42,629 nt of DNA from a virus: the IMG/VR virus record IMGVR_UViG_3300048834_000361, positions 1 to 42,629 of that record. One strand, given 5' to 3'. Shown in pieces: positions 1-42,629 of this stretch; positions within the stretch are counted from its first letter, which is position 1, and each line of letters starts with the position of its first letter. The position numbers and the translations under genes were made by a program. Below the pieces are notes generated by a model. It worked only from the letters and a program-made list of their open reading frames with translations. It was not told the origin of the DNA and did not search any database.

Positions 1-23
1 CCCCTTGTGTGGGGCCCGGTCTC
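1..23 (-). terminator. Left part of a terminal hairpin split by the window ends
   Basis: Bases 11-23 (GGGGCCCGGTCTC) are the exact reverse complement of the last nine bases (42621-42629, GAGACCGGG) followed by bases 1-4 (CCCC). Joining the window ends gives a perfect 13-bp stem with the 6-base loop TTGTGT. It lies 6 bases beyond the stop codon of the leftward gene at 30-743, which suits a transcription terminator. The stem begins with the same GAGACCGG as the terminator at 795-824. No clear U-tract follows. A cos or packaging site is an alternative. Confidence 0.6.
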
Positions 24-29
24 GTGGGG

Positions 30-743
30 TCAGAAGTTGAGGCTTGCGTAGTGGGCGTTGCGGTGCGCCACCCAGGTGATGGCTTGCAGCTCGTGAGGGT
101 AGAGGGATCGGGTCGTCTGGGTCGGGTGCGGGATGAGCCGGGCGGTAGAGCGGTAGACGCTGGCGGCGTAGGTGTAGGCGCCCGGACGTTCCAGGATCTT
201 CGCTGCAGGGGTGGTGGCGAACAGTCGGGTGCCTGTCAGGATGTCGATGGCGTGCCGGTCAATCGTGACCGGGCCCGGACGGTCCGGACGGAGGATGTTT
301 GCGTAGAAGGACCGGACCTTTCGCCCACGTAGCACGTCCTCCGGCCGTGCCCCGTGGTAGATCCTCACTGCCTTGTCGTAGGCGTCGGCGAAATGTCCCG
401 GGTTGGTGTCGGGATCGGTGCACAAGTTGGCCGCCAACTGCAGGTTGGTGAGCCACCCCGTCTGCGGGGATAGAGCAGCGATGATGCCTGCGGCCTGAGC
501 GAGGGTGATGCTGTGGAGGGTGGCTAGCTCGTGGGCATGGGCGTTGGCTGTGAGGTACCAGGCGAGACCTTCGGTGACGTCAGCGTCCGTGGCGTCGGCC
601 AGTGTGCGCAAGACGTTCGCTGTCGGGTCGCTGTCCGGGCCCGTGACGTGGGACAGTAGGGCGTCGGTGGCCTGGCGGATACTGCGCTGCCGTTGTGCTC
701 GCCGGGCCGGGGTGGGGGCGGCTAGAGGGGTGAGGAAGGACAT
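30..743 (-). CDS. Conserved phage protein, possibly HhH-GPD-like
   Basis: A 237-residue soluble protein of unproven function. The ATG is preceded by AGGAG 7 bases upstream. Visible blocks are AALSPQTGW around residue 90, a Lys/Arg-rich segment leading into VTIDRHAIDILTG near residue 160, and ELQAITWVAHRN near the C-terminus. I have seen this arrangement in uncharacterised actinophage proteins. The IDRHA block resembles the VDTH segment carrying the catalytic Asp of helix-hairpin-helix DNA glycosylases such as endonuclease III, but no hairpin motif or iron-sulfur cysteines are seen, so the link is only a suggestion. It is the second gene of a short leftward unit after 840-1223, separated from it by a terminator. 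The stop lies 6 bases from the hairpin formed by the joined ends. Confidence 0.8.
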   Translation of the reverse strand: MSFLTPLAAPTPARRAQRQRSIRQATDALLSHVTGPDSDPTANVLRTLADATDADVTEGLAWYLTANAHAHELATLHSITLAQAAGIIAALSPQTGWLTNLQLAANLCTDPDTNPGHFADAYDKAVRIYHGARPEDVLRGRKVRSFYANILRPDRPGPVTIDRHAIDILTGTRLFATTPAAKILERPGAYTYAASVYRSTARLIPHPTQTTRSLYPHELQAITWVAHRNAHYASLNF

Positions 744-794
744 GGGAATTTCTCCTATCGGGTGGGGTGGCAGTAGGCAGATGCCTACATGAAA

Positions 795-824
795 GAGACC
801 GGAGCGCCTGAGCGCTCCGGTCTC
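795..824 (-). terminator. Rho-independent terminator, 13-bp stem
   Basis: GAGACCGGAGCGC (795-807), loop CTGA, then the perfect complement (812-824). Read leftward it is followed by TTTC. It lies between the stop of 840-1223 and the ribosome site of 30-743. The outer eight stem bases, GAGACCGG, equal those of the hairpin formed across the window ends. Confidence 0.75.
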
Positions 825-839
825 GTCATGTGGGCACCG

Positions 840-1223
840 CTAGCGCGCGGTGTGTAGGGGGAACGTGGGGCCGACCAGGGTAGGGAACTCGTCGGCACGC
901 TTGTGATGGAGCAGACAGCCGATGGCCGTCTGGCCGTGCGCTGCAGCGATGCCGCGGACGAAGACTCGGAACGCATCCAAGGATCGACAATCCCGGAGAT
1001 CCCGGTCGGCGCGCTTGGCATGGCGGATCTCCGCGACGATGACCCCTGAGTGTTCGGGGACTCCGTCCCACTCGCCGATCAGGTTGGCATCCGAGTAGAT
1101 CGTCGCATCGAAATAGCGCAGTTGGCGCAGTAGATCGGCGCGGATGCGGTCTCGGACGGAGGGGTCCGGATCGCCGAACGTCAGTGTGACCGTGGTCGGT
1201 ACGAGAGGGGAAAGGTTGCGCAT
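840..1223 (-). CDS. Hypothetical protein, 127 aa
   Basis: Not recognised. The start is placed at the ATG at 1223 because GAGGAG lies 7-12 bases upstream. A longer frame to 1274 exists but has no ribosome site. The 127-residue product is soluble and mixed alpha/beta in appearance, with an Asp/Arg-rich first half and a His-containing stretch (AAAHGQTAIGCLLHHKRAD) near residue 100. There is no signal peptide, membrane segment or cysteine cluster. It is the first gene of a short leftward unit opposite the late operon, with its control region between 1224 and 1500, and is followed by a strong terminator at 795-824. Early or host-takeover genes often occupy such positions, but nothing in the sequence shows a specific role. 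Confidence 0.75.
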   Translation of the reverse strand: MRNLSPLVPTTVTLTFGDPDPSVRDRIRADLLRQLRYFDATIYSDANLIGEWDGVPEHSGVIVAEIRHAKRADRDLRDCRSLDAFRVFVRGIAAAHGQTAIGCLLHHKRADEFPTLVGPTFPLHTAR

Positions 1224-1327
1224 GGTCGGATCTCCTCGGGGGTGATGGGGTACGTGCACCCTACGGCAGGACATGGGGGGAAGTGAAGTCTACGGACGTG
1301 ATTCTTAGTGTGACGTGTGGCGCAGTT

Positions 1328-1344
1328 TCTGACGGTCCGTCAGA
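1328..1344. promoter_or_regulatory. Perfect 17-bp palindrome, candidate operator
   Basis: TCTGACGG-T-CCGTCAGA is fully symmetric about one central base. It lies about 105 bases upstream of the leftward start at 1223. TAAGAAT, about 22 bases further downstream on that strand, could be a weak -10. A dimeric helix-turn-helix regulator would fit. A weak terminator (CTTT follows on the plus strand) is possible. Confidence 0.45.
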
Positions 1345-1520
1345 CTTTCCCCTCACCCCCGTCATGCGTTACGCCTGCGTCGTGTATAGCGTAACGTGGG
1401 GCATACGGCGTTAGGCACCCCTAACTATCTAGATGTTTCGCCCACGAGCGCGCGCATTTCCCCTTGTCCAGACGTTTGTGCAGACGGGCGGGTGCATACT
1501 CGTGACGCGAGTGTTAGTAG

Positions 1521-1549
1521 TTGCACCCCCCAACTATTGACTTAGTCAA
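1521..1549 (+). promoter_or_regulatory. Late-operon doublet TTG-N7-CAA-CTA-TTG-N7-CAA
   Basis: Two TTG-N7-CAA sites (1521-1533 and 1537-1549) are separated by CTA, 16 bp centre to centre, and share the block CAACTATTG with the element at 9899-9927. This one lies about 170 bases upstream of the first rightward gene (1718), the other about 100 bases upstream of the capsid gene. Identical spacing at two late-gene positions suggests an activator or repressor site, or a phage-specific promoter. TTGACT (1537) resembles a -35, but no good -10 follows at 17-18 bases. Confidence 0.6.
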
Positions 1550-1705
1550 CGAACGTGTGTGCGAGTGCCCGACCCACCCCCCACCCCCACCCCCCACCCC
1601 CCGCGCGTGTACCCCCCGGGGTAGTAGAACCTGGCGACCTCCCCCAACCGAGAGCCCCTGACCCCCCTCCTGGCGTATATCAGTTGCACTCGCAAGCGTC
1701 TGTGC

Positions 1706-1720
1706 TACCCTGCGGGCATG
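1706..1720 (+). promoter_or_regulatory. Degenerate start-associated element at 1718
   Basis: TACCCTGCGGGCATG ends in the start codon of the 1718 gene. It is one base shorter than, and otherwise close to, the TACCCTACGGGGTATG found at other late genes. Base pairing is weakened to CCC/GGG. Confidence 0.5.
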
Positions 1721-1987
1721 TACAAGTCGCAGCAGGTGACGGCCACAACCGCCGCAGCCCAGATCTCGCTCGCCAACGACAACGGCCACGCCGAGGCCCC
1801 GAAGGTGGTGTCGCTGTACACGACCGCGGCCGATGTGTACATCGGCGGCGTGGGCGTCACGGCAGCCACCGGGTTCCTTCTCCCTGCGAGCATCCCGTTC
1901 AGCCTGGCCAACGTGGCCGGCGAGGATCTGTACGTCATCAAGGGCGCGGGTTCCGGCACGGTCCACGTGCTGGAGAACCTGGCCTAA
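1718..1987 (+). CDS. Small beta-rich virion-associated protein
   Basis: 89 residues, first gene of the rightward late operon. The ATG is embedded in a start-associated element and no separate Shine-Dalgarno is evident. The sequence has alternating hydrophobic strands around VYIGGVGVTAATGFLLPA (residues 40-57) and ends in YVIKGAGSGTVHVLENLA. This resembles the small beta domain, with VYxGGxxVTxxxG followed by LYxIxxxGxVxVxVLE, that recurs in phage tail and capsid proteins, so a fibre-attachment or decoration role is likely. It is followed after 16 bases by the large fibre-like gene, which supports a shared role. It has no signal peptide or cysteines. The family match is from memory and not verified. 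Confidence 0.75.
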   Translation: MYKSQQVTATTAAAQISLANDNGHAEAPKVVSLYTTAADVYIGGVGVTAATGFLLPASIPFSLANVAGEDLYVIKGAGSGTVHVLENLA

Positions 1988-2003
1988 GGCGCGGCAGCCT
2001 CCG

Positions 2004-4100
2004 ATGCATCCCGCCTACCCGCCGCACCCGGCCCTGCTCCCGGCCGCGGGCCTGGCGCAGGTCGCGTACAACAAGGCCGTGTTCGGGCTCGATGCCCGCC
2101 GCACGCCTGGCGGGCTGTCCACGAACGTCATCCAGGACCTGTCTGCGAACGCTCTGCGTACGGCGTCGGGTACGACGGGTTCTGCGGCGATCGTGCAGGA
2201 CGGGCGGGGCGGGAAGGCGCTGCGGGTCCACGGGGGCACCCACGTCCGACCGTGCCAGTCGAGCGTCCCTGCGGGGATGCCGCTCGGCGGCGCTATCGAA
2301 GTCGAGTTTCGTTGGCCGACCGGCAACTTCGCCAACTTCGGGGCGATCATCTCGGAAGACACAGCCGCCAATCCGAACCGACGCTGGCAGGTGTACACGT
2401 CTAGCGGCTCGTCCAGTATTGCCTTCGCCGCCTACGACTCGTCGGGTAACGTACAGGTGAGCGGCGTCAGTCCTGCGATCATGAATGTCACTCAGGGGAA
2501 CTGGTGCCGCATTCGCCTTGAGGTGACAGAAACACCTCCTGGGACCTTGACGTACAAGTGGTACACCTGGGAAGCGGGGGCCTGGTCGCTGAAGTCAACG
2601 CAGACCGACCCGATGAATGCTGGCGGTTGGAACACCACGTCCACGGCGAAGTTCGCGGTCGGGGGCTTAGACAGCGCTGGAGCGGGGGCGGCCTTTTCTG
2701 ATCTGATCGGCTGGGCGCGAGTGCTCGACGCCAGCAACAACGTGCTGGCGGAGTTCAACCCCTCCCGCGACGCCAGCTTCTCCAGCCTGTCCTTCGTTTC
2801 CTCCACGACCGGCGAGACGTGGACGGTGACGCCTGGCGGTTCGGACAACTCCGATCCGCTGTGGTTGCCGTACGAGGGCGAACGGTACGTCCATATCCCA
2901 ACGGGAGCGTCGCAGAACAATCTCAGCGTCGCTCATGCCGCCAACCAGATCCCAACCGACGATCTGGATATCCTGGTTCGCGTCCGACTCCCCGCCTGGT
3001 CGGGATTGTCGGCAACGCAGATCTTCGGGCAGAAGACGGCCTTTGCTGACCCTGACCGGTACTGGTTGGTCGGAGCATTGACGACTGGCCTGCCTCGTGC
3101 CCAGATTTGGCCAGCAGGCACGACAGCCTCTGTGCTCGACCTGGATGCGGCAACGAATCTGGCGACGGCTGGGCTTGTCGGCGGCACGACCTACTGGCTT
3201 CGCTTCACGCTTGATGCGGATGACGGTGCAGGGAACCGCGTTCACGAATGGTTCTACGCCCCCGACTCGACGTCGATTCCGACGTCGTGGACGTCGCTGG
3301 GCGGGGCGACCGTTGCCGGTGCGATCACATGGACCGCAGCGGGGACGGCCCCCATCTACATGCCAGCGAACGCTGCATCTCCCGCCCAGGACTTGTTCAG
3401 GTTCGTCGTGCGCCATTCGATCGACGGGGCCGCTGTTCTTGACTGGTCCGCCACGGACCCCGTCAACGCCACCCACACGTCGTTCACGGCCTCCACGGGT
3501 CAGACGGTGACGGTCAACCGTGCCACGTCGGGCCGCAAGACGGCGGTGGTCGAGGCGAACAAGTGGTTGCTGGGCACCGACGATTACATCGAGGTGGCCG
3601 ACAACGCACTGTTGGATTTGGATGCTGCCACGGACTTCACCGTGCTGTGGGTCGGGCGGAACTTTGATAACTCTCCAAATGCGTCCCTGGTGACAAAGCG
3701 CAACACGATTGCATCTGCCGACACGATTGCTGGATGGCAACTCAGTCAGGCAACTCAAGCGTCTGGCATCAATCGAATCTTCATCGCGCGCGCCGACGGC
3801 ACGGCCTATGTGGTAACGAACGCCCCAAACATCGGATGGACAGCTGGCGATCTAGCCATGATCGCTGGCACGATCAACAGCGGCGGTAATCTGATCTCGT
3901 ATGTTGACTCAACGACAAGCACCATCGATGGCTCGGCGCAGGGCGACAGTTCCAATGCGCTTCCCGTCAGAATCGGCGCATCTTCCGCTGCCTCGCCAGG
4001 GTTCTACGCTAACTTTGAACTCTACGCCGTGTACATCTGGCGGGAGGCGTTGACCGCCTCGGAGCTTGCCGCCATCGCCGCCGATTGGGGTGCAGCATGA
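2004..4100 (+). CDS. Tail fibre-like protein with LamG-type domains
   Basis: 698 residues from the ATG at 2004, chosen because it follows the previous stop by 16 bases; the frame is open to 1833 but that stretch overlaps the 1718 gene. No strong ribosome site is visible. The protein is Ser/Thr/Ala/Gly-rich and appears built from three concanavalin A-like (LamG-type) beta-sandwich units, near residues 80-250, 300-480 and 500-698. The units are joined by linkers with the recurring pattern TGxTWTV or TGQTVTV. The last unit ends in YIWREALTASELAAIAADWG, a typical end for LamG/Laminin_G_3 domains. Such domains bind carbohydrate in tail fibres, so host-surface recognition is inferred. It sits directly before the terminase block and overlaps the next start by four bases. 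Confidence 0.8.
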   Translation: MHPAYPPHPALLPAAGLAQVAYNKAVFGLDARRTPGGLSTNVIQDLSANALRTASGTTGSAAIVQDGRGGKALRVHGGTHVRPCQSSVPAGMPLGGAIEVEFRWPTGNFANFGAIISEDTAANPNRRWQVYTSSGSSSIAFAAYDSSGNVQVSGVSPAIMNVTQGNWCRIRLEVTETPPGTLTYKWYTWEAGAWSLKSTQTDPMNAGGWNTTSTAKFAVGGLDSAGAGAAFSDLIGWARVLDASNNVLAEFNPSRDASFSSLSFVSSTTGETWTVTPGGSDNSDPLWLPYEGERYVHIPTGASQNNLSVAHAANQIPTDDLDILVRVRLPAWSGLSATQIFGQKTAFADPDRYWLVGALTTGLPRAQIWPAGTTASVLDLDAATNLATAGLVGGTTYWLRFTLDADDGAGNRVHEWFYAPDSTSIPTSWTSLGGATVAGAITWTAAGTAPIYMPANAASPAQDLFRFVVRHSIDGAAVLDWSATDPVNATHTSFTASTGQTVTVNRATSGRKTAVVEANKWLLGTDDYIEVADNALLDLDAATDFTVLWVGRNFDNSPNASLVTKRNTIASADTIAGWQLSQATQASGINRIFIARADGTAYVVTNAPNIGWTAGDLAMIAGTINSGGNLISYVDSTTSTIDGSAQGDSSNALPVRIGASSAASPGFYANFELYAVYIWREALTASELAAIAADWGAA

Positions 4101-4372
4101 GCATGATCGAAGACGGCGGCACTCCTGGCGGCAGGCTGGTCCTGACACCAGAACAGTACGCGCTGATCACCACGCCCGAGGTGCGTGCCACCGTCATCCG
4201 CTACGTGCCCGAAGCGGTGATGCTGGTGACTCCTGCGGAGTACGACGGGCTGTACGTCTATGACGATCACCGGCTCAAGGGCACCGAGGTCGACACGATC
4301 CTGTACCTGCTCGGCAACCCGTCGGTGCTGGATGCGATCGCAGCGGAGGTGCCTGATGAACCCGAAGTCTAG
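4097..4372 (+). CDS. Hypothetical protein, 91 aa
   Basis: Not recognised. The ATG overlaps the stop of the fibre gene (ATGA), suggesting coupled translation; GGGG lies 6 bases upstream. The protein is acidic and soluble, with several Tyr residues and a segment LTPEQYALITTPEVRATVIRY (residues about 16-36), then VTPAEYDGLYVYDDH. There is no membrane segment or cysteine. It lies between the fibre gene and another small gene that precedes the terminase. Fibre chaperones often follow fibre genes directly, but nothing in the sequence confirms that role here. Its 3' end overlaps the next start by 17 bases. Confidence 0.7.
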   Translation: MSMIEDGGTPGGRLVLTPEQYALITTPEVRATVIRYVPEAVMLVTPAEYDGLYVYDDHRLKGTEVDTILYLLGNPSVLDAIAAEVPDEPEV

Positions 4373-4565
4373 GCCCGAGTGGATGGACGCAGCGCTCGCC
4401 AAGCATGTCAAGCCGGCCGATGTCGCAGCGGGTCGGTCGGACCGTGCCCGCCTGCAGGCGGCGTTGCGCAGCCCGCAGAAGACGATTCGTGATGCGGCCG
4501 TGGCGGAGATCCGCGAGCGCGCAGCGGCACGACCGGAACCGCGGAACGTCACGCGCCGGCCCTGA
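4356..4565 (+). CDS. Small basic alpha-helical protein before terminase
   Basis: 69 residues starting at an ATG with GGAGG 7 bases upstream. It overlaps the previous gene by 17 bases in another frame. It is Arg/Ala/Lys-rich and predicted largely helical (LAKHVKPADVAAG; RLQAALRSPQKTIRDAAVAEIRERAAAR). The stop TGA forms the first three bases of the TGATACCCTACGGGGTATG element on which the terminase begins. The position directly before the large terminase invites a small-terminase guess. However, it is shorter than usual and lacks a clear helix-turn-helix, and a better small-subunit candidate lies at 37937-38395. Confidence 0.65.
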   Translation: MNPKSRPEWMDAALAKHVKPADVAAGRSDRARLQAALRSPQKTIRDAAVAEIRERAAARPEPRNVTRRP

Positions 4566-4581
4566 TACCCTACGGGGTATG
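4565..4581 (+). promoter_or_regulatory. Start-associated palindrome, terminase
   Basis: ATACCC-TACG-GGGTAT (4565-4580) overlaps the upstream stop TGA (4563-4565) at one end and the terminase ATG (4579-4581) at the other. As RNA it is a 6-bp stem closed by C(UACG)G, a UNCG tetraloop. GGGG lies only one base from the ATG, too close to act as a Shine-Dalgarno. Confidence 0.8.
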
Positions 4582-6387
4582 CTTCTCAGCGCCGAAGACA
4601 TCGCCGCGCTTTCCCCTGAGGCGGCGGAAGAGTACGTACGGGACCTGAAGCGGGTCGCAGCGGTGCGGTCCCCGCTCGATCTGGCCGAGCTGCTAGAGCC
4701 GACCACGATCCGCTACCCGCACTCGGAACTCATCAACGACGCCGTGGTTGCGCTCGTCGAGTACCGCCTGTACCGCGACGGCCCAGGGCCTGAGGGCGTC
4801 TGGTTGTACCGTACCGAGCAGGACGGCGAGCTGCACCGGGCCGCCAGCGCGCCCGACATCCCCCCGAACGCGGTCGAGTTCTTCGCCGTCCACCCCGACG
4901 ACGTCGAGGCCCCCGAGAAGGTCGGGGCCCGGCGCGTCATCTTCCAGCTCGCCATCGCGCTCCCGCCCCGGCACGGCAAGAGCTTCATCGTGTCGCAGTG
5001 GACGCCGTTGTGGTACTGGCTCCGCTACCCGGACCACGACATCGCGCTGGCCACGTACTCCGACGACTTCGCCTCCAGCCAGTGGGGCACGTGGTTGCGG
5101 CGCGCCGTCCACGAGCACCGGGACTTCCTTGGCTACGCCCTCGAAGGCGGCGCCCGGGCCAGCTCCTCGCACTTCAAGCTGTCCGGTGACCCGCGCCCGG
5201 CCGCGAAGCTTTCCGAGCGCGACGAGTTCCACGAGGTGCGCCGCACCGGCGGCGGGGTCCGGTTGGTCGGCCGCGAGGGCGCGATCACCGGTACCGGGTT
5301 CCAGTTCGGGATCATCGACGACCCGTTCAAGTCCTTCGCGGACGCCAGTTCGCAGGCGAACCGGGAGGCCGCAGCGCGCTGGTACACCTCGACGTGGCGG
5401 TCCCGGAAGACCCGTATCCCGGGCCGTCGCTACCCGGTCGAGGTGATGATGTTCACGCGCTGGCACACCGACGATCTGACCGGCCGGTTCGTGCTCACCG
5501 AGAACGGAACGGTCCGGCCGGACTGGTACCTGCTGCACCTGCCCGCGATCTGCGACGACCCGACCAACGACCCGCTGCACCGCCCCGAGGGCGCCGCCCT
5601 GTGTCCGGCCATCAAGACCCGGGCCGAGCTGCTGCAGGAGCAGGCGCACGACCCGGTCGTGTTCGCTGCGCTGCAGCAGGGCCGTCCGACGGCCGGGGGC
5701 ACCGGGGCGTTCAACCGCATGATGCTGTACGAGAACAGCGACAAGATCTACGTCACGCTCGACGACCTCGGCGACTCCTGGTTCTCCGTGAACCCGGAGG
5801 AGTGCGTCCGGTTCGCCACGATGGACGTGGCCGCTACGAAGAACACGTGGTCCGACTGGACGGTCTTCTCGGCGTGGGACTTCCACATCCCCACCCAGAA
5901 CCTGTTCCTGGTGTGGCGGGAGCGGCAGCGCATCACGACCGACGTCCAGGCGGACTGGGTGCTGGATCTGTGCCGGGCTTGGAACGTGCGCCACGTGGGC
6001 GTGGAGCACAAGACGTTCGGCATCAACCTGGCGCACGCGGTGAACGCCCGCAACGCCGGGGTGATGATGGAGCTGATGAAGATGAAGGGCGACCACTTCA
6101 CGCGCGCCGCCCCGTACATCGAGATGTGCAAGGCCCGCAAGGTGTTCTTCCCGAAGCAGGCGCCGTGGATCTCGCTGTGGCTGGAGGAGCACGCAGGGTT
6201 CCCGCACGCCACCCGGCACGACGACCAGGTCGACACGGGTAGCTTCGCTGTCGAGTACGTGCGCCGGTACCCGTCGAAGGCGGCCACGCCGGACGCGGCA
6301 CCGGCCGAGGTGCCCCGCCACGAGCGCCGCTTCCAGACGGGTGGACGGCGGCGGGCGATCTGGCAGGGTAGACTCGGTTCCATCTGA
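4579..6387 (+). CDS. terL: Terminase large subunit
   Basis: 602 residues. The packaging motor ATPase and nuclease cuts concatemers and pumps DNA into the prohead through the portal. The ATPase Walker A is LPPRHGKS at residues 128-135 and Walker B is IIDD at about 245-248. The RNase H-like nuclease has an Asp in ATMDVAAT (D416), a middle VGVEHKTFG block, and a distal acidic HDDQVD (547-552). Length and motif order match complete large terminases. The start is the ATG inside the palindromic element; upstream in-frame codons would overlap the preceding gene. A Zn-finger coiled-coil protein and a one-TM protein lie between it and the portal. Confidence 0.95.
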   Translation: MLLSAEDIAALSPEAAEEYVRDLKRVAAVRSPLDLAELLEPTTIRYPHSELINDAVVALVEYRLYRDGPGPEGVWLYRTEQDGELHRAASAPDIPPNAVEFFAVHPDDVEAPEKVGARRVIFQLAIALPPRHGKSFIVSQWTPLWYWLRYPDHDIALATYSDDFASSQWGTWLRRAVHEHRDFLGYALEGGARASSSHFKLSGDPRPAAKLSERDEFHEVRRTGGGVRLVGREGAITGTGFQFGIIDDPFKSFADASSQANREAAARWYTSTWRSRKTRIPGRRYPVEVMMFTRWHTDDLTGRFVLTENGTVRPDWYLLHLPAICDDPTNDPLHRPEGAALCPAIKTRAELLQEQAHDPVVFAALQQGRPTAGGTGAFNRMMLYENSDKIYVTLDDLGDSWFSVNPEECVRFATMDVAATKNTWSDWTVFSAWDFHIPTQNLFLVWRERQRITTDVQADWVLDLCRAWNVRHVGVEHKTFGINLAHAVNARNAGVMMELMKMKGDHFTRAAPYIEMCKARKVFFPKQAPWISLWLEEHAGFPHATRHDDQVDTGSFAVEYVRRYPSKAATPDAAPAEVPRHERRFQTGGRRRAIWQGRLGSI

Positions 6388-6408
6388 TCGCTCACCCCGG
6401 AGGCCCCC

Positions 6409-6753
6409 ATGCCGATCCTAGAGATCCCCGACTTCGACAACTCGACCATGAACGGTGCGACGTGCTGCGTGTGCGGCGGGCTGGTGATGCCCGAGCACAA
6501 GGGCGCGCACCGGCTCGCGTGGATCGAGCACGAGGGCCACTTCGACGTGTGCAACGTCTGCGTCCTGGAGGCCGCGACGCAGCTCGGCGCTCTGTCGGTG
6601 CCCACGGCCCGCAAGCTGCGGGACGAGAACCGAGACCTGAAGCGCGACAAGGACCGGCTAGTCAAGCGGGTGCGGCAGCTCGAACAGCTCACCGACACGC
6701 TGTCCGCCGAGCTGGCGGAGCGCGCGGCGGAGACCGGGGAGGCGGTGGCATGA
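6409..6753 (+). CDS. Zinc-ribbon coiled-coil protein
   Basis: 114 residues starting after GGAGG spaced 5 bases from the ATG. Two CxxC pairs (C19/C22 and C48/C51) flank a His-rich middle (EHKGAH, EHEGH) and should bind one zinc. The C-terminal half, from about residue 65, is a charged heptad-like coiled coil (RDENRDLKRDKDRLVKRVRQ then EQLTDTLSAELAERA). It lies between terminase and portal and overlaps the next gene by four bases (ATGA). A packaging accessory or HNH-like partner of terminase is conceivable, but no HNH active-site residues are seen. Function unknown. Confidence 0.75.
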   Translation: MPILEIPDFDNSTMNGATCCVCGGLVMPEHKGAHRLAWIEHEGHFDVCNVCVLEAATQLGALSVPTARKLRDENRDLKRDKDRLVKRVRQLEQLTDTLSAELAERAAETGEAVA

Positions 6754-7004
6754 TCGTCCTCGCCGTGGTGCTCGGGTTCGTGTCGGTGGCACAGATCGTC
6801 GGCACGATCGTGCTGGTGAACCGGCTGCTCGATGAGCAGCGCCGGGTCCTGGCCGCGGCCGTGGCCCCGTCACAGTCCGTGGCGACGGCCGTGCTGACCG
6901 CCGGGGAGCCGGGGAAGCGAAGCAACAGTTCCGCGGTTGTTCCGGACGCGGACCCCCGCCCCCCGACCAGCTCCGACATCCCGCTCGGGCTGAGCGGGTT
7001 CTGA
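6750..7004 (+). CDS. Small single-pass membrane protein
   Basis: 84 residues. The ATG overlaps the previous stop (ATGA). An N-terminal hydrophobic helix (residues 2-25, IVLAVVLGFVSVAQIVGTIVLV) is followed by a basic turn and an Ala/Ser/Pro-rich tail that should be cytoplasmic or periplasmic. It is not a clear signal peptide, because no cleavage site is evident. The stop TGA is the first part of the TGATACCCTACGGGGTATG element of the portal gene. A membrane protein between terminase and portal is unusual; it might be a lysis accessory or a membrane anchor. Not recognised. Confidence 0.65.
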   Translation: MIVLAVVLGFVSVAQIVGTIVLVNRLLDEQRRVLAAAVAPSQSVATAVLTAGEPGKRSNSSAVVPDADPRPPTSSDIPLGLSGF

Positions 7005-7020
7005 TACCCTACGGGGTATG
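7004..7020 (+). promoter_or_regulatory. Start-associated palindrome, portal
   Basis: Identical 17-base copy of ATACCCTACGGGGTATG. The upstream stop TGA is at 7002-7004 and the portal ATG at 7018-7020, so stop, hairpin and start form one 19-base unit. Confidence 0.8.
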
Positions 7021-8976
7021 GCTGACAAGGACGCGCCCCGGGACTGGGTCCGCAATCGCTACGCCGAGGGGTACGAGCAGACCCGCGACGCGTGCCGCAA
7101 CTACTGGCTGAACACGAGCTTCCTGCTCGGTTACCAGTGGCTCACCTTCAACCGGGTGTCGAGCCGGATCGAGCCGATCCCCGAGGACGTGGACCGCATC
7201 CAGGCCACGATGAACCGGATGCGAACCAACGTGCGAGCGATCATCTCCACGTTCACGCAGCGCGAGCTGTCCTTCGAGGTGCTGCCGACGGCGGGCGACG
7301 ACGCGGCCCAGGCCGCCGCGAAGCTCGGCGAGGCGATTCTGGAGGAGACGCGCCGACTGCAGGACTGGGAGGTCAAGCGCGAGGCGTTCGGCTACACGGT
7401 CCTGAAGGGCGGCACTGGCGCGATCTGTGTGGAGTGGGACCCAGCTACCCAGTACCCGGTGGCGAACGTGCTGGCGATCCCCGAGTTCGTGGTCGAGCCC
7501 GGCACCCGCGACCCGGAGCGCGCCCGGTGGTGGATCAAGCTACAGCTCCTGCCGCCCGCCGAGGTGAAGGCCATGTTCCCGGAGGCGTTCAAGCTCCGCG
7601 ACCCGGCCGCTGACGCGAACACGGGGACGACGCAGTTCTCGCGGCGCCTGATGAAGGAGCACCAGCAGACCGACGTTCCCCTGACCGCGGTGTACACGTA
7701 CTACGAGCGCCCGAACCCGCTGTGCGAGGACGGGCGGATGTTGGTCGAGGTGAACGGTGAGATCGTCCAGTACGGCAAGTGGGAGTTCCCGTGGCGCGAC
7801 CGGCTGAACCTGTCGGTGGGCCGGGAGACGCTGATCGAGACCCTGTGGTACGGCGACACCATCCTGAACGACTGCCGTCCCGTACAGGTCGCCCTCAACC
7901 TGGCGTGGTCCAACCTGCTCGAACACCTCCGGTCCGTGGCCAACACCAGGATCGCCGTCCCGGCGTCCGCGATCCACATGCTCGATCAGCTCGGGGACGT
8001 GCCCGGTGAGGTGATGGTGTACCCGGACGGGTCCGCCCCTCCCGGGTTCATCCCGCCCCCGCAGATCCCGGGGTGGGTGCGGGAGATGCCGACCCAGCTC
8101 GCGAACCAGCTCGACGACCTGCTCCACGTCCACGACGTGTCCCGCGGCATCGCCCCCGCCAACATCGAGTCCGGGTACGGCATCTCGATCCTGGCGGAGA
8201 AGGACGCGAGCCCGATCGGCCGTCTCATCAAGGAGACGGCTCGCGTGTTCTCCGCCGTGGGCAGCATGTACCTGCAGCTCATCGAGCAGGAGTGCAGGAC
8301 CGAGCGCGAGTCCACCGTCTACATGAACTCGGGCCCACAGCACTTGAAGTGGAAGGGCTCGGACCTGATGGGCCAGACCGAGGCTCACGTCCCCCTCGAC
8401 GCCATCCTCCCCCGCTCGCGGGCGGCGCTGCAGGCGTTCGCCGACAAGGCGCTGGAGATGGGGCTGATCGAGGACGTCGTGCAGTACGCGCGCGTCGCCG
8501 AGCTGCCAGGCCACAAGGAGCTGCTCACGGTCGTGAACCAGCCGGTCGCCAAGGCCATCCGCGAGAACCACAAGATGGCGCTCAGCGAGGTGGTGCTGCC
8601 CGCGACGTTCGACCCGCACGACGTACACATCAAGGTGCACAACGAGTTCCGGATGTCGGAGCGCTACGAGCAGATGTCTGAGGCCGAGCAGCGAACGGTC
8701 GACGAGCACGTCAAGGCCCACGAGGTGATGGCCGCCGAGGAGGCGGGCCGTGCCGAGACGCAGAAGGCGCTGTCCCCGGCCCTGGCCGCCACGCCGAACG
8801 CGGACGGGCCGCTGCCCCCTGAGGTCATGGCTGCGCTGATGGCCGACGGGGGCGTGCCACCGTCCGGTGCTCCGGCCGAGACCACCCCTCTGCCGACAGC
8901 GGAGGAGATGATCGACCCGGGCCTGATGACCGACCAAATCATCAACGACATCCGGGCACTCGCCCCGGGCATGTAA
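7018..8976 (+). CDS. Portal protein (head-tail connector)
   Basis: 652 residues. It would form the dodecameric ring at one capsid vertex through which DNA enters and leaves. Support: size, position between terminase and scaffold, and portal-like sequence. The N-terminal region has an aromatic-rich helix (NYWLNTSFLLGYQWLTFN, about 25-42), then a segment with IQATMNRMRTNVRAIISTF typical of podoviral portals. Mid-protein there is SVGRETLIETLWYGDTILND and later the long helical VHDVSRGIAPANIESGYGIS. The C-terminal 100 residues are Ala/Glu/Pro-rich and probably lie inside the head. The start is the ATG inside the palindromic element, with no independent ribosome site visible. Confidence 0.9.
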   Translation: MADKDAPRDWVRNRYAEGYEQTRDACRNYWLNTSFLLGYQWLTFNRVSSRIEPIPEDVDRIQATMNRMRTNVRAIISTFTQRELSFEVLPTAGDDAAQAAAKLGEAILEETRRLQDWEVKREAFGYTVLKGGTGAICVEWDPATQYPVANVLAIPEFVVEPGTRDPERARWWIKLQLLPPAEVKAMFPEAFKLRDPAADANTGTTQFSRRLMKEHQQTDVPLTAVYTYYERPNPLCEDGRMLVEVNGEIVQYGKWEFPWRDRLNLSVGRETLIETLWYGDTILNDCRPVQVALNLAWSNLLEHLRSVANTRIAVPASAIHMLDQLGDVPGEVMVYPDGSAPPGFIPPPQIPGWVREMPTQLANQLDDLLHVHDVSRGIAPANIESGYGISILAEKDASPIGRLIKETARVFSAVGSMYLQLIEQECRTERESTVYMNSGPQHLKWKGSDLMGQTEAHVPLDAILPRSRAALQAFADKALEMGLIEDVVQYARVAELPGHKELLTVVNQPVAKAIRENHKMALSEVVLPATFDPHDVHIKVHNEFRMSERYEQMSEAEQRTVDEHVKAHEVMAAEEAGRAETQKALSPALAATPNADGPLPPEVMAALMADGGVPPSGAPAETTPLPTAEEMIDPGLMTDQIINDIRALAPGM

Positions 8977-9016
8977 CCTAGCCAGGAAACTGTTCCCCGA
9001 ACGGAAGCGTTACCGC

Positions 9017-9829
9017 ATGACAGACCCAACCCCTGCACCGCCAGCCGACGACATCCCCGAGGCGCTCCCCGAAGGCGACGCCTTCGACCGGGCGTACGTC
9101 GAGAAGCTCCGTGACCAGGCCGCCAAGTACCGGCTGGAGTCCTCGACGTACCGCAAGGCGTTCTCCGGGTACGCCCCCGAGGAGCGCGAGGCGCTCCTGG
9201 AGATGATCGAGACGCTCGACAAGGACCCCGAGCGCGGAGCAACCCAGTTCCGTGACGTGAGCTACCAGCTCCTCGGGGACGAGAAGTTCCATGCCGGTGC
9301 CCCGTGGGCGCAGGCCATCAAGCAGGAAGTGGAGGCCCACGTGGAAGAAGTCAAGGACCAGGAGACCGGCACGGTCAGCGCCGATGAGGTGGCGCGCATC
9401 GTGCAGGAGGCGCTCGAAGCGGACCGCGAGCAGCGCAAGCAGGAGGAGGCGATCTCCGGCGTGCGTGCTGAGGTGATCGCGGCCGGGTTCGAGCCCGGCT
9501 CCGAGGGCTACGCCCGCACCCTGTACGAGGCCGCGCACTTCACCGACGGCGACGTGGCGGCTGCGGCCGAGCGCGTGCGCCGGTTCCTGAGCGCGGCCGA
9601 GGCCGATGCCCCGGCGTCCGAGGAGACCACTGCTGCGGCAGAGGCAGCGGCAGACGCCGTCTCCGCCCCCGCTCCCGCTCCCGCCCCCGCCAAGTCCTGG
9701 CCGGTCACCGCGACCGCGGGCGGCGCCGGGGCCAGCACGGCCCCGGTGGACGAGACCCCCAAGAGCTTCTCCGACGCGCGGGCACGGATGCGGGCGCGCC
9801 TCCGGCAGACCGCGCAGCCGGGACAGTAG
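9017..9829 (+). CDS. Scaffolding protein
   Basis: 270 residues between portal and capsid genes, the usual place of the scaffold that templates prohead assembly and then leaves. The sequence is highly charged and helical with many Glu, Lys and Ala (EEREALLEMIETLDKD; AIKQEVEAHVEEVKDQETG), and the last 80 residues are low-complexity Ala/Pro/Glu ending in a basic helix (FSDARARMRARLRQTAQ). A basic C-terminal helix that binds coat protein is known in P22 and phi29-type scaffolds. GGAAG lies about 9 bases before the ATG. A strong terminator follows, so scaffold and capsid can be expressed at different levels. Confidence 0.85.
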   Translation: MTDPTPAPPADDIPEALPEGDAFDRAYVEKLRDQAAKYRLESSTYRKAFSGYAPEEREALLEMIETLDKDPERGATQFRDVSYQLLGDEKFHAGAPWAQAIKQEVEAHVEEVKDQETGTVSADEVARIVQEALEADREQRKQEEAISGVRAEVIAAGFEPGSEGYARTLYEAAHFTDGDVAAAAERVRRFLSAAEADAPASEETTAAAEAAADAVSAPAPAPAPAKSWPVTATAGGAGASTAPVDETPKSFSDARARMRARLRQTAQPGQ

Positions 9830-9850
9830 CCGCACGCTACCTGCGGACCG

Positions 9851-9878
9851 GGCCCCCCGCTTCGGCGGGGGGCCTTTT
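9851..9878 (+). terminator. Strong rho-independent terminator with UUCG loop
   Basis: GGCCCCCCGC (9851-9860), loop TTCG, perfect 10-bp complement (9865-9874), then TTTT (9875-9878). The UUCG tetraloop adds stability. It lies 21 bases after the scaffold stop and before the promoter/operator region of the capsid gene. Confidence 0.9.
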
Positions 9879-9898
9879 CACGTACGGGGCAAGGATAC

Positions 9899-9927
9899 TT
9901 GCGTCACGCAACTATTGTGTGATACAA
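9899..9927 (+). promoter_or_regulatory. Second TTG-N7-CAA doublet, capsid promoter region
   Basis: TTGCGTCACGCAA (9899-9911) is a perfect palindrome. After CTA follows TTG-N7-CAA again (9915-9927). Spacing and the central CAACTATTG match 1521-1549. A possible promoter overlaps it: TTGCGT (9899), 18-base spacer, TACAAG (9923-9928). It sits between the terminator and the capsid ATG at 10028, so capsid is probably transcribed from its own start here. Confidence 0.65.
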
Positions 9928-10027
9928 GTAACTGAGGCCAGCGACCGGGAGTCGCGGCCGGTAAGTGACGGGCCGGGTGCCCGGAGCGGAAGGAACCCAC
10001 GAATCCACCGCCTAGGAGGCACCCATC

Positions 10028-11245
10028 ATGGCTCAGAGCCTTACCAACGCTGATTCCGCCCTCAAGGAGGACTACCAGCCGGTAGTCCGGGAGCAGCTCA
10101 ACAACGAGAACATGCTTCTCGCTCAGGTCGAGAAGAACACCGAGGACATCGAGGGCCGTCGCGCGGTCCTCTCGGTCCACCTGCGGCGCTCCGGCGGCGT
10201 TGGTGCCCGGTCCGAGGGTGACAACCTGCCCACGGCCGGTCACCAGGGCTACGCCGAGGAGCGCATCTCGGTCAAGCACCAGTACGCCCGCATCGAGATC
10301 TCGGGCCCGGCCATCCGGGCGTCGAAGTCCGACGCAGGGTCGTTCGAACGGCTGCTCGACTCGGAGATGCGGCGCATCAAGGACGACATCAGTCGTGACC
10401 TGAACCGCCAGTGCTACAACGGCCTGGAGGGCACCATCGCCCAGTGCGGCACCACGAGCGCGGCAACGACCGTCGTCCTCGCGTCCACCACCACGGACGT
10501 GCAGATGCGGCAGTTCCACGTCGGAATGCTCGTCGACATCGGCACCCTCGCTGACCCGGACGCAGATGTGGCCGGGGCGGAGATCACCGCGGTCGACCGC
10601 ACCAACAAGACCATCACGATCGGGTCCGCGATCACCACCAACAGCTCGGACTACGTCACCCGTGCGGGCAGCAAGACCGGCTCCGGTACCACCAAGGAGA
10701 TCATCGGTCTGCAGGCCATCATCGACAGCTCGGGCTCGCTGTTCAACATCGACCCCAGCTCCTACCCGGAGTGGGCGTCGGTCGAGCTGAGCAACGGCGG
10801 CACCACGCGCGCCTTCACCGACGTGCTCCTGGAGCGCGCCGTGGACGACGTGGCGCAGGAGACCGGCAACGTCATCCCGAACCTGGTCATCACCAGCTTC
10901 GGTGTGCGCCGGAACTTCGCCGCACAGCTCAAGAGCCAGCGGCGCTACGAGGACAACGTCGACCTGGTCGGCGGGTTCAAGGGCACGGGCGTCAACGTGG
11001 GCAACACCTCGCTGGCGCTCATCGCCGAGCGGGACTGCCCCGAGAACACCGCGTTCGGTGTCAACACCCAGCACCTGATCGAGTTCGTTCAGGCGGACTG
11101 GCAGTGGGCCGACGACGACGGTGCGGTGCTCAGCCGGGTCTCGAACAAGGACGCCTGGGAGGCGTTCCTGTACAAGGACCACGTGCTGGCCACGGACCGG
11201 CGCAACGCGCACTTCAAGATCACCGACCTGGCGACCACGGGCTGA
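10028..11245 (+). CDS. Major capsid protein
   Basis: 405 residues, strong ribosome site GGAGG 9-13 bases before the ATG. It follows the scaffold and is followed by a decoration-like gene. An N-terminal arm (LKEDYQPVVREQLNNENMLL) leads into an HK97-type E-loop-like segment with GRRAVLSVHLRRSGGVGAR, then the spine helix (FERLLDSEMRRIKDDISRDL). The middle has a Thr/Val-rich insertion (about residues 150-260), and the C-terminal part is the axial domain ending in HFKITDLATTG. The HK97 fold is inferred from order and pattern, not from a conserved catalytic motif. Separate terminator and promoter elements upstream fit the high copy number needed. Confidence 0.88.
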   Translation: MAQSLTNADSALKEDYQPVVREQLNNENMLLAQVEKNTEDIEGRRAVLSVHLRRSGGVGARSEGDNLPTAGHQGYAEERISVKHQYARIEISGPAIRASKSDAGSFERLLDSEMRRIKDDISRDLNRQCYNGLEGTIAQCGTTSAATTVVLASTTTDVQMRQFHVGMLVDIGTLADPDADVAGAEITAVDRTNKTITIGSAITTNSSDYVTRAGSKTGSGTTKEIIGLQAIIDSSGSLFNIDPSSYPEWASVELSNGGTTRAFTDVLLERAVDDVAQETGNVIPNLVITSFGVRRNFAAQLKSQRRYEDNVDLVGGFKGTGVNVGNTSLALIAERDCPENTAFGVNTQHLIEFVQADWQWADDDGAVLSRVSNKDAWEAFLYKDHVLATDRRNAHFKITDLATTG

Positions 11246-11256
11246 TAGGGGAGATC

Positions 11257-11574
11257 ATGGCACTCACCTTCACCGAGTCCACCCGCTTCGTCGTGGGCGA
11301 CCGAGTCGCGGTCAGCGGCAAGGTCACCTTCGACAGCAGCTACCCCACCGGGGGCGAGGCGGTCACGGCCAGCCTGTTCGGGCTGCCCGGTGGCAGCATC
11401 AGCCACATCGTCCTGGGCGTCCCGGACGTCGTCACCAAGAACGTGCGCTGGGATCGTGCAAACAGCAAGCTCCTGGTCGTCGTCGAGGACGGCACGTCGG
11501 GCATCGAAGCCGAGGCGGCCAACGCCTCGGACCAGAGCGCCGTGGACGTTGAGGTTCTCGTCTTCGGGAAGTAG
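11257..11574 (+). CDS. Probable head decoration protein
   Basis: 105 residues directly after the capsid gene, with GGGGAG 3-8 bases before the ATG. It is rich in Val, Ser, Thr and Gly with alternating hydrophobic residues, predicted all-beta. Visible segments are RFVVGDRVAVSGKVTFDSSY near the N-terminus and LLVVVEDGTSGIEAE near residue 75. Small beta proteins placed right after capsid are often capsid-stabilising decoration proteins, which is the inferred role. The alternative is a head completion protein. A GC-rich hairpin follows (11605-11629), so transcription may partly end here. Confidence 0.7.
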   Translation: MALTFTESTRFVVGDRVAVSGKVTFDSSYPTGGEAVTASLFGLPGGSISHIVLGVPDVVTKNVRWDRANSKLLVVVEDGTSGIEAEAANASDQSAVDVEVLVFGK

Positions 11575-11604
11575 ACTCCAGACCGTCGGGGAAACGGGGA
11601 GAGA

Positions 11605-11629
11605 GGGCCGGGCCTGTAGTGCCCGGCCC
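11605..11629 (+). terminator. GC-rich hairpin after decoration gene
   Basis: GGGCCGGGC (11605-11613), 7-base loop, GCCCGGCCC (11621-11629). Flanking GGGGAAACGGG and CCCGTTCCC can lengthen the stem imperfectly. There is no U-tract, so it may attenuate transcription or protect the capsid mRNA 3' end instead of fully terminating. Confidence 0.55.
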
Positions 11630-11647
11630 TCACCCGTTCCCGCGGTG

Positions 11648-11664
11648 ATACCCTGCAGGGTATG
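11648..11664 (+). promoter_or_regulatory. Start-associated palindrome, 11662 gene
   Basis: ATACCCTGCAGGGTAT is a perfect 16-bp palindrome overlapping the ATG at 11662-11664. TGA (11646-11648) precedes as in other copies, although the upstream gene ended 72 bases earlier. The loop is TGCA instead of TACG. Confidence 0.75.
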
Positions 11665-12093
11665 AAGCCGGTAGCCCCCACCACCGACCCCCGCAAGCTG
11701 CTCCTCGGTCGTGAGACGGTCGGTGAGCACATCCAGTCCATGCTCCGTAACGGCGTTCCAGAGATCGGGTGGGAGGGCGACCTCTACCTGACCCTGGCGT
11801 ACAACAAGCTGGAAGACAAGTGGGAGGTCTGGGAGACCCGCCCCGACGGCCGCGCCGTGCTGGTCATGGTTCGCCCGGCCGCCACGCTCGGAGACGCGCA
11901 CTCCGCCGCTCTGCAGCTCTGCGCTCGTCTCCGGGACGGGGACCTACGGCGTAAGTCGATCACCCAGATCCTCGACGAGGTCGACTCCCACAACGACCGG
12001 GTGCGCGTCGAGCGCGAGAAGAAGTACCGGGACCACTGGGGCGCCGCCTACGAGCGACTGTCGTGGGCGCTCCAGAAGGACGGGGCGGTCTGA
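11662..12093 (+). CDS. Hypothetical virion-region protein, 143 aa
   Basis: Not recognised. The start is the ATG in the palindromic element; no Shine-Dalgarno lies at normal distance. The first half contains DLYLTLAYNKLEDKWEVWET, suggesting antiparallel strands, and the second half is helical and charged (SITQILDEVDSHNDRVRVER then EKKYRDHWGAAYERLSWAL). It lies between decoration and adaptor genes, where podoviruses encode head completion or internal core proteins. It has one Cys, no membrane segment. Its stop TGA is the beginning of the next start-associated element. Confidence 0.75.
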   Translation: MKPVAPTTDPRKLLLGRETVGEHIQSMLRNGVPEIGWEGDLYLTLAYNKLEDKWEVWETRPDGRAVLVMVRPAATLGDAHSAALQLCARLRDGDLRRKSITQILDEVDSHNDRVRVEREKKYRDHWGAAYERLSWALQKDGAV

Positions 12094-12109
12094 TACCCTA
12101 CGGGGTATG
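12093..12109 (+). promoter_or_regulatory. Start-associated palindrome, 12107 gene
   Basis: Exact ATACCCTACGGGGTATG copy joining the stop of the 11662 gene (TGA 12091-12093) to the ATG at 12107-12109. Confidence 0.8.
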
Positions 12110-12277
12110 GACGAGAAGGACGTGCTCGACGCGCGCTTGAAGGCGTGCAAGTCCGCCGAGGAAGTCAAGTGGCCTAGCACCACTGCCAACCTCTCGGGCA
12201 AGCTCAAGCGCCGGAAGACGTTGAAGCGGAAGGCGCAGGTCGACACTGTGCCGCACATCCCGGGGCGGGCCCGGTGA
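12107..12277 (+). CDS. Small Lys/Arg-rich protein, 56 aa
   Basis: 56 residues, starting at the ATG of a start-associated element and ending in TGA that overlaps the GTG of the adaptor gene (GTGA). The N-terminus is acidic (MDEKDVLDARLKAC) and the middle strongly basic (GKLKRRKTLKRKAQ). One Cys, no hydrophobic segment. That a 56-codon frame carries its own element and couples to the next gene argues strongly that it is real. A DNA-binding core or head protein is possible; function unknown. Confidence 0.75.
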   Translation: MDEKDVLDARLKACKSAEEVKWPSTTANLSGKLKRRKTLKRKAQVDTVPHIPGRAR

Positions 12278-12909
12278 GCACCACCACGCTCGCAACCTAT
12301 CGCTCGCGGGTGCTGGAGCGGCTCGGGCTGTCGTCCACGGACGGCATGTTCCCGAGCGCGACTCTCACCTCGCTGGTGAACGCCGGGGCCCGGAAGGTGT
12401 CTGCTGTTCGGGACTGGCCGTGGCTGGTCGAGCAGGAGACCCTGACGTCGGTCGCCGGCCAAGCCGAGTACGCCCCGGTCAGCGCCTTCTACCGCGCGAC
12501 CTTGCGCGTCGAGGACGCCTACGGGTTGAACATCCCGCAGAAGCGCCCGCGCTCGATGACGCGGTGGTTGCAGCACACGTCGGACCGCCCGTTCTTCTTC
12601 ACCACGGAGCGGGGCAAGATCATCCTCGCGCCGAGACCGGCCACCTCCGGCCTGACCTTCACGCACACGTTCCTGCGGAACGAGCCGGTGCTGTCGGCGG
12701 ACAGCGACACGCTGCTCATCGACGCGCTGGCCGAGGACCTGGTGGTGCTGGCCGCAGCGAAGATGGCGTCCGTGCGCATCAAGGACACGGGGCTGTCGAA
12801 CATGATCGCCGAGGAGTACGACGAGCTGCTCAGTGCGGTCGCTGACGAGGTGAACCGCGCCCGTGGGCCGATCACTGCGGAGTGGCGATCGGACTGGGAG
12901 GAGTTCTAG
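12274..12909 (+). CDS. Head-tail adaptor (T7 gp11-like tubular protein A)
   Basis: 211 residues from a GTG overlapping the previous stop. The order, portal-scaffold-capsid-adaptor-nozzle, is that of T7-like phages. The N-terminus is LATYRSRVLERLGL, then LTSLVNAGARKVSAVRDWPW; the last few residues match the Ixxayxxixxxxxw-pW pattern of podoviral adaptor proteins. The middle is beta-rich (AEYAPVSAFYRATLRVED; ERGKIILAPRPATSGLTFTH), and the C-terminus is a long helix (IAEEYDELLSAVADEVNRA). It should form a ring below the portal joining it to the nozzle. Assignment rests on pattern and position. Confidence 0.78.
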   Translation: MSTTTLATYRSRVLERLGLSSTDGMFPSATLTSLVNAGARKVSAVRDWPWLVEQETLTSVAGQAEYAPVSAFYRATLRVEDAYGLNIPQKRPRSMTRWLQHTSDRPFFFTTERGKIILAPRPATSGLTFTHTFLRNEPVLSADSDTLLIDALAEDLVVLAAAKMASVRIKDTGLSNMIAEEYDELLSAVADEVNRARGPITAEWRSDWEEF

Positions 12910-12911
12910 CC

Positions 12912-14663
12912 GTGGACCGCAACCGACTCATCCCGGTCGAGTACGCCGACTGGGGGCAGGGCGGCCAGTTCGGCAAGGGCCTGCTGCCAGGTCAGGGGCA
13001 GCCCAGCGACTACCAGGCCGTCAACATGCAGGTCTACACGAACGGCAGCCTCGGGCCCCGACCGTATCTCAAGCGCATGGCGACGCACGGCATCTACAGC
13101 GGCGTGCTGAACCTGAGCGCCTTCGCCACCGGTCTCGACTTCTTCATCGCCAAACAGTACAACGCAGTCTCAGGCAACTGGACCCAGGTCTTCGTCTTCA
13201 TGAACAGTAGCTCAGGGGCCGTCTCGAACCCCTGGTATCTCCAGTACCTCACCTCCGCCTGGACCGCAGGGTCCATGCCGCTCGCAGGCACCAACCCAGA
13301 CTACGGGCCGTGGCACCAGGGCGAGACGAACTTCTACTCCAGCAACGCCGCCTTCCACTTCCAGGACATGCGCCCGAACCTCGTGTTCCTGGCGCCGAAC
13401 ATGACATGGAACCCTGCGTCGCCTGCGACGGCCGCAGTCAGCGTGACCACGTGGCCCGCGCTGCCCTCGAAGGTGGTGCTGTGGAAGGGGCGGGCGTTCG
13501 GTACCGGCGGGTACTCGACCGGGTACCGGGTCTACTACTCCGACGCCCAGGCACCCACCACGTTCACGTCTGTGTCCCAGTTCTTCGACGTCGGGTATGA
13601 GGACATCGTCGCCATGATACCGTTCCGGGACAGCTTGATGTTCGTGTCCGGGAACGGGAAGTGGTACGCGCTTTCCGGCAACAGCCCTCAGACGTGGAGC
13701 CTCCGCGAGGTGTACACCGGCCGCACCCCGCACCCCGGGCAGCGCGCTGCGGTGTTCCACAACATGGCCTGGTTCCTCCCTCGCTACGGGCTCGGAGTTA
13801 CTGTCGCTACCCCCGACAGCATCAGCTACGACTTCGATCACGTCCGGCCCAGCATCGACAAGCAGGTGAAGAACTACGGGTTCTTCACGTCGATCGCTCC
13901 GACTCGACCGGTTGCAGTTCACGAAGAGGACGCCCTGCTGCTGCCGTTCGTGGCGACCGGCAGCCTGTACGGGGCAGAGTACGACGCCCCGTACCTCGGG
14001 TTCCACAGCCTCGACTACATCAACAACTCGTTCACCTGGAGTTGGTACTGGACGAACGACACGACCAACTCGCCCGGATACGGCAACGACCCGACCGCAG
14101 GGTCAGGTCTTCGGATCGTGAACACGGACGAGGCGTTCGGTAAGATGTGGGTCTGCGTGGACGAGCAGCTCCTGCCGAACAACTCCACGAACTGCATCGC
14201 AGTCTATTCCCGTGACGTGTGCCTGGACCGGCCGTCGAAGGCGACCGACGAGTACTCGGCCAAGGTCGAGGAGCTGGCCGGGGTCGTCAACCAGGACGGC
14301 ACGTCCGGCACGAACATGGCTGCCGGAGAGGTGTGGCTGCGGCAGTTCGCGCCGCCCCCCGGGAACCGGGTGCGCGTGCGGCGAGTGCTGGCCGACGTGA
14401 CGTACTGGGACGGTACCGACTACCAGGACCCGACGCTCAGCCTGCGCGTCTTGAACGAGACCGGTGCGCTGGAGACGATCGCACACACCGCGGCCGACCA
14501 CAACCTGACCGTCACCTCGACCGGCGACGCCGGCAAGCCTGGCCGCGTCGAGTGGTGGCCGTCCGCCGCGGCCAGCTCGGCGTTCATGCAGGTGCAGTTC
14601 GTGAACGTGGTCGGTGTGTCGTTCAGCAAGGTGCTGGTCGAGTACGAGGTGTTCCCCGAATGA
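12912..14663 (+). CDS. Tail nozzle (T7 gp12-like tubular protein B)
   Basis: 583 residues from the GTG at 12912, two bases after the adaptor stop, with GGGAGGAG upstream. The sequence is beta-rich with repeated aromatic blade-like segments, for instance FRDSLMFVSGNGKWYALSG, then HPGQRAAVFHNMAWFLPRYG and EDALLLPFVATGSLYGAEYD. This is typical of the beta-propeller nozzle of short-tailed phages. It follows the adaptor and precedes a fibre-type gene, and overlaps the next start by ATGA. At 583 residues it is shorter than T7 gp12 (about 794). Inference from order and composition; no single diagnostic motif. Confidence 0.78.
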   Translation: MDRNRLIPVEYADWGQGGQFGKGLLPGQGQPSDYQAVNMQVYTNGSLGPRPYLKRMATHGIYSGVLNLSAFATGLDFFIAKQYNAVSGNWTQVFVFMNSSSGAVSNPWYLQYLTSAWTAGSMPLAGTNPDYGPWHQGETNFYSSNAAFHFQDMRPNLVFLAPNMTWNPASPATAAVSVTTWPALPSKVVLWKGRAFGTGGYSTGYRVYYSDAQAPTTFTSVSQFFDVGYEDIVAMIPFRDSLMFVSGNGKWYALSGNSPQTWSLREVYTGRTPHPGQRAAVFHNMAWFLPRYGLGVTVATPDSISYDFDHVRPSIDKQVKNYGFFTSIAPTRPVAVHEEDALLLPFVATGSLYGAEYDAPYLGFHSLDYINNSFTWSWYWTNDTTNSPGYGNDPTAGSGLRIVNTDEAFGKMWVCVDEQLLPNNSTNCIAVYSRDVCLDRPSKATDEYSAKVEELAGVVNQDGTSGTNMAAGEVWLRQFAPPPGNRVRVRRVLADVTYWDGTDYQDPTLSLRVLNETGALETIAHTAADHNLTVTSTGDAGKPGRVEWWPSAAASSAFMQVQFVNVVGVSFSKVLVEYEVFPE

Positions 14664-15298
14664 TCCCTGACCTGTTTCTCGGTCAGCGGCTATCGCACCT
14701 GTTCCCCGTGGAACAACAGGCACAGGCCGCTGACGTCGAGCGCACCATTGAAGACCGCATCAACTACCCGACCCAACGGTTCGTCATCACCTGCACGTCC
14801 ACTACCCGCCCTACCAGTGCTCGGGCCGGGGACCGCATCTACGAAACGGACACCGGCAACGAGCTGACCTGGAACGGCACGGCCTGGCTACCGCCCGACA
14901 ACCTACCGTGGGGGATCATCGGCAAGGCGTCGATCACGGCAGGGCAGACGTTCACGACCCTGGCCGATGTGACAGGTCTGTCGGTCACCTGGACCGCTGT
15001 GGGTGGACGACAGTACCGCGTTCAGGTCCACGGCTTGCTTCGCTCCTCGGTCGTCAACGACATCGCGCAGCTCCTCATCGCCGACGGCAGCAACAACACG
15101 ATCTCCGTTGGGCAGGTAGCGTGCCTCGCCACGACCTTCGCTTTCCAGACAAGCTGCTTCGCGGTCGTCACGCCCAGCGCCGGATCGGTTACCTACAAGG
15201 TGCGCTGCGTGCGGTCCAACGGATCTGGAACCGTGACGCTGGACGCTGCCGCCGCCTACCCGGCTTGGCTCCTCGTGGAGGACATCGGGCCTGCGTGA
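14660..15298 (+). CDS. Tail appendage or fibre-tip protein
   Basis: 212 residues; the ATG overlaps the nozzle stop (ATGA). The N-terminal part has LFLGQRLSHLFPVEQQAQAA and a DRINYPTQRFVITCTSTTRP stretch followed by GDRIYETDTGNELTWNGTAW, a pattern common where phage tail proteins end an attachment domain. The C-terminal 130 residues form a jelly-roll-like beta domain (SVTWTAVGGRQYRVQVHGLL; ISVGQVACLATTF; YPAWLLVEDIG), seen at the tips of actinophage tail proteins. It probably attaches to the nozzle and contacts the host. The stop TGA starts the next start-associated element. Confidence 0.7.
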   Translation: MIPDLFLGQRLSHLFPVEQQAQAADVERTIEDRINYPTQRFVITCTSTTRPTSARAGDRIYETDTGNELTWNGTAWLPPDNLPWGIIGKASITAGQTFTTLADVTGLSVTWTAVGGRQYRVQVHGLLRSSVVNDIAQLLIADGSNNTISVGQVACLATTFAFQTSCFAVVTPSAGSVTYKVRCVRSNGSGTVTLDAAAAYPAWLLVEDIGPA

Positions 15299-15314
15299 TA
15301 CCCTACGGGGTATG
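15298..15314 (+). promoter_or_regulatory. Start-associated palindrome, 15312 gene
   Basis: Exact ATACCCTACGGGGTATG copy linking the stop of the 14660 gene (TGA 15296-15298) to the ATG at 15312-15314. Confidence 0.8.
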
Positions 15315-15893
15315 GCGTTGAACTTCGACATCGTCCCGGTCGCCGTGCAGAAGGCGTACCAGGAGCTGCTCGGCCGCGACCCCGACGAACAGGGACTCGC
15401 GTACTGGACCGAGCAGCTCCGCAACGGGGCTCTCACCTATGAGGGCCTGCGCACCGCGCTGAAGCGAACCTCCGAGGGCACGCAGCGCGCGACCCTGTCC
15501 GACCCCACCTTCTCGGCGTTCCTGCGGAACCAGGGCGTGCGCGAGTCTGAGATCCAGTCCGAGCAGGCCGCCCTCGTGGACCGTATCGCCCGACAGCGAA
15601 ACCTTGGCTCGCTCGGATACGACCTCCAGCAGGAGCAGGCTGAGAAGAGCACCGACACCTCGTGGGAGAACCGCGGCCTGTACGCGTCCGGTGGCCGACT
15701 CGCCGAGCTGGCCGACCGGCGCCGGGCCATCGACGTCGAGCGTCTGAAGTTCAACACGGGCCTGTCCGACGAGCAGACCGCGGGCGACCGCGAAGCTGCG
15801 CAGCGCATCGCCGAGATCCGCCGCCAGCGCGACGAGCAGGAGCTTGCCGCTCGCTCGCGCCTCACCACCGGCCAGATGGAGAGCCTGGTATGA
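15312..15893 (+). CDS. Virion protein with DUF4214-like domain
   Basis: 193 residues. The N-terminal 50 match the DUF4214 pattern: AYQELLGRDPDEQGLAYWTE then QLRNGALTYEGLRTALK. The rest is coiled-coil-like and charged (ERLKFNTGLSDEQTAGDREA; EIRRQRDEQELAARSR). A domain of the same type, sharing YWTEQL, sits in the middle of the endolysin (24279-25193), linking this protein to the cell wall. It is the first of three genes placed where T7-like phages encode internal core proteins, so ejection with the DNA is plausible. ATGA overlap with the next gene. The domain name is from pattern recognition. Confidence 0.78.
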   Translation: MALNFDIVPVAVQKAYQELLGRDPDEQGLAYWTEQLRNGALTYEGLRTALKRTSEGTQRATLSDPTFSAFLRNQGVRESEIQSEQAALVDRIARQRNLGSLGYDLQQEQAEKSTDTSWENRGLYASGGRLAELADRRRAIDVERLKFNTGLSDEQTAGDREAAQRIAEIRRQRDEQELAARSRLTTGQMESLV

Positions 15894-16984
15894 GCGATCC
15901 GGCGACCTGGACGAACTACATGGAGGGTGTCCCCGACGCCCTGCAGAACGAGAAGCGGGCCCTGCTCGCCCTCATGGCCGAGAAGGGTACCGAGGGCCAG
16001 GCAGAGTACGACGCGCTGAAGGCGCGGCAGGACTCCGCTCGAGCCGCCAGCCTGGAGAAGGCCGCCGCTCGCGGCGCGGCGATCAACGCCCCCGAGGCGC
16101 TGCAGGCCGAGCTGACCCAGGACTACGACAAGATCGCCGACGTGTTCCGCCGGGACGCCGAGGCCGGTGCCCTAGCGCACGCCCGGGAGCTGGACCGAAT
16201 CGCCGCAGCGAACGCCGCCTACAAGGACCAGGTCGGGGCGGCCAGCGTCGGCCTGCGCGACACGCTCGCTGCGCAGCTCGAAGCTGCCCGTCTCGCCATC
16301 GAGGCGTCCCGCTCCGGCGGGGGCGGAGGCGGAGGCGGGGGCGGAGGCGGCGGAGGCGCTGACTGGGGCGGCTTCGGCGCCCTCCCTGAGGAGGCGCTGA
16401 CGACCGGTGAGAAGCTCAACCCGGACCTCCTGCTGCAGGAGCTTGGCGCCAACGAGCGCTGGCTGCAGGCGTCCGGACAGGCCAACGCCGGGCAGGCCCG
16501 GGCTGAGACCTACGCCCTGATCGACACGGCTGTGGCGCAAGGCTCCATCACGCAGGCGGAAGCCGACGAGATCCGTGCCCGGATGCAGTTCGCCGGCCCT
16601 CGCCAGGGCACCCCCGGGGTGGCCGGGTCCGGGCCGCGCGGCGCGGCACCCGCCCTTCCGACCGCGTCGGCGATGGCGCGCATCCGTATGGCCGCCGAGC
16701 AGATCCTGAAGTTCGGCGAGGTGCGCGGTCTGCGCCTCACCCCCGCTGAGCTGGTCGCCGCGCGTCGCTTCGCCGCTCAGCAGCGATCCGCCGCGCTCAT
16801 CAGCTCGATGGGCCACCGCTCGCTCACGGCTGGGGCGCCCGGGCAGTCCCGAGGGCAGGCGATTATGAACCCGAAGGGGCGCTCCAGCAGTCTCCCCATC
16901 GTGAACCCTGGCCGGACCAGTAACGTCCCGATAGCGAATCCGGGCAGGACCAGTAGCCTCCCCATCGTCGGCCCTGGCAGATAG
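15890..16984 (+). CDS. Internal virion protein with Gly tract and C-terminal repeats
   Basis: 364 residues from an ATG overlapping the previous stop. Residues 1-140 are helical and Ala/Glu-rich. A run of about 14 Gly (near residue 145-158) acts as a hinge, followed by another helical half. The C-terminus carries tandem 11-residue units with consensus NPGRTSSLPIV (about residues 327-364, three units plus GPGR). Such a tail is unlike enzymes and suggests a binding strip for a partner. The following gene begins with its own short repeat, so the two may dock. By position it resembles T7 core proteins (gp14/gp15 region). No catalytic motif seen. Confidence 0.75.
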   Translation: MSDPATWTNYMEGVPDALQNEKRALLALMAEKGTEGQAEYDALKARQDSARAASLEKAAARGAAINAPEALQAELTQDYDKIADVFRRDAEAGALAHARELDRIAAANAAYKDQVGAASVGLRDTLAAQLEAARLAIEASRSGGGGGGGGGGGGGGADWGGFGALPEEALTTGEKLNPDLLLQELGANERWLQASGQANAGQARAETYALIDTAVAQGSITQAEADEIRARMQFAGPRQGTPGVAGSGPRGAAPALPTASAMARIRMAAEQILKFGEVRGLRLTPAELVAARRFAAQQRSAALISSMGHRSLTAGAPGQSRGQAIMNPKGRSSSLPIVNPGRTSNVPIANPGRTSSLPIVGPGR

Positions 16985-16987
16985 GTC

Positions 16988-19900
16988 ATGGCTGACCTGA
17001 TCGAACAGCTCCGGGAGCGTCGCCGAGCGGCGATCGTCGGCGCCCCGCTGCCCGTCCAGATGCCTGCGGTCCCTGCCGGGTCCGTTCCGGCCGGGGGCAA
17101 CATGATCGAGGCGCTCCGGGAGCGGCGCCGCCTACAGCCCGTCACGGCCCCTCCGGCGCCCGCCCTGCCCTCGGAGGCGGAGGTCATGGCGTCCTTCGAG
17201 AAGCTCGGGCAGGAAGACCCGCTAGAGCGCGCTGACTGGCGTAACATCGCCCGTGCCGTCGTGCAGCTCAAGTCCTCGCCGGACGTCGGCGAGGAGGAAC
17301 GCAAGCTCGCTGAGCAGATCATGCAGGCGTACGGCGACCAGCTCCGCCCGCACGTCGACCTCGCTGCCGGTGAAGACTGGTGGGAGCAGAACTACGTCGA
17401 GCCCCCGGAGCCCGGCGGGCTCAAGGGCGTGCTCAAGGACATCATGGACGTCCCCGGGGTCACCGGCCTACTGGAGACCCTGGACCGCCCGTCCCAGGCC
17501 ATGCTCAACACCATCGCGGGCGTGCGCGCAGCGATCGACCAGGACGACGGCATCAGCGCCGGAGACGCGCTCCGGTACGCCGGGTCGTCGCTGGGCAACA
17601 CGTTCAACTGGGAGGAGGACTGGGCCGAGCGGACCCTCACCACCTCCGAGGGCGAGCAGATCAGCTTCGACATCGACGACGACGGCACTCTCAACTTCCG
17701 CGAGGCGCTCGGACGGGACCCGGACGACGGCGGGCTGCTGGCCGGGGCCTTCGACCTCGCGGGCGTCATCCTCACCGACCCGACCACCTACTTCGGCGTC
17801 GGGCTCGCTGGCCGCGCCATGCGGGGGCTCAAGCTCCTGGAGACCGCTGGCGGGCAGACGGGCAAGGCGCTCGCCCAGGCCATCCGCGTCGGCGGTTGGA
17901 ACTCGCTCGACGACGTCTCCCAGGAATTCGTCGAGACCACCATCCGGTCGCAGCTCAACGAGAGCGCCCGGCGCCTCATCGCGCTCCGCGACTTGCCCGA
18001 CGCGCAGCGCCGCACCGCCTTACGCGCCCTCGGCCGATCCGACGACGCGCTCCGCCGTTCCGCCGAGCGCAGCGTCGACCGCGCCCTCGGCGGGATTCGG
18101 CGCGGAGGGCAGCGAGGGCTCCGGTTCTTCGGCTCCACCATCCCCGGCACCCCGTACATCTGGGACGTCATGGAGCGCGCCGGGATCACCGGCCGTGTCC
18201 GGTACCGGCAGGTGCCCGCGGCGCAGGCCGCAGCCGACGGTGTCGAGGAGATCGCCGACCTCACCGACAACGACCTCATCGACATCGTCGAGACCGCTGC
18301 CCGCGACCCACACCCGTACCTGCGGGCCGGGGGCGAGGACCAGCTCGACCCGGACGTCCTCTACTCGACGACGCCCACCCCCGACCAGCTCCGCATCCGG
18401 TTCGAGGAGGACCTTCCCGAGTTCCTTCGTCCCGGGGTCATCGAACAGGAGCAGTTGGAGATCCTGTTCCCGGACGCCACCCCGGTGCAGCTCAGCATGG
18501 CGTTCCCGGAGATCGTCCCCCCGCCCGGGCCCGAGCTTCTGCCGCCCGCCTCCGCCACGCCGAACATCCCGCGGGGCGCCGGACGGTTCGAGGCCGCCCA
18601 GGCCGCGGTGCGGTCCAACAACGCCCGGCGTGGGGCCCAGACCAGGGCCGGCGCTGGGGCCGTGCCGTTCGAGACGGGCACGGTCGCCGACGACTCGGTC
18701 GCTGATCTCGTCGACCGGCCCTGGACCCCGGACCCCGAGGTCGCCGCCCGCCGGTTGACCGGGCAGGACCTGCGCGGCCTGGACCGGGCGATCCCGCTGA
18801 ACCACCCGCGCGCCCGCAACATCACCCGCTCCGAGAAGATGCTCATTCTGGAGCTGCAGGACCGCGGCCTGGAGCCCTTCTACGACGAGGTGTCCGACAC
18901 CTTCAAGGTGCGCGCCGAGTCCGGCCGTACCTACGCCTTCGCTCGCCGCTCCGAGGAGCCCCGCCTTCGTGAGCACAGCATCTACCTCACCCCCGAGGGG
19001 GTCGGCTCCCGGCTGCCGGTGCCGGTCGACCAGGCTGCGCTCCCGCCGCGCTTCACGCTCAACCAGGGAGCGGCCCGTCAGCTCGACATGGACGAGGCCG
19101 TCGCTGCGCAGCCCCGCCCGCGACCCGACTTCGAGGCCGGAGCGGCGCAGGCGGACGAGCTGCCCTTCGAGGGCACCGTGCCCGGCACCAACTTCGACCC
19201 AGACAACTGGGTTCCGGACGAGGCCATCGACGAACTCGTGACGCCCGTGCAGGGCAGCCTGTTCGACGACATGAGCGAGCAGACGCAGCGCTTGTTCGAC
19301 CCTGACACCATCGCCGAGGACCTGAGCACGAAGGTCGCCGAGCGTATTCCAAGATCCGAGTGGGTTCTGGAACTGTCCGACCCAGGGCTCATCGACCGGC
19401 TGCTCGACACCCGGGTGATGATGGCGCTCCGCTACGCGCTCGTGCCTCGCGCCCGGCTGCGCACGGCCCTGGCCCGGCTCTCGAAGGCGGACGTGCAGGA
19501 GTTCGAGCGTACCGTCGCCACCAACATCGCGCGCCACGAGCGGGAGAGCGTGGACGCGCTGCTCCGCCTCGAAGGCAAGCTGACCCGCAAGGCGGTCCGC
19601 GAGGCCGGTAGCCGGGAAGAACTCCTCCGCACGCTCAACACGGCGCTCGCCAACCCCGGGCAGTGGGACGAGATCTACCAGGCTGCCGGTCCGCGGGTCC
19701 GGACCGCACTTGACACGGTCCGCCAGATCCGCGAGGAGATCTACGAGGCGACGATCCGGGGCGGGGCTGACCCGAAGAAGCTCGCCAAGGTCAAGGACGC
19801 CTACATCCCGCGCGTCGTGTCCGCCAGGGCTCGGCGCCAACTCAACGACATCCTGCGCCGGGGCGGCGAACCGGCCCAGCGCATCCGCGAGGCGTTCAAC

Positions 19901-22594
19901 GCCGAGGGTATCGAGATCGCGGACCGCATCGGGCGCGACGCCATCGACACCACCCAGTCCGGGTTCCTCCTCAAGCGCGGCCTTGCGCAAGACGTCAACG
20001 ACCTGTTCGAGGTGAACCGGCAGGCAGGGGCGTGGCTCCGTGAGACGGCCGGAGTCGACATCGATGACCTGTTCGAGACCGACGTCCTGCGGGCGTTCGC
20101 CATCCGCCACCGTGCCGCCATGGAGGCGGCCATGCGCGCTGACCTCGTCGGATCGCTCGCCGACATCACCGTGGGCGACGGGTTCCGCGCCGCCTACATC
20201 GTGCCCAAGGAGATCGCTGACGCTCCCGGCTACCTCCGCTCGATGGGCGTGTCGCCCGGTGCCTACGACGTGTGGATGACCACGCCGGACGGTACCCGCC
20301 ACTACGTCCGCCACGAGATGGTCGAGGAGATCCAGAACTCCGCCAGGTTCCTCGACAACCAGCAGAACCTCGGGAAGTTCCGCCGGTTCATCGACGACTG
20401 GAACGGCCTGTGGGCCAGCTACGCCACGGTGCCGCTGATCGGCTTCGGGTTCCACGCCCGCAACATGACCGGCAACATCTTCAACATGATGCTCGCCGGG
20501 TTCAACGATCCGCGCACGTTCGCCGATGCGTTCCGCATTCAGAAAGCGGGCAGCGCCATTCGCGAGCAGATGGCGGAGACCGGCGAGGACTTCCTCACCG
20601 CGGCCCGCACGCTCGGGTTCAACGAGGACATCACCAAGATCATCCTCGAAGCCCGCGACATGGGCGTCTACTCCGGCGGTAAGGTCGGTGACATCTTCAC
20701 CGAGGCCCGCCTCGGCGAGACCCGGTCCCGGGCGGACCGGTTCAACCCGATCTCGCAGCGGAACTTCATCATCTCGTCCGGTCGCGGGTTCGGTGAGGCG
20801 ATCGAGAACAACGCCCGCCTCGCCCTGTACATCGACGGCATCCGCAAGGGCATGACCCCCGAGGTAGCAGCCGAGCGGGTCCGCAAGTACCTGTTCGACT
20901 ACTCGGACCTCACGAACTTCGAGCGCAACAACCTTCGTGTCCTGAGCAGGTTCTATACGTTTATGCGCAAGAACACCGCCCTCCAGTTCGCCACCCTGGC
21001 CATGTACCCGGGCCGCGTGCTGAACGCTCAGCGCATCGCCGACTTCTTCGTCGAGGAGTTCTTCCCGGTCGCCGAGGACGCCGAGAACTACCTGCTGCCC
21101 GGATACGCTCAGGAGCTTCGAGACACCGCCGTGCGCACCGTGCCGGGCGGCAGCGAGATGCGGGCCATCATCAACGTGGACACGCCGCTCGTAGGCGCCT
21201 TCCGCGCTGTGAACCAGCTCGGCTCGCTGGCCTCCACCATCCCCCTGCTGGACAAGGCTCTGCCCCCGGTGCTCGCTTTCGGCGACCGCCAGGAGCGGTT
21301 CGGAAACGCGGTCTCGCTGTTCTCCGGGGGGCCGGCGACCGCGGTCAACTATCTGATGGGCGGCACGTTCGGCCGGGACCCGTTCAGCATGGCTCGTCTC
21401 GACGATTCGGCCAGCTCCCAGTGGGTGCGGTTCGCGAACATCTTCGCCCCGGTCGTTGGCAAGGTGCAGCGCGAGGGCGAGAAGTTCGGGGCGTGGGGCG
21501 ACGACCAGGGCGACGCGGCGGTGCGCTTGATGAACGCGCTCACCGGCCTGTACACCCTGCAGCTCACCCCCGAGGGGCAGGACCGCACCCGCAACGCCAT
21601 CGCCTCCGAGCTGTACGACGCCATCCGCCAGCTCCGAGACGCGGGAGTGGACGTTCCTACCTTCGAGGAGCTGCAGCAGGCCGGGACGCTGGAGCTTCAG
21701 TCGCGGGCCCTGGAGGCGATCGTCTACGGCGAGCTGCCCGAAGACGTGACTCGGGCGATGGAAGGGATCATCGGCGCTGACGCGATGGAGGCCGGTGGCC
21801 TGATCCGCCAGACGCCTCTCGCCGAGAGCGAGGAGTTGACCGAGGCCGACATCGTACGGATGCGTGACGACTGGATCTTCGCCATCGAGCGGCAGCGCGC
21901 CCAGCAGGGCCTGCCCCCGCTGTCCGAGCAGGAGCGGGCGAACCTGGTGCTGCTCGCGCCGTGGGCGCCCACGAACACCGACGTCGAGCAGTGGGGCGCG
22001 CAGCCCGGGCAGCTCCCGTCGCAGAACAGGTTCCTGCCGAGCGCCGAGAGCCAGGGCTTGAGCAACGAGCAGGTCGAGCAGCGCATCGACCTGATCGCTG
22101 CGGGGTTCGGGTTGAGCGCTGACCGCATCCGCCAGATTCGGCCGGTGCTCCCCGAGGCGCAGCAGATCCTCAACGAGGGGCTGGCCGCTGGCGTGTCGCC
22201 TTCGGAGATCGGGGCCTACCTCACGCAGCGCCTGTCCCGTGCCGAGCGCGGGATCATCTTCGGGGCCGACTCGCTGGAGCGCCTGCGGGACGGTACCTAC
22301 ACTCCGGAGGACTACCGTCGGGCGCAGAACGCTGCGTGGGAGCGGGCCGCCGAGCTGACCGTCATCATGCAGCTCTTCCTCGGGCGCCAGCCCACGCAGG
22401 AGGAGATCGCCCAGTACACCCTGTGGAACGAGCTGACGCTCACCGAGCAGGAGATCGTCGGCTTGCAGCGCCGGCCCAAGTTCCCGACCACACAGGACAT
22501 CCGGTCCGATGCGCAGGTCGCGTCCGACGCCCGCAACATGCTAGGCACGGTGCTGACCGGGGTGACGTCGGGCCCCTCACTGGTAGACGACTAA
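16988..22594 (+). CDS. Giant internal virion (ejection) protein
   Basis: 1,868 residues, the largest gene, last in the late operon, as T7 gp16 is among core proteins. It starts with two copies of IExLRERRR (residues 5-13 and about 39-47). An EF-hand loop DIDDDGTLNFRE is at residues 228-239. Residues 240-290 include hydrophobic stretches. The middle (450-750) is Pro/Ala/acidic-rich, probably flexible. The C-terminal third has conserved blocks FRRFIDDWNGLWASYATVPL with GFHARNMTGN, and KYLFDYSDLTNFERNNLRVL then FYTFMRKN, resembling a module of large phage polyvalent and ejection proteins. I see no lytic transglycosylase motif. Likely ejected to span the host envelope. Confidence 0.82.
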   Translation: MADLIEQLRERRRAAIVGAPLPVQMPAVPAGSVPAGGNMIEALRERRRLQPVTAPPAPALPSEAEVMASFEKLGQEDPLERADWRNIARAVVQLKSSPDVGEEERKLAEQIMQAYGDQLRPHVDLAAGEDWWEQNYVEPPEPGGLKGVLKDIMDVPGVTGLLETLDRPSQAMLNTIAGVRAAIDQDDGISAGDALRYAGSSLGNTFNWEEDWAERTLTTSEGEQISFDIDDDGTLNFREALGRDPDDGGLLAGAFDLAGVILTDPTTYFGVGLAGRAMRGLKLLETAGGQTGKALAQAIRVGGWNSLDDVSQEFVETTIRSQLNESARRLIALRDLPDAQRRTALRALGRSDDALRRSAERSVDRALGGIRRGGQRGLRFFGSTIPGTPYIWDVMERAGITGRVRYRQVPAAQAAADGVEEIADLTDNDLIDIVETAARDPHPYLRAGGEDQLDPDVLYSTTPTPDQLRIRFEEDLPEFLRPGVIEQEQLEILFPDATPVQLSMAFPEIVPPPGPELLPPASATPNIPRGAGRFEAAQAAVRSNNARRGAQTRAGAGAVPFETGTVADDSVADLVDRPWTPDPEVAARRLTGQDLRGLDRAIPLNHPRARNITRSEKMLILELQDRGLEPFYDEVSDTFKVRAESGRTYAFARRSEEPRLREHSIYLTPEGVGSRLPVPVDQAALPPRFTLNQGAARQLDMDEAVAAQPRPRPDFEAGAAQADELPFEGTVPGTNFDPDNWVPDEAIDELVTPVQGSLFDDMSEQTQRLFDPDTIAEDLSTKVAERIPRSEWVLELSDPGLIDRLLDTRVMMALRYALVPRARLRTALARLSKADVQEFERTVATNIARHERESVDALLRLEGKLTRKAVREAGSREELLRTLNTALANPGQWDEIYQAAGPRVRTALDTVRQIREEIYEATIRGGADPKKLAKVKDAYIPRVVSARARRQLNDILRRGGEPAQRIREAFNAEGIEIADRIGRDAIDTTQSGFLLKRGLAQDVNDLFEVNRQAGAWLRETAGVDIDDLFETDVLRAFAIRHRAAMEAAMRADLVGSLADITVGDGFRAAYIVPKEIADAPGYLRSMGVSPGAYDVWMTTPDGTRHYVRHEMVEEIQNSARFLDNQQNLGKFRRFIDDWNGLWASYATVPLIGFGFHARNMTGNIFNMMLAGFNDPRTFADAFRIQKAGSAIREQMAETGEDFLTAARTLGFNEDITKIILEARDMGVYSGGKVGDIFTEARLGETRSRADRFNPISQRNFIISSGRGFGEAIENNARLALYIDGIRKGMTPEVAAERVRKYLFDYSDLTNFERNNLRVLSRFYTFMRKNTALQFATLAMYPGRVLNAQRIADFFVEEFFPVAEDAENYLLPGYAQELRDTAVRTVPGGSEMRAIINVDTPLVGAFRAVNQLGSLASTIPLLDKALPPVLAFGDRQERFGNAVSLFSGGPATAVNYLMGGTFGRDPFSMARLDDSASSQWVRFANIFAPVVGKVQREGEKFGAWGDDQGDAAVRLMNALTGLYTLQLTPEGQDRTRNAIASELYDAIRQLRDAGVDVPTFEELQQAGTLELQSRALEAIVYGELPEDVTRAMEGIIGADAMEAGGLIRQTPLAESEELTEADIVRMRDDWIFAIERQRAQQGLPPLSEQERANLVLLAPWAPTNTDVEQWGAQPGQLPSQNRFLPSAESQGLSNEQVEQRIDLIAAGFGLSADRIRQIRPVLPEAQQILNEGLAAGVSPSEIGAYLTQRLSRAERGIIFGADSLERLRDGTYTPEDYRRAQNAAWERAAELTVIMQLFLGRQPTQEEIAQYTLWNELTLTEQEIVGLQRRPKFPTTQDIRSDAQVASDARNMLGTVLTGVTSGPSLVDD

Positions 22595-22617
22595 GGCCCG
22601 GGGCGAACCCCGGGCCT
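22594..22617. terminator. Terminator between convergent operons
   Basis: AGGCCCGGGG (22594-22603), loop CGAA, CCCCGGGCCT (22608-22617): perfect 10-bp stem starting at the stop codon of the late operon. There is no good U-tract in either direction, but the position between convergent late and lysis operons makes bidirectional termination likely. Confidence 0.7.
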
Positions 22618-22621
22618 CTGG

Positions 22622-22732
22622 TCACTTCTTCTTGCCGCCGCCAGACTTCGTCTTCTTGGCGGCCGGGTTGGTCATCGAGGTCGAGCTGACCTTCGTGCCG
22701 CGGTAGCTACCGCTGCCCTTCTTCCCTGCCAT
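22622..22732 (-). CDS. Tiny Lys/Ser/Gly-rich protein, 36 aa
   Basis: 36 codons, last gene of the leftward lysis unit. ATG with GAGG 6 bases upstream, one base after the previous stop. Composition is Lys, Ser, Gly and Thr, ending in GGGKKK, with no hydrophobic segment. The ribosome site and tight spacing support a real gene despite its length. Very basic short tails of this kind bind nucleic acid or anionic surfaces; function unknown. Confidence 0.6.
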   Translation of the reverse strand: MAGKKGSGSYRGTKVSSTSMTNPAAKKTKSGGGKKK

Positions 22733-22733
22733 G

Positions 22734-22973
22734 TCACACCTCCCTCGACTTGCCGAAGTCCGGGGGCAGGATGCCCTCGGTCCCGGGGATGGCCGGGGAC
22801 ACCTTCCGGATGATGAGCACGACAGAGCCGAGGACCGCTGCGGCCTTGACCGCGTAGCTGGTGTACTCGCCAGGGAACTCGTCGGCCACGGCCACGAGCA
22901 CGAACTGCGCGAAGACCAGCCAGGTCACGACGCTGGACAGGATCACTTGGATGCGGGCGATGTTCTTCTGCAC
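22734..22973 (-). CDS. Holin-like two-TM membrane protein
   Basis: 79 residues from the GTG at 22973, chosen because AAAGG lies about 7 bases upstream and it avoids overlapping the phosphoesterase gene; an ATG at 23030 in frame would overlap it by 41 bases. Two hydrophobic helices are clear: IQVILSSVVTWLVFAQFVLV (about 8-27) and AAAVLGSVVLII (about 45-57), joined by an acidic loop (DEFPGEY). The C-terminus is hydrophilic. Size, two helices and location in a cassette with an amidase endolysin suit a holin that times membrane permeabilisation. Actinophage holins vary widely, so this is inferred. Confidence 0.72.
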   Translation of the reverse strand: MQKNIARIQVILSSVVTWLVFAQFVLVAVADEFPGEYTSYAVKAAAVLGSVVLIIRKVSPAIPGTEGILPPDFGKSREV

Positions 22974-22989
22974 GGGGCAGCCTTTCAGG

Positions 22990-24051
22990 TTACGGCCAGA
23001 GCTTCCGCTCGTGGCCTCTGGTGTCGTCACCGAAGATACTAGTCCTCATGGTGACGCCATTCTCCGGGGTGACGAAGAACAGGAGCTGCTGTGGGCGCTC
23101 GAACTCGAACGCGTGCCCACGGGCGTACTCGTCGTAACCCTTGAGTGACCCGTTGATGAACAGACCGGGCGCGTAGGTGAGCTGGTGCCAGTGCCCTATC
23201 ACCGCGATGTCGAACTGGCGGACCTTGGCCTTCTTCGCCAGCCAGCGCTTGATCGGCACGAGCACGCCGCCGATACCTCCGCCGCCCTTCGGGTCGTCGC
23301 CGTGCGTGAGGAGGAACCGGGTGCCGTACACCGGGAACACCTGCTCGGGCGCCTTCGAGATGGAGAAGGTGATGCGGTCGTCGTTGCGGAGAAGCTCGGC
23401 GAGGAAGTGGTAGATGATCCAGGCGAAGCTGTTCTCGGCGCGCTGCTTGTACCTGATCCGCTTCCCGGTCCGGTCGTGGTTGCCGTCCACGCACGGTACG
23501 AACACCTTGCCGAACTCGTCGGCGAGGCGGGTCAGGGCGGAGGCCAGCAGCGGCACCCAGTAAACGATGGTCGCCGGGACGGGCGCCTCGTTGGTGTCGG
23601 CCAGCTCCTCGTGGATGTTGCCGGTGATGATGTCACCACCGAGCGCCACGACGATCCCGTCGAAGGTGAGCCCGGCCGTGTAGGTGCGGCACACCTCGAC
23701 GGTGCCGTTGATGACCCGGTCGAGGCGGGCCTCGGCGATCACCCGGTTGTAGGCGTTCAGGCCGTCCATCTCGTAGGGGTCGACGACCTCGTCGAGGTGC
23801 AGGTCGGACAGGACGAGAAAGGGGATGGCGTGGTGCTCGGAGCGGCGACGCTTCGGGTCCACCCACTTCGGGATTCGCTGGTCCGCAGACTTGAGCTGCG
23901 TGATCCGGCCGAGGATGCGCTCCATCCGAGCGACCTCATCGCCGGCCCTGCCCAGCTCTCGGCGCAGGCGCTTGATCTCCAGCTCCCGGTCGCGGGCGAT
24001 GGCTTCGAGCTTCGCCAGTCGGGGCTCTGTCGGGGAAGGGGGGATGCTCAA
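22990..24051 (-). CDS. Calcineurin-like metallophosphoesterase
   Basis: 353 residues from a TTG at 24051 that overlaps the upstream stop (TTGA) and has AGAGGAA about 7 bases before it; a GTG at 24072 is the alternative. Residues 10-55 form a coiled coil. The phosphoesterase signature is complete and in order: SDLHLDE (D83, H85), GGDIITGN, GNHDR, THGDD and GHWHQ, the residues that bind two metal ions. Such enzymes cleave phosphodiesters or phosphomonoesters in DNA, RNA or small molecules. It lies inside the lysis cassette between the holin-like gene and a one-TM gene, an odd place for a DNA enzyme; a role in envelope phosphate chemistry is possible but unproven. Confidence 0.88.
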   Translation of the reverse strand: MSIPPSPTEPRLAKLEAIARDRELEIKRLRRELGRAGDEVARMERILGRITQLKSADQRIPKWVDPKRRRSEHHAIPFLVLSDLHLDEVVDPYEMDGLNAYNRVIAEARLDRVINGTVEVCRTYTAGLTFDGIVVALGGDIITGNIHEELADTNEAPVPATIVYWVPLLASALTRLADEFGKVFVPCVDGNHDRTGKRIRYKQRAENSFAWIIYHFLAELLRNDDRITFSISKAPEQVFPVYGTRFLLTHGDDPKGGGGIGGVLVPIKRWLAKKAKVRQFDIAVIGHWHQLTYAPGLFINGSLKGYDEYARGHAFEFERPQQLLFFVTPENGVTMRTSIFGDDTRGHERKLWP

Positions 24052-24275
24052 CGAGATTCCTCTCTGGCCCACGTGACGTGGTCACGTAGGTGGTCATCGA
24101 ACTTGGTGCTCAGCACACGTACGTCGTCGTGGACGGCACGCAGAAGGGCCCTGCCCTCCCCGTGCTGCTCGCTGTTCTCCTTCCGGAGCTTGTAGAGCTG
24201 CACGGCACCGGCAACGAGGGCGGCGCTCAGGGGCGCCAGTACCGTCGCGATGCCCAGGATCAGTGCTTCGGCCAT
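24048..24275 (-). CDS. One-TM lysis-cassette protein
   Basis: 75 residues. The N-terminal 27 form a membrane helix (ALILGIATVLAPLSAALVAG), followed by a charged amphipathic tail with HDDVRVLSTKFDDHLRDHV, probably a coiled coil. This topology is like small holins or holin partners (compare XhlA-type proteins in reverse order). It is located directly after the endolysin, with the stop overlapping the TTG of the phosphoesterase. No strong Shine-Dalgarno before the ATG. Together with the two-TM protein at 22734 it makes a plausible two-component membrane lysis system. Confidence 0.7.
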   Translation of the reverse strand: MAEALILGIATVLAPLSAALVAGAVQLYKLRKENSEQHGEGRALLRAVHDDVRVLSTKFDDHLRDHVTWAREESR

Positions 24276-24278
24276 CGG

Positions 24279-25193
24279 TCAATGGGCCCTGTCGTTCAGC
24301 TCGTCGATGAGCTTCCAGGTGCGCGGCCCGACCACCCCATCATCGACGAGGTGGAAGAACGCCTGCACGGTGCGGACAGCGAGGTGCGTCTTCGGGCCGA
24401 ACCCGGACTCCTCGACCTTGAGGAAGCGCTGCAGGGCGGACACCCACGGCGCGTACCGGGCCGGGGCTCCCTGCCGCAGCACGGGCCGGAACGGGGGGAA
24501 CAGCACCTTCGAGGGGGCCGGGGCTTTCGATGCGGCAGCGGCCTGCAGGTGAGCGCCAAGCTCGTGCGGCTTGACCCGACCGGCCAGGAGCTGCTCGGTC
24601 CAGTAGTCCCAGCCCTGCGGGTCCGGGTCATGGTTCCATGCGTCTCGGTACGCTTGCAGCACCATCGCTCGGGCGATGGCGGTGAAGTCGACGGGCGCGT
24701 TCTCGGCCCTGTGGTTGATGTCGTTGAGGTCGAGGATGGTGTCGCTTCCGGGGCACGCGGTCTTCGAGCGCTGACGGTGCCAGCGCAGCGGCAGCCCGGT
24801 CTCCAGCCGGAGGCGGTACAGCGCCTCTGCCTCGGCGGGGAACAGCCCGTCACGGGACCGGTCGCCGAGCACGAGCACGGTGAGCGCGCGGCGGGTCGAC
24901 GGCCACTCGGAGATCCCGTCACGGGCAGCGATCAGCCCGCCGTCGGGGGCGAGGACCCGGTTGTAGAAGATGTCCCGCCACCCGTTGGTCTTCCGGTGCG
25001 TGTTGTAGATGTTGCGGACGCGCTGCGTCGCCTCGGTCAGGGACTGCGGCGGACGGCCTCCGCCCTCGTGGTGGACTTCGATGTAGGTCGCGGACAGGGA
25101 CGGGATACCGCGGGCAGGGTCGAGCCCTCCCCACGCCCACAGCTTCCGAGGGTAGTCCTCGGGTGCCGGACGGCCATTCAGCGTGGTAGTCAT
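24279..25193 (-). CDS. Endolysin: amidase, DUF4214-like, peptidoglycan-binding
   Basis: 304 residues. Residues about 30-150 are an amidase_2/PGRP domain: VHHEGGG holds the first zinc His (H42), and WHRQRSKTACPG supplies H139 and C147. It should cut the bond between N-acetylmuramate and L-alanine. Residues about 166-225 are a DUF4214-like module (LQAYRDAWNHDPDPQGWDYW then TEQLLAGRVKPHELG). Residues about 245-300 are a PG_binding_1 domain (GVVGPRTW). It has no signal peptide, so export depends on holin-like neighbours. The ATG is embedded in the same palindrome as late rightward genes, suggesting late control although it lies downstream of early genes on the same strand. Confidence 0.92.
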   Translation of the reverse strand: MTTTLNGRPAPEDYPRKLWAWGGLDPARGIPSLSATYIEVHHEGGGRPPQSLTEATQRVRNIYNTHRKTNGWRDIFYNRVLAPDGGLIAARDGISEWPSTRRALTVLVLGDRSRDGLFPAEAEALYRLRLETGLPLRWHRQRSKTACPGSDTILDLNDINHRAENAPVDFTAIARAMVLQAYRDAWNHDPDPQGWDYWTEQLLAGRVKPHELGAHLQAAAASKAPAPSKVLFPPFRPVLRQGAPARYAPWVSALQRFLKVEESGFGPKTHLAVRTVQAFFHLVDDGVVGPRTWKLIDELNDRAH

Positions 25194-25207
25194 ACCCCTC
25201 AGGGTAC
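25191..25207 (-). promoter_or_regulatory. Start-associated palindrome, endolysin
   Basis: On the minus strand GTACCCTGAGGGGTATG: arms TACCC/GGGTA, loop TGAG. The ATG of the endolysin is its end. The stop TGA of the primase-helicase gene lies inside the loop. The only copy on the minus strand, and on a late gene. Confidence 0.75.
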
Positions 25208-27688
25208 CAGGATCTCCGAGAGCGGGAGGCGGAGCGCCCTGATCCTGTGCCCGCCGTTACGCCGCACCCGCACCGACTCGGCGCCGTGCTGCTCCCGCAG
25301 GAGCATGGTCACGCCGCGCTCGTTGCCGGTCGGCAGGGTGAACACGTTTCCCGCACGGCGCAGGTCCACCAAGAGCTGCGACGGGGACACGTACAGGTGG
25401 TCCTCGTCGGCGTCGTCGGACCACACCGAGTCGGCCAGCGGGTGCTCGTAGGCCCAGTGGATGGCGTCGAGGAGCGGGTTCGAGCCCACCGACTCGGTGG
25501 CCCGGTCGATGATGCCGGACAGGTCGAGCGGCGGGAGGGTACGGCCGGGGTGGAACTCCAGCACGAAGGCATTGAGTAGCTCCCACCCGAGGCGCAGGAC
25601 GCCAAGGTTCCAGCGCTGTCGATCGTTCAGGACCTCAGGGCCCTCGGGCACGACGCGCTCGTTGATGCGCTGCGGGCCGCCCTCATCTAACAGCCACGTC
25701 AGGTATGTATAGGCGAACCGCTCAGGGGTCGGGTGCTGGTCGAGCAGAGCGAACGATCCCCGCCCCTGCTTGGTCAGCCGCACCTGGATCATCCGGTCCG
25801 TGTGCGAGGTCTCGGTGAAGTTGTCCTCACCGGTCACGACGACCGGGACCTTGGTCTTGACCGCGGTCACCTCGGCGCGGTTCTCGGTGAGCCCGCCCTT
25901 GAAGCTGTCCTGCCCGGTGTAGCAGTCCCGCAGGAGCTGGTCGAGCTGGGTCCTGGCGTCCTCGCGGGCGCCCGGCCGGTACTCGTCGAACCAGATCGGC
26001 ACGGCGTTCGAGGTGGCGAAGAAGGCACTGACGGCGTACGGGGTGGTGGACGACAGGTTGGTGGTGATGTCGCTACCCGAGAAGGTGCGAAGCACCCGCT
26101 CGGTCAGCGTGGTCTTGCCGGTGCCGGACCCGCCGGAGATGGCGAGGATCGGGAACCGGTCGAACAGCGGCCGGATCGGAGCGACCGCCAGCCAGGCGAG
26201 GATCGGGCCCATGATGTCCGGGCGGTGCAGAGCGAACAGCCCGGCGAGCACGTCGCCGGGGCGTTCGCACTCGCCGCCCACGATGGCCACCCGGTCCGTG
26301 AGGTCGATCTTCGAGGCGGGCGGGACGTAGGTCCAGTCGTCGGTGCCGATGTGCCCGGTCGGCCACACGAAGTCGCCGTCGTGGTACCCGACCTGGCGGG
26401 TAAGCCGGCCCTCGGGGAGGAAGATGGACTGGTACTCCAGCAGCTCCAGCAGGGAGCCGGGCTCCCCTGCCCGCTTCCACGAGCCCCCGAACTGTAGAGC
26501 CCAGCGGGACAGGGCGGCCGACGAGGTGAGCGCCTCCGAGGGGAGGACGATGGGTGTGCCGTGCGGGAGCAGTACGCCCTCGTAGGCGAAGCTGTCGGAG
26601 CCCACGAGCTTACGCCGTACGTCGAGGCGCCAGTTGGACACGGGCACCGAGTCGTCCTTGCGCGGCTTGGCGTACCCGTTGCCGACCTCGATGATGTCGG
26701 TGGGCGGGGCGACCACGGGCCGGGCCCGGAACAGCAGCGACTGCACCGCGCCAGGGGGCAGCGAGGCGATGTCGTGGCCGGACGGCAGAGGGACGATGCG
26801 GACATCGTGACCCGCTGCGATCAGGTGGTCAGTCCAGCGCCGGGCACCGGCCCTTCCGGCCTCATCACCGTCGAAGGCGATGAAGATGCTCCGACCTCTC
26901 AGCCACGAGAGATCGAACCGGTCAGGGAGGTGCCCGGCGCCGGCCACACCGACGGGAAGGACCCGCCCGTCGAGATGGTAGGCCGCGGCCCACGTGTCGG
27001 TCTCGCCTTCGCACAGCAGCACGGGCAGGTCTGCCGGGGCGTTGAGGGCCCGGCCCTCGCCGTACAGGACGCGGATGTCGGACCCGTCGATGAACAGCTT
27101 GCGGCCGTCGAGGGCGCGCACCCGCACGCCGCACACGGCCCCGGCGGACAGCGAGTAGTAGGGGATCAGGACGCCGGAGCCCTCGGTGTCGCCGGACACC
27201 TGGAACTCCTGGATGATCCAGCTCGCCGGGACAGAGGCGAGCGCGGGCCGGTCCGGGTCGTGGAGGATCTGCGGCAAGCGATCCCACACCAGAGCGGCGC
27301 CCTCGTCGAGCCGGGCGAGGGCGGACGGGACATCGAACGGGGCCCGGGGAGCGAGGGTCGGGCCCTTCCAGTCCGACTCGACCAGCTCGGCGAGCAGGTC
27401 ACGGCACAGTCCGATGGCGGTGCCGTCGCTGCAGCCCTCGAACCGCTTGACGAGGTCGATCACTCCGCCCTGGGTGGACTCGGCGTAGTCGCCCCAGCGC
27501 CACCCTCGGTCCTCGTCGAACCACACGTCGAAGGACGGGTTCGTGTCGGGTCGGAACGGTGAGTGGTAGTGCAACCGGTTCGCGCTCGCCTTCGCGGGCG
27601 AGTGACCGTGCGCCTCCATCACGTAGGGGATGCTGAGGTGCCGCCGGAGTTCGTCGGGGTCGGCCTGCAGGGCTTCTGCTCGGTGCAT
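25199..27688 (-). CDS. Primase-helicase (CHC2-like, Toprim, P-loop ATPase)
   Basis: 829 residues from the ATG at 27688, preceded by GAAAGGACCCCC. Residues 15-95 resemble the DnaG zinc-binding fold (YHSPFRPDTNPSFDVW; WGDYAESTQGGVIDLVKRFE) but lack the cysteines. A Toprim domain follows, with CEGETDTW (E227) and FDGDEAG (about 270), which binds metal for primer synthesis. A P-loop ATPase is at about 515-650: GGSGTGKTT (Walker A), IWFDEY (Walker B) and VVVTGED; this should unwind the fork. The C-terminal 150 residues may be a winged-helix DNA-binding tail. It serves the DNA polymerase at 33155-34930. Helicase class is uncertain, SF3 or DUF927-like. Confidence 0.85.
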   Translation of the reverse strand: MHRAEALQADPDELRRHLSIPYVMEAHGHSPAKASANRLHYHSPFRPDTNPSFDVWFDEDRGWRWGDYAESTQGGVIDLVKRFEGCSDGTAIGLCRDLLAELVESDWKGPTLAPRAPFDVPSALARLDEGAALVWDRLPQILHDPDRPALASVPASWIIQEFQVSGDTEGSGVLIPYYSLSAGAVCGVRVRALDGRKLFIDGSDIRVLYGEGRALNAPADLPVLLCEGETDTWAAAYHLDGRVLPVGVAGAGHLPDRFDLSWLRGRSIFIAFDGDEAGRAGARRWTDHLIAAGHDVRIVPLPSGHDIASLPPGAVQSLLFRARPVVAPPTDIIEVGNGYAKPRKDDSVPVSNWRLDVRRKLVGSDSFAYEGVLLPHGTPIVLPSEALTSSAALSRWALQFGGSWKRAGEPGSLLELLEYQSIFLPEGRLTRQVGYHDGDFVWPTGHIGTDDWTYVPPASKIDLTDRVAIVGGECERPGDVLAGLFALHRPDIMGPILAWLAVAPIRPLFDRFPILAISGGSGTGKTTLTERVLRTFSGSDITTNLSSTTPYAVSAFFATSNAVPIWFDEYRPGAREDARTQLDQLLRDCYTGQDSFKGGLTENRAEVTAVKTKVPVVVTGEDNFTETSHTDRMIQVRLTKQGRGSFALLDQHPTPERFAYTYLTWLLDEGGPQRINERVVPEGPEVLNDRQRWNLGVLRLGWELLNAFVLEFHPGRTLPPLDLSGIIDRATESVGSNPLLDAIHWAYEHPLADSVWSDDADEDHLYVSPSQLLVDLRRAGNVFTLPTGNERGVTMLLREQHGAESVRVRRNGGHRIRALRLPLSEILVP

Positions 27689-27702
27689 GTGGGGGTCCTT
27701 TC
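27689..27702 (-). promoter_or_regulatory. Early start-associated sequence, primase
   Basis: GAAAGGACCCCCAC directly before the ATG at 27688. The same GAAAGGACCCCC precedes the starts at 36518 and 40163. GAAAGGACCC-GCCCCC precedes 38994, and ACAAGGATCCCCC precedes 41590. AAGGA is the Shine-Dalgarno part; the conserved CCCCC is not explained by ribosome binding. Confidence 0.7.
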
Positions 27703-27766
27703 GATCTGCGGAGGGGGAAACTGGCAAGGTCTCGGCTCGGGTTCTGAACTCAGCCCCTCCGCATAG

Positions 27767-27845
27767 TGCCGCTCCGGGAGTCGAACCCGGGCGCTAGAGC
27801 GTTGTAACTCTCTAGCGCACCTCCCTACTCACGCAGGGCGCGGCG
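27767..27845 (-). ncRNA. tRNA-like element, probably degenerate
   Basis: The minus strand contains a perfect T-arm, CCGGG-TTCGACT-CCCGG (27790-27774). It is directly preceded by a 9-bp hairpin (27818-27791) whose loop is AGTTACAACG, 10 bases, not the 7 of an anticodon loop. A 5-bp acceptor-like pairing (GCCGC with GCGGC) and a 3-bp D-stem with GG in the loop can be drawn, giving a normal length of about 79 bases. The outer acceptor pairs mismatch. Options: a decayed tRNA, a tRNA mimic, or a remnant attachment core. No integrase accompanies it. Confidence 0.4.
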
Positions 27846-27852
27846 GCCTGCC

Positions 27853-28392
27853 CTAGAAGGGCAGGGACGGCTGGTCGCCGGCCTCCGGCTGGGGGGCCGG
27901 GACCGGGACCGAGGTCGGGGCCGTCGTGGCGGTGACGGTCCCCGCCCCGACCGGAACGTACTTGAAGTTCCGGTACGCCTTGCCGTTCTTGTCCTTCTTC
28001 GACGAGTACGCCGTCTTCACCCGGGCCTGCTTGCCCACGAGCAGAGCGGCGAGGGACTCGATCGAGGGGTTCGCCTGGAAGACGGCGGGCGCGATGCCGA
28101 ACGCTTCGAGCTGGGCGATGCCTCGGGCGAGGATGAAGGCGTGGTCGGGGTTCGAGGAGAAGTAGGTGCTCTCGATGAACGCCTTGCCCTTGACCTCGTC
28201 GGAGGCCGATGGGTCCACGACCTTGCAGAGGTACCAGATGCTCTTGTCGCCCGACGCCTTCGCCGTGTTGACGCCGGTCTTGACGACCTCGACGAGAACG
28301 TCGAGGCCTGCGGGCGGTTCCCAGCGGTCGTCGCTGTCGGGGTTCTCGTCCCGGTACTTGGACGCCTTGTTGTAGAGGTCAGCGAGGTTCAC
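27853..28392 (-). CDS. SSB-like protein (DUF669 type)
   Basis: 179 residues from a GTG overlapping the previous stop (GTGA). The core (WEPPAGLDVLVEVVKTGVNT; SIWYLCKVVDPSASDEVKGK; residues 20-80) looks like an OB-type beta barrel, followed by a helical part and KTAYSSKKDKNGKAYRNFKY. The tail is Pro/Ala-rich and ends GDQPSLPF, like the acidic tip with terminal Pro-Phe by which bacterial SSB recruits partners. DUF669 proteins sit beside Sak4-type recombinases in many phages, as here, and bind single-stranded DNA. Last gene before the tRNA-like element and the primase-helicase. Confidence 0.78.
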   Translation of the reverse strand: MNLADLYNKASKYRDENPDSDDRWEPPAGLDVLVEVVKTGVNTAKASGDKSIWYLCKVVDPSASDEVKGKAFIESTYFSSNPDHAFILARGIAQLEAFGIAPAVFQANPSIESLAALLVGKQARVKTAYSSKKDKNGKAYRNFKYVPVGAGTVTATTAPTSVPVPAPQPEAGDQPSLPF

Positions 28393-28622
28393 GGGGCACC
28401 CTCCTGGGTGGTGATGACGAGGCCGAGGTCGTCGGCCAGGGACTTGTGGAGGTAGATGTTGACCAGCACGGGCGTGTCGCCGTGCTCGATGTGGTAGCCC
28501 ACGATCTGCAGCAGCACGGACTGCCCGTCGGGGGACAGCACCGTACCTGCAGCATGGCAGGCGATGGGGTCGAGGGGCGTGGCGGCTGCCAGCTCCTCGG
28601 CGTGGGTGGGGGGCGCGCTCAT
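28389..28622 (-). CDS. Small hypothetical protein, 77 aa
   Basis: 77 residues from an ATG overlapping the stop of the Sak4-like gene (ATGA); its own stop overlaps the SSB-like start (GTGA). The sequence has alternating hydrophobics (VLLQIVGYHIEHGDTPVLVN; IYLHKSLADDLGLVI), likely one small alpha/beta domain. No cysteine cluster or membrane segment. Locked by overlaps between a recombinase and an SSB-like gene, it probably takes part in recombination or replication, but is not recognised. The neighbour at 32297-32611 shows a similar size and position logic. Confidence 0.72.
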   Translation of the reverse strand: MSAPPTHAEELAAATPLDPIACHAAGTVLSPDGQSVLLQIVGYHIEHGDTPVLVNIYLHKSLADDLGLVITTQEGAP

Positions 28623-29383
28623 GCGTTCACCGTCCGCAACAGCTCCTTCATGTCGGGGTGGGGGATGCTTGCACCGTACCGCACTTTCACGTTGTGCAGG
28701 CGGCACTTCGCCACGGCGAGGTCGGACTGCACGATGTGCAGTTGCCGAAGCTCCTCGCCGTCAGCGCTCACGGATGAGGTCAGGTACCCCATCATGTCGA
28801 ACAGGCCGGGCACCTCACGGCGCAGCGAGCCCTGCAGCAGCGGGGAAGCCGGGAGGGCCTCGACGTTGCTGCCACACACCACGACCACGTTCACCCGCTT
28901 GGCGGCCGAGGGCCGGGTCAGGTTCCGCAGCTCCCGCAGCGAAGCGAACATCGCCTCGAACAGGGAGTGCCACTGGTCGTAGGCGAACTTCGACTCGATG
29001 TCGATTCCGAGCGCCTGGCGGATCTTGTCCTTCAGGATGCGCTGCGCCTCCGACAGGGAGTCGAGGACCACCGACTCGAACGGGTGGTTCCCGCCATTCA
29101 GCACGGCGATGGCCTGCTGGACCACGGCCCAGCTCTGGATGTCCACGACGAAGTTGACCGTGGCGGGGTCGACGTCGTCGGGGATCTCGGGGATGGGGTA
29201 CCGGGGGTCCCACGGGATGTGGTGCCCGGGCGTGTCGTAGACGCCGCCCTCGCAGTCGAGGGTGAGTCGGGGACCGGGGGCGGACTGACCGAACCAGGTC
29301 TTGCCGCTGCCCCACCATCCGTGCACGAACACGGAGATGCGGCGGTAGTCATTCGTCGTCAAGGGTGCTGCCCTCACTTTCAT
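28619..29383 (-). CDS. Sak4-like RecA-fold ATPase
   Basis: 254 residues from the ATG at 29383. A TTG at 29362 with GAGGG 8 bases upstream is equally possible and would shorten the overlap with the upstream gene. Walker A is GWWGSGKTWF (about residue 20-30), Walker B SVVLDSLSE (about 107). The layout matches phage Sak4/AAA_24 proteins, short RecA-like ATPases that anneal single strands with an SSB partner. An SSB-like gene two positions downstream and a Cas4-like nuclease directly upstream complete a recombination set. The C-terminal part (LHIVQSDLAVAKCRLHNVKV) is typical of this family. Confidence 0.83.
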   Translation of the reverse strand: MKVRAAPLTTNDYRRISVFVHGWWGSGKTWFGQSAPGPRLTLDCEGGVYDTPGHHIPWDPRYPIPEIPDDVDPATVNFVVDIQSWAVVQQAIAVLNGGNHPFESVVLDSLSEAQRILKDKIRQALGIDIESKFAYDQWHSLFEAMFASLRELRNLTRPSAAKRVNVVVVCGSNVEALPASPLLQGSLRREVPGLFDMMGYLTSSVSADGEELRQLHIVQSDLAVAKCRLHNVKVRYGASIPHPDMKELLRTVNA

Positions 29384-30251
29384 TGGTCGTCGGGGATTTC
29401 GGAGTGTACCCGATCTCCAGCGCAAACTCGTGGTCGCTGGCGTCGTCCACCATAGCACACACGCCACGGAAGTCGCAGTCCCACGAACAGTCCCGGGTCG
29501 GGTTCGGGTACAGCACGGGGCTCCGGACGTCGGAGTACCGGGTGCCGTAGAGCGTGTCGGTCATGTCCCGGAGCACGTGCGCGAGGTGCGCGAGGTGCAC
29601 GATCTCCTCGTCGGCGTCGATGGCGATGCGGGCCCGTCCGAAGAACGGCGGCTTGGCGGTGCTGCCCGTGCGCTTCACCTTCCGGATCTGCACGTGCTCA
29701 CCGGCCCTGACGTTGACGTCGGGCAGGCAGAGGTTCGCCAGCAGCGCATAGGTGCGGAGCTGGAAGTCCACCTGGTGCGGGGTCTGTGTCAGGGTCTGCA
29801 CGGTCTTGTAGTCCCGGACCACGTGCGCGTTGAGGAGCGGGTCGAAGTACAGGTGGTCGAGCGTACCGGTGACCGTCACGCCCGGGCGGATCTCGTAGGC
29901 CAGCTTGAGTTCCTGGCCGACCGTCTCGATGCCCACGTCGAGGCCCTCGGTGGCGGCCCACTCGAAGTACCCGGACACCATGCGCTCGGCGAGGGCGAAG
30001 TCCTTGGCGCGCTCGGGGCTCGGCTCGCCCTCCTCTGCCAGCACGGCGGCAAAGGCGTCCTTCCACCCGTGCTCCCCGCCCTCGATGAGCTGGTGCACGA
30101 GTGTGCCGAGGCTGCGGCCCGAGGACTCGTGCGTCTCATCCTCGCGCTTGACGGTGTACCCGAGGCCGTGCTCACCGGCACGGTACTGCAGGTACCAGGA
30201 GCGCCGACAGCGCTGGAACTTCCGGATCTCGGACATGCGAACGTAGATCAC
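29349..30251 (-). CDS. Cas4/RecB-like PD-(D/E)XK nuclease with Fe-S cysteines
   Basis: 300 residues from a GTG overlapping the previous stop (GTGA); an internal ATG six codons on is possible. Nuclease residues in order: GTLVHQLIE (His), GTLDHLYFD (Asp), VVRDYKTVQ (Asp and Lys). Four cysteines bracket the fold: one in FQRCRRSW near residue 15 and three in CSWDCDFRGVC near residue 265, the arrangement of Cas4 and AddB-type iron-sulfur nucleases. It likely acts as a 5'-3' or end-processing exonuclease with the Sak4-like ATPase. No CRISPR array is present, so an adaptation role is not implied. Confidence 0.86.
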   Translation of the reverse strand: MIYVRMSEIRKFQRCRRSWYLQYRAGEHGLGYTVKREDETHESSGRSLGTLVHQLIEGGEHGWKDAFAAVLAEEGEPSPERAKDFALAERMVSGYFEWAATEGLDVGIETVGQELKLAYEIRPGVTVTGTLDHLYFDPLLNAHVVRDYKTVQTLTQTPHQVDFQLRTYALLANLCLPDVNVRAGEHVQIRKVKRTGSTAKPPFFGRARIAIDADEEIVHLAHLAHVLRDMTDTLYGTRYSDVRSPVLYPNPTRDCSWDCDFRGVCAMVDDASDHEFALEIGYTPKSPTTNESEGSTLDDE

Positions 30252-30589
30252 AGCAGCGTCACCTTCGTCACCTTGGCGGGCGGAACGTACGCCTTGGGCG
30301 GGGAGAGCTTCTTCTCCGCAGCCACGAGCATCCCGCTGCTCTCGCGCAGCGCCAGCTCGTAGGCGTCCACCTTGTCCTTCAGGTGCTGGCTGTCCGGACG
30401 CAGCCGGGAATCACCGCCAGCGAGGAGGCCGTCACGGTACGCCTGCACCTTCTTCTTGATGCGGTACTCCTTGTAGTAGGCGTTCCACGCCGCCTTGCAC
30501 TCGGCGCACTCCTCGGGAGGGTTCTCCCTCCGGTGCCTGAGGTAGGCGTTGACCGTCCCGCAGACGGGCTTCTGCTTCTTCGCACTCAC
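30248..30589 (-). CDS. Small Cys-containing basic protein
   Basis: 113 residues from a GTG overlapping the helicase stop (GTGA). The N-terminus has CGTVNAYLRHRRENPPEECA, with a following EC: C10, C28 and C31 plus H19 could bind zinc. Small actinophage and actinobacterial proteins with CGTxxAYxRHxRxGE are common and uncharacterised. The rest is a basic helix (YYKEYRIKKKVQAYRDG) and a Lys/Pro tail. Placed between SNF2 helicase and Cas4-like nuclease with overlaps on both sides, it probably binds DNA in the same process. Confidence 0.75.
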   Translation of the reverse strand: MSAKKQKPVCGTVNAYLRHRRENPPEECAECKAAWNAYYKEYRIKKKVQAYRDGLLAGGDSRLRPDSQHLKDKVDAYELALRESSGMLVAAEKKLSPPKAYVPPAKVTKVTLL

Positions 30590-32310
30590 AGTGAGCCTCC
30601 AATCAGGGCGCGCAGCCGGTCCCGGTCGCGCACCACCTCCTGCAGCCAGCCCTCCTTGCGGGCCGCTGCTGCCTCGACCGCCTCGTCCACCGTGCCCGAG
30701 GACATCAGGTAGTAGATGCGGGCGAACTCTCCCGAGGCGCCGATCCGGTGGATGCGGTCCTCGGCCTGTCGGTTGGCGACGTTGCTCCAGCTCCGCTGCA
30801 GGAACACCATCGTGTCGGCCCGGGTGAGGGTGATGCCCTCGGCGCCGGCCCCCGTCGTACACAGCACAGCGTCAAGCTTCCCGGCCTGGAACTCCTCGAC
30901 CGTCACGGCCCGGAGCTGCGAGGACACGGCGCCGGTGATGTACCCGCAGCGCAGGCCCCTGGCCTCCAGCTCACGACCGGCCAGCTCGACGAGCTTGCGG
31001 CTCTCGGCGAACACGACGACCGGATCACCGTCCGGCATCTGCTCGACGATGTCGAGCAGCGCCTCGATCTTGTTGGACGGGGTCGTCAGCTCCGTGATCT
31101 CGCCGCCCTCGGACAGCACCGGCATTGCCGAGGCCACGTACCGGAGCCGGTTCACGAGCACGAGCGGGTCGGTCACGACGAGCAGGCCCTGGTCCAGCTC
31201 GGTCAGCATCTTCTTCTGCAGGTCGGCGTACGCCTTGGCCTGCTTGGTGGTGAGGTCCAGCGACAGCACCTCGACCACCTTGGGCGGGAGCTGCAATCCG
31301 ATCTCCGCCTTCGTGCGGCGCAGCATCCGGGTGTTGAGCCAGCGGAACAGCTCGGGCTTGCGGTCCTCCCGCAGCCCGTTCACCTCGATCCCGCCGTGCC
31401 ACCCGACCTGCAGGTTGCAGTACCGCTCACGGAACTGAGTACGGGACCCTGCCTCTTCGGGCGCCACGAACCGCATCACCGCCCACAGGTCGTCGGGGCT
31501 GTTCACGACCGGGGTGCCGGACAGGGCGAGCCGGACCGATGCCCGCTTGCTGATCTCCCAGCACGCACGGGTGCGCTTGGCCCGGGGGTCCTTGATCTTG
31601 TGGACCTCGTCCACGATGACGGCCTGCCACTCGATGGCGTTCAGCTCCTTTGACTCCGCGTCCTTGCCGCTCACGTCCACCCCTCCCCACCCGGACAGCC
31701 GGGTGTGACGGATCAGGGTGTCGTAGTTGATGATCGCCACGACCGGGACACGGTGAGCGGTCAGCTCACTGATCTCAGCGATCTGCTTACGGCGCTGTGC
31801 CACGGTCCCGTCGATCACGACGGCCTCCGCTTCTCCTCGAAGCCACCGCTCGGCCTCCTCGGCCCACTTGTACTTCATGCTGGCCGAGCACACGACGAGT
31901 GCCGGGAAGGCGTTCTCTCTGCCCACGGCGTACAGGGACTGCAGCGTCTTGCCGCTGCCCATGTCGTCGGCGAGCAGCGCGGTGCGAGCTTCGCACAGGA
32001 AGTGCGCGCCTTCGAGCTGGTAGCTGTAGGCCGGGTCCTCGGTGAAGAAGGCGTACGAGAGGCGCTTCGCCTCGGCAACGGACGCCTCGTGGGCGACGAG
32101 GCGCCGAAGGTGCGCGGTCACCTCGGGGGTCTTGACGAGCAGCCCTTTGAACAGGTCGCCGAGCTGGAGCGCTTGCGGCAGCCGGGCCGGGACGGTCCAC
32201 GCCTGCAGCTTGCTGGAGTACCGGGCGCCGAAGATGGTCTTCATCACCTCGGTGTCGATCGGCCTGGCGTAGACGATGAACTGGTCGTTGAGGATGTCAG
32301 TACGGATCAT
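30586..32310 (-). CDS. SNF2-family DNA helicase/translocase
   Basis: 574 residues. Residues 1-60 (FIVYARPIDTEVMKTIFGAR; LQAWTVPARLP) resemble the HARP-like module before SNF2 domains. The helicase core has motif I DDMGSGKT (about 115), motif II VDEVH (about 230), motif III LSGTP, and motifs V-VI EGITLTRAD and QAEDRIHRIG (about 514). It would use ATP to move on double-stranded DNA, for fork reversal, annealing or replisome clearing. The start ATG lies 14 bases inside the preceding gene. Adjacent RuvC-like, Cas4-like and Sak4-like genes place it in a recombination-dependent replication module. Length is normal for phage members. Confidence 0.92.
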   Translation of the reverse strand: MIRTDILNDQFIVYARPIDTEVMKTIFGARYSSKLQAWTVPARLPQALQLGDLFKGLLVKTPEVTAHLRRLVAHEASVAEAKRLSYAFFTEDPAYSYQLEGAHFLCEARTALLADDMGSGKTLQSLYAVGRENAFPALVVCSASMKYKWAEEAERWLRGEAEAVVIDGTVAQRRKQIAEISELTAHRVPVVAIINYDTLIRHTRLSGWGGVDVSGKDAESKELNAIEWQAVIVDEVHKIKDPRAKRTRACWEISKRASVRLALSGTPVVNSPDDLWAVMRFVAPEEAGSRTQFRERYCNLQVGWHGGIEVNGLREDRKPELFRWLNTRMLRRTKAEIGLQLPPKVVEVLSLDLTTKQAKAYADLQKKMLTELDQGLLVVTDPLVLVNRLRYVASAMPVLSEGGEITELTTPSNKIEALLDIVEQMPDGDPVVVFAESRKLVELAGRELEARGLRCGYITGAVSSQLRAVTVEEFQAGKLDAVLCTTGAGAEGITLTRADTMVFLQRSWSNVANRQAEDRIHRIGASGEFARIYYLMSSGTVDEAVEAAAARKEGWLQEVVRDRDRLRALIGGSL

Positions 32311-32611
32311 GCGGGATGTCCACCTCCCCGTCGAGCACCAGGTGCAGCACGTGCAGGAGTCGGGCCAGGGACCCGGTCGTCGTACACAGGACGGTCGTGG
32401 CCGCCACGAGCAGCGCGTCGGCCACCTGGTCGACGGTCATCTCGGAGGCGGTCATCCGGTCAGGGCGCACCTCGGCCGTGGCCGCGATGTCGACGGCGAT
32501 CTCCAGCCCGAGCCCGCCATCGTCGGCCTCGTAGAAGTGGTACTCCAGGTTCTCCGGGATACGGTCCCGCACCAGGAGGTTGAGACCTTCGAGGTCGAAC
32601 TTGTCTCTCAC
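32297..32611 (-). CDS. Hypothetical protein, 104 aa
   Basis: Not recognised. GTG start overlapping the stop of the resolvase gene (GTGA); the end overlaps the helicase start by 14 bases. The product is acidic and mostly helical; the middle has EYHFYEADDGGLGLEIAVDI and the second half DQVADALLVAATTVLCTTTG and LLHVLHLVLDGEVDI. The hydrophobic stretch is amphipathic, not a membrane segment. Tight overlaps with two recombination genes suggest an accessory role. Its size and Val/Leu/Asp pattern resemble the small gene between Sak4-like and SSB-like genes, but no clear homology is visible. Confidence 0.72.
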   Translation of the reverse strand: MRDKFDLEGLNLLVRDRIPENLEYHFYEADDGGLGLEIAVDIAATAEVRPDRMTASEMTVDQVADALLVAATTVLCTTTGSLARLLHVLHLVLDGEVDIPHDPY

Positions 32612-33165
32612 TTCACGACCTCCAGGAGCGGGCGGGCCAGGTGGATGTAGGACGAGCACAGGTGCCGGAGCAGATGGCGGCTCGCGTCGTTGGCGTGCCC
32701 TCCCTCGGTGCGGCGGTACCAGCCGAGCTGGTGCAGCTTGGCGTCGGTCGAGAACTTCTTCGCCTGCACCGGGGTCTGCTCGTACAGGTCCCACATGGCG
32801 TCGGTAGGGGCAGTCGTGTACTCGGAGCGCAGCCACCCGATGATGTCGAGGGCCGTGTGGTCCTGCTTCGTCTTCACCGTACGGTCCGAGATCGTGAACT
32901 TCTCAACCACGATGTCGAGGGAGATCGGCTCATCGGCGCGCAGATTCGCCCGGCCGATGAGCCGGCGCAGGTAGGTCACGGTCTCGCGGTGGTCCAGCTC
33001 GGCGGTGGCGGGGGCGCGAGGTACTGCCAGCTCGGTCAGGGGCAGCTCGTGCTCGGCGAGCACAGCGATGCCCGAGACCTTGCCGGGGTCGACGGCCACC
33101 CAGACCCGGGGAAGGTAGGGAGTGTTCACGTCTCGGAGTATAGCAGCGGTTCGGTCACTTGGCAT
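32608..33165 (-). CDS. RuvC-like Holliday junction resolvase
   Basis: 185 residues from an ATG overlapping the polymerase stop by 11 bases; a GTG at 33129 is an alternative start. RNase H-fold residues appear in order: VWVAVDPGKVSG (first Asp), LDIVVEKFTI (Glu), GGHANDASRHLL (final Asp with preceding His), matching the DxG, E, HxxDA signature of RuvC-type resolvases. It should cut branched DNA before packaging, a job done by gp3 endonuclease in T7. It lies between polymerase and SNF2 helicase. Confidence 0.85.
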   Translation of the reverse strand: MPSDRTAAILRDVNTPYLPRVWVAVDPGKVSGIAVLAEHELPLTELAVPRAPATAELDHRETVTYLRRLIGRANLRADEPISLDIVVEKFTISDRTVKTKQDHTALDIIGWLRSEYTTAPTDAMWDLYEQTPVQAKKFSTDAKLHQLGWYRRTEGGHANDASRHLLRHLCSSYIHLARPLLEVVK

Positions 33166-34930
33166 GGGACCACCTTTCGACGGGGGAGGAAGCGGACACG
33201 GTGAGCGGGACGGACAGGCGGGTGTCGAGCATCAGCTCGGAGGCCCGGGCCGTCATCTCGGCGGCGTCCGTGGTCGGGAAGGAGAACAGCAGCTCGTCGT
33301 GCACCGGCATGACAATGTGCTCGGCGAGGCCCTCGGCGTCGAGGCGGAGCACGGCGTCCTTCAGGACGTCAGCGCCGGACCCGGAGATCAGGTAGTTGAT
33401 CCCCTTGTACGCCTCGTCAGCGGGCACGTGCACCTTCCGCCCGCCGAGGGTGACGACGTGCCCGTCGTTCGTCTGCCCGGCCCGCTCCCGCACCCGGCGA
33501 ATGACCGAGCCCATGAACGTGTCCACCCCGGGGAAGGCGTGCGAGTACTGGGCGAGGTACCGGTTCATCTCGTCGACCGTCACCCCGGCCGTCAGCGCCA
33601 TCTTCTCCGGCCCTGCCCCGTAGATCTTGGCGAAGTTCACCGCCTTCGAGGTGGAGCGCTGCGCCTCGGTGAAGTCCTGCCCGTACACGGTACGGGCGGC
33701 CAGGGCATGCAGGTCGCCGGACCCGTGCAGGAACTCCTCGATCATGGCGGCCTCGCCTGCGTAGGCGGCGAAGATGCGCAGCTCCTGCCCCTTGTAGTCC
33801 ACGGACACCAGGCGCTGGTCGGGGGCCCGAGGGATGACCGCCTCCCGGATGCTGTGCTCCTTCGAGGGAAGCTGCTGGATCGGGGGGTTCGAGACCGAGG
33901 ACCGCCCGTGCTTCGCGCCGAGCGTGTTGATCGAAGCGTGCACCGTCCCGCCGCTCTGGATGAACGGGTCGAGGTACGCGGTCGACCACTTCATCAGGCG
34001 CTGGTACCGGATGAGCTGCTCGGCCAGCTCGCCGACCGGACCTCCGAGCTGGGCCAGGCGCTTCTTCACTGGCGCGTCGAGCTTGGCCTGCCCGGTGTCG
34101 GTGAACTCGTCAGGGTCCCAGCCCAGGTCCCGCAGCACCGCCTCGACGATGCGGTTGCTGTTCGGGTTGTCGACGCCCGCAGCGGCCAGCCGATCAGCGA
34201 GCAGGCCCGCTTCGATGCGCCACGCTGAGCGGAGCTGTGTCGAGTAGTCGACGTCCACGCTCATACCTCGGCGCTCGACCTGCCACATCACCGCCGAGTA
34301 CGCCATCTCCTCGACGTACCGGGGCGGGAGCCCCGCGCCCTCGGGGATCAGGGCCCGGGCGAGGCGGGCGGTCAGCACCGTGTCGATGGCGCCGTACGCC
34401 CAGTACTCGGGGGCGTCGACCGGCACGGTCGCCCACGACCGCCCGCCCCGATCCATGAACCGGCGCAGCACTTGCTGCCCTTCACCGGCCCAGGTCCCGA
34501 ACAGCTCGGTGGTCAGGGGCTTGAGCCCGAAGGCGCCCTTCCCTGCCCGCTCCAGGTAGGCGAGGATGCGGGTGTCGTGTACGTTCCGCCACAGCGGCAG
34601 CTCGCACCCCGCCGAGGTGAGGGCGTGCATGTCGAACTTGGCGTTGTGCATGATGACCGGAACGCCGGCCGCCCGTACCTGGGCCATCGCCCAGTGCACG
34701 AGCCTGCCGTACCATGACATTGGCACGGCCCACGCCTCGGTGGTCGTGCCGAACTGCACGAGGCGCACGAACCCGGGCACCGTCCAGTCGAGGCCGGTCG
34801 TCTCGGTGTCGATGGAGAGCGGTCGCCGAGCGGCGAGCTGCTCGGTCAGCCAGGCAGCGAACGTGGCGGGGTCCCCGACCGGGTCGTCCGCACCGCAGAG
34901 CCAGAAGTTGATGTCGTCGGGGAGTTCCAA
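33155..34930 (-). CDS. Family A DNA polymerase with 3'-5' exonuclease
   Basis: 591 residues from a TTG at 34930 with GAGG 7 bases upstream; no ATG or GTG fits before the exonuclease motif. Proofreading domain: SIDTETTG (D41, E43), MHNAKFDMHAL and YGAIDTVL. Polymerase: motif A VDYKGQELR (about 375), motif B RSTSKAVNFAKIYG (about 430), motif C VHDELLF (about 541). No 5'-3' exonuclease domain is present, as in T7 polymerase, so primer removal needs another enzyme. The start lies 85 bases inside the upstream Zn-ribbon gene, unusual for this tightly coupled operon. It copies the genome with the primase-helicase. Confidence 0.93.
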   Translation of the reverse strand: MELPDDINFWLCGADDPVGDPATFAAWLTEQLAARRPLSIDTETTGLDWTVPGFVRLVQFGTTTEAWAVPMSWYGRLVHWAMAQVRAAGVPVIMHNAKFDMHALTSAGCELPLWRNVHDTRILAYLERAGKGAFGLKPLTTELFGTWAGEGQQVLRRFMDRGGRSWATVPVDAPEYWAYGAIDTVLTARLARALIPEGAGLPPRYVEEMAYSAVMWQVERRGMSVDVDYSTQLRSAWRIEAGLLADRLAAAGVDNPNSNRIVEAVLRDLGWDPDEFTDTGQAKLDAPVKKRLAQLGGPVGELAEQLIRYQRLMKWSTAYLDPFIQSGGTVHASINTLGAKHGRSSVSNPPIQQLPSKEHSIREAVIPRAPDQRLVSVDYKGQELRIFAAYAGEAAMIEEFLHGSGDLHALAARTVYGQDFTEAQRSTSKAVNFAKIYGAGPEKMALTAGVTVDEMNRYLAQYSHAFPGVDTFMGSVIRRVRERAGQTNDGHVVTLGGRKVHVPADEAYKGINYLISGSGADVLKDAVLRLDAEGLAEHIVMPVHDELLFSFPTTDAAEMTARASELMLDTRLSVPLTVSASSPVERWSHAK

Positions 34931-35163
34931 GGGGGAGCCTCGATCAGGATGTCGGCGACCACTGCGCCCGGGGAGAGCGCGTGGGTGGAGGGGAGCTGAC
35001 CGTACCAGGGCGCGATGCCTCGCACCCCGCACAGCCAGCAGTCGCTGGTCACTGCGGGGTCCCAGAGCACCTCGCACTCTGGGCAGAAGAAGGGCGGGGC
35101 CGGGGGATCAGTGACCTGATACCCCCGGTCCCGGAGGATGTTGTTCCCTCTGCGGCGGATCAC
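34846..35163 (-). CDS. Zinc-ribbon protein overlapping polymerase
   Basis: 105 residues from a GTG overlapping the stop of the beta-helix gene (GTGA). Two pairs, C27/C30 (FCPECEVLW) and C42/C45 (CWLCGVRG), form a zinc ribbon near the N-terminus. From about residue 78 the sequence becomes Ser/Thr/Arg/Pro-rich low complexity; that part overlaps the polymerase start by 85 bases in another frame and may be unimportant or the product of a lost stop. Possibly a polymerase accessory or a transcription factor. Confidence 0.65.
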   Translation of the reverse strand: MIRRRGNNILRDRGYQVTDPPAPPFFCPECEVLWDPAVTSDCWLCGVRGIAPWYGQLPSTHALSPGAVVADILIEAPPWNSPTTSTSGSAVRTTRSGTPPRSLPG

Positions 35164-36518
35164 GCTAGCGCTGCCCGCACCTTCTCGTGGGTGTCGAACA
35201 GCTTGACGACGACGGTCTCCGCCTCGCCGAGTCGCTGCTGGAGATCCTTGACCTTGCTGCGCTCGACGTCGAGGGCGATGGTGAGCGAGTTGATCCTGTC
35301 CCACACCGCCTTCAGGTCCGGGTCCGGCGCCGGTGCCGGGGGCTCCGGCTCCGGCTCCGGCGGAGGGGGCGGGGGCGGGGGCGGTGCGCTGTCCCCGGGC
35401 GGGGGCGGCGGGGTGAAGGACGTGATGATCTCGTTGTCCCGGACCGAGGACCCGGTCGGGAACCCGCCGCCCACCGGCACGTGCACGCGGTTGTTGCGCA
35501 CGATGGTGCGGGTCGGCGTGCCGCCGTACCCGCCATAGGTGATGGAGCCCTTCGTGTTCCACGTCGTGTTGCCTTCGATGATCGAGGCGGTCTCACTGTA
35601 GGAGCGGTTGTTGCCGGTCATCCCTCCGACGCTGATGGCGTCGAGGTCCGGGCAGTCCCAGATCACGTTGCCGATCACGTCCACGCCCTCGGAGCACGGG
35701 TTGATGACGCTGGCCCCGTAGTAGGTGGCGCCGTTCGGCACCTTGTTCGAGGGGCGGCAGTTGTAGATGTGGTTGTTGAGGATGAGGATGTCGACGAGGC
35801 CGTCAGCGTACGCGTTCATCTTGTCGTTCTGCGCCGCCACGATCACACCGCTGTGGCTGACGACCATGTCGTAGATCAGGTTGTCTTGGATCACCACGTT
35901 CTGCACCAGCGGCTTGATGTCGATGGCCTCGCCGCCCCCGACGCCCCGGCTCTGCGGTCCGCCACGGATGATGTTGCGGGAGATGGTGAAGACCTTACCG
36001 CGGTCATCGTAGTTGGGGGAACCCCCGACGTAGATGGTTTCGCCGGCCCCGCCAATGATCTCGTTGTCGAGGACGACCCAGTCAGTGCTGCTGCCGTTCA
36101 CCGTGAACACGGCCTGGCTGCAGTTGGCGCCGTCCACCAGGTTGTGGGTGAACCGGACGTCGGAGCACTTGCGTGGCGAGCCAGGGTAGGGGTTGATCCA
36201 CCCGGCGGCCAGCGCCCACACGGCGCCGGGCTGCGGCCGGAACACGAGGCCCTGGGCGTGGAAGTGGTGAACGTTCTGCCAGTACCCGACCAGCCCGCCT
36301 CGGCTGTTGGAGAAGGTGGCGGCGCCCTTCTCGGACGCCTGGAGCACGAGCTTCTTGGCCTCAGTGCCAGACAGGTCGGAGAGGTCGAGCTTGCCGTACT
36401 CGCCGGGCTCCAGGGTGATGACCCCGCCCTTGCCGTGAAGGTCGCGGAGAGCGGCGTAGAGCTGGGAGCTGCTACGGACAGTGCCGTCGGAGGGGAGGAG
36501 TGTGTAGGGTCGCTGCAT
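35160..36518 (-). CDS. Parallel beta-helix protein with coiled-coil tail
   Basis: 452 residues from an ATG preceded by GAAAGGACCCCC. Residues 1-60 lead in (TLEPGEYGKLDLSDLSG). Residues about 60-370 are a right-handed parallel beta-helix: repeated rungs such as VVLDNEIIGGAGETIYVGGS, then VVIQDNLIYDMVV, ILILNNHIYNC and RTIVRNNRVHVPVG. This is the fold of pectate lyases and tailspike depolymerases. A Pro-rich linker (mostly PP and PEPEP) joins a coiled coil (WDRINSLTIALDVERSKVKD; QQRLGEAETVVVKL) likely to trimerise. No signal peptide. It lies among early replication genes, far from the structural operon. Virion spike or early carbohydrate-active enzyme are both possible. Confidence 0.8.
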   Translation of the reverse strand: MQRPYTLLPSDGTVRSSSQLYAALRDLHGKGGVITLEPGEYGKLDLSDLSGTEAKKLVLQASEKGAATFSNSRGGLVGYWQNVHHFHAQGLVFRPQPGAVWALAAGWINPYPGSPRKCSDVRFTHNLVDGANCSQAVFTVNGSSTDWVVLDNEIIGGAGETIYVGGSPNYDDRGKVFTISRNIIRGGPQSRGVGGGEAIDIKPLVQNVVIQDNLIYDMVVSHSGVIVAAQNDKMNAYADGLVDILILNNHIYNCRPSNKVPNGATYYGASVINPCSEGVDVIGNVIWDCPDLDAISVGGMTGNNRSYSETASIIEGNTTWNTKGSITYGGYGGTPTRTIVRNNRVHVPVGGGFPTGSSVRDNEIITSFTPPPPPGDSAPPPPPPPPPEPEPEPPAPAPDPDLKAVWDRINSLTIALDVERSKVKDLQQRLGEAETVVVKLFDTHEKVRAALA

Positions 36519-36530
36519 GGGGGTCCTTTC
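36519..36530 (-). promoter_or_regulatory. Early start-associated sequence, beta-helix gene
   Basis: GAAAGGACCCCC immediately before the ATG at 36518, identical to the copy at 27691-27702. Confidence 0.65.
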
Positions 36531-36536
36531 GGAAGT

Positions 36537-36561
36537 GATAGCTAGGCGCATCCTAGCTATC
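36537..36561. promoter_or_regulatory. Inverted repeat overlapping a stop codon
   Basis: GATAGCTAGG (36537-36546), loop CGCAT, CCTAGCTATC (36552-36561), a perfect 10-bp dyad unusually low in G+C for this genome. It includes the TAG stop (36553-36555) of the zinc-ribbon gene and ends 18 bases before the beta-helix start. There is no U-tract. Operator or processing site likely. Confidence 0.55.
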
Positions 36562-36780
36562 GGTTGCTGCCGGGGGCGGGTAGTGGATGGTGCGGGGACC
36601 GGACCCCCCGAGAAGGGGGAGGTGCAGCGCCGTCCGCCCGCACGGACATCGGACGATCGTCCCTCGGAAGGCGGTGATGGCGGTGTCACAGTACCCACAC
36701 TCGTGCCGGGCCGCTTCGATGTCAGCGGAGGCACGGCGGGGCAGGGCGTTGAGGGTGTCGTTGTCGTTGTCAGCGGCCAG
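36553..36780 (-). CDS. Small zinc-ribbon protein, CTG start likely
   Basis: About 75 residues. The coding part is clear from C28/C31 (HECGYCDTAI) and C45/C47 (IVRCPCGRTALHLP), a rubredoxin-like or Zn-ribbon fold. The frame has no ATG, GTG or TTG near its beginning; the best start is CTG at 36780, with GGTGGG upstream, overlapping the preceding gene end by 11 bases. A far upstream ATG at 37224 would cover all of the preceding gene and is unlikely. The stop lies inside an inverted repeat. Confidence 0.55.
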   Translation of the reverse strand: MAADNDNDTLNALPRRASADIEAARHECGYCDTAITAFRGTIVRCPCGRTALHLPLLGGSGPRTIHYPPPAATDS

Positions 36781-37114
36781 GGCCCACCACCCGAATAATG
36801 GCTTCGCACCAGTCCAGCCACGATTGACAGTCCCAACCCGTGTAGTCGCAGCCGCCCGTCGCCGCCCACCAGGTACCATTGATGAGCACAAGCCACGTCC
36901 AGTCCGTGCGGTCACGTTCACCTTGGACGACCATGACCAGAGCCTGTATAGGGGCGTCCGGTTCGAGGGGACCTCGGTCGTTGTACGCCACGGCCAGCCC
37001 GAACTCGTGGGCGTCTTGTCCGGGGAACCGGCGGTCGAGCGCGCTTCCGAACTCGATACCCGCGTCCCACTCGAAGGACCCGGGCGCGCTGAGGTAGGGG
37101 ATGTCGTCATCCAT
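36770..37114 (-). CDS. Hypothetical protein, 114 aa, Trp-rich
   Basis: ATG with GGAGG 6 bases upstream. Acidic protein with many Trp (DWTWLVLINGTWWAATGGCD; WDCQSWLDWCEAIIRVVG). The first half has Asp/Gly turns. Five Trp in about 35 residues and a Cys pair near the C-terminus suggest a compact binding domain. No membrane segment. It lies in a run of small early genes between the terminase-small-subunit-like and polymerase genes. It is separate from the repeated junction seen upstream. Not recognised. Confidence 0.72.
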   Translation of the reverse strand: MDDDIPYLSAPGSFEWDAGIEFGSALDRRFPGQDAHEFGLAVAYNDRGPLEPDAPIQALVMVVQGERDRTDWTWLVLINGTWWAATGGCDYTGWDCQSWLDWCEAIIRVVGPGR

Positions 37115-37424
37115 GGTCCGCCTCCTTCGGGGTGGCGGCGGCGAGGATGTTGCCCTCGGCGACGACCCACCGGGCCCAGGTCCCCCGTGCGTCGCGCTGA
37201 CACACCAACGTCAGCCCGGGGCAAGCCTCAGCATAGGCGTCGATCAGCGCCTGCAACTCGTCGGCCCGCTCGGCGCAGGCGTCGAACCCTTCGTGGTGGC
37301 CACAGAGGCGCCACCGCCCGTCCTCGGGCATGTAGTGGCAGCCGCAGAGGTAGAACTCCCATCGGCCGTCGGGGAACGGGCCTGACTGTGATCGGATGTC
37401 TGCAAGGGTGCGCTCACTCGGCAC
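37107..37424 (-). CDS. Cys/His-rich small protein
   Basis: 105 residues from a GTG with GGAGG 6 bases upstream. The middle has YLCGCHYMPEDGRWRLCGHH then EGFDACAE: four cysteines and three histidines within 25 residues, probably zinc binding. The C-terminal part is helical (ADELQALIDAYAEACPG) then VVAEGNILAAATPKEADHG. The last 14 residues are nearly the same as the end of the next upstream gene (FLAAATPKEDDRAE), and the shared DNA is the 27-base direct repeat at 37121 and 37431. Function unknown. Confidence 0.75.
   Translation of the reverse strand: MPSERTLADIRSQSGPFPDGRWEFYLCGCHYMPEDGRWRLCGHHEGFDACAERADELQALIDAYAEACPGLTLVCQRDARGTWARWVVAEGNILAAATPKEADHG
37121..37147 (-). repeat. 27-base direct repeat, copy 1
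   Basis: Identical to 37431-37457. Both encode LAAATPKE at the end of one gene and provide the GGAGG ribosome site of the next, so a gene-end/ribosome-site junction has been duplicated. Confidence 0.85.
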
Positions 37425-37740
37425 GGTCGTCCTCCTTCGGGGTGGCGGCGGCGAGGAAGTGGGGCGGCAGTTGCCTCCACCATCTCCATCCGAGCAAGTC
37501 GCTGCGGGCACCGTTGATGACCTCCGCAATGACGCCATCCGCTCGTCGAACGATGCTCTCCCAGGCGTAGTAGACGTCCTCGTGGGTGGCCTCAGTGCAG
37601 GCCATCTCTCGCAGGACCGCACGCATCAGGGTGTTTTCCGCTCGCAGCCGTTCGATCTCCTTCTGGAGATCCTCTCTCTCGCAAACCACGATCGGGTCTG
37701 CCCCGTTCGGGATCTGTCGGCAGTGCCAAGTTTCAGTCAC
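37414..37740 (-). CDS. Coiled-coil hypothetical protein, 108 aa
   Basis: GTG start overlapping the previous stop (GTGA), with GAGGAGG upstream. A coiled coil spans about residues 20-48 (REDLQKEIERLRAENTLMRA; VLREMAC). The second half is amphipathic with EDVYYAWESIVRRADGVIAE and a Trp/Arg cluster (GWRWWRQLPPHF) before the repeated LAAATPKEDD end. Two Cys. The ending is shared with the next gene, suggesting duplication or recombination at this junction. Function not recognised. Confidence 0.75.
   Translation of the reverse strand: MTETWHCRQIPNGADPIVVCEREDLQKEIERLRAENTLMRAVLREMACTEATHEDVYYAWESIVRRADGVIAEVINGARSDLLGWRWWRQLPPHFLAAATPKEDDRAE
37431..37457 (-). repeat. 27-base direct repeat, copy 2
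   Basis: Second copy of the 37121-37147 sequence. Placed at the end of the 37414 gene and before the start at 37424 of its neighbour. Confidence 0.85.
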
Positions 37741-37940
37741 GGCGCCCTCCTCGGGGTCATGGCGTAGCGGACAGCGGGGCGGAACCGTTGCCGTCCGACC
37801 AGGTTGAAGTAGGCGATGCTGCGCAGGCGCTCCACCTCGGAGCGCAGCGCCTCGATTTCCCGGCCCGCCTCGCACACGGGGCAGGCAGGGTCATCAGCGC
37901 AGCAGTCGTAGTTGTCGAGCCGGGTCAACAGGCCGCTCAC
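37737..37940 (-). CDS. Small Cys-rich coiled-coil protein, 67 aa
   Basis: GTG start overlapping the stop of the upstream gene (GTGA) and stop overlapping the next start. Cysteines C13, C14, C20, C23 (DCCADDPACPVC) form a compact zinc knuckle, then EAGREIEALRSEVERLRSIA is a coiled coil. The tail is basic (RQRFRPAVRYAMTPRRAP). The combination of knuckle plus coiled coil is like the 6409 gene and suggests dimeric nucleic-acid or protein binding. No known family. Confidence 0.72.
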   Translation of the reverse strand: MSGLLTRLDNYDCCADDPACPVCEAGREIEALRSEVERLRSIAYFNLVGRQRFRPAVRYAMTPRRAP

Positions 37941-38395
37941 TCCTCCACCACCTCGGCGTCGAGGAGATGACGGCCGGCGGCGAGCGCCCGCTGTGCTCGC
38001 TGGATCTCGGCGACGACAGCAGGGTCGAGGGTGCGAACCTCCTCGGCGCGTTCCTCCGTCTTCACCTCCACCCGCCGGGTGTCCCGGGCACGGGTCGCCT
38101 GGAGCTGGTCGAGCACGGTGTACTTGAGGAAGATCTCAGCGTCCCGGGTAGAGCCGGCCAGCGCGCGTTCCTTGAGTACTTCAAGTACGTCGGCGACGCT
38201 CTCCTCCTGGGCCAGGATGATGCGCTCGTCGAAGTCGGGGTCCTCCCGCCGCGCCTCGGTCAGCCACCGGGTCGGGACCTGCATCAGCTTGCACGCCTGG
38301 TTCGCCCGGGCGCCCTGCTCGATCAGCGACAGGAACGTGGTCTGCCCTACCTCGGTGAGCAGGATGTTCTCGGTGTACGGGGTAGGCGCAGGCAT
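37937..38395 (-). CDS. Terminase small subunit-like protein
   Basis: 152 residues; the ATG follows the kinase stop as TGATG. The N-terminal half reads as a terminase small-subunit helix-turn-helix: FLSLIEQGARANQACKLMQV then PTRWLTEARREDPDFDERII. It is followed by the helix LAQEESVADVLEVLKERALA and a stretch with AEIFLKYTVLDQL, the usual order in these proteins. The C-terminal half is charged. The subunit recognises the packaging site and loads the large terminase. Here it sits in the early leftward operon, some 33 kb from the large subunit, which is unusual. An alternative is an early transcription regulator of the same fold. Confidence 0.72.
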   Translation of the reverse strand: MPAPTPYTENILLTEVGQTTFLSLIEQGARANQACKLMQVPTRWLTEARREDPDFDERIILAQEESVADVLEVLKERALAGSTRDAEIFLKYTVLDQLQATRARDTRRVEVKTEERAEEVRTLDPAVVAEIQRAQRALAAGRHLLDAEVVEE

Positions 38396-38994
38396 CAGGC
38401 GTACCGTGCCGCCCGGTGCAGGGCGCGCTCGACCGTGGCGTACAGGGCAGGGACGTCGCCGTCGTTGATGATCTCCTCGTCGAAGGTGACCTTGGCGTCG
38501 CGCAGCGCGGCCTCGGTCTCGGACTCGCGGGCGTTGATCGGGCCGACACCTGGGCGGGTCACCCGCCACAGCCAGCCGAGGCTGCCCTGTACGTAGTCCA
38601 CCTCGTTGACGTAGCGCACGTCCGGGATCACCAGGTACGGGACGGTCACGGACTCACGGTGCAGGGCGTCGACCCACACATCGTCGCCGAGCACCGCCCG
38701 TGCCCCGTGCCCGAGGCGCTGGAGGAAGGCGGTGATCTCCGGGTACTGGCGCTTCGCCTCGTCGTACCCGTAGATCTCGATGAGGCTGGTGTACGTCAGC
38801 GAGTAGTTGCCGTAGATCTCGATTGGCGGGTCGGCCAGGGCAGCGAGACGGCGCAGCGCGTCGGCGAACGCCATCTTGCGGTAGCCGTGCACCTCGACGA
38901 GGTAGTCGGCGACGGTGTCCTTGCCGGACTGCGAGTGACCGGACAGGCCGATCACGCCGGGCAGGTTGGAGAGGTCGGGGGTCAGACGTGACAT
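38395..38994 (-). CDS. Deoxynucleoside monophosphate kinase
   Basis: 199 residues. Walker A is GHSQSGKDT (about residues 18-26), then ADYLVEVHGYRKMAFADALR, the start of the T4 gp1-like dNMP kinase fold. A later PDVRYVNEVDYV block (about residue 125) and WRVTRPG resemble the lid and nucleotide-binding segments, and DEEIINDGDVPALYATVE is the typical end. It phosphorylates dNMPs to dNDPs, feeding the polymerase. Start ATG after GAAAGGACCC. No other nucleotide-metabolism gene (thymidylate synthase, ribonucleotide reductase) is recognised. Confidence 0.85.
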   Translation of the reverse strand: MSRLTPDLSNLPGVIGLSGHSQSGKDTVADYLVEVHGYRKMAFADALRRLAALADPPIEIYGNYSLTYTSLIEIYGYDEAKRQYPEITAFLQRLGHGARAVLGDDVWVDALHRESVTVPYLVIPDVRYVNEVDYVQGSLGWLWRVTRPGVGPINARESETEAALRDAKVTFDEEIINDGDVPALYATVERALHRAARYA

Positions 38995-39010
38995 GCGGGG
39001 GCGGGTCCTT

Positions 39011-39601
39011 TCAACCGGTGAACGTGGGGACGGCGGGGACCGGTGCCGGGACCGGCGTAGCCGGGGGCAGCGGGGCCGGGTCCGGAACCGGCGGTGCCGG
39101 TTCCGTGCTCGGCGGGGCGGTCGTGGTCGTGGGCGTGGCCTCCGCCCGCAGGCAGAACTGCACCGTCACGCTATCGGGCGTGCGCCCGTCCGTTGCGTGA
39201 TCGGCCCGGACCTGGGTCGTGCCTGCGGGGAGGGCGGCACTGCCGGAGACAGTGGCGCTGTCGGCGGTGGCAGGGTCCGGCACGTCGGGCGTGACGTGCG
39301 CCGCCCCCGAGGGCACGGCGGTGAACCGCACCCGCTCGGAGAGCTGGGTCGCGTTGCGCCGCCCGGGGTACCCGTCGCTGAGGGTGTAGGTCACGGTGAC
39401 CTCGCCCGGGACAGCGCCGGGCAGACCGCCGGGCGCCGGGACCTGGAAGACCTCGGGCCCGGGGCGGCCTGAGATGTACGTGCGGGTGAAGCACGCCTCT
39501 CCCGGGACGGCGTCCGCCTCGGCAGGGATCTGCCCGGGCAGGGCGGACAGCAGCAGCACGGCGATGGCTGCGGCGTAGGGCGGTCGGGGTCGGGGGTTCA
39601 T
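39011..39601 (-). CDS. Secreted Pro-rich protein with Sec signal
   Basis: 196 residues. The ATG overlaps the WhiB stop (ATGA). The N-terminus, MNPRPRPPYAAAIAVLLLSA, has a positive patch and hydrophobic core, with likely cleavage near AEADA-VP (about residue 31). The mature part is beta-rich (VTVTYTLSDGYPG; VSGSAALPAGTTQVRADH) with two cysteines (EACF, QFCLR) that could form a disulfide, and ends in a Thr/Pro-rich tail (TTTTAPPSTEPAPPVPDPAP). No C-terminal anchor is seen. An early gene for an exported protein suggests action at the host envelope, for example superinfection exclusion. Not recognised. Confidence 0.78.
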   Translation of the reverse strand: MNPRPRPPYAAAIAVLLLSALPGQIPAEADAVPGEACFTRTYISGRPGPEVFQVPAPGGLPGAVPGEVTVTYTLSDGYPGRRNATQLSERVRFTAVPSGAAHVTPDVPDPATADSATVSGSAALPAGTTQVRADHATDGRTPDSVTVQFCLRAEATPTTTTAPPSTEPAPPVPDPAPLPPATPVPAPVPAVPTFTG

Positions 39602-39834
39602 CGCGCACCTCGGGGGAGGGAATCGTACTGCTCGGGCAGTATACATCCGGCGCGCACCTGAATGACGGCGCCGGTCTCGTACCGGTGGGCGTCCTCCCCG
39701 CACTCCCGCCGCACCGGGCAGCCCCGGCACAAGCGGAGGGCGGAGACCACATCCCACTTCTGCCCGGTGCTCTGGTCCGCCGGAAAGAAGTCGGGGGTGC
39801 GCCCCTTGCAGGCGGCGCGCTGGTGCCAGGTCAC
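39598..39834 (-). CDS. WhiB-family transcription regulator
   Basis: 78 residues from a GTG overlapping the previous stop (GTGA). The four iron-sulfur cysteines are C9, C36, C39 and C45 (ACKG; LCRGCPVRRECG), the WhiB signature of C, CxxC, x5, C. The usual G-[VI]-W-G-G turn is replaced by VRAGCIL, and the basic C-terminal tail is short (LPRGAR). WhiB proteins bind region 4 of the principal sigma factor and alter promoter choice. Phage copies such as the one in mycobacteriophage TM4 are known to affect host septation and superinfection. Candidate regulator of the late doublet element. Paired with the secreted protein gene. Confidence 0.93.
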   Translation of the reverse strand: MTWHQRAACKGRTPDFFPADQSTGQKWDVVSALRLCRGCPVRRECGEDAHRYETGAVIQVRAGCILPEQYDSLPRGAR

Positions 39835-40163
39835 GGGCGGGCCCTCTCCTTGTCGTGGCCGGAGCCCGTCGCACGGGACGCCGTCAGCGGAGAGGACGGG
39901 GCGGTGGGCGGGACCGGGCGGGAGTCGAGAACGTTGCCCGGCCCGCCCGGGCGCTCGCCCGGGGCGCCCCGCAGGGCGCCGGTCAGCTCGGCCACCAGGT
40001 CGAGCACGTCGGCCAGGGTCAGGGTCACCTCGACCTGCTCGCCCGGGGCAAGCGTGACCGGGTAGTCACAGGTGTTGCGCAGGCGCAGGGCGGTGATGAA
40101 GCCGGAGCCGAGGTCAGCGGCCGAGACAGCGGGGACGGCGGTGGTGTACGGGAAGATCTTCAT
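39831..40163 (-). CDS. Hypothetical protein, 110 aa
   Basis: ATG at 40163 directly after GAAAGGACCCCC plus one A. The first half is beta-like (SGFITALRLRNTCDYPVTLA then PGEQVEVTLTLADVLDLVAE); the last 40 residues are Pro/Gly/Ser/Arg-rich and probably disordered. The stop overlaps the WhiB start. No membrane segment; one Cys. Not recognised. The early start-associated sequence and tight coupling to the WhiB gene suggest joint early expression. Confidence 0.72.
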   Translation of the reverse strand: MKIFPYTTAVPAVSAADLGSGFITALRLRNTCDYPVTLAPGEQVEVTLTLADVLDLVAELTGALRGAPGERPGGPGNVLDSRPVPPTAPSSPLTASRATGSGHDKERARP

Positions 40164-40185
40164 TGGGGGTCCTTTCGGGGGCGGG

Positions 40186-40311
40186 TCAGAGGGAACGGTA
40201 GGCGGTGACGGCGAGGATGGCGGCGGTGAGCAGCACACCGAGCACGAGGTACCCGATGCGCTGGGCTCGGACGATGGGGGCGGGCCTCTGTGCTGGCCTC
40301 TGTCCGGTCAT
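40186..40311 (-). CDS. Small single-TM protein, 41 aa
   Basis: 41 codons. The ATG overlaps the upstream stop (ATGA), as in most of this operon. The N-terminus is basic and hydrophilic (MTGQRPAQRPAPIVRAQR), then residues 19-37 (IGYLVLGVLLTAAILAVTA) form one membrane helix, with a short YRSL tail. This is a typical tiny phage membrane protein with the N-terminus inside. It lies two genes upstream of the WhiB gene. Possible role in membrane takeover or exclusion; unproven. Confidence 0.65.
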   Translation of the reverse strand: MTGQRPAQRPAPIVRAQRIGYLVLGVLLTAAILAVTAYRSL

Positions 40312-40571
40312 GCGGACAGCACCCGCACGTCGGAGGCAGGGAAGTACCAGGTGGTGTCGGACGGGTCGCCGTCGAGGTGGACCTCGACGATGGCACCGGT
40401 CCGGCGGATCGCTCGGATCGTACCGGTCCGATCCTTCACGTGGTAGGCGACGAGCCCCTCGTTGCCAGGAGCGTGCGTCGACTTGACCACCACCCGCTTC
40501 CCGATCGGGGACTGGCGGACGGGCGTGCCGTTGATGGCGTAGCGCAGGGAGTTGGAGCGGGGACGGGGCAT
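40308..40571 (-). CDS. Small basic beta-barrel-like protein
   Basis: 87 residues, ATG with GGAGG 8 bases upstream. It is basic at the N-terminus (MPRPRSNSLRYAINGTPVRQ), then strands with IGKRVVVKSTHAPGNEGLVA, RTGTIRAIRRTGAIVEVHLD and TTWYFPASDVRVL. The pattern of five short strands with Gly turns suggests an SH3- or KOW-like fold, common in small nucleic-acid-binding or ribosome-associated proteins. The stop overlaps the one-TM gene. Family not verified. Confidence 0.72.
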   Translation of the reverse strand: MPRPRSNSLRYAINGTPVRQSPIGKRVVVKSTHAPGNEGLVAYHVKDRTGTIRAIRRTGAIVEVHLDGDPSDTTWYFPASDVRVLSA

Positions 40572-40573
40572 GG

Positions 40574-40957
40574 TCAGACCTCCGGGGTCGGGTGGGTGTG
40601 GGTGTGGGTGGGGCCGGCGCTGCGGCGGATGCGCCAGTGGCGGGGGTCGGTGTCCTCGACGGTGAACCAGGACGGGGTCGGGCGTTCGGTGTCCGGGCCG
40701 GGCCCGGCGTAGGCCGGGGCGAGGGGCACCACCCACAGGGGCTCGAACTCGGCGACGAACTCGGGGGCCGTGACGTACCGGCGCAGGGCCGTGACGTCAG
40801 CGGGCAGCAGCGAGACGTAGACGTCGCCGGTCACCCGGCACTGGTCGATGGCGGCGATGGCCGGGCGGAACGGGTGTGGGTCGGGGTCGAAGTGCACGGG
40901 GTCGAGGCCCTCGATGCGCAGGGCGTCGAGCAGGGCGGAGTACACGGGTCGGGTCAT
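40574..40957 (-). CDS. Hypothetical protein, 127 aa
   Basis: Start at the ATG at 40957, one base after the upstream stop; ATG codons at 40969 and 40972 are alternatives that overlap it. Acidic and Pro-rich, with LDPVHFDPDPHPFRPAIAAI near residue 20, then DQCRVTGDVYVSLLPADVTA and an FVAEFEPLWVVPLAP block. Ends in a His/Thr/Pro run (THTHTHPTPEV). No membrane segment. No recognisable family. Part of the promoter-proximal early genes. Confidence 0.72.
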   Translation of the reverse strand: MTRPVYSALLDALRIEGLDPVHFDPDPHPFRPAIAAIDQCRVTGDVYVSLLPADVTALRRYVTAPEFVAEFEPLWVVPLAPAYAGPGPDTERPTPSWFTVEDTDPRHWRIRRSAGPTHTHTHPTPEV

Positions 40958-40958
40958 G

Positions 40959-41255
40959 TCAGGTCCCATCATTCATCGAGACACGGCGCTGGTCGCCGTG
41001 CCGGTCGGTCCACTCCCACACCGGCGCGGTGAGGAACAGGAACTGGTCCACCCACGAGGCCAGGGCAGCAGCGGCCTGGCGAGACAGCCCGGCGTTGCCG
41101 GACAGCTCGACCATCGCAGTGCACACGGCGTCCCGGACCTCGGGGGTGCGGGCCTCGGGGGGCAGGGCGTCCCGCAGGCGGGACGGGAGCGGCAAGGTAG
41201 CGGGGGCGGGCCGCCACTTCTGGGTCAGGGCTTGGGGGCGGGCCTCGGGGGTCAT
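40959..41255 (-). CDS. Hypothetical helical protein, 98 aa
   Basis: ATG overlapping the previous stop (ATGA). Predicted helical (SRLRDALPPEARTPEVRDAV; CTAMVELSGNAGLSRQAAAA; LASWVDQFLFLTAPVWEW), ending DRHGDQRRVSMNDGT. No signal peptide; one Cys. Not recognised. Second gene of the early operon, so likely expressed at once after infection and possibly directed at the host. Confidence 0.7.
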   Translation of the reverse strand: MTPEARPQALTQKWRPAPATLPLPSRLRDALPPEARTPEVRDAVCTAMVELSGNAGLSRQAAAALASWVDQFLFLTAPVWEWTDRHGDQRRVSMNDGT

Positions 41256-41590
41256 GCCTGCCCCCGTGCCCGGCGCAGCACGTCGGCGGCGTCGGTGATG
41301 CGGACCGTGGCACCGGCCTCGGTGAGAGCGGCGGCCGCCTCCGGGGCGGAGAGCCGGGCGGTGATGGTCTCGGCGGCGGACGGGTGGAAGGCGTTGACCG
41401 CCTCGCTCCCGTCGCTGGCGGTGATGGTCACGATGATGACCTTTCGGCTGTCGAGCAGGCCGCCGGTCACGGGGCAGAAGATGTCTCGCCGGGCGAGCGC
41501 ATCGCCTGCGGCGAGGTCGAGGGCCTCGGTCTCGGTGATGCGGTCGGGGTGGAGGAGACGGGTCCGGACGATGGTCTCGGTGACGCTCAT
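41252..41590 (-). CDS. First early-operon gene, hypothetical 112 aa
   Basis: ATG at 41590, preceded by AAGGATCCCCC, a variant of the early start-associated sequence. The protein has RITETEALDLAAGDALARRD then IFCPVTGGLLDSRKVIIVTI, where C followed by P and a short strand may bind metal with another ligand. Next comes AAETITARLSAPEAAAALTE and a basic C-terminal end (DVLRRARGQA). It is the first gene after a SigA-like promoter, a place where phages often keep host-takeover factors. Not recognised. Confidence 0.74.
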   Translation of the reverse strand: MSVTETIVRTRLLHPDRITETEALDLAAGDALARRDIFCPVTGGLLDSRKVIIVTITASDGSEAVNAFHPSAAETITARLSAPEAAAALTEAGATVRITDAADVLRRARGQA

Positions 41591-41639
41591 GTCGGGGGAT
41601 CCTTGTCGGTCGGGGCGGGTAGGCCGGGGCGTTGAGAGC

Positions 41640-41668
41640 AGTATCGGCCCGGGGAGGGCGGGGGTCAA
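41640..41668 (-). promoter_or_regulatory. Early SigA-type promoter, leftward
   Basis: Minus strand: TTGACC (41668-41663), 17-base spacer, GATACT (41645-41640). It lies about 50 bases upstream of the first early gene at 41590. The -35 matches consensus at five of six positions, the -10 at four. Confidence 0.7.
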
Positions 41669-41680
41669 GAGGAAATCTTG
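41666..41680. promoter_or_regulatory. Dyad CAAGA-N5-TCTTG at the early promoter
   Basis: CAAGA (41666-41670), GGAAA, TCTTG (41676-41680). It overlaps the start of the -35 of the early promoter, so a bound regulator would affect polymerase access. Confidence 0.45.
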
Positions 41681-41772
41681 TGCCGTGCGTCACACCGGCG
41701 GGCCCTTGTGCGGGCGGGCTGGCCCGGCTTGGCCCAGATAACGGGTTACTGGTGGGCCTGTGGATAACGCTC

Positions 41773-42133
41773 TGACTAGGGGTTTCGTGGGGGCTGGGAC
41801 AGATAGAGTATATAGGTGGCCCATATAACTTATACGGGGGAGGAGGGTGTGACTAGGGAATATAGTGAGTTTGACTAGGGGAAACGTAGTAGTAGTAGGT
41901 AGTAGTAGTACTAATATTATATTCTCTAGTATGTATACTGGGCCGGGACACGTGGGGAAGCTACTACGTGAAGAGGTCGGGGGTCGCGCGTGTGAAAAAG
42001 GGGGGTGGGGGGTTTTTGCTGGCCCGGGCGGTCAGAAGTGATATAAAGTGCCGTTGACTAGGGGAAATACTGGGACAGATGGGGTGGTCCGGGTGGGCCA
42101 CGTGGGCCAGTAACGCCTGGACTAGGGGAAACG
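41773..42133 (+). repeat. Array of five GACTAGGGGAAA repeats
   Basis: Copies start at 41773 (TGACTAGGGGTTTCG), 41850 (TGACTAGGGAATAT), 41872 (TGACTAGGGGAAACG), 42055 (TGACTAGGGGAAATA) and 42119 (GGACTAGGGGAAACG), all on the plus strand with irregular spacing. A related minus-strand copy, TGGACAAGGGGAAA, lies at 1457-1470. So copies face each other across the joined ends. Confidence 0.8.
41887..41940. other. AT-rich island with TAG microsatellite
   Basis: TAG repeats followed by ACTAATATTATATTCTCTAG and a TATGTATACTG stretch: the least G+C-rich segment seen in the window. Candidate duplex-unwinding element beside the repeat array. Confidence 0.6.
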
Positions 42134-42152
42134 CGGGGGCCCGGTGTATAAC

Positions 42153-42175
42153 GCTATACGTTTGTTGCGTATAGC
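42153..42175. promoter_or_regulatory. Inverted repeat GCTATACG-N7-CGTATAGC
   Basis: Perfect 8-bp arms (42153-42160 and 42168-42175). ACGCTATAC, the left arm with two flanking bases, also occurs on the minus strand near 1383-1391, so one regulator may bind both ends of the genome. Confidence 0.5.
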
Positions 42176-42272
42176 TTACGTTCGGGTCGGGTCAGGGCCG
42201 GGGACGGGCCCCTTTCCGTGGCCGTGGGCGTGGGCGTTGGTCGGGGCAGGTCGGGGGCCGGGGGCGCGCCCC

Positions 42273-42500
42273 TTAGCGGTCGGGTCGGGCGGGCGGGCGG
42301 GCGGTGCGCTGCAGGCGGCGCGCCTGGCGGTCGGCGGTACGGGGGTCGGCGGGCGGGGACCCCTGGGCGGTGAGCATGGCGCGCGTGATGGGATCTCGGG
42401 TCCGGACTGTTCGGCCGTCCGGCAGGACATGGGCAGTGGTGTGGGGTCGGGCCGGGGAACGACGGGAGCTAGGGTGCGGGGCGGTATTGCGGCGTGGCAT
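42273..42500 (-). CDS. Small Arg/Pro-rich protein, 75 aa
   Basis: 75 residues; ATG with AGGA about 8 bases upstream. Extremely Arg/Pro/Thr-rich, with one ordered-looking centre (HVLPDGRTVRTRDPITRAML) and a basic helix (RTADRQARRLQRTARPPARP). A short basic protein of this sort could bind nucleic acid. The opposite strand also has an open frame, typical of G+C-rich sequence, so the evidence is the ribosome site and the sensible central segment. In a joined molecule it lies just downstream of the gene at 30-743 and its terminator. Could be non-coding. Confidence 0.45.
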   Translation of the reverse strand: MPRRNTAPHPSSRRSPARPHTTAHVLPDGRTVRTRDPITRAMLTAQGSPPADPRTADRQARRLQRTARPPARPDR

Positions 42501-42602
42501 GGCTGGATTCCTGTCTGTTTGGGCGCGTGCTGCGCTGTGGGGTGGGGGCCGGTAGGGTAGTAGCTGCGGGGTGTTGGCGCGCGTTAGAGGGGCAGATAGA
42601 GG

Positions 42603-42629
42603 GGTCTCGTGGAACGTAGAGAGACCGGG
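42603..42629. repeat. Right-end repeat and right part of terminal hairpin
   Basis: GGTCTCGTGG (42603-42612) is repeated exactly at 18-27 near the left end. GGTCTC (42603) and GAGACC (42621) form a dyad, and GAGACCGGG (42621-42629) is the outer stem of the hairpin completed by bases 1-23. The cluster at the junction could be a packaging (cos/pac) recognition site or simply terminators. Confidence 0.55.

Follow-up and report, generated by a model that had tools for sequence, protein, structure and literature searches.

Putative leaderless late promoters of a phage, overlapped by a palindrome that resembles CsoR/CstR-type operators

Introduction

What does a near-identical palindrome do on the start codons of phage late genes: act in RNA as a hairpin that hides the start, in DNA as part of a promoter, or as the binding site of a regulator? 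The question bears on how actinobacterial phages time their late genes and on the motifs that recur at start codons in their genomes. We consider it for a stretch of viral DNA of 42,629 nucleotides, all of which is referred to here as the window, with the following features.

1610..1623, plus strand: TACCCCCCGGGGTA, palindrome lacking both a promoter and a start codon, between divergent genes ahead of the late operon
1703..1720, plus strand: TGCTACCCT-GCGGGC-ATG, degenerate palindrome with a predicted extended -10; the first late gene (89 aa) would begin here without a leader
4563..4581, plus strand: TGATACCCTACGGGGTATG, predicted leaderless promoter with operator-like palindrome, start of the terminase large subunit
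4579..6387, plus strand: terminase large subunit gene (phrog_38, E 6e-60)
7002..7020, plus strand: TGATACCCTACGGGGTATG, predicted promoter with palindrome, start of the portal protein
7018..8976, plus strand: portal protein gene (phrog_156, E 5e-25)
11603..11632, plus strand: strong hairpin with no T-run (z -4.3 for 11585-11650)
11646..11664, plus strand: TGATACCCTGCAGGGTATG, predicted promoter with palindrome, start of a 143-aa gene with no assigned function
12091..12109, plus strand: TGATACCCTACGGGGTATG, predicted promoter with palindrome, start of a 56-aa gene
15296..15314, plus strand: TGATACCCTACGGGGTATG, predicted promoter with palindrome, start of a 193-aa DUF4214 protein
24279..25193, minus strand: endolysin gene (phrog_1493; PG_binding_1)
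25191..25209, minus strand: TGGTACCCTGAGGGGTATG, predicted promoter with palindrome, endolysin start; stop codon of the upstream primase in the loop

Occurrence and composition of the element

The original prediction described a repeat linked to the start codons at 4579, 7018, 11662, 12107, 15312 and 25193, with a further copy at 1718, and motif counts against shuffled sequence confirm it: ATACCC-N4-GGGTAT with at most two mismatches is found seven times against 0.48 expected, a number reached in none of 100 shuffles. Exact copies lie on the plus strand at 4565, 7004, 11648, 12093 and 15298, and the minus-strand copy (25192-25207, GTACCC-TGAG-GGGTAT) carries one mismatch; the presence of these six 16-mers (0-1 mismatch) on start codons is far above chance, and the ATG forms the 3' edge of each, as claimed. 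The loops are likewise as described, TACG in four copies, TGCA in one and TGAG in one. At 1718 the copy is degenerate, with TGCTACCCT kept and a 3' half, GCGGGC, that is shorter by one base. The second arm, GGGT(A), is retained in six of the seven copies while the intervening loop varies, so that this arm, which a -10 box alone does not require, seems to be under selection.

The TGA that opens the unit is the stop codon of the preceding reading frame at 4563, 7002, 12091 and 15296, and at 11646 it is present without serving as a stop for the upstream gene, both as predicted. For the minus-strand copy the palindrome stands and the leading TGA does not: the triplet there is TGG, and the TGA that ends the primase gene falls inside the loop (25201-25199). 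The gene that it marks was correctly taken for the endolysin (phrog_1493, E 1e-12), and the broader view of a control element on late genes of both strands, copied as a unit, was right. Counted genome-wide, TGnTACCCT always stands before an ATG and the palindrome does not: TACCC-N4-GGGTA has seven exact matches in 42.6 kb, one of which (1610-1623), absent from the original prediction, is off any start codon, in a C-rich tract, and may be there by chance. An Rfam search with the element returned no family. The hairpin at 11603-11632, which a scan for T-run terminators did not detect, is possibly a terminator ahead of the 11662 promoter.

The element as a probable leaderless promoter

All seven copies contain TGnTACCCT, which has the form of an extended -10 box (TGn-TAnnnT) and is separated from the ATG by 6-7 nt. 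It occurs seven times in 42.6 kb, counting both strands, each time with the ATG of a gene 6-7 nt downstream (7/7), where first-order Markov simulations expect 0.45 sites, and 0.015 when an ATG so placed has to follow. TAnnnT at -14 to -11 is present in all seven marked genes, each time preceded by TG, and in none of the 33 other genes. At three sites the TG is retained outside any stop codon, for which base frequencies give a chance of about 0.055 each and about 2e-4 together. The claim that no normally spaced Shine-Dalgarno exists also holds, in that good sites are lacking in the seven genes (mean pairing -2.8 versus -8.1 kcal/mol elsewhere, P=0.0025), with two of the seven intermediate at -5 and -6 kcal/mol. 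No conserved -35 box was seen in the marked promoters, and a promoter scan of positions 1-19999 with the E. coli consensus found nothing, as boxes that lack a -35 would lead one to expect.

Leaderless genes in bacteria, Actinobacteria above all, are marked by a TANNNT that precedes the start by about 12 bp (PMC3160421), and in their signature the -10 hexamer and the Shine-Dalgarno site are mutually exclusive (PMC4633059); leaderless TANNNT genes have a parallel in Deinococcus-Thermus (PMC12340547). The phage genes resemble the leaderless genes of Actinobacteria (PMC3160421, PMC4633059) in an equal -10 distance, an ATG at the predicted start of transcription and the lack of a good Shine-Dalgarno; the preceding TG makes the box an extended -10. 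They differ in that a near-identical 19-bp unit, overlapped by a palindrome, is repeated on late genes, whereas in the leaderless promoters usually met with the three central bases are variable. Given the 6-7 nt between the extended -10 and the start codon, the A of this codon is predicted to lie at +1. Each copy is likely to drive one late transcription unit as a leaderless promoter: TGnTACCCT would be read as an extended -10 by a host RNA polymerase of the sigma-A type, the transcript would begin on the A of the ATG, and an mRNA with no leader would be translated without a Shine-Dalgarno, as is common in Actinobacteria. It is the transcriptional switch, which the original prediction had named as its alternative, that finds support.

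Among relative phages, Shocker carries TGCTACCCT-N6-ATG at 550, 707 and 3582, with the GGGTA arm absent, and has TAGGAT or TAAAGT at -12/-13 of further late genes; Jasmine and Brad have TTGACA-N17-TACGGT-N6-ATG. In relatives with an approximately 50% identical capsid protein (GC 0.40-0.44) the motif is absent. We rejected the idea that the motif is widespread among phages: TGNTACCCTNNNGGGTATG is matched in 73 viral contigs, and outside the contigs of this phage the copies are single, mostly in contigs of lower GC, many of them within coding DNA, and near the estimated chance number.

Relation to a host promoter-operator

The operator of the persulfide-sensing repressor of S. coelicolor, the ScCsoR box, is a 16-nt ATACCn6GGTAT, and its circuit comprises csoR, a persulfide dioxygenase, a rhodanese and tauE (PMC7533328). 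Five phage copies have this form exactly and one has a single change; the 1718 copy does not fit it. The phage element shares with that regulon the 16-bp palindrome in form and spacing (TAC-X8-GTA), as well as the promoter setting. Copper-sensing CsoR operators of S. lividans type 2 likewise have a TAC...GTA inverted repeat around G tracts, but spaced as TAC-X9-GTA (PMC3902906).

Host chromosomes also carry the element. Among 58 matches to TGNTACCCTN7ATG, 11 are full palindromes (about 0.2 expected), and one actinobacterial chromosomal element is identical to a phage copy over 19 of 19 bases. At three loci the site marks the predicted leaderless start of an operon; the start codon that it covers belongs to a gene that is followed by csoR (PF02583, E 5e-25), whose product is by inspection CstR-like, with two Cys and no His at the copper position; the site is divergent from a persulfide dioxygenase with metallo-lactamase and rhodanese domains, and at one locus tauE lies downstream. 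In the class concerned, 17 of 30 orthologue starts (28 of them ATG) have the palindrome on the ATG, all 17 with unchanged arms and T as the first loop base. These host versions have the gene content of the persulfide regulon. The phage copies are on structural and lysis genes, and so by gene content the phage element is no member of that regulon; since the window contains no CsoR-family gene (PF02583), repressor binding would require a host protein.

We lean towards reading the phage palindrome as a putative CsoR/CstR (DUF156)-type operator of the persulfide subclass, and the late promoters are most likely leaderless and either derived from, or convergent with, the host promoter-operator, which would make them repressible by a host CsoR/CstR-type protein. 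An extended -10 of the form TGATACCCT combined with a palindrome with a 4-nt loop always gives ATACCn6GGTAT, so that convergence is possible, as is a common origin of the phage and host copies. Counting against this explanation, besides the lack of a CsoR-family gene and of a conserved -35 box, are the late promoter at 1718, which has no palindrome, and the distribution of the exact host element: of 396 genomes in the phylum 12 alone have it, whereas the closest phages infect Micrococcales. A search of 395 genomes from the class with the host element, which had no positive control, gave no relative of the phage capsid.

Other start-linked repeats of phages

The start-associated sequences (SAS) of cluster K mycobacteriophages and cluster EF Microbacterium phages (PMC3203893, PMC7302621) are also short conserved repeats directly before start codons. 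They are asymmetric and coincide with the ribosome-binding site (cluster K, GGGATAGGAGCCC; cluster EF, GGGAAAGGACCCC), whereas the element described here is symmetric, lacks a Shine-Dalgarno and pairs weakly with 16S; the predicted difference from the cluster K sequences is borne out, and we rejected membership among the SAS. A true SAS-like sequence, GAAAGGACCCCC, is present in this phage on leftward genes. Cluster O mycobacteriophages and cluster EG Microbacterium phages have inverted repeats (GATCAACCNNGGTTGATC; PMC7302621), which are likewise short palindromes repeated near start codons; those of cluster EG precede the start codon by 14-22 bp, are unrelated in sequence and have no stated overlap with a -10 (PMC7302621).

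Alternative explanations

The original prediction favoured an RNA hairpin that hides the start codon and serves as a translational switch for late genes, and this could act at least on transcripts that read through from upstream promoters. It accounts for the perfect 6-bp arms of five copies, the C(UACG)G tetraloop of four and the placing of the AU of AUG within the hairpin, which six of the copies show in their minimum-energy or centroid structure. The tests that were to support it did not: fold energies are no better than those of shuffles (z -1.17 to +1.67), 19 aligned copies contain no compensatory base pair, and Shocker retains the 5' half only. TGCA and TGAG, moreover, are not UNCG loops, and at one host site (L138:7067) the element is off any gene start codon. 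The TG one base ahead of TACCCT, constant even where no stop codon is needed, is irrelevant to a hairpin and left unexplained by it, and matches an extended -10; a transcript starting on the ATG would exclude the hairpin from the gene's own mRNA. We rejected the hairpin switch on the fold scores and the lack of compensation, and regard it as very improbable.

Fairly unlikely, yet the strongest of the remaining alternatives, is that these are leaderless late promoters and nothing more, a strong compact host promoter having been taken or converged upon, with a palindrome that has no role of its own and with timing set by an activator, replication or a WhiB-like protein. All of the promoter evidence applies equally here, the Shocker sites and the 1718 copy work, if at all, without a palindrome, and the phage has no CsoR gene; the conservation of GGGT(A) beside a variable loop, and the match of the arms to a published operator, argue for a role of the palindrome. 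That it is the operator of a phage protein, repressing or activating the late promoters, we find improbable. Its symmetry across the -10 and start point would suit such a protein, and several phage proteins have no assignment, so that the regulator might be an unrecognised one or the WhiB-like protein encoded at 39601-39834. No helix-turn-helix or CsoR was recognised among the proteins scanned, however, and host chromosomes carry the same element without the phage. WhiB proteins partner sigma-A on the -35 side and are not known to bind a palindrome of this kind; as a binder WhiB was set aside, the protein being present with no positive evidence in its favour.

A model for late expression

Leaderless late promoters overlapped by a CsoR/CstR-type operator remain the explanation that we judge, on balance, probable, with support at the level of sequence from the promoter anatomy, start-codon exclusivity, the weak Shine-Dalgarno sites, a -10 half that a relative phage has conserved, and the element in host chromosomes. 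The palindrome, overlapping the -10 and start point, would act as a double-stranded DNA operator of the 16-bp TAC-X8-GTA form of the persulfide-sensing subclass, and a bound repressor would cover both and keep the late genes off. Derepression could follow by titration as replication multiplies the phage operators, or alternatively from a persulfide or redox shift in the dying cell. We found no paper connecting CsoR/CstR with phage late promoters, in a literature short of most subscription journals. Tentatively, and with appreciable doubt, we suggest that a lytic phage has built the majority of its late promoters from the promoter-operator belonging to the persulfide-sensing repressor of its host, such that this stress sensor, and not a phage protein, silences the structural and lysis genes until replication titrates the repressor or reactive sulfur rises. 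Read as a host-type persulfide operator on leaderless promoters, the element offers a candidate link between the sulfur or redox state of the host and phage late expression, and other start-linked repeats in actinobacterial phages may be worth re-reading as promoters.

Late-gene starts carry a probable leaderless promoter element

The window derives from a podovirus-like actinobacterial phage (GC 68%) in which terminase, portal, major capsid protein and endolysin genes are recognised, with the replication block transcribed leftward. No DNA-level relatives were found in the phage collection; capsid protein matches at 28-36% identity are to Microbacterium phage Shocker, Cellulosimicrobium phage DS1 and Arthrobacter phages of the Jasmine group. 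The palindrome ATACCC-N4-GGGTAT lies on start codons in five exact copies and one with a single mismatch, far more than expected by chance in the whole window. This confirms the repeated start-codon element of the original prediction, whose coordinates, loops and stop-codon remarks hold overall after minor corrections. An additional TACCC-N4-GGGTA at 1610-1623 is off any start codon.

1718, plus: late-gene start, degenerate copy
4579, 7018, 11662, 12107 and 15312, plus: late-gene starts
25193, minus: endolysin start

What all seven copies share, that at 1718 included, is TGnTACCCT rather than the hairpin bases. It conforms to TGn-TAnnnT, a predicted extended -10 box, and ends 6-7 nt before the ATG, so that the first base of this codon falls on the predicted start point. 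TGnTACCCT occurs seven times in the whole window, each time followed by the ATG of a gene, where first-order Markov simulations yield 0.45 such sites, of which 0.015 also have an ATG in that position. With the genes of the window called by a simple model, TAnnnT lies 11-14 nt upstream of the start in 7/7 marked genes versus 0/33 others, and Shine-Dalgarno pairing is weak in the marked genes, the published pair of traits for actinobacterial leaderless genes; in M. smegmatis translation from leaderless ATG or GTG starts is as good as from leadered ones (PMC3160421, PMC4633059). Stop codon use does not explain the TG, which is present at 1703, 11646 and 25209 outside any stop codon. The sole minus-strand copy stands between the late endolysin gene and the DNA-replication genes upstream of it, a position that calls for a late promoter of its own. 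A strong hairpin (z -4.3) with no T-run, immediately upstream of the 11662 promoter, may mark the end of the capsid transcript.

The original prediction had offered both a transcriptional late-gene element and an RNA hairpin switch hiding the start codon. The former gains support from the extended -10 anatomy, the placement at starts and the weak Shine-Dalgarno pairing; the latter is unsupported. RNA folds are no more stable than shuffled sequences, and among 19 copies from the phage, its relatives and host genomes no pair has changed on both sides, the 5' side being near-invariant and the 3' side divergent in the phage relatives. Three sites in Shocker read TGCTACCCT-N6-ATG, their 3' halves being AACCGC, AGACGC and AACGCC, so that the promoter half is retained there but not the hairpin arm; in four further late genes of Shocker the start lies 6-7 nt past TAGGAT or TAAAGT. 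Jasmine and Brad carry TTGACA-N17-TACGGT-N6-ATG, a full sigma-70-type promoter at the same leaderless position. If transcription begins on the ATG, the hairpin would be absent from the gene's own mRNA. A leaderless promoter is the best-supported reading of this part of the element, backed by several independent sequence tests.

Other features of the genomes

Shocker also has 25 copies of TACCCTA, mainly upstream of genes and often paired at variable spacing, some preceding genes with a Shine-Dalgarno site; this may be a separate regulatory repeat. Further features of the window are as follows.

795-824, minus: 13-bp GC-rich stem, then T-rich tail; good intrinsic terminator candidate for a leftward unit
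27691-27702, 36519-36530 and 40165-40176, minus: exact GAAAGGACCCCC directly upstream of leftward-gene starts
39001-39012, minus: the same, one mismatch
33129-33145, minus: TGCTATACT-CCGAGAC-GTG, a host-like -10 and another start of leaderless type, belonging to a 173-aa gene at 32611-33129
39601-39834, minus: WhiB-like small protein (PF02467, E 6e-8), outside the selected gene models
41774-42131: five direct copies of GACTAGGG, GAAA after three; apparently non-coding, near the right end

GAAAGGACCCCC almost equals the cluster EF start-associated sequence GGGAAAGGACCCC (PMC7302621) and is the window's true analogue of such sequences. The GACTAGGG repeats are possible control or replication sites.

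A matching element in actinobacterial chromosomes

We scanned 198 genomes of the class, which may be Acidimicrobiia, of L105, an actinobacterial MAG holding the exact 19-mer. TGNTACCCTN7ATG has 58 matches, with the full GGGTATG arm in 11/58, and most full-arm matches sit upstream of one same small cysteine-rich gene. Among 30 starts of this gene (28 ATG), ATACCC-TNNN-GGGTAT lies on the ATG in 17, the arms being constant apart from one altered outermost base; several of the remaining starts have a Shine-Dalgarno site instead. In L105 and two further chromosomal loci, L138 and L145, a CsoR-family repressor gene (PF02583) lies downstream and a metallo-lactamase/rhodanese persulfide dioxygenase gene is divergent; L138 also has a TauE sulfite exporter gene downstream. 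A second site, L138:7067, is off any real start codon, indicating that the element's function is independent of the start codon. The small protein, conserved as MCK.TTCKKCG.P.W.GCG.HVEQVLG.VP..RC.C in these loci and orthologues, has no Pfam match, and its gene shares an operon with the CstR-like csoR; it is a candidate unannotated member of the persulfide regulon.

In Streptomyces coelicolor, the persulfide sensor ScCsoR acts as the repressor of csoR and of the persulfide dioxygenase, rhodanese and tauE genes, and the promoters it binds contain a 16-nt box, ATACCn6GGTAT (PMC7533328), identical in form and spacing to the phage palindrome, whereas in copper CsoR operators the TAC-to-GTA spacing is one base longer (PMC3902906). 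The likeness could be convergence, since any palindrome with a 4-nt loop on TGATACCCT necessarily yields ATACCn6GGTAT. Taken as a whole, the element reads best as a leaderless late promoter with a putative persulfide CsoR/CstR-type operator lying across it, the operator being proposed from consensus identity and from the host element. No CsoR gene was found in the whole window. A host repressor, if bound, would occlude both the -10 box and the start point in early infection; phage DNA replication, which adds six operators per genome, could then titrate the repressor, or, alternatively, persulfide could lift it from the phage operators. What makes the phage late element interesting is that it resembles a host stress operator, and this can be tested directly.
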